A stretch of DNA of 64,000 nucleotides from Astropecten irregularis (Eukaryota > Echinodermata > Asteroidea > Paxillosida > Astropectinidae), in assembly GCA_963971285.1 (NCBI GenBank), contig OZ020245.1:22272983-22336982 (forward strand), read 5' to 3'. Within the stretch, counting starts at the first letter, position 1; the number at the start of each line of letters is the position of its first letter. Under the pieces are notes generated by a model. The model was not told the origin of the DNA. It saw only the letters and a program-made list of their open reading frames with translations, and did not search any database. Shown here in pieces: positions 1-64,000 of the stretch. Position numbers and translations under genes: made by a program.

Positions 1-219
1 GGCAATGTGCGACTTGTTTGTCCGAACATCTGAATGTGACGTCACGAGCGCAGAGCACTATTGAACAGTTCTGAGAAGAAAAACATGGGAAAATAATGAA
101 ATGATATAATGTGTACTGCATAGTGTAGCCATGGTTTGCAACGTTTTCCTATTATGCATGCCCACCCACAGCCGTGTGGTCATTTGATATGTTACTGTGT
201 ATGTTTTTTTTTTCCACAG

Positions 220-366
220 GCCAGCTGTCCGTTGACGGTTTGCTTCGCTACCTCCTGAGCGACGTGAACTCGGTGGTGGGACCCAATGCCTACTTGCTGT
301 GTCAAGACATGGAGCAGCCTTTATCCCATTACTTCATCAATTCGTCCCACAACACCTACCTCACAG
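220..366 (+). CDS. plcb1: PLCβ exon: end of EF-hand region and start of X domain
   Basis: Acceptor tttttccacag before 220, donor gtttgt after 366; starts with two bases of a split codon and ends in phase 1. It encodes [15 protein letters not shown], a typical EF-hand to X-domain junction, then the X-domain start [12 protein letters not shown], which has the first catalytic histidine and the neighbouring calcium-binding Asn. All of the enzyme N-terminal to this lies upstream of the window. Confidence 0.95.
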
Positions 367-3300
367 GTTTGTGACTAAACCTGGGGGGCCGATTTCACTA
401 ACGCTTTGCGATCATCGCTAAAACCCAAATCCATCGCTAAACAGAAAATTGGAACACAAGGTAACGATCGATTATGATTTTCCATTTAGCGATGGATTTG
501 GGCTTTAGCGATGATCGCAAAGTGTTAGTGAAATCGGCCCCTGGCTTGCGTATTATTCATTCTTTCCTTGACATGCCGTTTGACATTGAGAATGATTTGT
601 CAATGTTACGTTTGTCTGATTTTTTTGGGTGTGAAGTAAGGCCTTATTTGGATTCTTGGCTTCGGCTCCTTGGTCCGGCTCTGTCTTTGTCAACCAAAAG
701 CTGAAAACTAAAGACTCTGGCTTTTTGTTGAGGTTAAATCTCCAATTTCTTGTTCAAAACAGAGTATCCGCATGCAGACCTTAGCCAAAGCCTCTGCTTT
801 CATATCTGTTAATTCAAACAAAATGAATGTCGATAATTGAGCCAAAGCCTGAGCAAGAAGCTAAAGCCGAGATTTTGGAATAGGCCGTAACATTTCCCAG
901 AAAATGGTTCTAGTGATGAATTTTGATGGTGAAGTGTATTATATGTCATTTTGTATTGAGTTCAACATTCATTTGTTCAGCATTTGGTGAACAGTGGCTG
1001 TGAACATGGCCATTACGACTTCTGTAATAACCCTGAAAATAAACCTGGAATCTCAAAACAAATCACTGCAAAGCCTTGGAAGTTTTCAGCCATAAGTAAA
1101 GAAAGTTGAAAGGAAAGCTGGGAGTTTTTCTGATCGGTTGAGATGCTTAAGTTGTCTCCATTGCTCTTCTCCACTCCCTTTCTTACATTTTCCACTTCCA
1201 TCCCTTCCCCACACCCCCTCCATTTTTCTTAATCCCCCACCCCCTCTGCATTACCCCCACCTTCTTAAAGAACTGTATGCCATGCCTCTAGTTTCTTTTA
1301 GCTTTACGCAATGTACTTGTCTAAACACTCGAAAGGTTAAGACAGACATGAACTGATAAGAAGCTTCTGAAACTTTAAGAGTGCAATCCGTTATTCCTCA
1401 TGTTTCTTTGCTCAATGTTACATAAACAGAACCAAGATGACTCTATATCTACATGTCCATCATACTGTTTGCTTTGTGGTCAGACTATTGGGTCTTTTCT
1501 CTTGATTTGTGTTCCACGGCTACATGAATGATTTTGCTCTTCCCATTACACACGTAATGTACCCGTGTTTGTATTTTGTTTTTTCTTCAATCTTCCCTTC
1601 AGGCCATCAGTTTACGGGCAAGTCTTCTGTGGAGATGTACCGCCAGACCTTGCTGTCTGGCTGCCGCTGCGTGGAGCTTGACTGCTGGGATGGTAAGACT
1701 ACCGAGGAGGAGCCTGTAATAACGCACGGCTACACCATGTGCACTGAGGTCTCATTCAAGGTAAGATTGCTTCCCCCTACAACTCCAATGTGTGCATATG
1801 GGCATTTCCACGTTTTTTTGTTTGTTTACATTTTGTAATGTAAGTTACCTTTTATCTTTTGCATTATTTGCTTGCATTTCGTTGACGTTTTCAAGAAGGG
1901 GCGAATTTGGCAAGAGTCAATATTTTTTTGAAAGACAAATTTGTGCATATTTGTATTTGGGGAGAGTTTTGGATCACTGGGAATTTGTCTAGAGAAAAAG
2001 TTTTCACGAAGGGGCGAATTTCTTTGAACGTTAATTACTCCGCAATCTTTATCACCTCTTAATTAGTACAGTGTACGTCGTGTAAGAGAAAGTCTTTCAG
2101 CTTGAAACCGGTATGAACAATTAATCAACATGTCCTCTAAAAATGGGCGAAATGTTCAATTCAAAAAGGAACAAACTTCAAAGCCGATTTTCTCAAAACT
2201 ATGTTTCAACGCCCAGGTGGGCAAAGTGGCTCTTTGTGTAAACGCTGACGATTTCAAGGAGCCATGAGTAGTATACTTGCTGATTCCAATAAAATTGTTT
2301 AAATTGGAGTCTTTCAAGAATGATTGATCAAGGAATAGGTCAAAGTCACTTAACAGGTAACTTACGTTACCGTGGAATTGCCCATATGGTTCCGTGCAAA
2401 TCCTCCTCAAACGTCTGCCATTTTGAATATTAATTTATTTTTTGGTCGGGAAATAGATAATATGCAAATTAGGTTTGCCCTTCACCGACGTGGATAAGCA
2501 CTGTATACTTAGTGCTTGTGAGAGCATGTGAAAAAATCACATGCTGGCTCAGGTGGGATTCGAACCCACGACCTCCTGCTTGAGTGCAGGTGCCATACCG
2601 CTAGGCCGCCGAGCTATCTGCATGGAGTCAGCGGGGTGAATCGTATCCAATATCGCGGCGGGTCTGCCATTTTGCTTTGTGTTTTTTGTTGTTGTGGGAT
2701 GCCCGTGTGTGAATGACCTCTCTGGCTAGTGTATCATTTATTCCCCATAGCTCGTTGATGCAGAGGGTTTTCATTTGGTTTTCCTCCATTTTCTTTCTTT
2801 ATCTTCCAGGAGGTTATTGAAGCCATCAAAGAAACAGCTTTCAAGACCACAGACTTCCCTGTCATCCTGTCCTTTGAAAACCACTGCTCGTAAGTTAACC
2901 ATGTTCAGTGAATTATGATATTAATTGATCATTGTTTCCTTGTTTTGGAACACAATGATAACATATATTTTCCCCTAATGAGCTCCCCTGTGAGTATTCT
3001 CATGTTGTCCTTCCTAATGCTTGACTGTTTTCACTGATATTTATTTCGTATTAAAGTGGCTGGAGTGTGTTTAAGCCATCAAGATGACTTGATGTGTATG
3101 TCTCTTGATTTGGTCGAAGAGCACATTTCCTCATCTATAAATGTAAACTCGGACTGTGATGACGAAGATGTTTTACTCTTCCCTTCCCCTTGCCCCCCAA
3201 AAATTGCAATGCATGAATGTAGATGAAGTTTAACCAATTGGTTTCAGTATTCGTGTTAGCCTTAGAGCATTTTTTTGGAGCAATTAGAATTGTATTATCG

Positions 3301-6300
3301 TTGTACTTTTTAATATCTTGATTTGTAATCATCAAATAACCACAAGGGAAACTAATTGAAATTTAAGTCCTTGAAAAGTGAACAAGTGGTTTCATGGTTT
3401 CTGACTGCCAAACGGACAAAGATAATTGATTATTTGGGTCACCACCAACGTAGGGCTGTATGGCTCAGTTGGTAGAGCACCTGTACGGTATTCAGGAGGT
3501 CGCCGGTTCGAATCCCGCTCCAGTCAATTTTTCTTTGTTCACTTTTCACCTTGTTTTGTCTTAGTTTTACTTGATTTTACATAAGACTTGTCTGTATCCT
3601 CGACGATTATACTGACGTCAAATGTTGTATTGCTTGTTTGCTTGTTTGGCTGGTTTTGTCTGTTTATGTTTGTTTGTCCATCCATTTGTCCATCCATTTG
3701 GTTGTCTGTTTGTTTGTTGTCAGACTGTTCCATATATAAGTCTCAGCTTCTGCGAACTACCTTAAAATGCTGTCTGAAGTTGTGTCTTCATTTCATCCCT
3801 GTTACTTGTAAAAACACTTGCTTGACTATTGGACATTGGTTTCATTTTCGGATGTTGCTTCATATCATTTGTCTCTGTTATTTACCTTTATCATTGAAAT
3901 AAATTTATGCATACAATATGTACACAGTCATGTGGAACCTCATTAATACGAGTATTATTAATACAACATTCTGCTTATAACAAGAAAAGATTTAGGTCCT
4001 TATCCTTCATTCTTTATCATTTTAATTCCTGATGGTACAAGGTTCCTAGGTTATTACAAGTTTCCAGCAAAGTCCCAAGGACCTCTTACTACTACTATGT
4101 TGGAGAGACTTTGAATTTAACCAATGCTTACTCTGTCACCATGAACATATCCCCTCCAGACCATTCTATCCAACATGGTAGTCCTAAGCTCCTTTGTATT
4201 GTCTAAGCCAGTGTCCCTCTTCAGCATTCCAGTTTAGTTTGTGTGATTTTGACCATGTTTTCTTGTTCTTTGACTTTGTTCCCAAAGAATTGCTATACTT
4301 GCTATTAGGTCTGGGTGACAAATGTTATGTCTTGCTGATGTCAATCTATTGGTTCGTAGTTTATCTGACAGTCTGGGCAATCCTGCATAAAGATCAATGG
4401 GGTTAACGGAATATCAAATGATGAATGCCGGAGTGCATAGAATAACTGTTACATTGAGTGAGGTTGGAATATTACTACAATCAGTCGTTAACATCGGGCG
4501 CTCTTCTTACCTGTGTCATAATAGTCATTCCCAGTGGGGGAGTCAATTAATTTCCCATTTACCTTTTTTTGTCTTCATTTTCTTGTTGATGATAGTTTTC
4601 CTTTTCCCCTCCTGCCGTCAATTGTCATTTTCCCCAATTAGTTATGTAAATTCATTATTACAAATAACTATTTTGTGTTTTTTTTTTAAAGAATCCTTGT
4701 TATAGTAAATGAACATACATGTGTGTAGTGATATCTTTTGATGCGTGGGTTGCTCTGAACTACTAAAGCCAATTCAGTATTCCATCCGTGGAATATTGCA
4801 TCACACATGCACTGCTTATAAATGGTTCTTCTGTTTCATACAAAATACCTAAATGGCAATTCCACGGTAAATTAAGTCACCTGTCAAATGACTTTGACCT
4901 ATTCCTTGATCAATCATTCTTGAAAGACTCCAATTTAAAAAGATTTTGAAAAGTGAACAAAAAAAAATTGACTGGAGCGGGATTCAAACTGGTGACCTCC
5001 TGAATACCGTACAGGCGCTCTACCAACTGAGCCATCCAGCCCTACGTTGGTGGTGACCCCAATAGTCAATTATCTTTTCGTTTGGCAGTCAGAAGCCATG
5101 AAACCATGCACACACCGCCATGCCCCAAGGATCGTTTCAATGATACACGCAGCAATGCTGCAACCTGGGAACGGTACATGGGGAATCACTCAAAGAGGAT
5201 ACAGCTTTTTAATCAGTCAGTTCTCTTGTGGTTATTTGATGATTCAAAAGGTTTTATTGGAATCAGCAAGTGTACCACTTATGATTCCTTGTAATGCATG
5301 CAAAAATGCAAAAAAGAGGTAACTTACATGTCCCCAAACCGTGGAAAACATCTCACATTATAATAATAAATGCATGCAAGTTGTCAGGCGGCCATTTTGT
5401 TATGTTCTTGGGGAGAGCTTTGTGTATTGATTCGACTGTTGTAGTGGGTATTTGGGTCAGCTTTCACTAATGTCAATAACCGGACAATGGGACCACTCGA
5501 ATCCATGTTTTTTGAGGATTATTTATTTGATGAAAGGTTGAGTGGAATTGATTGGGTATTCGCAAGGGAGCGTTACAAGTGAAACCAGGTCATGCTTAGG
5601 ATCTTGTAATGTATTTTGGAACCAAGATCTTTTAGAAACCTCACCGTGATTATCATAAGATAACATTTCTCTCTTCAAGGAAAAGGATTTCTGCTTCTTT
5701 CTTCTTGTGAATATGGAGAAATTTTGATCTTGATTCAATTAAAACTGGGAAAGTGGAATATATTTTTTTAAAGAGTTGCAGTTGATGAAATGTCTTTAAA
5801 GCTAATCCAGGGGAGGGGAGCGCATGCCCCTTTCTTCCAGCAAAGAAAAAAGAAAAGAAGAGGAAAAGGAAATAGAAAGAAAGAGGAAAAACAATATATT
5901 GGGAGGGAGAAAGACTCAAAAAGAGAAGAAAAAAGAGGGGGGGGCACAAAATTAGCTAGCTTTGATCACCCCGAAATGCATCCGTGGCTATTGAAATGCC
6001 GCACTTTATTTCCACGCCCCCCCCCCCTTGAAAATCCTGGATCCGCCCCTGTCTTGTACTAATTTCAGTGAGTTGTTCTTTTTGTCTGTTTCTGCAGTCA
6101 GAAGCAGCAGGCTAAGATGGCCAACTACTGCCGGATGATCTTCGGAGATGCACTCTTAGTGGATTCGCTGGAAGAGAATAAGGTATAAAGTCTGGAGATT
6201 TGTCTTGTCCCTCTCATCAGATTAGAATAGAATAGGGTAACAGTTTACTACTGGGTACGATTTCCTATAAAGGGAATAAAAACAACTTTTTGTAAAGACA

Positions 6301-9300
6301 CAATACCTAAATATACGTTCGTGGTGTCCTCTTCAACATTATTAGCACCTTTGATTTTTGAGGAAAATTATGGAGTAAAAAACGGTACTGATGTGACTTT
6401 GCACGGATGCACAGAACGGCCGCAGACAAGAATGTAGTCTAGTTTCTGCTCTCATTGTGCAGACTTTCGATACGTTGGTTGTAGATACCAGACTAGCCAG
6501 ACCAGACAAAATGGCAGAAGAAAATTGTATTTTTTACTCTGAAGAAATGTTGCACACAATTTTTCTATCTAGGGATTTAAGGACTCTGGAACATTTGCTG
6601 AAAGTCAAAAATATCATTTTGGAACAGTAGAAGCTATTAAGTTGTTTTTATCTCCCTATATAGGTATTGTACCTAGTAGTAAACCATTACCTAGAATAGA
6701 ATATAGAGAAGCTCACTGTAGAATATGTACATTTGAAGTGATAGAGGCCGTGCAAGGAGCTAAACTCGAGGCCACAATTTGCAGTATTAGATTTTTGATC
6801 GAAAATGTAACTGAATTAGTACTTGAACCTGTTTATGTGAAGTACTTATGAAACATGACCATTGTGGCAGAAAAATCTTAACTTCAAATACCCAACTTTT
6901 TGTGTATATTTACTCTGACCTTACACAGATGGGCTGACAGTAGCTTGGTTTCACAATATCACAAGTTGTCTTTGTTTAAATAGCATAGTTTTGATACAAG
7001 TAGAGCCTAGTTTGATGCTAAATCCAGTCAGTTTCCCTTAGTGGTTGTTTGCTTATAACACTGTAGTTGATTATGATTTGAAGTAGGCCTACAAATTAAA
7101 CATAAATATGATTGTGTTTAATATTGGAGGTAAATATTGTGGTATTGGTTTTATTTGTGTGATCCTTTACATGCATATATACATTGATAATACATGTAAC
7201 ACTTTTGTAGCAGGTGTGTGTGAGAATTCAGATTGTTCTGATTTCAGATTTGTTTATTTATATTTTAATTCAAAATTTCAGCTTTTTTGTACTTCAGGTG
7301 CCAATTTCATAGAGCCATTTAAGCACAAAATTTGCTTAAGCATGAAAAGTCTTCCTAGATCAAACAACCAACCAAATTTTCATGTGATGTTTACTGCTTT
7401 TGACTGTTATTCGGCCATTGTTTGCTGAGCATAACATTCACTAGGAGTTTTGGCTGACGTACTGATTTTATTTACCAAGGTTTTTGGTGCTTAAGCAAAT
7501 TTTGGTGCTTAAGCAGCTCTATGAAATTGGCCCCTGCTCTGTACAGAACTATGGTATTGGCCCTTTTAAATTTCAGTTTTTTGTTTGGTGTTTTCAGATT
7601 TTGTGTGTGTGTGGCCACTCACATCCCTGTTGTAGAATGTAATGTACACACACAGGGTTCCAGCCGAAGAGAGTGCTGGATTTAGGCAGCTTCTGTATAA
7701 CAAAGCCCCTAGACGGAGATTGCCAATTTTTTTGTAAGAATACATGACAATGTTCCATCCATGGGGAATCTTTTTGACCCCTGGATGCAGTGGGTGAATC
7801 TTAGGCCGTGTACGAAACTGGCTTCCAGAGCTAGGGCTAGGTCTATTGTCTAGGTGTCTCTGCATATTTCCAATGCAGCGAAGACCTAGACCTAGCTCTG
7901 GACAACGGATTCGCGGATGCAGGCTTACTTTGTCTTTGTCTCTGTTGACTTCCACTCATGCCCATCCAGATCGAAGCAGGCTCTCCCCTGCCTAGCCCCA
8001 ATCTTCTACGAGGAAAGATTCTGGTCAAGAACAAAAAGAGGAAAGTTATCGAAGGAGGGAAGAAACGAACAGGTAAAGCAATCATGATTTAAAAATTAAT
8101 ATTCATATAATGTTCGCCCTCTGTCCTGAATATTGTTATTTCTTTTGTTTTGACAATTTCTTTTGCAGGAAACCTAAAGAATTCTTGTCTTTTATTTGTT
8201 GACAGATTTTTTAGACTTTGTTTTGTATTTACTGGGTTTTTTTCTCGGTATTGTTGAAGCAATCGTGTACATTTGATTTGTGTGTATTAATTTGGTTGAT
8301 CAATAACAATGTTTTTTTCAGAGGAAGTCTGTAGCATAATGTCGCTTTGTATGTTTTGCAATGAGGTGACTTGAACAAGTCTACTTTCAGACAGACGCTT
8401 GTATGATATGTCTTTGGTTCTCTATGGGTCCTGGTGAATACCCCTATTCCTGGATAAACCATATCATACTAACCCTTGTCCAGTTATTGTAGTCAGTATT
8501 AACATGAACAGAGTAGACTGCAATTCAGTGTCCCAGCTTTGGCCAACTCCATCTGAAATTTGAAAGATCTATATTTCATTTTATTTATTTAATCTATTCG
8601 TATATTTATTTGATAACCGACGGCAGAGATCTGCCAATTATAGGTATCATGAAGATTTGGTTAAAATTGTAAATATTTATTTACAAAATTTATAAAAACA
8701 AACAAACAAACAAACAAACATTCAACAATCATGCACTTTAACATTGGATCTAATAATCCAACAAAGACCAACAATCAACAAACAAATAGTCATACAAACA
8801 AATATGGTAAACATAAAAAAGTACAAATAATACAAATTATGGGCTATCTATTTATGACCTAGATGTTAAGTGTTTGAATAATACTTCTATAAATCTGTAT
8901 AATATGGAAGGAGTGTAATGTTGGTGCCCTAAGCACATCATATGCAAATAACATGATAATCGTACTACAGTGGAACGCCACTATAACGAACACCATCATA
9001 CCGAATATTTAGCTTTACCGGTCATCATCCTTGGCTCCCAATTTTTGTGTACAATGCATACCGAATATGGCTCTTTATAAATCACTATAACAAATGACCA
9101 CTATAACCATAGATATATAAAAAAAAACTAGATGGCTGCTCGTGGAGGCGGTGGCGCCATTTTAGTAGGGAGGGTGTTTCAAATCCGTTTTTTATGGAAC
9201 GCCGTAGCTATCTTCTTTAGATTGTTTGCTTCAGTAATTCCATCATTCAATTTTTGCCAAATTGAATGATGGAACTTGCGAAAAGAATGACAGAATGACA

Positions 9301-12300
9301 AACTGAATGATAAAATTGGCGACTGAAATTACAAAATGGCAAAAAAATGATGAAATTGGCGAATTAAAATGATGGAATTACAGATAAACAATCTAAGCCA
9401 CCGAATATAGCTACGGCGTTCCATCATGTTTCTTGGTGCATCGCGAACCGCATAACGCGTAACGACGCAGCTTGCGCTGTTTGTTATTAGCGCGTGAGCG
9501 TAGTGGGGAGTAAACATGGGTTTCGTCATGACGCATGCAACCCCCATTCGTTAATACACGGGTGCAACATCTACTTTTTTTTATATATCTATGACTATAA
9601 CAGACAATATCTGTGCATCCCACCATGTTCGTTATTGTGGCATTCCACTGTAAATACAATACAGTATGGGTAAGGTTCACTATGCTATCTGTACTGTATA
9701 TTCTTCAGTAATGCAGTCCATGCAGAAAAACAAAAGCCATTGTGTTTCCAGTGACCCCATAAACTCAATTCCTTTGTCATTCATGATGTTATTCATCAAT
9801 TTTGCTATTGTTGCATTGTTCTTATTAATTTTTTCAATGGTTACATGCCCTTTCTTTGTGTTGGCCTTACTTGCAACAGTATTAGGTTTGTTGGGGTGGG
9901 TGGGTTGGAGAGGGTGTGGCTTGCACAAGCCCACACCGTCCTTTCAAAATTGAAAAATTTAACAGTGTATCTAACAATCAGGAAAAATGGAACAGAAAAG
10001 GAAAAACAGATTGAGGTCCAGAATTGTACTGGTTCTATAGGGGAGATCTACTTCAGATCAAAATTCTGACTAAATGTTTTGAAAACACTATACATCTATC
10101 ATTCGGGCATCAGAGTTGTCAAAATATCCCGAAATTTCCCCGGAATTTTTAGTTTTCCTTGAATAATGATTGTTTTTATGAAGATTCTTCATGTTAATGG
10201 CTGGAGATTGATTGATTTTGTCATTATTATTATTATTATTATTTTACACCAGGCAATTTTGAGTACTTTCATGAACTACGTATTTCTAAATCCATCTGGA
10301 ATTGTACTGGTAGCAATAAAAAACAAACCACTTTTGTCATCCGTGGCACTGAGGGCAGGAAACCAGGGCATGGGTTCCATTCAATGCAAATGAGGATATA
10401 CACTGGCATTGTTTATTTCCACAAAATAATCATTTTCATGTTTATGTGAGATTCTCATTTGATTGTTTGTTTTTTCAGGTTAGGTTACGGAATATAGGAT
10501 GGTATATGTTTATGTACACATGTACTTGTATTATTGTGATCAAAAGTAGTTTTTGAAAATCCTTTTTTAGAGATTGAGTTCAAAACCAGCCATTTGCTGA
10601 TATAAGACTCACAAACCTTGTGTGTTGTAAGTGGAAGAATGTGTTTACTATCGTAACTAGTTTAAAGGTACAGTACATGATTGGTAACAATCCCAAACAT
10701 AAATGTTCACAGATTTACCTTTAACTTACAGGGTATGAAGATGGTGCTGGCAGAAACATACTGTTCAAATATTTCCGCCTTACATGGTGTATTTTATCCA
10801 GAAATTAGTAAAACAAAGACCATGTGTAAATCTTGTGTAAGGTCAAAACCATTCTGTATATTTTTTAGGAAAAATTTGAATCTGGTTTTCGCTATTTTTT
10901 CTTGACTCGGCTGTCTGATTGAGCTCAAATTTTCAAAGGTTTATTATTTCATGTACAAGTACATGATGGATTGGATAAAATGTGAGTGCTGTTCTGTGAC
11001 CTTTACCAATCATGTATTATACCTTTAAAACTGAGCCTGGTATCAGCATCACGAGATGTCTTGGAGAACAGAAATGAATGTGAAATGGTCAGAGCTCGGT
11101 AACATTACTGGTTGTCATGTAGAAAGGCTCGGTCGGCAGCAGTAGAATGTGAGAGGAGGTGGTTGGGGGGGAATGATTGATTCGTCTTCTAACAGGATAT
11201 GAGATTCAGTTGATCAAAAGAGGGAAAAATGGAGAATGGAAAGTGGTAGTTCGTGTCTGAAAATTTCAGTGGCTTAACCCACGGATTGCCGAGAGCTATG
11301 ATGTTATCTATCCCGCCAGCTATTAGAAAGATGACCTTTCTGATGTGCAAATCAATACATTTGATTTAAAGGAACTAATTCTAAAATTATGAAAAAATTC
11401 ACAAAAATAAAAAGCCTTCCCCGAAATCGGTTTGTTTACTTGATATAGGCCTATCAGTCTTCATTTGTAAGCACTCTTATCTACAAAGCAATTAATTATG
11501 TAAACATTTTACGAAGAAGGTTTTTTTGTGCTTTAATAAGTGTAGGTGTTTTTCTATTATTTGTTAGTCCTAAAGTGGCACCTAATGGTTGTTTTTCCTA
11601 CCAAAACTATGACCAGAAAATGTGATGTTTGTTGTGTTGTGTTTTTGACTTTGGGGACGGACTTTTTCTAGGTAGCAGGTTGTCGGCGAGTCGCAGCAGT
11701 TTCAGGGAGGAACAGCTTATCCGTCAGGTCCTACGTCGCGTCCAAAGCGAGACCACATCAAAGGAAACCTTGGAAAAAACGACCTTTCACAAGTGTGAGG
11801 GCAAGCTACACAAACAAGAGGCCGAAATATCATACCTCTAGTTGATTAATCAGTCATAAAAATTGGTTCTCTCATATTTTTAAAGTACACAATTTTTAAA
11901 CACATCGTGCTGCATATAATGCTTGCCGTCATCTCAGCCAGCGTCTAGCTTTTAGTTTGAGCATAAATCCATCATTATAGTTGGTCATCTCATCAGATTC
12001 GGACAAGATCTGTTCCATTCCCCTTTATAAAACAAGTAGAAAGCATTATATAACACCTTAGTAGATCCTTGTCATTTAATTGGAGGATTGTATGTCACGT
12101 GATATTTGATAAATAGACCAATTCATGGCTTACGTCACAACCGTTGAAATTTTTACCATCCACCGTGCATTTTTGGTGCCATCCGATTTGTACCATTGCA
12201 CGCCAGGGACTCTAATACGTGATTGGTCAAGCGGCGTTCCATTTATTTGTCACTGCGTGCGCGCGTACGCGTTGGTGTGCAACGCGCGTTACTGTTATAA

Positions 12301-15300
12301 GAGCATATAGTTTGCCAAGATTTTAAGCTTTTTTTGTCTCGCTAACTCTTAAAATGTTATCCTCCAATCAAAATCAAATGACAAAGATCTACTTAGATGT
12401 TATATAAAACAAATAATGAATGTTTCACATTCGTAGAATGGAAAAAATAATTTCATTCGGTGACAGATGGACTGTTCCATTCCACTCGGCTTCGCCTCGT
12501 GAAATGGAACAGTCCATCTGTCACCTCATGAAATTATTTTTACCATTCCACTCATAAACATTCATTATTTGTATACCATTCTGTTTTTCCTTTTTCAAAT
12601 TAAGATGAAATCAGCAATGCATTGTACCATAATAAGACATTATATTAGTTTCAATCAAAAATGTAAAAGGATATTAGATGGCACATAAATACTTCAAGAA
12701 CATATTTTGTGCTTAAGAGACATAAGTGGAGGAACTAGCATATGAACCAACATACACACACGCGCTCCCTTCATTTGCACTGCATTATTATTACCGTATT
12801 TATTTCTGGTAATGACACCAAGTGCCCTAGGCACTGTAGCTCAAAATCCTGCTGAAACCTATTATGGAAAGATGATGAGAAGAAGATACAGTTTATAGAG
12901 GTGGGAGGAAAACCCCAGAGTAATATTCTGGGTAAAAATCCACAGAACCAGGTTGGAAGTGAAAACCCAATCCACTTGGGTTGACTGAGCCGGACTAAGC
13001 TTGGACCCGGTCTGCCAGAGGTGAAAGGCAAGGAAAGAACCCCTACGCCAGCCTGACTCCCCATTTGAAACTTGCAGTGACGTCACACTTTCAGACTAAG
13101 TATATTTTTGTTGCTAGTCTTTGCCAGACATTGCCTCATGCTCGTTCGTATTCCACCCTTCTCAGCAACATGACAAAGTCCAAACACAATCATCTAGAAA
13201 ACTTCAGCATTTCCAATATACCAAATTGTGAAATGTTTCAATCATGCGCATAAATTCTAGTTTTCCATTTGCCCGGAAAATTATGCCTTGGTTTTATTCA
13301 TTGCCATTGGCAACCCGCTCTTATTTTCTGTCACAGTCTCCTCAATCAGTGTATTATTCATTCTTTTGTATGACATATTAAAATCTTTTCTAGGAAAAAG
13401 TATGAAAAGGCAAGTCATTCTCTGAAAGAATCTAAAAACAACTGCATTCTCCATTGCAACATTACAATGTTTTACACATCTGTTAATGATAAACTGTCAA
13501 AAGAGTATTTAAAAACAAAATTCTTGAATTTCAGGCTTAGCCTTTGAAAAAACAGAAGAAGAAAGGCCTTTTTAAATTGACTTCATGTATAGGCTATGTC
13601 AATAGCGGAATAATCTTGACATGATACATGATATGTGATACATGTTTACATGATTTTTCAATTCCCCATACCCCAATGTGTTGGACATTATGAAGGCATT
13701 GCCAAGTTGATGTGGGAACATCTTGATTGAAAACAGACAGATAAACAACCATCTTGGGACTTTCAAGATGTCAACATGATGTCCTTATAGATGATTCTAA
13801 TATGATTGAGATTCTGAGAAGGATGGGGGAGGGGAGGGGGGGGGGTTTGTTTTAAGAAGCCTGTTGTTCAGTTTCCATCGAGCACGGGCTATAGTATGTA
13901 TGTGTTTATGCAGACGATCAATATAATGATACGCCGTCACTATTAAAAGCATCGTTGTCGGTGAGGCTACACAGCAAGTTTACATTAATACTTCAAGCGC
14001 CTCCATTGCTATGGCAACAGCACTGCATTAGCCTCATCGTACTGAATGCCCACTTTGATTCATGGAGTAAGACCCCTCTGTGCTTTGATTATAGGCCTAT
14101 TGGCAAATATCTTTAAGAAAACTTTGGCCAGTGCAAAAAAAGCCCACACTAATATCAAACTGACTCTTAGTTGAACATGGAGCATAGATAAACACTGAAA
14201 CATTCCATAGGTGAATAAACTCAGCTATAACGTAAAGTAACTCTCCATCATTGCTATAAATAACCATTACATCATCCCAAAGAAAAATCATCTGGACAAA
14301 TCATTAACAGCACTGTGTGATTAAGTCCTGCAGAACCAAAAAGGCTTCTAAAAATCCCTGGGCCCAGTGGTAAGACTCTGCGTCCCACAAATGAGGAACC
14401 GTAGCTGAAAATTCTGCATTCCACATACATGTAATATATTATGTCTATAATTATTTCATGGGATAGCGAGATAGTTTGGGCAGATATACTCATACTTCAC
14501 GTTAGTATTCCAGGATTCCTTTGCCAGCAGGAATTTACATGCCTTAATACAGAAATGTGAACTTGAGCGTCAGTGATCTCCCTGCTACATTTAAAGCTAT
14601 GCAGCCGATTTCACGAAATGTTGTGGAACTTACGCCTTATCTGTTTGTGGTGCAAGACTTACGCCATAAATGTATGGCGTAATTGAGCTTACGCCATAAA
14701 ATAGAGTTTCGTGAAATCCACTGCTGTTCATTAGCACCCAAAAAGATAGTTCATGTGAAAGTTACCAGTTTAAATATCATTGAAAAGTGAACAAAGAAAA
14801 ACTGGCTGGAGTAGGATTTGAACCAACGACCGCCAGAATACCGGACAGGCACTCTACCAACTGAACTATTAATATCGGTCAATCAATCAATTCATCCTTC
14901 AATTAGTTTAATTAAACCAATAGACAGTGAATTTGAAGCTTGGTTATTTTTATGTAAAGCAAATTTCAACAGCAAAATCAAACAGGATTATTCAGGTGTT
15001 GCATTTTTCATTTCCCTTTTAATACTTCATGTTCTAATGAATTGTTTCATTTTGTCGTAGAGTTCATTTTCCAGTGCCACAGTCAACCAAGCGATCGAGG
15101 CGTCATTGCACCGGAAAGTAAAAAAGAGCAACTCCCTATAGTGCCTCTGATTTTGCTGTAGTCCCTTATAGTTTGTTAATTATTCTGTGGCATCAATTTC
15201 ATCGCAGGGAGTCATTTCTTTAATCCAACAGGACTCTGTGCTAGATGTTTACGCCGGATTGTTATCAATCTCGCAGGACCAATACCCAGGCCTCCCGCAC

Positions 15301-18300
15301 TTCTTTTTTTTTTATAGCATCAATTTAACATAAAATGCCATGTCACCGTTTCCATGGAATCGCCGTGGAGATGATGATGGAAAGTAATCACACATTACAG
15401 CTACCCTGCAGAACGACCGTTGTAGCTCACTTTTTTTTTTCAGAAATGATGCCGGCTGATCATACTTTCTAGTGCTGTTACGTCAAATGTCACCTCCACT
15501 GATCAGGGGCGGTCACTGTATTTTGCAGTTGTGAAAGTTTATCAGTTAGGACGTGTGTTCATAGCTTATTTTAAAGGGGCACTCTATTCCGGGAATGGCT
15601 TATCCCTAAACTGCAAACAAAGGCATCTCCATGTTTTACTGGGTTGATACTGAGAACCCCTGATTGAAAGATTTCATCCATGGCCCTGCTGTTATTGATA
15701 ATTTCTCCTTCCCGAAACTCTTAATTTACAGGTCAGAAGAAAAATTCAAAAGAGGGCGAGCGTAAAGGTAAACAAGACATAACGTCTGTCAGCGATTGAT
15801 AACCAACTAGCAAAAAAAAAAGCAAAATGGCGGTAGCCGGGTCAACTAACAAATCTTTTAATCCTTCGAGGCAGTTTTGTCTTTACATTTTTTGTTGTAC
15901 TAACGAATCGTTTCTTTTTCTCGGATTAAAATCAGAAAGAAGACAAATTTGATTAGGAAGATCAAAGTGAAAATAATTTTGCTGTCCTGTCGCAGATGGT
16001 CTTGTGAATATTTGCAGCGATACAATTAATTTAACCGTCCTCAGCAAATGAAATAATTTTAGGGGTTTTTTTTCCTGGTTTTTTTTTTTCAAGTTAAAGG
16101 TAGTATCATACTTTGGTAGTATATACTGAAACAGAAATCTTCACAGATTTATTTATAACTTACAGGGTATGAAGATGGTGATGAAATGCTTCGAATGCTG
16201 TATTTATCCAGAAAGGAGTAAAACCAATCACCAAAAACAATTTCGATCTTTATTAATTTAAAAAATAATGGTGAAAAATGTTTTAAAATACTGCAGGAGT
16301 TTATCACTGTTTTCTCAAAGAGTCGGCACCGTATGGGACTGGGAATTTCACAGATGACTGTCACTGTATGTTCCTTGATATTTTGCCCATGAATCTGCAT
16401 TTCTTTGGCAAAAATCTAAGTATGATATTACCTTTATCCAAGGAAATTTGATTAAATAACCAAAACCTGGTCTGAAAGGAACAGAAAAAAAGAATGAACG
16501 ACAGTTTTGATGGCAGTTTGAGGTTGAGCCAAAATGCCACAAAGAGCATAAATTATACAGCTTCACCGGACACATAACCGTATCATTCCACCGACTTTCC
16601 TAAATGAACATGTGATAGGACTGATTTTTTAAGTGCTCGGTGCTTATTGTGCACCCCGCCATGAACAAACCCCAATTCTGAGAATCTTTCGCTTCCGTAT
16701 ATTTTCCCTCCGTGGAAATCCTGCTTAGCACACTGATTAGGCTTACATTGATTTCTTAGCACAGAATTTCAAGACTGCACATATTTTTTGTACCTTAATA
16801 GTCTCTCCTAAGACCTTTTCACACAACACCAAAAAAACCTCTCAACCATTGAGAATTTATCTCATGGGTCTGGACCTCGGTCAAAATCTCTCAAGGATTC
16901 ACCAGGGACGTCGGTCTCTCTCAAGCATTGGTGTCCTTTCACACGATGACACTTTAGTAAGATTTTGCAACCATGAGAGAATTTCTCAATGGGTGAGTTT
17001 TTTTAGAGTCTTATGAAAAGGCATCTAGTCTGGGTAAACAACAAAGAATAGACATTGCCAAGCAAATCCATTTGGTTATTTTCAAGCAGAGACGGAAGGT
17101 ATAGAAAGCTAGAAACTAATTTGTGATGCACAGCTTGTAAGGGAGGCAGGGATAACTAACCATGTTTAACACTCTAAAAAATATAAAAACCTTTTCAGAG
17201 GCCGTATGTAATCTGTAAATAATCTAATTACATATCCAGGAAGTGAAATATTCATAACTTACAGCTTGTAGTCTTTTCATTTTTGTCTTTTGTGAAAAGA
17301 AAGATATGTAATATTCAGTTTGCAGTGATATTGACAATAGCTAAGTCATGGGGACATTTTGTGTAGACTGTGTTTTTGTTGCTAAGGCTCTGTGTAATGG
17401 AGTCTGTAGAATCAAGATCAATTGACTGTGAAATCTTTAAGGAGGTCACAGATTCAACAACATAGAAGACTGGCAAGAATGAAGATGCATCATATATTTG
17501 AAATGTATCTTAACATTACAATTTCCCCATGTATGCTCCATAAACACTATGGGCCTGTTTGTTTAATGCAAAGGATCAGGGATTCTACTGATCTGGATCC
17601 CATGTTTGCATACCCTGCATAGGACGTGGATCCCCAAATTTGAGATCCTGTGCGTTAAACAGACAGGCCCAATATGTTTGGGTAGTACATGTAAGAAGGG
17701 ATTGTCTTATGGCAAAAAGAAATTTCAAGGGATGGTCATATTTGTCAGAGAGAATTTGTGATGGGAATGTGTTGGAGGGGAACAGGGATTGTGAAGCCAT
17801 CTCCTGGCTAAGTTCTACCCTTGTCATGTCTAAAACCTGCCCCGAGCAGTGTCATTGCTCCGGACGTCTCTCCCCACGCTATTGCGGAAATGAGTTTGCC
17901 TGCTCAAACCCTGCCCCAGGGTAGGCCATGATATCTCCCCAAATGCTCTTCAGGTTGCTAACGGACGACAGTATACTTCAAATCAGTATTTTAACCTTTT
18001 GATTTTATATCTTTGGCCGGGTCATCAGGGCGTGGCATCCTTGTCAGCACCCCCTCCTTTTCATCTAACTCCTCCCACAATGACGAGGAGGACTGGGAGT
18101 ACTCTTCAAACAGCAAGAAACCACCGGCCAGAAGCAGCAGTCTCCCAGCAAAAAGTTAGCGAGGCTTCTCTCTGCTCCCACAACAATTTTCTTTCCTATC
18201 GTGAATTGATCTCCGTTCACCGGTGTGCAACAATGGATCTTTCCCATGAAATATGCTAATTAGATACGTGCATACGCAAATGCATCACTGGTTGGCAAGC

Positions 18301-21300
18301 AACATGCTGGCTGTGTTGTATGTGGTACATAAGTGCCTAATATGTAGCTGCAACTTCCTTGCCAACCAGTGGTGCATTTGCGCATGCGCGTATCTAATTA
18401 GCATATTTCATGGGAAAGGTCCATTCAGCCGCTTGCAAATAAGGCATGACTTGTAGCAGAAGATTCTGCTGATACATTGAAAGGTACAGTACAGGATTGG
18501 TAACATTACCTAAACAGAAATGATCACAGATTTATGTATAACTTTCAGGATATGAAGATGGTGCTGGTAGAAATATACCGTTAAAATATTTCTGGCTGAA
18601 ATGCTGTATTTATCCAGAAATTAGTCAAACAATGACTGAAAACGGTTTTGATCTCGGGGTGAGACTAAAACTCCTGTGAATAGATTTGAAAATACCATGA
18701 GCATTTTTCACTGTTTTCTACAGTTTATGATGATGATATGAGCTGAAAAATTTGAGTTTGATTTTAATTCCATGACAAATCAAGTTATGAACAGCCTGTA
18801 GCTGTTGTCACCTTTACCAATCCTGTATTATGCCTTTAAAGCATTCAAAGTTATTGGGACACCCCAAAAGAATGTTTTCAGACATTACACCCACTGTTTT
18901 AGCAAGTTTTAAAATGTCTGCTTACTTCATAGTAAGAATAAAAACTGGCCATTCTGAATTGTACACCGTTGTTCGGAGATCACTGTTAACCATTCATTTT
19001 TTTTTTCTTCAGTTTTAATAGCAAAACTGCATCTGCCAGTGCATGAGTTTATTTTGTTTTAACAGCCTTTTGACTTTGGGAAGGTCCTTGATAAAGGTCT
19101 CTAATGGCGATCAGAACTTGCATCATCAGCTGATGTACTTGTAGTACAGTTTATACAAACATGGCAAAGTATAGTTGATGATGTAAGAGGATGTATTGAA
19201 ATTCTGTGGTGCATGGGCACTCAGTACAGTGGAACGCCACTATAATGAACATGCCGGGATGCACAGAAATTGTTCCTTATGGTGGTCGTTCATTATAGTG
19301 AACAATGTTCAGCAGGCCTATACATTGTACATAAAAAATAGGGAGCCAAGGATGGTGTTCGGTATAGCCAAATGTTTGTTATAGCGGTGTTCGACTGTAC
19401 TTGCATTATGTTGAAGGGTTGTAAACCCACTCCTTGTCTTCTGATGCATAAGACATTCATCTTTCAACCTTCCTAAACTCGGAGGTCTGGGGTTGATTTC
19501 ACGAAGCCCTACGATTGATTGTAACTGTAAAACGAAGGATGCCATCGTATCGTATGTAGGGCTACAATGCATAAGTCCTACGATTGATAGTAAATTACGA
19601 TGAGTTTGGTGAAATCGACCCCAGACTACTTAAACAATGAACATATAATTATGTGTAGGAACAAGCATCATCAGAGAATTGACAGCATTGACACAACTAA
19701 CTAATGCTTCTTCTATTTTCTCTTTTTGTTTTCAGCCGAGCAAGTTTTGTTCATTTTGTTTTTCTTGTGATGACTTTACTGACTGTAATTCAGTTAATAG
19801 AATTCTGTCTTTGCCAGAAGTTCTTTTGCAAGTTTTTGTTTTCAAAATGTTAATATTTACCTTTGTGAAGGTTACCAGACATATTTCTTTCTAAGGATAT
19901 CATCTTTGTTGTATGTTGATATACATGTACTAACATTTTTACCCATGACAAGAATATTTCTAAATGACAATGACATTTCTGATCCTGGTTCATCTCATAA
20001 TGTTCAAACATATGCATAATCTTTCCTACTTGTATTTTTTTTGTTCTAAGTAATTTTCTGTACTTCTTTCAAGCATATTTTTTAATGTAACATTCCTATT
20101 TCCAGTAATAACACTTGTAAATTGTAAATAGCTAACAGATATCATTAGCTTTTGTTTTTATAATTTTTTTCTAAACCATGAACTTTCGAAGTCTGATACA
20201 CTACAGGAGAACAATTTTCTTTTTAGTTATTGTCTTGCATTTTTATTTTTATTTCAAGAATTTTTCAGTTGTAAAATATCATTGACATCGCCATTTGCAA
20301 TTTCTGTAATCAAAATAGCGAACAATTTATTATTAGAATATACATTTTTGAATAAAACAAAAATCAGCAAACAGTACACTCACCTTATAATGGACTATTG
20401 AAATGTTTACAAATTAAAAACAAACATCACACAATCTACAAACAGGAAGCAGGCCTGTGTGTTGTGGTATGCTGACATAGTGGTAGTACATCAAAGTTAA
20501 ATGCCCGGGGGTACTTTGAGTGGGAAACGCTCATAATAATAATAATAATAAATACTTAAAAAACGCTTTCCATGTTGAAGACATCACAAAGCGCTGTACA
20601 GTTAAAAACATCTACAAATTATGAGCAATTATACAAAGGTATTAAAAAGTAGGTAAAAATACTTAAACACACATAAAGTGTGAAATTTCCTCATTTCTTC
20701 TGGAAAATTAAACTTCCTGAAGTCATTATTTTTTTTAACCTGGAGGTGTTTTGTGATATATTTGCTTTTTTTTTCATCATTGTATGTTTGAGATTTTTTT
20801 TTACTAAAGTAAAGCACACGCTTTGAGGTAGGAAAGGTAGTTTTATTCAAGACATTTTACTTTGCCTGCTTTAAAGAGTCTCCAGCTCCCTGCCACACAA
20901 AATGTGCATACACATCCATTCTTGTTTTTCACACCTTCTGTGGACTTTACTTTGTTCTCATTGTACTGAACAAATAAAAAAAATTCCAATCATTTGTATT
21001 TGTATGATACCCATATTTTCATGGTGTAATGTGGACCGAATATCCCTTGAATGATAAACTTCAATTTATGACTGATAAACAGTTAAAGACACATTGAAAA
21101 TTGCTCCGTTTTGGAGACAAACGTCATTTTCTATTTTGTGAAAACATTCTGTGGATGTGTGCAAGTCCACATAACATCTTGGGATCTTGTATTCTGTGGA
21201 CATCCTTGTTCCGAAGTCCACAGTAAGATTTTGTACACTGATTCATTGCAAAATGCTCATTGTCAATTCAAGCTTGTTTTTTTTTAAGAAATCATAAACA

Positions 21301-24300
21301 TTTTACATCAGTTGTTGACAACTTAACTGTTAATTAACATTGACATGATTGTAGAAATCACTGCATTATGACCCAATATTTTAACATGCTGTTCATGCTG
21401 TTAATTAGTACAATACATGCTATTATTTCACATGAGACATGCTTATCACGTCAAGCAATGAAATATATATCATAATTGTCATCAAATACTAGATCATCTA
21501 CAGTCCAAATGAAAACCAGTTTGAAACTTAGATCTCAAAAGTTGTGCTTTTAGCTATTTTGTTTTGTTTGTTTTTTATTTTGTTTTTATTTGATTTGTTT
21601 GTTTATTTATTATTTAGTATTGTTTTGTTTTGTTTTGTTTGTTTTTCATTTTGTTTTTATTTGTTTTGTGTTTATGATTTGTTTGAAAAAATCAATTCAA
21701 TAAATTGCAAAAAAAACAATTTGCATTGAATACAGAAAGGCTATGTCAGGATCTGAACATTCCAGTCCTATTTTCCAAATGTCTCCAGTCGACAAGCATT
21801 TTACAGCAGTTCCTTATTTCTCAGCAGTCAAAACGACCCCTTTTTTCTGGAAAAACTAAAGGTTGTCCAGAGGCAATGATTTAAAGCATAAATTGCGAGG
21901 TTCGCATTTTAACGCGAACTTCGCCTTTCAGTACAAACATGTTGCTATGACAACAGATTAATTCAGACTCTGTAGTATAGGAAAAAATGTCACCTGCTTT
22001 TCAGGTTTACATTTGTCAGATTTTGTGTGTGCTTTTGTTTTGTGTTTTGTGTTTTGTGTTTTTATTTTGTGTTTTGTGTTTTTATTTTGTGTTTTGTGTT
22101 TTGTGTTTTGTGTTTTTATTTTGGGTTTTGTGTTTTGTGTTTTGTATTTCTCTTGTCATGAAGAAGTTTGGATCCTTTTTGTGACAGGGGCCGGTCGAAG
22201 ATTAAACAGCCAATCATCTATAGACAGTGACGTGACTGTCAATGAGCCTGCCAAGATAGTGAGAGGAGGTATAAAATAATGATTGATTTCCATGGCAACC
22301 TCTCATCAACTAATTATGAAATCTTTGAAATGTTATTGACTATTGGTGATTCATGTTTGACTAAAAAAATATACAATCCACAAACTGAGAACAGAAGATT
22401 TGCTGCATTCTGATGTATCAGAACATTTTACATTCAATTATACCGGAAACTATGACAAGAAATTAATGAAATCAACAAATAACCACTAGGGAAACTGACT
22501 GAATTGATTTTAAGGCATTAAAAAGAAATTTCGAACCAGCGGGATTCGAACCATTGACCCCTGGAATACCGTATACCCGGTCTCTACCAACTGAGCTATC
22601 CCGCCCTATGTCAGTGTCCCTAATACAGGTAGTCAATTATCTTTGTTCGTTTGCCAGTCAGAAACCACTCACATACCGCTATATCCCAAGGATCGTTTAA
22701 GAAACATGCAGCATTAGCAATGCTCAAAGAGGATGCAGCTTTTTAATCAATATAATCATCAAATAACCACAAGGAAAACTGCCTTGTCTTAAAGAACTCT
22801 GCAACTCTACATCGGACAGGGTATACATTTTTTAATACCAAACTGAAGTGCAACATCTATTTCCGATCTGTTTATACAATTACTTTTTGAATTCATTTTA
22901 TCAGAATGAATATAGTGCACAAGGATTACCAAAAGTTTGTCCTTTTGTTTTGATATGTAGTTTGTGTGCTTGAAATGTTCTATTATGTGCCCCTCAGATT
23001 TTTCTTGTCTTCTTATTGTCAGGGGCATTTCCAGTTTGTTATCTAAATAATCAACAGAATAATTGTAACTATTCCTTTCTCAATTATGACATTGAAGTAA
23101 TGAGCATGGGTTAGCCGTGCCATGCCTCTTAAATTGGCTCGGAAGTTCTTTTATAGAATTGTTGTAGAAGCCATTAGAGGTACATTGTACCTACCAGTAA
23201 AACGGTTGTGTGTTCGTCAGCGTTAAGTACAATCAGTAGTTTGAATAACCTCACCTGAGACTTGTACTAACCAAACGTTCTTTCCCTCCAGAATGTAGCA
23301 CCCACACCGAGTGTACTCCAAGCTAATGCTTTTTGTTATTGATACGTTATATCGCACACTAGTCTCCCGAAAGGCGAGCAAGCGCTCCCAGCTCCTACAG
23401 ATTGACGAGAGGGACAATGACCCCTTCGAGGAGCCCATCGAAGGTAAACAAAAAGACGCCCGCAAATGAAAGGCTCAATTTTTTTCTCGTTTCAACTCTC
23501 ATCATCTGCCAGCAAGTTCGCTCACTCCATCACAGCAGCTAGGAATGATCATCTCAGTCGACTCAATTTTAATTTTTTGTTTGTTTTTTTTTTTGCTTGT
23601 GCATTTTCGTCATATCAACGGACATAGCTGACTGTCAGGGGCCAATTTCACGACACTGCTTAGCACAAAAATTTGCTAAGCATGGCATTTCTGGGGTTAA
23701 CAACCCCAGGGTTAACAACCAAATTTCCATGTGTTGTGTATCACTGGTGATTGTTATTTGGCTGTTGTTCACTTACCATGAATATCAAATGGAATGTTTA
23801 ATGGTGGTTTATTGTATTGGGCAAGCCATTTTTGTGCTAAGCAAATTTTTGTGCTTAGCAGCTCTATGAAATTGGCTCCAGTTCACTATAATTTTTTTTG
23901 TATGTGGGAGGGAGGGGAATGGATTCAATTTTGATCTGTACACACTGTAATTTACAGTGTCATCATGAGCCCTGCATGTCCTTGTCATGCAAATTGCTGT
24001 GTGGGTGTGTTTTGCGTAGTATCTCACTTACGGCAACAATTTCAAGGCTCAATGCAGATAATATCAAATTTATGGCGAAGGATTTCTTTTTTCACTGCGC
24101 AATATGTGACGATTCAGCTATGTCCAAAATACTGATATGAAGAGGCACATGTATGTTTGTGTATACATGTGCCTCTTTATTCTAATAATTCTAACCATAA
24201 TGCTTTAATTCAGATCAATTCATAATTTTGTTTCAATTTTACAAAATTCAGCCATTTTGTTGTCATTTTTCCAGCATTGATTTGTTTTGTTTTCATGATG

Positions 24301-27300
24301 TTTGCATATACAGACCACATTAATGTGTTTTTTTGTTCTTCTTCAAACAAAATTTTCAAATGTCTCCACGCATTGATTTCAGACTTGCTTGTATGTTGCA
24401 TCATTTCCACAGCTATTAAAGTTGTCATCATTTTGCTTATTGTCAACGTTTATACATCTCATGAAAGTGACTTAAATTGTGCTATAAATACCAGGGACCA
24501 ATTTCATGGAGCTGCTAAGCACACAAATTTGCTTAGCACAAAACTGTCTTGCCCAATTAAACAAACCACAGTTAAAAATTTCATTTCATGTTCATGGTCA
24601 GCGAACAACAGTCAAAGAACAATCAGAAGCGATACACAACACATGGATATTTGGTTGTTAACCCTGTTTTCATTAACGTAATTGAAAAGTGAACAAAGAA
24701 AACTTTACTGGAGTGGGATTTTAACCGGTGACCTCCTGAACACCGTACCAATTTAGCCATCCTGCCCTACGTTTGTGGTGACCCCAATAGTCAATTATCT
24801 TTGTTCGTTTGGCAGTCAGAAGCCATGAAACCACGCACAATTAAGACAGAAATGAAGACACCAAAATTAAGACAGAAATGTCATGCATAGCCAATTTTTG
24901 TGCTAAGCAGCATCGTGAAATTGGCCCCAGGACATGTTGTACTTAAAGCACAGCTGAGAGCTTTCAAGTATTCGGAAACTTGCTCCTAAGCTTGATGGAT
25001 TGTTTACAGGCTTTTCTCATTTCAAATGTCTCAGGACAGTCAGCAATATTCAACATTGTATACGGACATTCTGTTTGCCGTTGATGATGCATCTTCATAA
25101 TTCAACCATGTACTAATTGTCTACATAACATTTTGCCTTTTTTTTCTGACCTACATCAGCAAATTTGCATCTTGTGTTTTACAGTGACCTGCACATTATT
25201 CCGTCAGTTTGAGCTTTCGCAGTTGTGTTCGTGAGACAATCAAGCTTGCTATTTTAAACATCAATTTCATGCAGTTATGTGAAAAAGTAAAACACGCACA
25301 CAACCACGCATTCATGCTTCACACACTGTCCAAGGACAATTGGTATTGTGTTTTCTATTGTCCCTGTACTTTAATTAACTCCTTTAGACTCAGCACACAT
25401 GTGTATGTTCGAGGATAATTTGAAACAAAAGAAGTCTGTGTGAGGACAAGAATGGTTTCATTGTTATTTCTTTATCCTCCTGTCCTCAATCCGTGGAAAA
25501 TTCAGAAAAAAATCTTTAAGCGTATTTCCATGCCTTGTGTTTTGCTCTCATGTTTGCTATGGAAAAATTCAAATCACGCCATCCCAGTTGTTTCTACATA
25601 ATTTTGAATACCATCTGATTTACTTACTGATGCTCATTTTGCTTGAAAATTGTGTGTATTTTGACTAGCCCTCTATAAAGATGTACAGGTGGAGTTTATG
25701 CTTTTTGACTGATTTGGAAATTTAAACAAATTGATTTCGCTGCGCTTGATGAAGTTCTTGAATGGGTTAGCCAGCATTATTCAGAAGCTGATCCCCATTT
25801 TGGAATTTGAGCAAATTGACGAAAATAAATGGATTTAATTTCTCTTCCTGGTTTTGGTTTAAGGCACGGATAGCACAAAAAACAACTACATTGTAAGAAG
25901 TATCTTACAATGATCAAAATTGTTATTAATTATGAACTAATTACATAATTGATAAGAGAATTGTTTACATGTTTCCCAAACTGGTGGTATGACCCCCAGT
26001 GACTTTCATTCCATGAATACATATCCATTGGGTTTTATGTTCCTGACTAACTACTCATTAACGGCATATTTGCTTTACAGGGACTAGAATATTTACACAT
26101 ACGCTTTATGCAGTACATGTTGTTAAAGATATCCTTTTGGTCTTGGGACCACAAAATGACCAATGACCATTAAAAATGGTCAGTGTGGTCATGTTGTGGT
26201 CCCTAGCATTTGCCAGTAGCTGGCAACTATAAGTGTGTGACATATCTGTGTTTGGTGCACTATGTAATATAGATTAAATAGGCCTAGATCAAGCAAATGG
26301 ATACTGAACTTTCGGCTTGGAGTAGCTGAATTTTTGTTTTTATCTGTAAGCAATAAAAGCTTTAGAACTTTGTAAAAATCTTATACTAATGCAAAAGTTA
26401 ATGATAAGCACCCTTTTTGAGAAACAGAGGAATATACTAACATCACTACTTGTAGTCTTATACAGTATCACACCAAGGTAGAAACAGACATTATTATTCA
26501 CCTGGATCGGACCTTAGGGAGACAAGGTTTGCTATAAATTTGACCCTAGGGAGACACCGAACATTAAGGAGACATTTTGATGTCTCCCTAATGTTTTAGG
26601 TACCTTTTATAGACACATTTTTAATGTCCAAATTTTTATAGAAAATAGAGAATGCTCTCAACAAAAACATATGCCAATTTCAAGTTCATTGGTTTGGAGG
26701 ATGTTTAGAAATAGGTAAGTAAAGTTCAGTGCACAACCCTATGGGAATGTCTCCCTAAGGTCCCATTTAGGATAATATATATAACACTCCATATAAAACA
26801 AATATTGAATGCTTTCACTCATGCTATGGTTAAAACTATGACACCCTCGGTGATCAGAGGTGTCATAGATTTAACCATAGCACTCAAAGACAGTCAATAT
26901 TTGTTTACAAGCAGATTAGATTAGAAATATCCCATATTGAGATGAAGAGGTTTGTACTATAGCACAGAAATGAACCCCTAGGCAGGAGCCAGCACAGTAA
27001 GCATTGCAGTAGAGGTTTTCCTTGCAGCTTGGTGTATACTGCTTTCATTCACGTAGGCAGTTTTTACAAAATTGATGGATTTACAGATTTGTCTGTCAAC
27101 CCTCCAGCCAATTAATAATACCCATGTATGGAATTCTATGTACCGTAATCAACTTACACAGAGTTTATACATGTCCGACATGTGGGTGCTTTGCTAGATT
27201 CTCGATTATTGTACAGTGGTGATTTTTGATAATTTTGTTTAGAATGATTCCTTCAGGCAACTTGAACTCGAACTGGATAGAATACGGTAGAATCCACAGA

Positions 27301-30300
27301 GTATTAGGCCTATTGTCAAAAACTGCTGTACATGCTGTAAACAGGGATTGCATGGATCTCTGTTTGATAGAGACATTGACCCTGGACATTGAGGGTATCA
27401 CCTGAATACATTTCACTCCATGAAGTGAACTCTGTGATACACAGCGCAATCATTTGTGCTAGACCACTTATCTGAACTTTTCCGTTGTTTTGATGGTTGA
27501 ACATGGCCGAAATGAAGTATTATAGATGTTTATAGAAAGCAAAAGGGTTATTCATCACGCTGGATACAGAAAAGGAAAAAGGTGATCAAAGTCATGCGAT
27601 GTCGTGTTGCTGGTAGCGACGTTTCGGCTACTGGAACTGCAAGTTGTTGCCTGATAAAGGCTAGCGGTTCCAGCAGCCGAAACATCGCTACCAACTACAC
27701 GACATCGCATGGCTTTGATCACCTTTTTCCTTATTAAATAGATGTTCCCCCAAAGTTAAGAGTTTGAAAATTGAGACTTAAGAAAAGAGACTTCCCTAGT
27801 CTCCATAATGTTTGTTTAATATGCTCTAGCTAGTGCCTTCAGAGGAAACTCTGACATCAAGTATGCTTTGGAGCTAATAACTCTCTTTCCTGGGGTCGAT
27901 TTCATGAAGCCCTATGATCGATCATAACTCGAGTTACGAAGGATAACCCATCATGTCCTACATAAGATTGCAATGCATCATAACTCCTACGATTGATAGT
28001 AAGTTACGATGAGTTTGGCGAAATCGACTCCTATTGACGCGACATCACCGGTGATCGTAGTGTTGTCATCTTTGTCGCTGTCATTTGTTGTTGTTGTTTG
28101 TTTGTTTGTTTGTTTGTTTGTTTGTTTGTTTTAATCAGTGCAGTCTTGTTTCTTCCCCTTCACACAGTCTCGGTGGGCTCTAACAAAGTACGACGGGAGA
28201 GCCAGTCCCAAAACCCACATGTCGATGGTGAAGGTAATGCCACCCCAGTATTAAACATTTATATGGCTTCGGGCTGTGGTGGTGGGTGCCTATGCAAATA
28301 TACCAGATACCTCATAAAAAGAACTGTTCATCTTCATATACGAAGATATTTCTTTTTCCAATTTGAAGAAAAAAGCCGGGAAATGACTTACTGGAATTGA
28401 TGAAAGTGAATTGCTTCATTTGTTGCATTTTGATTTGCTGCAGTAATTTTCACTTCTAATGAAGAAAGACTATTTTTACTCCTTTTTATTTTTGCATTTG
28501 TAGTAGAAACTGAAATCATCGTTTACGTGGAAATTACTTTTGTTTCTTTGCCTATTCCCAAATGCTTGACACTACTGCTGCATACTTAAGACATGCTTAC
28601 ATTTCTCAATAGCTCTGAAGGGAAATTCAAGGCTGAAAATGCATAATAATTGGCAGTGCAAGATTATTTGCTTGAGGTGCTTTGAATATTGACTCGCACT
28701 CAAGAAACAACTGATATACTGCGGCGGCTATAATTCATATTTTGCTTTAAAATACTCCTTTTCCACTCGTTCATGTATTTTCTTTTCAAAAGCAATATCT
28801 TTGCTGAAAGCTCCCAACCTTGATAAACTATGGATTAATGGATTAAATTGAGTATTAGAAATCGTCCAAATCAGGCAATTTATTGTCAAATGTATGGGTA
28901 ATGACATCTTAAGTGTGCATAGCAGGATGCACTCTACAATAAGCCTCAACAACCCGTCATCAGAACACTTGATTTCAGAGTTTCCCAAGGTTGAATTATA
29001 AACTAAACCAAGACGAACTTGCCCCTGGTTTTCCACACCGCTGCATTTCATATATACAGGGTGTCCCCCCAAAAAACGCAACACTTGTGTCGAGAACTAT
29101 TATATGAAAATTTAACTGTTTATCACTTCAAGATTCAGATATGTGATACAGCTATGTCTTGGCTATTACCATGTAGAATTTGAGCAAAACTGGACTAAAA
29201 TTGAGTGAAAAAACTAAGACTGAATTACCCAACCTCAAAACCCAATTTTCATCTTTCTTTTTTCATACACATGTGTGTATATTGACCACTATGTGTGTTT
29301 TCCTTGCAAATTTGTTTTTAAGGAGTACTCTTTCAATTGGCCATATTTTCACCAATTTCAGCCCCAATATGCTTAGATTCTACACGGTGATAGCCAAGAC
29401 ATGGCTGTATCACATATCTGAATCTTGAAGTGATAAACAGTTGAATTTTAACATAATGGGTCCCGATACAGTGTTGCATTTTTTCTGGGACACGCTGTAT
29501 CTTAACCTGTTCATCCACTTACTTCATTAGTCAGTATAAAGTCATATTGTATCGGGAACGTAGACAAAAGAGTCGTTCCCGACCGCGAGTGTCTCCCCAA
29601 ACGTAAATTAACATTTGTGCGTGGGAGGCAGTTGATTTTGGTGATGCAGTTTTTGCAAATTTACTCCCAGTGGGAATGTAATGGCTTTGCACACATTGGC
29701 CATTTAATTAGATTTATACCTTGTACTGAAAGGAAACCTTTGCTCTTGTGCGGGTTTTCATTTGCGAAATACATTACGTATACGTAAAGAGAAGCCAAAA
29801 AAATTATACGGTGCGATTAATTTGGAGTGCCACAGTGCAAGTGAAGGTTTATTTATGCATTGATGTTTAATAACTGTGATATTCTATGCGGCCTGTGAGC
29901 TAGATAAATGCTCTTTCCACAAATGAAGCTTATGTTTGAGATGGGTTTTGTTTCTGAATCTCAGGGGTACATGTCAACTCTTCTTGACCTTTTCAAAATG
30001 TGAAATATTGACCAGAGACATTGCTTGCACTTCATATTTCATATTTTTGCAGTTTTTGTTTTATCTGCCACGCCTATACATTGGACATTATTACTTTGTG
30101 AAGTATGCAAAGTTGTGCAACATTGTGCAAACATTTTGTAACATGTTGCAACATCGTGCCAACATTGTGCAACATTGCGCAACAATGTGCAAGATTGTCC
30201 AACATTGTCCAACACTGCAACGCTGTGCAACATTGCTCAATGTTGGAAACCTTTGTGCAAAATTGCTCAACATTTGAAACCATTGTCCAACATTATGCAA

Positions 30301-33300
30301 CATTGTGCAACATATTGCCCATCTTTGTTCAACAATGTGCAACATTGCCCAACACTGCAACATTGCTCAATGTTGGAAACCATTATGCAAAATTGCTCAA
30401 CATTTGAAACCATTGTCCAACATTGTCCAACATTGTCCAACATTGTGCGCCACAATACAACATTGTGAAACACTGTGCAGCATCGGAAAACTTCCTGCAC
30501 TTAGCAATATGCTTCTTGTCTTTATAGACATGTCATACCAACATTTCTGTGAAGCTGCTAAATGTGTAGTTATATTCCTATCAAATGTCACCTCTGTTCA
30601 TATGAATCATTTGTCTTGAGAAAAAGAGGCATGACAAGATTTACATTGTACCAAATGTATTATAAATCCGTTTTCAAACAACATAGCTTGATTGTTTTTT
30701 ATTCTGTACATCTTCATGCGCAGTCTGAAGCAGATCTTACAGAAAACACAGGTCATTTACCTGACCTCTTTATGTCAAACTGTATGGTAAAAATTGTTAT
30801 ATGTAATTTATCTAATAACCATTGAGCATTTGACTCAGCTGTATGTGATCTTTCATGTAAAATATCACATATGAATACCCACGCATTTATTAAACATGTT
30901 TTTTCACCTGAAATTTCATAAAGCCACCGCCTACACACAATAAGCACTCCATTTGCGTTCACGAATGAGAATTTGAAAAGGATAAAAATACAATAGAACA
31001 GGAGCTGTGGAGATTGATTTCAAAATAACCCATCGTTGTTTAAAATGTCAAGGCTTTCTTGCTTTCCCTAATCTTGTATAGTGTCGGCCAAACGTCGTGA
31101 GAGCCAGATCAGCAAAAGATCCAGCGTTGACAATACAAACGGGGAAGGTAAATGAGTTAGGGCACAAATTAAATCGCCGGCGCTGAAACGCTGAAGTTTG
31201 GGTCTTTGGGGGTCAACTTTCAATCATGTTCTCCTAATATCATCTTGTTTTTGTTAGTTGCATTAATTGCTGTATAAGCTCCACCAGTGAAGTAGATTGC
31301 TAATTTCTTATTTTGTGAAGTGGAAATGTCAGAATATGAGAAGAAAGATGCCAAAAATACTAAATGAAGCATCATCCATTCTCCATATGATACAGTATTC
31401 AACATATCAGCACAAAGAAGAGATGAAGTTATTATAATCATCAAATAACCACAAGGGAAACTGACTGAATTTAAAGTCATTGAAAAGTGAACAAAAAACA
31501 ATATAGACTAGATGAAGTGTTAAAAAAAAGAAATGATGATAGATATCTGGTGGTTATAAAACCAAGGATTATTCAGGATTGCATAGAGCACGGTTGCTTT
31601 TAAAGGTGCTATCATACTTTGGTGGGGAAACTAAAACAGAAATCTTCACAGATTTACTTGTAACTTACAGGGTATAAAGATGGTGCTGCTAGAAACATAC
31701 TGTTAACATTTGTCTGCCTGAAATGCTGTGTTTATCGAGAAAAGAGGAAAACCAATGACTAAAACGATTTTTGATATTGTAAAGATGAAAAATAACGGTG
31801 AAAATATTTAAGAAATACTGAGGGTGTTTTTCACCGTTTTCTCAAAAAGTGGCTACCGTATGGGCCTGAAAATTTCACAGATGACTGTTACTATATCTTC
31901 TTTGATTTTTTTGCTTATGAATCTGCATTTCTTTGACAAAAACCAAAGTATGATATTAACTTTAAGTCTGAAGAAACAAGCTTAGCAACCATGCATCTCC
32001 ACTATCACAGGCCGGTACCGTGCTCTGCTCCTGGGTGGAGTGAATCAATTAGCGACATAGTGTCTTGCTCAAGGGCATAAGTGGAACGATCTCCCGTGGC
32101 TGGACACGAATCCAAAACCTGTGGGATTCCCGCAAATGTCTTGAATTTGACAAACAAGATTTTGTCTCTGATGGTACGCAACAGTATGGTACTCAGTGTC
32201 AGCCTAACACCATATTGCTTGGTAGACAAGTGAAAATGCTGTGAATGTCCACATTTGGATTATGATATCTGAACGTTTATGTGCTGGATAAAAATATCAC
32301 ATCGTCACTGGGAATTCTTTGTCTCATTTTGGTGATGATTTTATCACTCCAACATTATTATATTCATTTCAGTTTTGTTTGAAGCATTATGAGGGCTGTA
32401 GCTAAGGCACATTTGAGAAGCCATTAGTAGAAGGTATCCTAGCCTTATAGTCTAAAACTGGCTGCAAATTAGGCCTAGGATCTTTCGCAGCCTGTTTAGT
32501 TAGACACAATTCAAATTATTTTGGTTGGGTTTTGATTCATTATCAAGAAGAAATAAAGCGTTCAAAGTGGTTGGCCGTGGATACAAGTCTAAATGGCACA
32601 ATCTATAGACAAGTTTCAAATAGGTAGGGACAGAATTGGGCGTATCCTAAATTCCCTCCACAGAGCTGTGTTTGTATTTTGAGGCTTACTCCAGGTAAAA
32701 TCCTTGGGAGGATATTGGTTCAGACAAAGGTCTAACTTGAACCCATCCATGGACTAGACTAGATACCCTGTTTGTACTAATTGAAGCCAGCCCAAAGGGC
32801 TGACATTTATCACTGGCTAACATTAGCCTCACGGTGGAATATCCAACTATGGAAAGTTCTTGAAGGCTATAATACTCCCCTATCTGACCTACTGGCTTTC
32901 CCGTTGGTCAATTAACAACAGAACAAAACATTTCTTTCTTTCAGAGGGGCTACGAGTGACCAGAAGCCGGCGTGTTGGTCAGTTCCAATACCCGGCCATT
33001 GATGGCCCAGTAGGGCAAGGTAACCAAGTTGCCCATGTTTCTCATTGGTGACAGGGAATTCCCACTGGATCACCATTTTTCAATACGCACCAGGCTTTTT
33101 TTCCATAGATGTATATTCTGTGCTTGGGATTTTCAGGAAGTGTTCTCTGTTGGTAATCAAATATCCACAGCATAATTGAAAAATTGATGTCCATATGATA
33201 TGACGAGATATGCTTTTCATCCAAAAATGCCCTTCCCAACATGGTAGCTGGAAGGGCCATGGACACGTTCATTTTCTTCAAAAGTTCATTTCTTTATGTT

Positions 33301-36300
33301 GTACCCTTGTCCGTGTTATGATTTGATTTACATTACTATATAAGTGGACATAGAATGTACATCTTGTACAAGCATCCCTTGTGTGGGATATCTAGAACAT
33401 TCCACAGTTAGATAAGCATAGATCACATTGGAATGATTTCTTCCCTAATATTTGTTTTCACATGGGCATGTGGTAATCATGAGTTTTCCAATTGGTTTCC
33501 ATTAAAAGAAAAATTGTCTCTCATTTTGGCTAGGAACCTTCATGAATCCACCAAAGTTCAACCTCAGCACACTATTACAGGCTGAAGCCACGCTGCATAA
33601 TCATGGGTTCCCTGTATGGGTGAATAGCGCTCCGCACTAATGACGTTACAAAATCCCCGGAACTCAGACAAACATTGACTCACACACGTAGTGTACATGC
33701 ACGCGCACAACCACCCACGTGTGCAATGTTTGTCTGAGTTCCGGTGCTATTTTTAGCGCAAGTGCGGAGCGCTATTATGAAGGATTTGGTGCAGATTTGT
33801 AGTCATCAGTCTGTAGTTTATTCGTAGTCTAGAGCGGCCTTTTCACACGACGCCAAACAAAATTCTCAACCATTGAGAAATTCTCTCATGGGTGTGGACC
33901 TCAGTCAAAATCTCTCAAGGATTCACCAGGGACGTCGGCCACTCTCAAGCATTGTTGTCCTTTCACACAATGACACTTTTGTAAGATATTGCAACCATGA
34001 GAGAATTTCTCAATGGTTGAGAGGTTTTTTTTAGCGTTGTGTGAAAAAGCCGTAGGGCTGCTGTCAATTTTTTACCACGATTTGACTTTTATTCCGACCA
34101 GACCAGATCAGCAGTCACGGTGGCACCATTGTCCACTCCCCACCCACTCCCCTTTATCCCCCCTCCCCCACTCCCTCCAAAAGGTTTATGTGGCATCAAC
34201 AGCTTGTCATCTTAATCATATGAAACGTGTTTGAAGAATCACATACTTTCTGAGTTTTTGCACCCTATGGTGAAGTCATATTACTTTTCCAATGGGTTTG
34301 TTGGAGGGGGATGTAGCATTGTAGAATTAATACACCATGTGTTCTTTTCTGAAGATATTGTTTTATTGGCAGCTGTGGCGGTGGTTTGTTTTGTTCATAC
34401 ACAAAAACGAACACACAAAATGAATGGTATATAGTTGTATTGATACTTGTCACAACGATCGGTCAGGAATAGCAATGCATTATGGGATTGTTGTAATTGG
34501 GAAGAAGTGACAGGCCGTGTCCCAATTCTCTGGCTGTGACCGCAAATAACACACCAGTCTATGGCAATGGCTGCAGTCACTGGCTAGTAGCTGCCATAGG
34601 TACATGCGTATTGCGTTATTTGCAGCCGCAGCCAGAGAATTGAGACACGGCCATATTTTCAATTTTATTATGGAAGATTGCATATATGCACAACACCAAA
34701 CTTTAGTTAAAGATTTCAATTTAACCAACCCCCTTGCAGTGTGGTTATAGATATTATCGTAAATAGATAAGCAACATACAGAAAATACAGACAGTCAAAA
34801 ATAATGTGGATGGTAATGACATTTCGAACGGTCTGATTTCCCATTGATGTATGTTCCTTCTTACTGCGTAAAATGTTTAAACATTAGAAATGAAAGCACC
34901 TCATACTTTTGACTTTTTATGCCATTTGAAAACTTTATTCTGTGCGGCATTATTGATTTGATTTTATTGTTTTTGTTTGTTTTTTAATGCTGGCTTTTCC
35001 GATTGAATGTTTCTTTTGTGTCATCTCCCCACTTCAGAAACAGAATCCTGGGCCGAGACCTCAGTAATTCTAAACAAACAAGACAAGTTTTATTTTCTCC
35101 TCATGTTGCACAGGAATATTGTTTGCTAACATTAACCACTAACTACTGTATCTGCTGCACTTCTGCCAAACTTTGATGTGAGGGGGAAAATAAATGGTCC
35201 AACTTTCAAATTTGAAAACCCTTTTCAAGGATGGCTATTTCATGGGATTTTTGCTTCGGAATGCATTGTTCCCATAATGAAGGATTCTTTGCTTGTTGAG
35301 TTTGTGCTGATTTCCAGTGCGAGCAAGAATTCTCCGGTCAACAACGTTATGAAAATGGGCCCCAATCAAGCACCAGATATAATTGGTAACCTGCACACCA
35401 TGCTGTTGATGTAAGATCACTGTGGATGAAGGCTTAGGCCTATACAGGAACCGGTTGCAGATGGAATCGCTCGTCATCTCGATCCTAATAGGCCTACCTG
35501 TTTGTTTGATCATGTATTTTCTGTTCACATGGATTAAGTTTCCGATGATTTGCCTTGTTTCAGCGCCCCAGTTTAACAAGATCAAAGACAGTCCATCCTC
35601 GAGTCCCAAGCCGCTCAAAAAAAACATCCAAGGATGAAAGCGCTAATGACAAAGGTATATCGGTAATCACCTTGCTCTGCAACCATAACCATTCATTGAC
35701 GCATTGTTTGATGCATTGCTTCTTATTTACTGAAATCTTATTACTTTTGGAATTAAAAAAAGCCGAACAAATTTATTTTGTCAAATTCGTCTTTTACAGC
35801 AATGTATATCAGCTGTAACAAGTCTGGCTTCGTAAAGGCCCATACATTGATTATTACATACAAAAATCCTTGTGGCTCCATTTCAATTACAATATCTTGA
35901 AGCAGTCACAGTGTGCAATACTGGTACAACAGGCAGACAGAAAGACAGAAAATAAAACGTGATCAAATGATAAAGACTCTTTCAATACTCTAAGCATACC
36001 TGTCCCTGGTACAAGCCTGCATCTTGGACTGTGTTTTCCTTCTTGCTAAGGTGTTCATACGTGTTGCTCATGTATTTGTTCCATATCCTCGTCTCTTTCT
36101 CCTCGTCGATGTTGAAGAGCTTCCGCATGGCCTTCTCTATTGTTTCTGTAGTTAGATAGGACGGGAAAACAGGAACTTTTCTTAGTTTGTGTGGAGATGG
36201 AGTGCCAAAGCTGAATGGGTTTCAGAGTGTCCAGTGTCCACTATTAAAGATCTGGTGTAAAATCATGCAGATTAAAAGTACATGTGCATGTGCAAGCCCA

Positions 36301-39300
36301 GCCATGAACATTAAGGTCATGATGGTGCTTGCGTCACTGTAACAAGTATGTTTGACATCAATTCCACCTCTTCACTAGGCAGTTACACATGTATGCCGAT
36401 ACTGTGACGGAAGAAGTGTCTACGATGGTGGTTTCAAGATAGTCCTGCATGTCTGTTTACTCCAGATACTCTGACAGAAGGGCATAGTACTTTATGAAAA
36501 TATGGCCTCACTTTATTTACAAACATAACAAAACCAATTAACTCCTTCACATCAATACACGTACGGTATCCCCTCCCCTTTGTAATCTAGCAACAACACA
36601 GGATCCCATGGCTATAACTTAAGACCCTTTGTTCCTTGAAAGTTCTCACAGAAATTTGCACAGCATTGATTGAAAATAATTACTCATGATACGAACACCA
36701 ATCGAGGACCAAGACCCAACATAGCCAAAACCAAGCACGGATATAAATTGAGACCGTGCAAGTGTCTTCATCAGCTTGATAAAGGCTAGCAGTCATTTTA
36801 GCTTATTACCGTTTTCCACACTGAACGACCCTTTTCCTAGTATTACCAACTTAAAAGCATAGTGCAGGTACCTGGCATTCATATGCAATGTCCAATGAGT
36901 GACCTTAGAAGCATTCAATGTTTTCTCTACACTGCCTAGAATATAGCATTTCTAGCAATCATGTTTATATTATTGTCATTTCACAAATGAACTGTCAAAT
37001 TTTACTTATTTGTACTCATGTCTGTATAAACAAACCTTATAGATTTGAATGACTGCCCAGGAATCAATAAAATGCAAATTTGACAGATCTCATGATAAGG
37101 ATTATTAACTAAGCATAAAAACTATTAAAAAAACGACTAAGAAAAGTTAGGCATCTGTACTCTGTCAGCTTGTGCATAGAGCTAGCTAATTAGCACGCAC
37201 AAACAGTATTTTAATCTGATCATGAAGAAACATATGGTCCATATGTCATGAACTTTTACAGGCCGTGGAAATAAAAATAGTACCGTGAGGGAACATTCAG
37301 AGATTTATGACCATCGGGTGGCTGTATTTGTTGCTGTGAGAGGCAGTGCGGTGTGACATATATAATCGCTACGCTCAGAGGAAGATACATACCAGTCATA
37401 CCTCAAAGGTCAATCAGTCACTAACACACATGGATAATCAGTTAACCGTCTGCCACAAAATGTACAAAATAATCATTCTCCCAAGAAAGCTGACGTCAGT
37501 TTTGTGGATGCAATTCATCTCAAATGATGTGAAAAAAAAGATGGAAAAAAAACTAGCTGTGACGACAACAATTGATTCAGATTCAACATGTTCATGTGCA
37601 TGTGTACTTGGTTTAACGTTTGTTTTCTCATCTTGGGAAAATGAATGTTGTTCACATTCACTTATGTAATTCATCATTATTCAGAAAACATATGATTAAT
37701 GCCAATTGTGCACTTCATGCGAATGTGGAGCAAGCTTTTGCCGCCACGCACAATTACATGTGCGACCGATTTGCATAGTTTGAACGCATGTAATTGCGCA
37801 TATTTGTCTATTATATGTAGAAACCGAATGACGTCACCGTCAAGCCAACGTAACCGGACCCACCTTTAATCACTCAGTCTGTANNNNNNNNNNNNNNNNN
37901 NNNNNNNNNNNNNNNNNNNNNNNNNNNNNNNNNNNNNNNNNNNNNNNNNNNNNNNNNNNNNNNNNNNNNNNNNNNNNNNNNNNNNNNNNNNNNNNNNNNN
38001 NNNNNNNNNNNNNNNNNNNNNNNNNNNNNNNNNNNNNNNNNNNNNNNNNNNNNNNNNNNNNNNNNNNNNNNNNNNNNNNNNNNGCAGCGGCTCTCTCCTA
38101 GGTCACAACGACTGTTTTTATTCTCCCTCCACAAAAATCAAACACTTTCGATCTTGCACTATGATCTGCTATTGAAAATGGGTTTGATGGTTGCTGGCTA
38201 TCAAAGGTGGCAGTGCATGCTGGCTTCTCTTTATGTTGTAGCAGCATCTTAAATTGCAACACATCTCGTCAACTGCATGTCAAGATGATTAGCTTTCCAA
38301 ATCATCATTTTAATTATTTTTTAAGATATGTTACATGTATAATGTGTCAATTTGAGTATAAAGGTAATTATCATACTTTGGTTTGTGTCAAAGAAATGAA
38401 AATTGTTGAGCAAAAATATCAAGGAAGATACTGTAACGGTCATCTGTGAAATTTTCAGTCCCATACGGTGCCCAGTTTTTGAGAAAACAGTGAAAATGCT
38501 CACAGTATTTCTTAAATCTTCTCACCATTATTTTTTATCTTTAAAAGATCATAATTAATTTTAGTCATTGGTTTAACCCTTTTTGGATAAATACAGCATT
38601 TCAAGCAAAAACATTTTAACAGTATGTTTCTACCATAACCATCTTCATACCCTGAAAGTTAAAAACTTAACTTAGAACATTTCTAGACACAGATTATACC
38701 TTGTGAGTTATATGTAAATTTGTGATGATTTCTGCTTCAGTATGCTACCAAAGTATGATAGTACCTTTAACTTGACACGAGCTGTAGGAATCTGACTATT
38801 AATGGTTTCTTAATGTTTTGAGTGAAGAATTAGAACAATAATTTCTGAATTTTCCACCACAGAATCTTCAACTCCCGTCAGTCAAGACACTCCAACCAGG
38901 AGAGGTAATGAATGATTCCACCTCCGCCTCCATTCGCATCCTGTTGCCCCGCCCCCAATCCATCAACCACTTTCTTCATCTTTCTTTTTTAACCCATCAT
39001 CACCTCCATAGGTGGAGGGGACATTTACTAACGTACACTTGATGACACCTTTCTTGCAGTTCATTTCATGCACATCCAAATGAGCAACTAACACCATATG
39101 GAGCATCACCATCTACAAGATTGTTTCATCTCTCTGTCCTACTTATCTCCTGGTTTTTTTTTTTTTACACAAACAAAGACATTTTCAACAGGGTTTGGGT
39201 ATATAGTTTCGTTACAATTACGTGAAAAAAATTTTAAGAAAGAAAACCAGTTGAAGCTTTACCATTCATTTGATGCATGTTACCTCTAAGAACTGATGAT

Positions 39301-42300
39301 TACTTGTTACTTTTTTATGATATTGGTTCTTTCACTTTTCTTTAGAGTTTCGTCTTTTTTTTCCAGCTAAATGTTCTCCTCATATAAAAAAATATGAGCA
39401 TTAAGTTCATGATTAATTAAAACAAATGCACGTGTACTAAATCATCATGTCATGTCGTGTGTACTAAATCAATTTTTAATTTTTGCTGTGTGCTATTCCC
39501 TTCATTGTACTAACGATGATTTGCTTCCTGATTTTGTATTATACATGTGAAGGGTTAACACTCAAGTATGATACATTTCATGCTTAGAAGTAGGAGAGCC
39601 AAGCAGTCAGGGGCCAATTTCATGGAGCTGTTAAGCACAAAAAAATTGCTAAGCACGAAACGTCTCTCTCAATAAAACAAACCACCATTAAGAATTCCAT
39701 TTAATATTCATGGTCAGCGAACAACAGCAAAAGAATAATCACAAGTGACACACAACACATGGAAATTTGGTTGTTAATCCTGTTTTTGTTAAAGAAAAAT
39801 TTCATGGTTAGCAAATTGTGCTTGATTTAGCTCTATGAAAATTGGCCCCTGATGTTAGCAGGATAATTCTCAAAGTCTTTGATCTCAAAGATCCTGCTAT
39901 GATTGAAGCAACATGCCTTCCAATCAATGGATTATTATTTCCAGTCGTTTAATCTGGCTAATGGGGCAGTTTGCAGCAGCTAATCGGTTACAGTAAAGCA
40001 AATTTTGCATCATTAGCTTGGACACAAACGATGTGTATTAAAGTTAATGACAAATCATTAGAATGTCGTCGCTGAGTCGCTCCTCTTGTAGGAGACAAAG
40101 TAGAATTTTCAAAATCATTCAGACGAACGATCTTTGGAAAAGACACTAAACCATTATTTGCTTGAAAATTAAACCCAGCATCTGATGAACCAAGATTTCC
40201 CATGGGGACTGTTTGCACTGTTTACGAACTGTTGAGTCCATTTTCTGTCTCAAACTCAAAAAAAATTTTTTTGGATGCCTTGCAAATCCTTAATGCTCCC
40301 TTTAAGTCTCTCCTCAGTTACTCTAATTACCTCCGGGTGTTTTTGACCAAAAACCGTCTTGAATCCACCCACAACCAACATCATGATGTGCCCCTGCTGC
40401 CCTTACAAGACCCAGATAAGTCTTGACACCCGAGACTCGACCAACCTGTTTCCTAGCTGATGGATTTTTTCGCAGTGGTTTGGGGTTTGAGATGTGAGAG
40501 TGTCTACAGGTTGTCTCTGCGGAGGAATAAACTCTCAAATAGGTTAACAGCTACATCTTAACCGTGTTGCAAAGAGGATTGCTGCTAGGAGGGAACGCTT
40601 AACGAGATAGAAGATGAGAAACAGAGATGCTCCCTGCACAGAAGGATGGATGGACATCTCGGAGGATGCGGTTGCTAGGGAGAGATTGCATCTTGTAGGC
40701 AATTAATCAACATCTGGTCAAAAGCAGCTACCAGAGCAACTCTTTTTGCTGTTTAAATCATTGTATGTGCATTGTGCAATATAATGTATTTTCTCCTTGT
40801 GTACAGCAAATCAGAAAATTAATCTCTCACCATTTAGTTGATTACATACAAGGAGGAAGGAAAATGGTTTTTACGTCCATGGTCCATATACAGTAACTGT
40901 AAAATGTATAATTTGTAATCAAGATATTCAAAGACTTATTATTTTGTAATTGCTGGGTTCTATAGACCTTTAATTCAATGTGCATCCATCCTGCATTCGA
41001 AGCAGTAAAATCAAACCGAGGCTTGGATTAAAAAAAGTCTGGTACCCGTTTTCTTTTTAGAATTGGTGTTTATATTTTCCAAAGGGTATACAAGGAAGGT
41101 GACAAAATGAATGTCCCGTTAATAAGGCCTTTTGCGTCATTCTAAAATTATTTACTGTACTGTGTTTTTGCCAATTTTTTGGGCATGTTTGTTTAACGCA
41201 CAGGATCACAGATTCTACTGATCCGGATCCCATTTTAGCGTACTCTGTATAGGACGTGGATCCGCAAATCTGGGATCCTGTGCGTTAAATAAACTGATCC
41301 TTTGATGAATGTTTAATTACAAAATATTCAAAATATTCAAGTCCAAAGTCTTACTGGTCAAATAAGAATGGGGAAGTTTTATTTGTTTGGCCTTTTGGTG
41401 GTGTGAGGTTAAGGACCCTGCCAGACTGCCCACCCGTTTATACAGAAGCCGACCTCTTAAAGAGACTAGTTACTTTTTCTTTCCGTAGTCCGGCGCCGTG
41501 CTAGTCACACCATGTCCACTCTTTCCTCCGTAAGTCAGGGAGAGGAGTCCAAAATTTCCGAAGGTAAAAGAAAACCAGAAAAAAGGACGGGATGATATAT
41601 CGACTTGCTTTATTATATCACCTTAATTTACTCCCTCCAGCTAACATCAGAAACTTGCGGTCATCGGGCACTTTCAGAATCTCCAGAAATTTGTTAATGG
41701 TATCGTCTTTGATTCTTTGGGGGCACGGGGTCTCAAGCCGTAGTTGTTTGTCACATTTTTGCTAAATGTCGGGCCCCCTGAAGCCGTCAGCAACATCCTT
41801 TGCTATTATTGTGTCACCTTCTTGAATGTCGAAAGGTCGTCGGTTTTTTTTTTTTTTATGAGTTTTTGCGGTTTCATGAATCTGACGCAAGTTTCTGGTG
41901 TTTAGCTGCGACAGGATGACTTAGTTGCTTCTCACCCACACAGCTTCCAAGAAGCCATTTTGTTTTATTTGGCTATATATATATATACCAGTTTTATATT
42001 TCAAAAAAACCACATACACATTTTGTTTATTACTGCTATTTCTGTAATACACGCCGGCTTTGTCTTGTTTTTTTATATAATGGAATCCATTTGCAGTCTT
42101 TTGCAAGATGCCTAGCGTTTGTTGCTTTATTGTGAAATTAATGTAATCTTTGCAGCTTGATTTGTTGAAATGTATGTTTTTATTCATCAGAGGCATATAT
42201 TAGCCTTATGGAAATGAATAGGCCTATCACACGTTTTCTAGTTTTGCCATTCGCTTCTTGCATAGGTTTGGATATCTTCTCATACACGCGGATCACCTTT

Positions 42301-45300
42301 CCATATTATCTCGTAGTTAGTCACTGACGCGGTGCACGCTATGTTCATGTTCCACAAATACTTGATCATTTTGATAAAATGCTTCAGAGTTATGCCATTC
42401 CAATGACGATCATATCAAGTTAGGTTGTGGCCTTTTTTTAAACACTAGACGTTCATTACAATTTTTGTATCCAAATTTGGATCAAATTGTCAGTTGTGCC
42501 GCAGAGTGGTGTACATTTGTTCCATTGCATTTTGTTTTTAATATGGAAATTTTGCACGAAATGGATTATTATACATTTTGCTGTTGATGTGCTTTATACA
42601 AAAATAAGTGCATGTTCATACCAAGTAATTGGTTTTGTGCGATGCCGTGCTGGGTATGTGATGTGCCATACTGTTATATCATTGTGCAGGAAATAGATAA
42701 TAATGACATGATTTCTTGTTAAGGATTTTGATGTTGAAATTCACTGATCTGTTTGTCAGATGTTCACAAAGACAGAAGATCATTTGAAAATTTGAAGAAC
42801 GATCGAGCGCATCCTAAAAAGGAATATCAGAAATCCATTTCCATCTCTTTGTATTGCAACTGACAAACTGTTTTATGATATTAAAGTTGTGATATTCCGA
42901 TTCCTTCTGCCAAAGATGGATGCCTGTTGTCTTTGGACTGGTATAACAGACTGGCAATGGTGGAACATAACCTGAAACTCTGCCTACTTTATACTTCTGT
43001 TCTTTTTTCTTTCCTTTTTTGGGGGATGGATTATTTTGTTCCCAACCCTATAGCAATTTATTTTATTGAAAGGTGAACAAAGAAAAATTGACTGGAGTGG
43101 GATTCGAACTGGTGACCTCCTGAATATCATACAGGCGCTCTACCAACTATCCAGCCCTATGCTGGTGTTGTCCCTATTAGTCAATTATCTTTGTTCATTT
43201 GGCAGTCAGAAGCCATGAAACCACGCACATAGGCCTACTGCTGAGCAATTTACTTTTTCTCAAGCAGCACATATCTTATTTGCTGCACCTATGTGTCTAT
43301 TTTATGCGGTGTCTATATCATCTTTTTCTCTATCTGCAGTTTATCTAACCATAATTTGTTGCTCTTCTATTTCTGTTGTCAGAATTTGTGATCGTTTTAA
43401 CTTATTATTAAATTCTGTCTATTCTTAAGTTACCATAGTGATGGAATGTATAGACGAAATGAAGCACAAATGGCAATTCACACTTCATTTCTTGTAAAAA
43501 AAAAATTATTTTACATTTTTTAATTTTTACTTTGCACAATGTGAAACTTTTGTGAATATATTTACGGTAAACATGGGTGTAATATTCTTTTTGAGTGTGT
43601 GGTATTTGAAGGGATAGGGCTTGGGTTTTGCACCAACTGATGTCTTAAGAATCCATCTAAAATGCACATGTGTGGTTGGAAGCACCAATTACTAAACACA
43701 TTATTCACATCGCTGCTATCTGTTGCCTCTCTCTCTTTCTTTTTCATTGTTGTTTATTAATTTTTAATTTTATTTTGTGCTCTTTTGGCATGTTTTGAAA
43801 AAAAAAGTCATTAAACCTTGATATTTTTTTTTAAAGAATAACAAAGAAAGAAAAGAGGAAAGCAAAATCAACGGCAATAAGTGGAGCTGCGTTTTGGAAA
43901 AGGAATTATATTTTTGACAGAGTCGTTATTAAATTGAGGCAATTTGTTTCAGCTTTATGTTGTCATGCAATCATGTGCAATTAGACTCATGCCAAGAGGG
44001 TATAACAACATACATATTATTATATTTTAAGAAAAGTACTTTTGTACCATGACAGTCGTAGAATGAAAAGAAATCCCCTCATGGACTTGACATCTTGTGT
44101 CAAAAACGGCTGATCTTAATTAAAAGCACAGGGCTGATTCATGCACTTCATCAATACTCGATTGCATTGACCGCATAGCATCCTGCATTCGCAGTGCTTC
44201 ACCTCAAAGGCCTGATTTTCCGCTTTGCCTTCTATTTCACAGCTTTTTCGGACTCATAACACTGCCAGGAGTCTTTCTATTGCCGTCATTCTTCCCACTG
44301 GGGATTGATTGTTTTCTACATTTTCATATAAAATCTATATATATCTATATATATATGTATACACAGTATATACACACTAGCAAGACTTCTTCTTTTGCAT
44401 GCTCACCAAATGATTGTCAGAGATAAGCACACGAGTGTCAGTGGATTTGTATATGCATACATTTATACATTTTTTGTTGTTGTTGAGCAGGTAAATTCAA
44501 AGGACACAATGTAATTACGTTTTTTGTCTTCTGTTTTTTTGTAACAGTTTCCATGAAACCTCTCACCAACATGTCTGCATAACATTTTCTTTTCCTTTTT
44601 ATATTTTGCACTTTTTTGTGTTCACTTGTATGATTTTTGTTGACTGATTTGACATTTAACACGTCCCTATTATTATATAAATATATAAGCACTTATAAAT
44701 TTATAAGTGCTTGAAAGCACTGATCACAGATTGAGCCGGTTGAACTCTTTAAAAAAAAATGTACAAGTTGTGAGGATCACAAAAAGATGTTTGAAGTTTC
44801 TCAATCATAAAAATGACTTGCACAATTTTTTTATTGGCTGCATCCAAAGCAAATGATATTCCAACCTTATCGATGTTTCATATCAGAGTGGTTGCTTAGC
44901 AACCACCATCCAGTCAAGGTACACTGGCTGTTCACATATCAGATAAATATATTTTACTCAGCAGATGGGGAAAAAGCAAAAAAATGAAGTATTTTGAAGA
45001 AAACAAATTTGGGGACTCAAAATTTGTAGTTAAAATATAAAAAAGGTTTTTCCCCTTTGATTGCTCTGAAAAATAATCGACTCATTGTATGCAACTTCAA
45101 TGAGGCAAATTCGCTGTGTACATTGTAACTCATCAAAATGGCCGATATTACTCAATTGTTTCAGCATTTTGCAAGTATCAGAATGAGACCATTAATATTC
45201 AGAATACAGTGTTTGGGTCATAGGGAAAAAATAACAGGGGCCAATTTCACGGAGCTGTTAAGCACAAACAAATTGCTTAGCACAAAATGTTTTGCTCAAT

Positions 45301-48300
45301 AAAACAAATCACCATTAAAGATTCCATTTGATATTCATGGTCAGTAAACAACAGCCAAAGAACAATCACAAGCGATACATAACACATGGAAATTTGGTTG
45401 GGTATTTTTTATTAAGACAGAAATTTCATGGTTAGCAAATTTTTGTGCTAAGCAGGGTTGTGAAATTGGCCCCTGGTCATCATAGAAGATTGGTTGTCAT
45501 TACATTACTTTTGCTGACTGCCATTTTCAGTACATGCTTAATAATGCTGCTCTCCAGTTATTAAACACCGGAGAATGCACTCAACTCGTGACATATGGAT
45601 TTGCGTCGTGAAACACAGGGCTGATTAGCATGTATTTAATAGCAAACATCTGATAAGTGGGGTTTTCCCTTTTTTTTCCTTCTTTTTTTGTTATTTTGTT
45701 TTTTTTATCATTTTTATATTTTTTCACATTCATATTCAATCTGTGATCCCACAGGTCGAAGTCACTTATCACAATAGGGAGTAGACTCGTGAAATGCTAA
45801 AAGTATCGAATTGTTTCCATGCAGATGTTTCGTCTGTCAGTTATCCGTCTGTCTGTCTGTTCACGGCTGCAGGGCCTTCCGTTTCTCTCTTTGTATGTGC
45901 GCACCCAATCCAACGTGTATTATAACTGCCATCCGTAGATCTGTATTATGATATCGCACTCGATCCGCGGGGCACGCCGCCGGACTTTGATCGGGCGGTA
46001 ATGGACGCCGTATAGGCCGATTAGAGATTCATAGATTCATCATGATCATGAGTTGACTGCACGCTGGGACATCTGCTTGCAAAAGGGGGATTATAGGGAG
46101 TGTGTGTGAGCTCCTTGTGAAGAATTTTTATTACGATCGATTCCCCTGTACTGTGCCGTCCTCTGTCCTACACAAACACGACCTGTTGGAAAACAAACCT
46201 CTAAGGGAGATTCCTAATCCATACATGCTTCCCAAATGTAATGGAAAGTCTGAAACGCAGTCCATTATTTTGCTTCCTGCATTCTGAAGTACCATACCCT
46301 TTTTCCCATGGGGGAATATTGCTGCCGCAATTTTAAAGCAAACATTTTTGTGAAAGTCTTTCCAAGACCTCTCCTGGGAGCTCTGCACAGTCCCTTGTCT
46401 TTAACCATGATCTGTTACAAACTCAATCTGCACATCAGGGACTCCATTTTGTTTTTTTGCTCCTGGGTGGAGAGAAGTAATTTCCAATCCGGAAACAGTC
46501 ATTTGTTGAACTTTCATATTTTCAAAGCCCTGGGCTGGATTTCACAAAGCGCTAAGATTAATCTTAGGATGAATTGTCAATATCACCATAAGCGATTTGT
46601 ATTGTGACATCATCACTCGTTGCTTTTATGAATTCAAACTTAAGATCAATCCTAGTGCTTCGTGAAATCGGCCCCTGGACTTCCTTTATCAATACCCAGC
46701 AACTGATGATCTCTTGGACAGGGTGGGGCTGAGTTGATGTTAAGTGGTCAGGCAAGCAATCCTCCTGAACTAGTTTAGACAGTGTCATTTCTTCTCTTAG
46801 ATTCCTTCAATTTGAACTAATCGACCTTATTAACCCAGTCAACTTTGAAAGTCACAGGTAACCTTGAGGAAAGACTAGACTGGTTTTCATGATGCATTTT
46901 GCTTTTCCTGTCTCCAATTCACTGAATAAGATTCCAAATGTTTCCTCTGACCCTCGCACACCTATTAACTCTCTGTGACATTTTTCACAACCTCCTCCTT
47001 CATATTATGTAGCCTCCACACCAGCCATGAAGACGCTCTCCACAGACAGCGAGAAGAGCCAGGACAGCAACACCAATAGAAGCATGGCCGAGACACTGGA
47101 TGAGGTAGAGGAGGAGAGCGACAGCGACGATGATGAGGAGAATATGAGTAAGGAGGAGGCTCAGCGCCACCAGATGGAGAAGAGAGAGAAGGTGGGTCAG
47201 AGAGTCTCTAATGCCCTCAATCTTTGAAGATGCTAGGGCCCTTTTCCAAACTTTGGCACTGGCTCCGGCTCTGGTTCCGGCTCCAGCTCCAGCTCTGGCT
47301 CCAGCTCCAGCTCCAGTTCCAGCTATGGGTCAGGCTCCGGCTCAGGCTCTGTCAACTACAACCTGTATTTTCAGCAATGCAGGATGTCAGAGGTGGAGCC
47401 TGAGCTTAAGCCTCAGTTTCGTGAATGCCCTAAGTTTCAAAAAGGCCCATAGATAACAATTTGAAGCCCAATATATACTTCCTGTGAATCAGCTCCCCCT
47501 AGTGTTGGAGTACTCGTACTCCTACTCCTACTCCTACTCGAGTACAACTCAAGTACATGCAAATACTCGGCCTGTGCTCGATAAAAAGTACTTGAAAATA
47601 TATTTACTTGGCCCGTACTCGATTCCATGTACTCGAATTTTGGGAGTACTCGCTCATTAAGTGCAAATTTAATTTTTGTTAATACAAATTTCACGGTTGA
47701 TTATGTTGGTGAGTTCCGATAAATTATACAATGGGAGTATGAAGATCATCAGTAGTTTAGTATCAAATGGAGTAACCAGCACAGTGCCATTTGCAAGGTT
47801 TGTAAAACAAGATTTCTAAGAAGAGTGGCACAACTAACCTCCGACTTCTTTGTGAAACAAACTGCATTTTTTTACACTGTGCGTTGGTACTGTGCATGTA
47901 TTCGGACTCAGACTTTGGTACTCGGACTCGGCCCTGTACTCAATCTTGAATGTACTCGTACTCGATACTTAGGACTTGGACTCGCCAGCAATGTACTCGG
48001 ACTCGGCCCAGTACTCAGACCATGAAGTACTCGGAGTACCCTGTACTCAGAATTGAGGACTCGACTCTAACACTGCTCCCCCGTCCCCCCTCCCCCTTCT
48101 TCCTCATACTGACATCGTGGCCTCGAAAACATAAAGGCTTCTTCAAGTGTATTCCGAACAACTGCTGAGGTGCCTGAATCGTATATTTACATATTAATAA
48201 GACAATCATTATTCACATGGCAATTTTGCACAAATAGGCAAGGAAGGAATCACGGCTTACTTGAGGGAGGAAATTTCAAATTCGAATCACATTTTGTACT

Positions 48301-51300
48301 CCTCATGTCTCCCATTATTCGCTCAGAGGCCAAATGTAAAATTTCTTTGCTAGCATGGATAAACACAGGATTTAGTAGTGGAGTCATGAAAGTGTGGGAT
48401 TTTCTCAGTTATCAGGAAATCTGGTGATGAATGTGGCAAAGTCACTGATGATTCTGCCAAATCTGTATAGTTCGTTAAACTTTGTACGAGTTGACGCGGT
48501 GATGCAGCCGATGCAACTGATGTCTGAATAAGCCGCGCGACCCCCCTCGGCGTCTTCATTCAGTCTTGACCTTATCAATGCAAATTGACTGGAGACGTGC
48601 CAGCGTACGTTGTCGGCACTCAGCACCATCAAATCTGGACACAAATTGAGTTCATTATTAAGCAAATTGACCACAACACAGAATATGTTTCCTCCTGATT
48701 TAACAGTAGGTTGATGCAAGGTGAGAAAAGATTGAAAATAACCTCAAAGCCTCGTCCTTGGACATGTACTTTGTCACTTAATAATTGGAGATTGCTTTTG
48801 ACATGACGGTCTCCTCTGGCAGTAATTACCAATCAGAACAGCAGTTCCGATCGCGCAAAGTCAATCAGTGCAAAGGACGTGCAATTTTATATTCCCGATA
48901 TTCCCATTCTGAGTCCTGAATTTTGCTGTTCTTTCATGCTTGGATTTTTGTTTTTTGTCCGCTGTATGTTGGCAGGGTACGGCAGGGAAAGAGGCTGAAG
49001 CTGGCCGTGAGATGTCGGCTCTTGTCAACTACATCCAGCCCGTCCACTTCCATACATTTGAGGCAGCGGAAAGTAAGTCTGTGGCAACCGCAGAAGCACT
49101 CTTTGACCTTATAACCTTTAACCTTTTAGAAATAAACAGCAACTGGATGACATCTTCTATGATTCAGTCACAAAATGATAAATGAATTTGTATAAAAAGT
49201 TCATCAAATTAAAACCACAAGGGAAACTGACTGAATTTTGAAGTCATTGAAAGGTGAACAAAGACAAATTGACTGGAGTCGGATTCAGCGACCTCCTGAA
49301 TACAGTACAGGCGCTCTAGCAACTGAGCTATATCCAGCCCTACGTTGGTGGTGTCCCAAATAGTCAATTATCTTTGTTCGTTTGGCAGTCAGAAGCCATG
49401 AAACCACGCACACACCGCCATATCCCAAGAATCAATTCACTGGTGCAATTTTGCAACCTGAGAAACAGTACATGGGGGATACACAGTTTTGAAGTTCAAG
49501 CTTAATTTGCATAGTTCTATCTCCCCGATGAAAAAAAAAATTGTATTCATGATTTATTGTGGTACCCACAACGATATTGAATTCAATACACCCCGCTGAC
49601 CCGAGCTAGCTCGGTGGCCAATCTGTATGGCCTCTGCACTAGGAAGCAGGAGGTCGTGGGTTCGAATCCCACCTGAGCCAGTGCATGATTTGTTCATGTG
49701 CACTTCAACAAGCACTGAGTATGCAGCAGTAGTGTAGACACGTCCTCAGACCTGGGGGGGTTGATCGTGTAGCTGGGTCGTTCTGCCATATACATTTGTG
49801 CACAAAATCATTTTTTATATATATGAAAAGTGAAACCCTGGGGGGGTTGCAACCCCCCTAGCCCCCCCGGGATCTACGCCCATGGTATGCAGTGTCACTG
49901 CTCACCTATGTCGGAGAAGGGCAAGCCTATTTTTCATACTTAATACACAGTTACTTAATCATAGATGTTTTTATAAAGGAAGATTGACCAAATTGTCAGA
50001 TCCCATTAGGCATTACACCTTTGAGGACCAGCTTTGAAAAATGGCTAGAAACAACCACCATCAAATTAAAACATTTCCCTTTGTTTTAATGCACCGATCA
50101 TTTCTAATGGGAGTAAGTTTTTGGTATGATTTATATAATTTTGTATTCCCCTTTGATTTTCAGAGAAGAACAGAAGTTATGAGATATCTTCATTTGTCGA
50201 GACGTCTGCAATGAACAGGGTGAAAGAAAACCCCATTCAGTTCTGCAAGTATCCTTTGATAAGCTTATGCCTATGAGTATCAGCACCCTGATTGGTTGAG
50301 ACGCCGTCACATGACAGAGAGAAAGGTCAGAAGAGGAAGGCTTGGGACATTTTGGTAGTTAGTGAAATTACTCTGTGTTTGTTCAGACAACTCAATGTCT
50401 TTGGTACTGGGTCTCTGAGGAGGATCCTTGGGTACCGCTGGTCGGACCATGTGTCTAATGAGAGGTTACTCACGGAGAGTCAGATGAGTCATTACCTGCA
50501 TGATACGTGAGCGCCAGATGTGACTGTATAGTTACATGGCTAGATTCCCTGCGAGCGATCCTGCCAGGCGCATTCTCTCTATGAGAGAATGTACTGATAG
50601 GACTTGCCCAGTATGGTGTCCACATGACACGTGGTTGCATCAGATGCTTCGTTATTAATACTGAAATGGGGATGGGGATGGGTCGCTTGGCTGCCTGGGG
50701 AATGGCTATCAGGAGAACGAAGGAGTACCACTCGAAGGTAGATGTGGCAACGCACTGCCGTGGCGCATACTCCCACTGATTGATAGATGGTTCATTTCCT
50801 TAACAATGGTGTCTCTCAGTTACAACAAAAGGCAGCTGTCCAGGATCTATCCAAGGGGAACCAGGGTGGACTCCAGTAACTACATGCCACAGGTAGGGAA
50901 CCCGGTTAGACTTCAGTAAGTACATGCCATACGTAGGGTATGGACCGGAGAATAGCCACGGAGGAAAGTTGAGAATGGGTTGGCATTTTGTTCCGTTGGG
51001 TTGTTTGTTTGGTGTTTTTGTCTGTTTGTTTATATGCTATGACAGTTCTTTATAATAACAATGTCTGTGTATGAAGTTGTCATTCCAGCTTAAATACAGC
51101 AGCTCAGAGAAGAATCCTTAGATACAGGGAGCTTTCAACAAATTCCTTAAAGTCCACCAAAAAAAAATGTGTCATGAGAAATCTGGAGAATGTACCAGTG
51201 TTCTAGTTAACGGGGAGTTCTTTGCTTCAGTGATCTAGCCTCATATCTGTACTGTTACCTTTGCATGCATTACATTCACGCCCTGTAGAGGTCGCTATGT

Positions 51301-54300
51301 ACCACATTCATAGAGTTAAATAAAAAACTAGATCGTGCACTCTGCGCGTGATACCTGAACCCTGGTCGACGCTATTAATGTGCGCGTCCTGTTTCAAGTT
51401 GTGCGTACATATTCTTTCCCTTGTTCTGCACTGTGCATAAAATACCCGTCATGTCACACACTGTGCGCGCAGTTCACCGAGTAACATCCAGGTACGGTAT
51501 TTTGACTCTACTGTGCCTGCGAAGTTACACCAGGAAAGATGGCGGTTGCGCGTCCATGCCGGAGTGCAAACAACGCGCACGTTGAATACAAAGCGCGCAC
51601 TTTTTATATTTAACTCTATGACCACATTCCTAATTGATTCAGAGGTAAAAGGAGCAAGGTGTTTACACAACGGCATTTGTGTATCGTTGGCTGTAGCTGA
51701 GTCAATAGGCTCTTTGAGCCAGGGCTGGATGTAGCGGTGTGACTTAACCGCGATGGATAAATATATATAGCCGATATTGTAATACATGCATGCATATGTC
51801 CCAGGTATATTTTACAGGTCAGCAAACAATATAGTATTGTGCACATCCCTCCCCCCCCCCCCCCCCCTCCATCTCCCCCAAACAAATACATACCTTGAAT
51901 TCCACTGGTTATATCAAATGTGTGGTTTTTATTACATCATGTTTCTTCTTATGAATGTTTTTAAAATTCCATTTTTATTTTCCTGTAGATTTTCTGGAAT
52001 GTTGGATGTCAGATGGTTGCGCTGAACTACCAGACACTTGGTAAATGAGAATGTCAATTTATGTGCAGTCAGATTCATCAAATCCAGTACCAGGTCGATC
52101 AACTCAAATTGAAGACATGGGGCAAATTTCATAGAGCTGCTCAAGCACAAAAATCGCTTAAGCATGAAAAGTCTTCCTTGATCAAACAGGATTACCCACC
52201 AAATTTTAAAGTGATGTTTACTGCTTCTGACTTTTATTCGGCCATTGTTTGTTGAGCATAACATTCACAAGGAGTTTTGGCTGGGATACTGATGTTATTT
52301 ACCAACGTTTTAGGTGCTTAAACAATTTTGGTTTTTACTATGAAATTGGCCCCTGTTTTGGGCTGGCATATTGCTATTATAAACCAAATTTGCAAAGAAA
52401 TTATCTCTTTTAGTGGTAAAATTTGGTATTGGGGTTTGATCCGTTCTATGATACTTCAATAGTGCAAAAAGATCTTTTATAATACATGTAAAAAAAAAAA
52501 ATTATCAAAATATTGATTCAACAAATAATAATAAACATATACATGAATTAGAAAGACATATTTCCATACACATCATTTTCTGGTTTGCCTAAAATTTTGT
52601 TCCTAAAACTTAATTGTGAAAGTCTTGGTGTACAGTCGGTTAAAGCTATTGATAAAATGAACCAAAAACCTTGTTGTTTGTTATATTTCACAAGTAGTTT
52701 GTATTGAATGATGTCATCATGACATCATGATTTGTTGTGTTTGTCCCCCTTCCTAGACCTCCCAATGCAGCTCAACATGGGCTACTTTGAAATCAACGGC
52801 CGGACGGGCTACATTCTCAAACCGGAGTTCATGAGACGTAAAGATCGGCTCTTTGATCCCTTCGCCGAGTCCACCATGGATGCCGTCGTCGCGGCAACCG
52901 TAGAAGTCAAGGTGAGCGTCAGACTGGCTTTCATTTTTTTTTCTCTCTCAGCAGTGGAAGTATTAAACAGTGAGTGGGACTTGAACCCGAGACCACTCAA
53001 ATCCACATCCAGGCTGATGTCCTTCTGTTTTGGTTATAGTTAGGGTATTTCACAGGAAAGTTTTCTTTTTGGTAACGGTAAGCAAGGACTTTGTGAAGAA
53101 TGCATATGACAGTGCGTTAGCAGAAAATATTCACGGTTACCCTAGAAATTCTTCGCTAACCGAAAGTCTTGCTTACGGATTCCATGAAATAGATTACATG
53201 CGTAGCAGTACCCGTAAGCACAAAATAAGCCGTAACAGATTCCATGAAATTGGTCCCTGCATGGTCTTGTCTCTATTTCTGACATCCATTTTAAGCAGAA
53301 CGTACAGTAGCTTTTGGCTATGGCTGTGTGGTAAGATACCGTGATCCGAACAAGATGCTAAAAAGCCAGATCCTGTATTTGAAAGCTGTTCACGTCATGC
53401 AATGTTTAACCCTTGTGTCTTTAATTTTGTCCCATCCAGGTGATCAGCGGTCAGTTCCTCAGCGATCGTCGCATCAACACTTACGTTGAAGTGGACATGT
53501 TTGGCCTTCCGGCGGACACCGTGCGCCGACGTTACAAGACCAAGTCACAGACGTCCAACTCGATCAACCCGATCTTTGATGGCAATCCGTTTGTCTTCAA
53601 GAAGGCAAGAGCTTCTCAAATGATAGCTTTCACCTATCATTTCCTTAGGGTTTTTATTTCCATGATAATAATAATGAGAGTAATAACCGCTTTTATATAG
53701 CGCACATCACAATTGATGATGTCTCTATGCGCGTATTATCCCTGGTCATTGGGCTACATTAACATTCCTGAAACAATCTCAACTCCCTGGGGAGCATACA
53801 GCCCTGACGACTGCAAAGCACATAGGGGCTAATCAAGCACACAAAGCCATCTCTACCCTCACAGGTACCCATTTACTCCTGGGTGAAGAGAAGCAATATG
53901 TGTCAAAGCGTCTTGCCCAAGGACGCAAACACCACTAGCCCATGGCTGGACTCGAACCCACAGTCAGTAGATTGACCACAAATTCTTGAGTACAACACGC
54001 CAGACAATTAGGCAACAGCACCCCACTTGAAGGATTTATACCTTTTGCTTCTTCATAGTCTGAAAAGCAAGCTAATTTTTTTTTTTTAAACTGTGTTTTT
54101 TGTTCTTCTTCCCTGTCTTTTTACTTCAGGTGATCATGCCCGAGCTGGCTATGCTTCGTATTGCGGTATTTGAAGACAATGGCAAGATGGTTGGCCACAG
54201 GATATTGCCAGTGCAGTCACTCAGACCAGGTCTGGACAAAAAAACCAAACCCCTTACACATTGTGTTTTGATTAGCACTAGAATAACCTCAGCTTCAGTT

Positions 54301-57300
54301 TCTCCATGATTCTAAGGGCGTTTACGAAACGGAGGCTTAGGCTCAGGCTTCTGCTCCTTTTTTTTACATCCATTTTAAGGTGACAGGTATAAAAAATAGA
54401 GGTTTTGGGCTACAGTTTCAAAGTACATACTCTGTTTCGAACAAGAAAACGGAAATTTAACCTCAGGGATAATTCACAGCTGTATATTCAGCTTTTAGAT
54501 GACGGAGCCTAAGCCCAAGCCTAATCCATCGTTTCGTAAAAGGGCCTATTTTTGTCCAGGGGCCAATTTCTTGGAGCTGTTAAGCACAAAAAAATTGCTT
54601 AGCACAAAATGTCTTGCTCAATAAAAACAACCCACCATTAAAATTCCATTTGATATTCATGGTCAACGATCAACAGCAAAACAACAATCGCAAGTGAAAC
54701 CCATCACATGGAGATTTGGGTGTTTATCCTGTTTTTTATTATTGACAGAAATATTTGGTTAGCAGATTTTTGTGCTAAGCAGGGCTGAGAAATTGGCCCC
54801 TGTCCTTTCTGGACATCCTTTCTATTATTTAAATATTTTAACGGTATGTTTCTAGCAGCACCGTCTTCATATCCTGAAAGTTATACATCATTCTATGAAC
54901 ATTAGGGTACGTTACCAATCCTGTACTGTAATTTTAAACCCGAATCATTACCATCCTTGTCCCCAGGTTACCGCCACATCTTCCTGTGCAATGAGTCCAA
55001 CCAGCCCCTGATGCTACCCACCCTCTTCCTGAACATCAAGGTGAGGGACTACGTACCAGAGAGAATGACCAACTTTGCCGATGCCCTGGCCAACCCCATC
55101 GCCTACCAGTCCAAGGTGGAGAAGCGAGCAGCCCAGCTCAAGGCACTAGAGGAGGTGGAGGAGGTCAGAGAAGTCAAGGCTCCGGCAGAGGAAGAAGCTA
55201 ATAAGGTACTTCCCTTAATAGTACACAAATATCACATGGTTTGAGGGTGACAGTCGATTCTAGCTCCCAAGGTGTTGGAAGTTGACAAACTATAGTTCCC
55301 GAGCTGAAGCTGAGGGAACTAGTTCAGCTATTTGATTTTTAGTCTATTGCATTTAATATCTCCCAGGCGGTGTTCTGACCTAATTTCAGTGCAATCCATT
55401 CATGCATCACCGAGCAATTACTGATTGTCAGGAAAAGTACATTTTCCTGCCATTACAATTGAGTGACAATGGTGGTCATCTTAACATTCTTATTAGTTGT
55501 AAAGTTGACCACAACTGCCTCTCATTTGTAACGGCAGCAAAATGGACTTTTCAAGACAATCAGTAATTGCTCGGTGATACATGAATGGATTGCATTGAAA
55601 TTTGGTCAGAATTTACCCAGTGAGATAATGAATGCAATTTAGACTTAAAATCAAATATCGGTAGCTGAAAACATACAATTTCTTATTATAATAGTTTGAA
55701 AAGGGACACACTGTGTAGAGCTTGCTGTGTAGAGCCTCAAAGCCTTAGGCCGTTGTTAACCTCCCAAACTATGCAATCTTCCCTTTTGTTCTTTCAATTA
55801 TGACGGAGAAGGATCCAGAAAATGGGGAGGACAATGATGAGAAGGAGGTACCTGAAGTCCAGAGCAAAGATGTCGTGCCTGCGGCTGTGGCTGCACCTGC
55901 CCTGTCATCTGTAGAGACCCCCAGCGCACCCTCGGGAACCTACCGGAAGAACACTCCAAACCCCGGCACGACCCCGGAGCCCAACGGTTTGAAAACTAAT
56001 TCCAAACCTGCCATCACACCTAGCTCCTCTCTTGGAGGTAAGAAAGGCTCTCTCCATATTCTCTCACGTATATGTTGGTTTTCAAATTGTAAAACAAAGG
56101 ACATTTAATGAATTTGAACCTGCGGTACAGGTTCGAACCCCACTTTGGTCAATTTCTTTTGTTCAAACCGAAAGTTGTTTCCGTGAAGCAATCATTCGTT
56201 TCCACTAAGCTTTTATTTTATGATGTAATATTTTTGGATCGTTTCTACGTTGAAGACAGTGCTTTCCAGTTAATTTTAAAAAGAAACAAACAAAGATAAT
56301 TGACTATTAGGGACACCACCAGCGTAGGGCTTGATAGCTCAGTTGGTAGAGCTTCTGTACTGTATTCAGGAGGTCGCCGGTTCGAATCCCGCTCCAGTCA
56401 ATTTTTCTTTGTTCACTTCTCAATGAGTTGATTTGAAGTTTTGACTTCTAGCACGTCTTGGTACCCTCATAAACCCATAGCATTGTGCAACATTGTGCAA
56501 TTATATTTTATAGACTTTGTGAAGTTCCAGTGACTATTACTCAAAACCACATGCATTTGGAGAAGAACTCCGTTTGGGGGAGACTTAAAATGTGGGATTT
56601 TGTACACTTTCATTCTATTTCCCACATTCGAATAGTTTCTATGAATTATCTGGACTTGCTTTTCAAATGTTTTTAAATCGGTTCAAAACATGTTATGAAA
56701 TTGTTCTTGAAGCTGGAGAGGTGTGGAAGCTTTATCGTGCATATCCGCAGCTTGTAGCTAATGCCATGGGTATTATGAAGCAATTACCGGTGTAGCAAAG
56801 TATAATGGCGGTAAATTAACTTGCGCAATGGCTCTTCAGGGAGTCGTTCCTTCCATCAGACAACCAGCTAGGCCAACCGATTGCTACGATGTCACTGTCT
56901 CACAGAGATAGTCCTGCTTGTCCAAGTTGGCTTGCAAATTTACAATGGTTAGCCCTTGATGGAGGTTTGGGGACCTTTATTTAACTACTGGTCTGTTCTT
57001 AATTCCTAAAACATGGGCTCATTAAGATCTCCTTAGTAGAAAGCTTAGTCGATTCTGTAGTCTTTGGTTCCTTGTTCTGTCAAATGTTTCTGTCTTAAAA
57101 TGTTGCTAAATGCTGCTACTTTTGCCATAGAATTATTGCTTGTTCTATTTTCGATTGTATATTTAGCATTGCAGTTTGAGGAATTTTAGTGCTGTTGGGG
57201 TAGTGGTTCCATAAGGCCCTTTCCCACTAGAGTGCTCATCCCCGGGGCGAATTCACCCCGGAGCCACACCGAGGTGAAAAATGTCAACCCTGGTCCTGAG

Positions 57301-60300
57301 CAGGGTTGAACTCACCCCGGAGATAAGGCAATCTCGGGGGTGGCTCAGGGATGACGGAGGGGTGAACATTTCAATTGGGAATCGTGGCTTATTTTCACCC
57401 CTGCATCACCCCCTAAATTGGTCAAGTGGGAAAAGGCCTATAGATATGCTTGAATGCTGGACCACTGTTAGCCATGAGTGACCTTTTCTTTGTTATTAAA
57501 TGCAAAAAGAGTTTGAGGTCATAACGCATAGCTCACTATGTAAGGCTCTTACTTTGTATTTCTCACATGAGCCCTTTCCTACTCTGAAGCGTTTTATAAA
57601 GACACTCACAGAAAATTTGCGATTACTGGTTAAAATAGTTCTTTTAAAAGAATTTGATTTACAAGAACAAAATGTAGCACTGGTAAGATTTGTTGAGTTA
57701 ACATTTGCAAATCAAAAACATGTTCAATTTGAAAACAGGTAGGTTTGTGGTTTTTAGTTGCCAGACGGGCAAGTAAAGAGATGTTTTGTGCTATTCTGCA
57801 GCAGCTTTTTAGCCAATCAGAGACCACCAGACTATAGTTCTAATTAAGCACTAGGTATGCTGGTATGTCTGAGTTCTGATCTGGGCTCAGACTGGACAAT
57901 GCACTCTGCTAGTGGGCTGCAAAGATGCCCGATGCATGCCACATGGTGCTTTGCCTTTGATATCATACGTCCTCACGTCTAAGCATACGGTAACAGTGCA
58001 TTTTTCTTGCTTGCGACCTGAACACTTCAAAGTCAAAATCGTTCATTTCAGGCCGGTACATGGACAAACCCATACATGAAACTGCACATATAGCACCTTC
58101 ACAAACCAGCTTGTGGAAGAAAAACCATCATTCTCACGTGTTTTTCCCCTGTTTTGTCTATGAAGGATATCGCTAATGGATGACGTTGAGTCGTTGACAA
58201 TGTTGTAATAACGGCAGTCATTTATTTATTTATTTCGTTTTGCTGTTTTGTTTTTTGTATTACACCTTCCCCCATCTCTCCTCCTTTCTCCCCAACCCGA
58301 CCCCCGTTTCCAACCCCTTATGTTCCTGAAAGCAGACAGCATGGCGATACCCAGGTCCAAATCCTTGGGCACTGCTCAGTTTATGGTGGAATCTATGGGC
58401 TCTCCGCTCACACAGAACAACCGCAGCATTAGTGCACCCAACCTGGGGCAGTCAGGTACTTGAATGGTGGCTACGTGCAACCTGGGAAAGAAAAAGAGAA
58501 AAAGGCATAGCTTGTGGTTGTGTTGTGACATGGGGGATGTGACAGTTGGCTGTTACGTGACAAAGTCGATGCCGTGACTGTGATGCCGGGTCGTGACGTG
58601 ACGCTTGTTTTTGTGACTTTGTATTTGTTTTGTATGGTTACCACGTGGAAAAAAGTTTGTGACTCTGGATAAAGACCAGGGCCCAATTTCATGGAATCCG
58701 TAACGGCCTATTTTTGTGCTCAAGGGCACTCCTATACATGAAATCTATTTCATGGAATCTGTAATGAAGACTTTCAGTTAGCAAAGAATTATTTTTCTAC
58801 TAACGCACTGTCATATGCATTCTGTAGAAAGTCCTTGCTTAGCGTAGCGAGAAAGACAGCTCTTCCTTGAAATATGCTTACCACAAGAGCAAAACAGTCT
58901 GCTATTGTATGCGAAGAATTTATGCTATAAACGGTAACGGATTCCATGAAATTTGGCCCATGACATGGGAAATAGGCTCTAGAAAAAGGGACACGAAAAA
59001 AGGATGTAGCAAACAAAATTGACGTGGGGAAAAAGGTTTTAACATCTGGACTCTGACACTGTGACAAGTCTTGTGCTCGGACTTTGAATTATCATGATGC
59101 ACAGATCTCAATTCGCGACAATTACTGCACTGTTCATCATGTGGCAGTTTACATAATGAAATTCTGACATTAAAGTAATGTGACGTAGAATCTGACACAA
59201 GTTTAGAGTGTAAAATATTGTAATGCATGAAATGTGAGATTGTAGTCTTGTGATGCATGTGCATGCAATCAACCACTCTCGGCCCACCAGACAATTATGG
59301 GATCCAATCCCCGATAATTAACAAAAAAAGACGTAACGAAAAGAACCGACGAAAATTAAGTTGACGGACAGTTTGCAGCACCTTCATGTTGGATGTCGAA
59401 ACTAAAAGCATTTTGTTTCCCGGTGATTTATCATCCCGCTGTGGATATCAGCATGCAGTGTTTCAATCTCCAGTCTTGTTTCCATGGTAACAGTTGCATT
59501 ATGGGTAATAGCCTGTGGTTGAGTAGTTTATAGTATTATTGACTGTGGTTGTCATCAGTGCTTTATTGTGCATGGCACCGTGAGGCATCACTCCTTGCGT
59601 CACTCTTTCACCATTGGCGTATTCCCTTCGCTTTCACTACTGATTCTTTCTGTCTACAGTCGTGGTGATACTGTATTTTGCATGATAGCAATGTGTTGAG
59701 CACTTATGTAGCACCGTATCACTAACCGATTCCCTTCAAAAGAAACGTTTCCAATACTGTTTCACTTTTTTCCCACTAATTGCTAATTTCCTTGTATTTA
59801 GCTACAGATAATGGACAAGACTAACTTTTGTTCTCCTTTCTTGCAGTAGATTTCTAAAGAGCGACTTTAAATTGTAGCCGCAATCTCATAGTAACAGATG
59901 AAAATGAGTTGAAGATTTGAGGCTTTGCATGGTGACAATTGGTATGTGGATCGGTTTGCGGAAACACCATGTAATAATCGTTCATACTTTTGCACTTCTA
60001 TTTCATTCACACTTTTCGACTAGTCTGCTCTGGTCATCATCAGGAGACCGTCTCCTCATGATTTGAACAGACTAGTTGAAACGTTGAGACCTTACGAGAA
60101 GTGTGAACGAAATAGAAGTGCGAAAGTATGAATGATTCATACATGGTGTTTCCGCAAACTGATCCACATACTAGTTGAAGATTGTGAATTTCTTTTTATA
60201 CAGGAAACGTAATCGGGTTTAATTTGGAAAAATACTTGATAAGCTTGTCAAGGTTATTGGGGATTCTGAAAATTACCATTATATCGAGCAGCATGTGACA

Positions 60301-63300
60301 CGTCATCCAAAATTACTTCACAATTAAAATAAGGTTTATGGTGCATTTATCAGACATTTAAGCCAGTATGCTATCTTTGAGAGTCAGTAAAGAGACCAAA
60401 AATTATTTTTTCTTCACCATGCAAAGCCTCAAAAATCATATCATTGATACAAGACATGTTATTATCATTTGTACTTTTCAATAAAACTGATAATTTTCAA
60501 ATACCTTTTCAAATTAAACTTTTATGATTATTTCTCATTTGAATACAGTGTTTCTCCTCACTTTTACAGATATCAATAAAACAACTTTTAAAAGACTAAA
60601 CTTTAAGCATATGCTTAATATATCTTATCAGAAGTAACAGCTCAGTGAACTTGATTTTCTTCACCCTGTAATTGCTCACCCTTTTGTATGATTTTTAATT
60701 TCTTGACTTTTAAATGCATTTTGTTTGTTTCTTTTTGTCAGAATGCATGCAACTTTGAATAGTGCCTAAATCTTAAGTAGAGTGTTTGATATTTGCATGA
60801 ATGTTAGTTAATCTTGCTAAAATCTTGCTGTATTAATTGTTATGAAGTGATTTTACATTTCCAGTTCTGTTTAGTCCACAATATCCCATCTCAACCCAAT
60901 CATTATAATTTTCAGTGTAGAGAAAGCTTCATTTATGCCCTATCCTGATCGACTTCTGCTTCCAGAAATGAATACATTCACCTCAAATTAATTGCCATAA
61001 AACCTCCAAAATCCTTTGTGTCGCATGATTGTTAAAATCACAATAACTATAGAACCCCTGTTTAGGCAGCATAACTTAGGGCCTGTTTGTTTCACAACGG
61101 ATCTTGGGCGCCATATTTAATCTTGCAAATCCACGTCGCAGGCAGGATGTGCTAAAACGGGATCCGGAGCAACTTTTGCGCTCACGATTACTGGTCGCGT
61201 CCCTGAAACAATCAGGTCCCAAATCGTGGGACTTTCTGTCTCTACTTGGTCCAAGTCCAAAGAATGTGATATAAGGATGTACTCCGCTGTGTGGAATTGT
61301 GGATGTTCATACCTTTTGTATTACATGTATAGCCACAAATTCATTTGAGACAGGAAAATTATATCAAAATGGGTTTGTGTGCATACCCCTCCTGAATGCT
61401 GTTGTATAAATATGTGTATAAATACAATGGTACCCTAGCTTTTCCTCACAAGTTAATTATAATACCTTCTCCTATTTCAGTGTAGAGAAAGCTTCATTTA
61501 TGCCCTATCCTGATCGACTTCTGCTTCCAGAAATGAATACATTCACCTCAAATTAACTGCCTTAAATTCTCCCAAATCCATTGTGTCGCATGATTGTTAA
61601 AAGATCACAAGTAACTGTAATACCTTTTCCTTCCAATCTGTCTAGTTGTATGTGCTGTCTAGAACTCCTATTAAAACGCCTATTTTTGTTTTGTTCCACG
61701 ACACATTTTCCTTGCACTGGCAGTAGAATGCCCCTTTGCCATCTGTAATATCGTTGAGGAGTCTTTTCCTCAGCTCACCATAAATGAACTTCTGTCTCCG
61801 TGCAGTAGGATCTCAGATCTGTCTCTTCACAGTTTGTCCACTGTGTCCCTCGTCACAGTTCTGATAATCAAATAATCAAAATAATACTGTCCAAACTTTT
61901 GCTGGATTTCAGGGAGAACTGAAATGGTTGACAAGTGAGTTTGCTATGAACATGGACAAAAAGTAACAGACATTTGAACAATACACTATTGCATAGATAA
62001 AATTGTCAGCACTTTGCAACTCCGTCGGCCGCCATGACCATAAAAATGAGGTTTGATGCAATGCATGTTGGGAATTTAACGCAGCAAAAAGAAAAATAGG
62101 TTTACAATGCACAGTGTGCATAAACCTTCTCGGAGGTAATAACTTTAAGTTCCAGCCACTTTGCTGAACGAAACTTCCCTTCTCTGAGAAGAGTTATTAA
62201 AACAAACTGCACTGTCGTCCTATTTCCATAACAGTGAACCATTTGATGTCAGCTTATAATACTTTGAAAACTGCTGACAGTTACTCTGTTAGTTTTTAAT
62301 CCATATTTCATATCCTAACAAGTTTCTCCGTGAAATCAATTTCTGATCAATTTTCTCCCTAAAATTTGGCAAACAAACACGGACAGTATCATATTTAATT
62401 GGTTTGGTATTAACTTAACCAATCTATAGTTCTGTTTTAGACTGTTTCTGCACGTGTATGAATGTTGCATGACTCCTGTTTTTCTGTGATAATGTAGGGA
62501 ATTTGAAGCAGTGCATTTCTTATTAACGAGCTGTGTGATTTGTTTTTTCTTCTCAGAGGAAATCCAGGCTGCTCGGCTTGAAGACATCAAAGAACACAAG
62601 GTTAGGCACAGTGTTATAATACTGAACTGGAGACGGGGTACCAGACTGCTGTAGGGTTTGCAGCGCTGGGTCTAATGGTGAATTGGAAAGGGCACATTTG
62701 ATTGGAGTAAAAATACAACTTAGGCCTTTCTCAAAAGCTTGGCTCTGGCTCTGGCTCCAGCTCCATCGTGTGAATCCATTCTAAAATTATAGGTATCAAA
62801 ATAGATCGAGACTAATGCTGTTTCTCTCTCTTTTACACCATCTTAAACAAAAAAATCAACATCCAGAAATACAAGAAAGTGGCCGCTCGGCTGAACCTGG
62901 AGCTGGAGAAACTGATCAAGAAGCAAGAGAAGAAACAGAGTAAAATGAAGAAGAGTCAGGAGAAAGATCGGGCCAAGATGACCAAGTCTCACCAGAAGGC
63001 CTTCAAGAACCTGAGCAAGAAGCAGTCCGGTCAGATGAAGAAGGCTGCTAAGAAAGGACAGTAAGTCGCCTGGGTTTTTTTTTTGTCAACTTTTTGTCAT
63101 TTATACATAAATAATAAACTGGTGCAACCTGTTTATAAATCAGAATAATGACCTGAAATATGTCAAATGCTTGGAGTCAGGAGGGCCTGACCTTTCAATC
63201 CTAGCAGGATCTTTCTCAAAGGCTAACTCCAAGCAAAATAATGACCAAATGAAATACTTTGAGTTAGGAGGGCCTAAAAATCCTTTGAGAAAGGCCCTTC

Positions 63301-63697: not shown

Positions 63698-63909
63698 GTA
63701 CTAACCATCCCATAATTTGCAAAAAGATAACTTTTTTTTTTTAAAGAAATATGCATTATTTTCTTTTTGCTTATAATATTTTGTATTACTGTTTGGTTAA
63801 CTATTGGCAAAACAAAACTCAGCCCTGGTTTAGATAACAACTGTTTTTGAATCTAAAAGGGGGAATAGGTGTCCTGAGAAACTCTTAAATGTTAACTTCT
63901 GGGCCTCTC

Positions 63910-64000
63910 AAAGGTACCGTACAGAATTGGGTAACATACCCAATCAGAAATGTTCACATAATTATTTACGTATAACTTTCAGGGTATGAAGATAGTGCTG
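63910..64000. repeat. Inverted-end element, family 3, cut by window end
   Basis: Starts caaaggtaccgtacagaatt and continues to ttcagggtatgaagatagtg; only the left part is inside the window. Confidence 0.75.

Follow-up and report, generated by a model that had tools for sequence, protein, structure and literature searches.

The analysed window, a 64,000-nt stretch of DNA, carries a PLCβ gene, and all coordinates below are positions in this window. Sixteen flanking exons, placed by hand, splice into a single open frame, with an uncertain border in the constitutive exon near 55812. With this gene model as query, matches to solved PLCβ chains in PDB (E ~1e-200; squid 3qr1/3qr0 and human PLCB3) ranked above those to PLC epsilon, gamma, zeta and delta. 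Together with the X and Y catalytic halves of PLCβ type, both present (Pfam PF00388, E 3.3e-63; PF00387, E 2.5e-42), they bear out the gene identity proposed in the sequence-only reading. The host intron, 8073-47012, extends over 38,940 nt from the end of the X box to the acidic linker exon and is in phase 1; in the remaining introns of the gene, phases 0, 1 and 2 are all used. Lys/Glu-rich open stretches, seen near 62560-63700, represent a candidate region for the C-terminal coiled-coil. A PLCβ4-like paralogue also exists, at C8:7.353-7.381 Mb.

The same reading had proposed eleven splice-flanked segments within this intron, and AG/GT borders were indeed found at or near the ends assigned to them. 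The segments are listed in Table 1.

Table 1. Exon-like segments in the host intron and the two constitutive exons that enclose it
Feature	Position	Strand	Size	Remarks
Constitutive exon, X box end and linker start	7970..8072	+		ends in phase 1; in frame with neighbours; PLCβ match
Segment 1	11672..11794	+	123 nt, 41 aa	edges uncertain, 11679-11792 favoured by both scans; acceptor weak
Segment 2	15732..15767	+	36 nt, 12 aa	frame-blind scan: exact, rank 17
Segment 3	18029..18154	+	126 nt, 42 aa	weak donor GTTAGC; coding-score scan: rank 2; frame-blind scan: overlapping candidate 18029-18222, rank 11
Segment 4	22188..22268	+	81 nt, 27 aa	frame-blind scan: exact, rank 13
Segment 5	23363..23443	+	81 nt, 27 aa	RKAS motif; coding-score scan: rank 1; frame-blind scan: 23374-23443 preferred, rank 6
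Segment 6	28168..28233	+	66 nt, 22 aa	RRES motif; frame-blind scan: exact, rank 5
Segment 7	31082..31147	+	66 nt, 22 aa	RRES motif; frame-blind scan: exact, rank 7
Segment 8	32945..33019	+	75 nt, 25 aa	frame-blind scan: exact, rank 4
Segment 9	35564..35654	+	91 nt	frame broken as assembled; A run at 35617; frame-blind scan: overlapping candidate 35572-35654, rank 16
Segment 10	38863..38904	+	42 nt, 14 aa	frame-blind scan: exact, rank 2; coding score highest in a frame other than phase 1
Segment 11	41489..41563	+	75 nt, 25 aa	RRAS motif; frame-blind scan: exact, rank 3
Constitutive acidic linker exon	47013..47191	+		entered in phase 1; in frame; PLCβ match

Phase 1 at both ends and a length divisible by three, originally claimed for all segments, with a single A removed in the case of segment 9, were found in ten of the eleven, all of them open in phase 1. 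The exception is segment 9, in which the phase-1 frame meets stops past a run of eight A; all combinations containing it are out of frame as assembled. The claim that any combination keeps the frame did not survive even among the other ten, since segment 1 ends with T, and its direct junction to segment 8 (beginning with AG) or segment 10 (beginning with AA) creates TAG or TAA. By our own count, these junctions introduce a stop into 6 of the 1024 combinations of in-frame segments. The 287 residues said to be added are reached if segment 9 is counted as 30; the ten in-frame segments alone give 257. Judged from the sequence only, the intron has a multi-cassette layout, with many consecutive symmetric exons. 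The observation of an eleven-segment array is partly confirmed and largely holds, and the conclusion that most of the segments are real, phase-matched exons of the PLCβ X-Y linker is well supported at the sequence level.

Splice sites were scored with a generic matrix. Acceptors of the segments are weaker than those of the constitutive exons (P 0.025), and the segments are also shorter (Mann-Whitney P 0.0095), while their donors show no difference (P 0.53). The G+C content of the eleven segments (0.42-0.60) exceeds in each case that of both 150-nt flanks (0.27-0.47); the same excess was observed in 12 of the 16 constitutive exons. On balance, and with reserve, we favour the explanation that this phase-1 intron carries about ten short symmetric exons, probably optional cassettes in a CD44-like layout. 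Symmetry, shortness and weak acceptors would point to optional use, which makes the assignment of the segments as alternative cassettes indirectly supported. Donors equal in strength to constitutive ones argue against it, as do the broken frame of one segment, poor splice sites of two, and better coding of one in another frame. We also considered that the segments might be ordinary constitutive exons, in a lineage with a long flexible linker of ~340 residues divided into small exons. This is a doubtful alternative; the strong donors and the exon-like GC contrast of all eleven segments are consistent with it, and flexible linkers tolerate length, but ten of eleven exons symmetric in one phase would be improbable for an old linker randomly cut, since the other introns of the gene use phases 0, 1 and 2. 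In addition, the acceptors are weaker than constitutive ones, and segment 9, given a correct assembly, could not be a compulsory exon.

In a test of splicing-factor motifs near the segments (7 motifs on 2 sides, 14 tests), TGTGT was enriched upstream (20 vs 7.3 expected, P 0.002), 13 of the 20 occurrences coming from one repeat before segment 4. Downstream, T7 was found 22 times vs 5.7 (0/500), contributed by 4 of the 11 segments, and ACTAAY gave P 0.048; none of the other motifs reached 0.05 on either side. The counts amount to a few nominal signals resting on few runs.

The system most similar in layout is CD44, described as having about ten consecutive optional exons, v1-v10, in one region, with none of them in the shortest form; the v1 exon of human cannot be used, as it contains an in-frame stop (PMC10572085). 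The likeness lies in the consecutive exon array in one region, and the v1 stop is a possible parallel to segment 9. The two differ in that the CD44 array belongs to an extracellular receptor stem and the one studied here to an autoinhibitory enzyme linker; furthermore, optional use is demonstrated in CD44, whereas for the PLCβ array we infer it.

Segment 9 might alternatively be a poison exon that lowers the enzyme level by frameshift, with the other ten being in-frame cassettes. Its length of 91 nt and the stops that follow its inclusion would fit such a role, which we nevertheless hold to be quite unlikely, length errors or variants being likely to arise in a run of eight A. For the other ten segments, this possibility is compatible with the explanation that we favour.

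Scans of the host intron recovered most of the array. In the frame-blind scan of the plus strand, the eleven segments correspond to ranks 1-7, 11, 13, 16 and 17. Seven segments were recovered exactly, each of them open in phase 1 and with a length that is a multiple of three (chance of the latter 4.6e-4). The coding-score scan gave 10 phase-1,1 candidates scoring at least 5 on the plus strand and 1 on the minus strand, compared to a mean of 1.0 and maximum of 4 in 30 runs of a first-order Markov null; nine of the 10 are segments of the array, and the tenth in-frame segment is at rank 11. At a score of at least 10, there are 7 plus and 1 minus candidates (Markov null mean 0.13, maximum 1). If all nine phase pairs are allowed at this threshold, the numbers are 9 and 4; eight of the nine plus candidates are segments of the array and six of the nine are in phase 1,1, while two of the segments score best as 2,2. 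Further candidates within the array were disclosed at 34112-34183 or 34102-34183, at 37379-37408, and at lower scores.

At a score of at least 10, the frame-blind scan yielded 7 plus and 3 minus candidates, and the top two on the minus strand (24.1 and 17.0) exceed every plus score (best 15.4), which weighs against the favoured explanation. The first of them is a USP4/15-like exon, and the second has stops in every frame. A further comparison used thirteen random 10-kb loci, unannotated and possibly containing real exons. They average 6.6 phase-1,1 candidates scoring at least 10 per 39-kb strand, as many as in the array, and this also speaks against the favoured explanation, although GC-poor loci do not reach this number: 36 of the 44 candidates come from three loci with GC of 0.445-0.486, and the ten loci with GC of at most 0.42 hold 8 candidates in 200 kb of strand (~1.6 per 39 kb). 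In sum, phase-1,1 candidates on the plus strand greatly outnumber those of the Markov null and of the minus strand, but not those of GC-rich random loci. An expectation above zero in random loci leaves some room for a live core of about five to seven segments (5, 6, 7, 11, 8, 4 and 3), the rest being chance or decaying look-alikes. The weak, ambiguous borders of segment 1, the broken frame of segment 9 and the very short lengths of segments 2 and 10 agree with such a core. We consider it unlikely, as the segment 1 region and segment 10 occupy the first two ranks of the frame-blind scan on the plus strand.

We have also addressed the origin of the segments. Mutually exclusive copies of the Dscam type were rejected, strong similarity being absent among the eleven; the best of 55 DNA pairs is between segments 6 and 7 (z 4.8), and the best of 55 protein pairs between segments 6 and 8 (z 5.4 over 13 residues). 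Exonisation of a transposable element was rejected on the basis of a repeat map and a genome copy search. None of the 14 direct-repeat families (at least 40 nt) within the intron covers any segment. A protein query of the ten in-frame segments (segment 9 lay outside the query) against the genome revealed no second copy, with 11 of 11 matches at this locus. Eight of the ten were recovered; segments 2 and 10 are too short to be recovered even at their own locus. For the eight long enough to detect, a second genomic copy is absent. Missed same-phase cassettes scoring at least 5 in the fourteen other introns were rejected as well: candidate 5093-5173 lies inside a stretch recurring elsewhere, and 47237-47392 and 47493-47552 are Ser/Gly- or Ser/Tyr-rich runs.

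A misjoin around a gap could in principle have built the array partly from foreign pieces. A USP4/15-like piece (35847-37883), resembling another copy or haplotype of a locus on C1, abuts exactly the N gap at 37884-38083. Such an artefact is nevertheless very improbable, given that this is the only N run in the window and that the exons to its left and right share a strand and join into a single PLCβ frame.

The X-Y linker comprises 83 residues when empty and 340 with the ten in-frame segments. Read from alignments, the distance between the same landmarks is ~120 residues in human PLCB3, longer than the empty linker here, and ~41 in squid PLC; the hits included no chain of PLCβ1, the vertebrate enzyme with which the sequence-only reading had compared the linker. 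Each segment would insert 12-42 residues, often rich in Ser, Lys and Arg; a Pfam search of the ten revealed no family matches. The two constitutive linker parts, as counted, have net charges of +7 and -12, and the ten segments combined have +11 (six positive, three neutral, one negative). Four kinase patterns were tried, picked after the segments had been viewed and with only 20 residues of segment 9 counted; among them, [RK][RK]x(1,2)[ST] was matched 10 times, with overlapping starts included, and in 7 of the 11 segments, against a shuffle mean of 3.0 (0/5000 reach 10), and the strict R[RK]xS 4 times against a mean of 0.69 (P 0.0046).

The PLC X-Y linker is described as negative, autoinhibitory and displaced by the membrane, while in PLCζ, a constitutively active enzyme, it is positive (PMC10296670); it is also termed a regulatory switch (PMC12195575). 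This known role suggests that the segments may tune autoinhibition. In the proposed mechanism, we infer that they are spliced in vivo, optionally included and disordered, and they would be inserted between the basic linker start and the acidic stretch. A longer, less acidic linker could make the lid cover the active site less tightly or could contact acidic membrane, and negative charge could be restored if kinases phosphorylate the basophilic motifs. As an outcome, kinases would gain a splice-dependent handle on PLCβ activity. We tentatively propose, as a possibility on the less probable side, a combinatorial splice code for the autoinhibitory lid: linker length, charge and kinase sites would be drawn from one PLCβ gene in about a thousand combinations, and exon choice per cell type would determine how active the enzyme is at rest and how it is linked to cAMP/PKA signalling or to other basophilic kinases. 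The linker is a brake common to these enzymes, and with a single gene that naturally offers a whole set of linker inserts, one could test directly how linker length, charge and phosphorylation determine PLCβ activity. If true, Gq signalling would be regulated by splicing within the catalytic region and not at the C terminus.

Splice variants of PLCδ4 carry an insert between X and Y. They share optional X-Y linker residues with the array proposed here, and differ in having one insert in a PLCδ instead of an array in a PLCβ. No report of a cassette array in a PLCβ linker was found in the open-licence literature searched. Alternative splicing itself is shared with mammalian PLCβ genes: variants of PLCβ1 (β1a/b) and PLCβ2 (β2a/b) are described as differing at the C terminus, and those of PLCβ4 only as missing an internal stretch or being distinguished by exons; the passages on these variants describe no linker array (PMC12195575). 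Tissue-specific human exons are described as frequently disordered and as containing many modification sites (PMC3437557); they resemble the segments in being rich in such sites, and differ in representing a general class, not one array.

Hand placement of sixteen exons between 220 and 58455 yields a single open frame, in a model that covers this interval only, the start of the gene lying beyond the window (the window is C8:22272983-22336982, and the animal genome comprises 475.7 Mb in 168 contigs). Residues 1-572 of the model match solved PLCβ enzymes over both catalytic halves (E about 1e-200), squid PLC (3qr1, 3qr0) and human PLCB3 about equally well. Because the Pfam X match ends at residue 179 and the Y match starts at residue 263, the empty linker is 83 residues long; by alignment reading, the corresponding interval is about 120 residues in PLCB3 and about 41 in squid. 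Exons 7970-8072 and 47013-47191 are separated by 38,940 nt, while the remaining fourteen introns of the model measure 525 to 3,208 nt. Constitutive exon 53440-53604 is followed by GC in place of GT (AAGAAG|GCAAGA), a likely GC donor. Right behind the acidic linker exon, an open Ser/Gly-rich run (47237-47392) is compatible with the phase-0 intron in which it lies, and is perhaps merely a simple repeat.

All eleven splice-flanked segments described between these two exons by the sequence-only reading (named by their starts: 11672, 15732, 18029, 22188, 23363, 28168, 31082, 32945, 35564, 38863 and 41489) are present, with AG/GT borders. Matched lengths and phase, as claimed there, were found in ten of them (lengths of 36 to 126 nt, each divisible by three, with a phase-1 frame free of stops) and not in 35564-35654, which is 91 nt long and in phase 1 meets stops past a run of eight A at 35617. 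The further assertion that any combination keeps the frame has to be given up: 11672 as drawn ends in T, and its direct joining to 32945 or 38863 creates a stop. By our own count, 6 of the 1024 possible combinations of the ten in-frame segments are lost in this way, a number that would differ if 11672 had other borders. Combinations including 35564 as assembled lose the frame. A long T/G-rich repeat (21543-22174) ends just ahead of the 22188 acceptor and may influence splicing there.

Candidate exons were scored with a splice-site matrix composed of generic metazoan frequencies and the constitutive sites of this gene, and with the codon use of the constitutive exons. Among plus-strand candidates of phase 1,1, the in-frame ten hold ranks 1-9 and 11; scores of at least 10 were reached by 7 candidates on the plus and 1 on the minus strand, and in first-order Markov sequences (n=30) by a mean of 0.13 (maximum 1). 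To take out frame choice, candidates were rescored by composition alone. In this frame-blind scan the eleven segments occupy plus-strand ranks 1-7, 11, 13, 16 and 17, two of the top seven with other borders (11679-11792 for 11672, 23374-23443 for 23363). Exact recoveries were multiples of three in 7/7 cases (length chance 4.6e-4) and open in phase 1 in 7/7. At the same threshold the plus strand gave 7 candidates vs 3 on the minus strand; in a separate scan that permitted all nine phase pairs the counts were 9 vs 4. The best two frame-blind minus scores (24.1 and 17.0) exceed the best plus score (15.4). The first, 36000-36145, is a USP4/15-like exon, and the scorer therefore does detect exons. 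The second lies at 45960-46072 and is closed by stops in 3/3 frames, which makes it either a false candidate or a feature that does not code for protein. A sample of thirteen random loci of 10 kb (20 requested, 7 nonexistent) gave 6.6 phase-1,1 candidates scoring at least 10 per 39-kb strand, as many as the array; 36 of these 44 candidates come from three loci with GC of 0.445-0.486, and the ten remaining loci (GC <=0.42) hold 8 in 200 kb of strand, or about 1.6 per 39 kb. We consider it highly probable that the array is real in the main, with at least eight segments being exons.

Ten of the eleven segments have a common phase, while phases 0, 1 and 2 all occur among the gene's other introns. 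Compared with constitutive exons, the segments are shorter (P 0.0095) and have weaker acceptors (P 0.025) and equal donors (P 0.53). As indirect signs read from sequence, phase symmetry, shortness and weaker acceptors favour optional over constitutive use, which is likely for the array exons. A multi-cassette array of the same kind, in one protein region, is described for CD44 (PMC10572085). Literature searches of open-licence papers found none in the autoinhibitory linker of PLCβ.

The minus strand of 35847-37883 corresponds to a USP4/15-like locus on contig C1. Its exon 36000-36145 encodes 48 residues identical to those at C1:28410891, with 5/144 nt differing, all at third positions, while two whole aligned stretches, coding parts included, show 79% and 86% identity. 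The match stops one base ahead of an N gap (37884-38083). A misplaced haplotype copy and a duplication both fit. The piece overlaps none of the eleven segments but renders the distance from 35564 to 38863 unreliable.

According to reviews, the linker forms a lid of negative charge that is displaced by the membrane, and PLCζ, whose linker is positive, is active constitutively (PMC10296670); lower activity of PLCζ without its linker is also reported (PMC12195575). The constitutive linker parts counted here carry +7 over 15 residues and -12 over 72 residues. Together, the ten in-frame segments add a charge of +11 (six positive, three neutral, one negative), so that, given their length and charge, inclusion would make the lid longer and less negative. 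The motif [RK][RK]x(1,2)[ST], one of four patterns tried and selected after the segments had been read, is present in 7/11 segments, with ten instances including overlaps vs 3.0 in shuffles. PKA-kind kinases could thereby give charge back to the lid. We infer this mechanism of charge and phosphorylation tentatively, as a hypothesis somewhat more apt to fail than to hold.

The distance between nearest X and Y Pfam matches in the gene of the window, 47.9 kb, is the largest among seven PLC genes with both halves, the other six having 28.1, 15.1, 10.7, 6.0, 3.6 and 3.2 kb; contigs C21 and C22 hold one further X match each, without a Y match. The 28.1 kb belong to a gene on the contig of the window (C8:7353197-7381291) that, by eye, we take to be PLCβ4-like, and a large X-Y interval may therefore predate the gene studied here. 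A protein query of the ten segments, eight of which are long enough for self-recovery, gave no match at this locus at E <= 1; the PLCβ4-like gene might hold linker exons of its own.

Five Rfam tRNA matches lie in introns; from their alike flanking sequences, they are perhaps tRNA-derived repeats.

Intronic Rfam tRNA matches, with positions in the window
Feature	Positions
tRNA match	2545-2615
tRNA match	3454-3526
tRNA match	4969-5041
tRNA match	49608-49680
tRNA match	56328-56400
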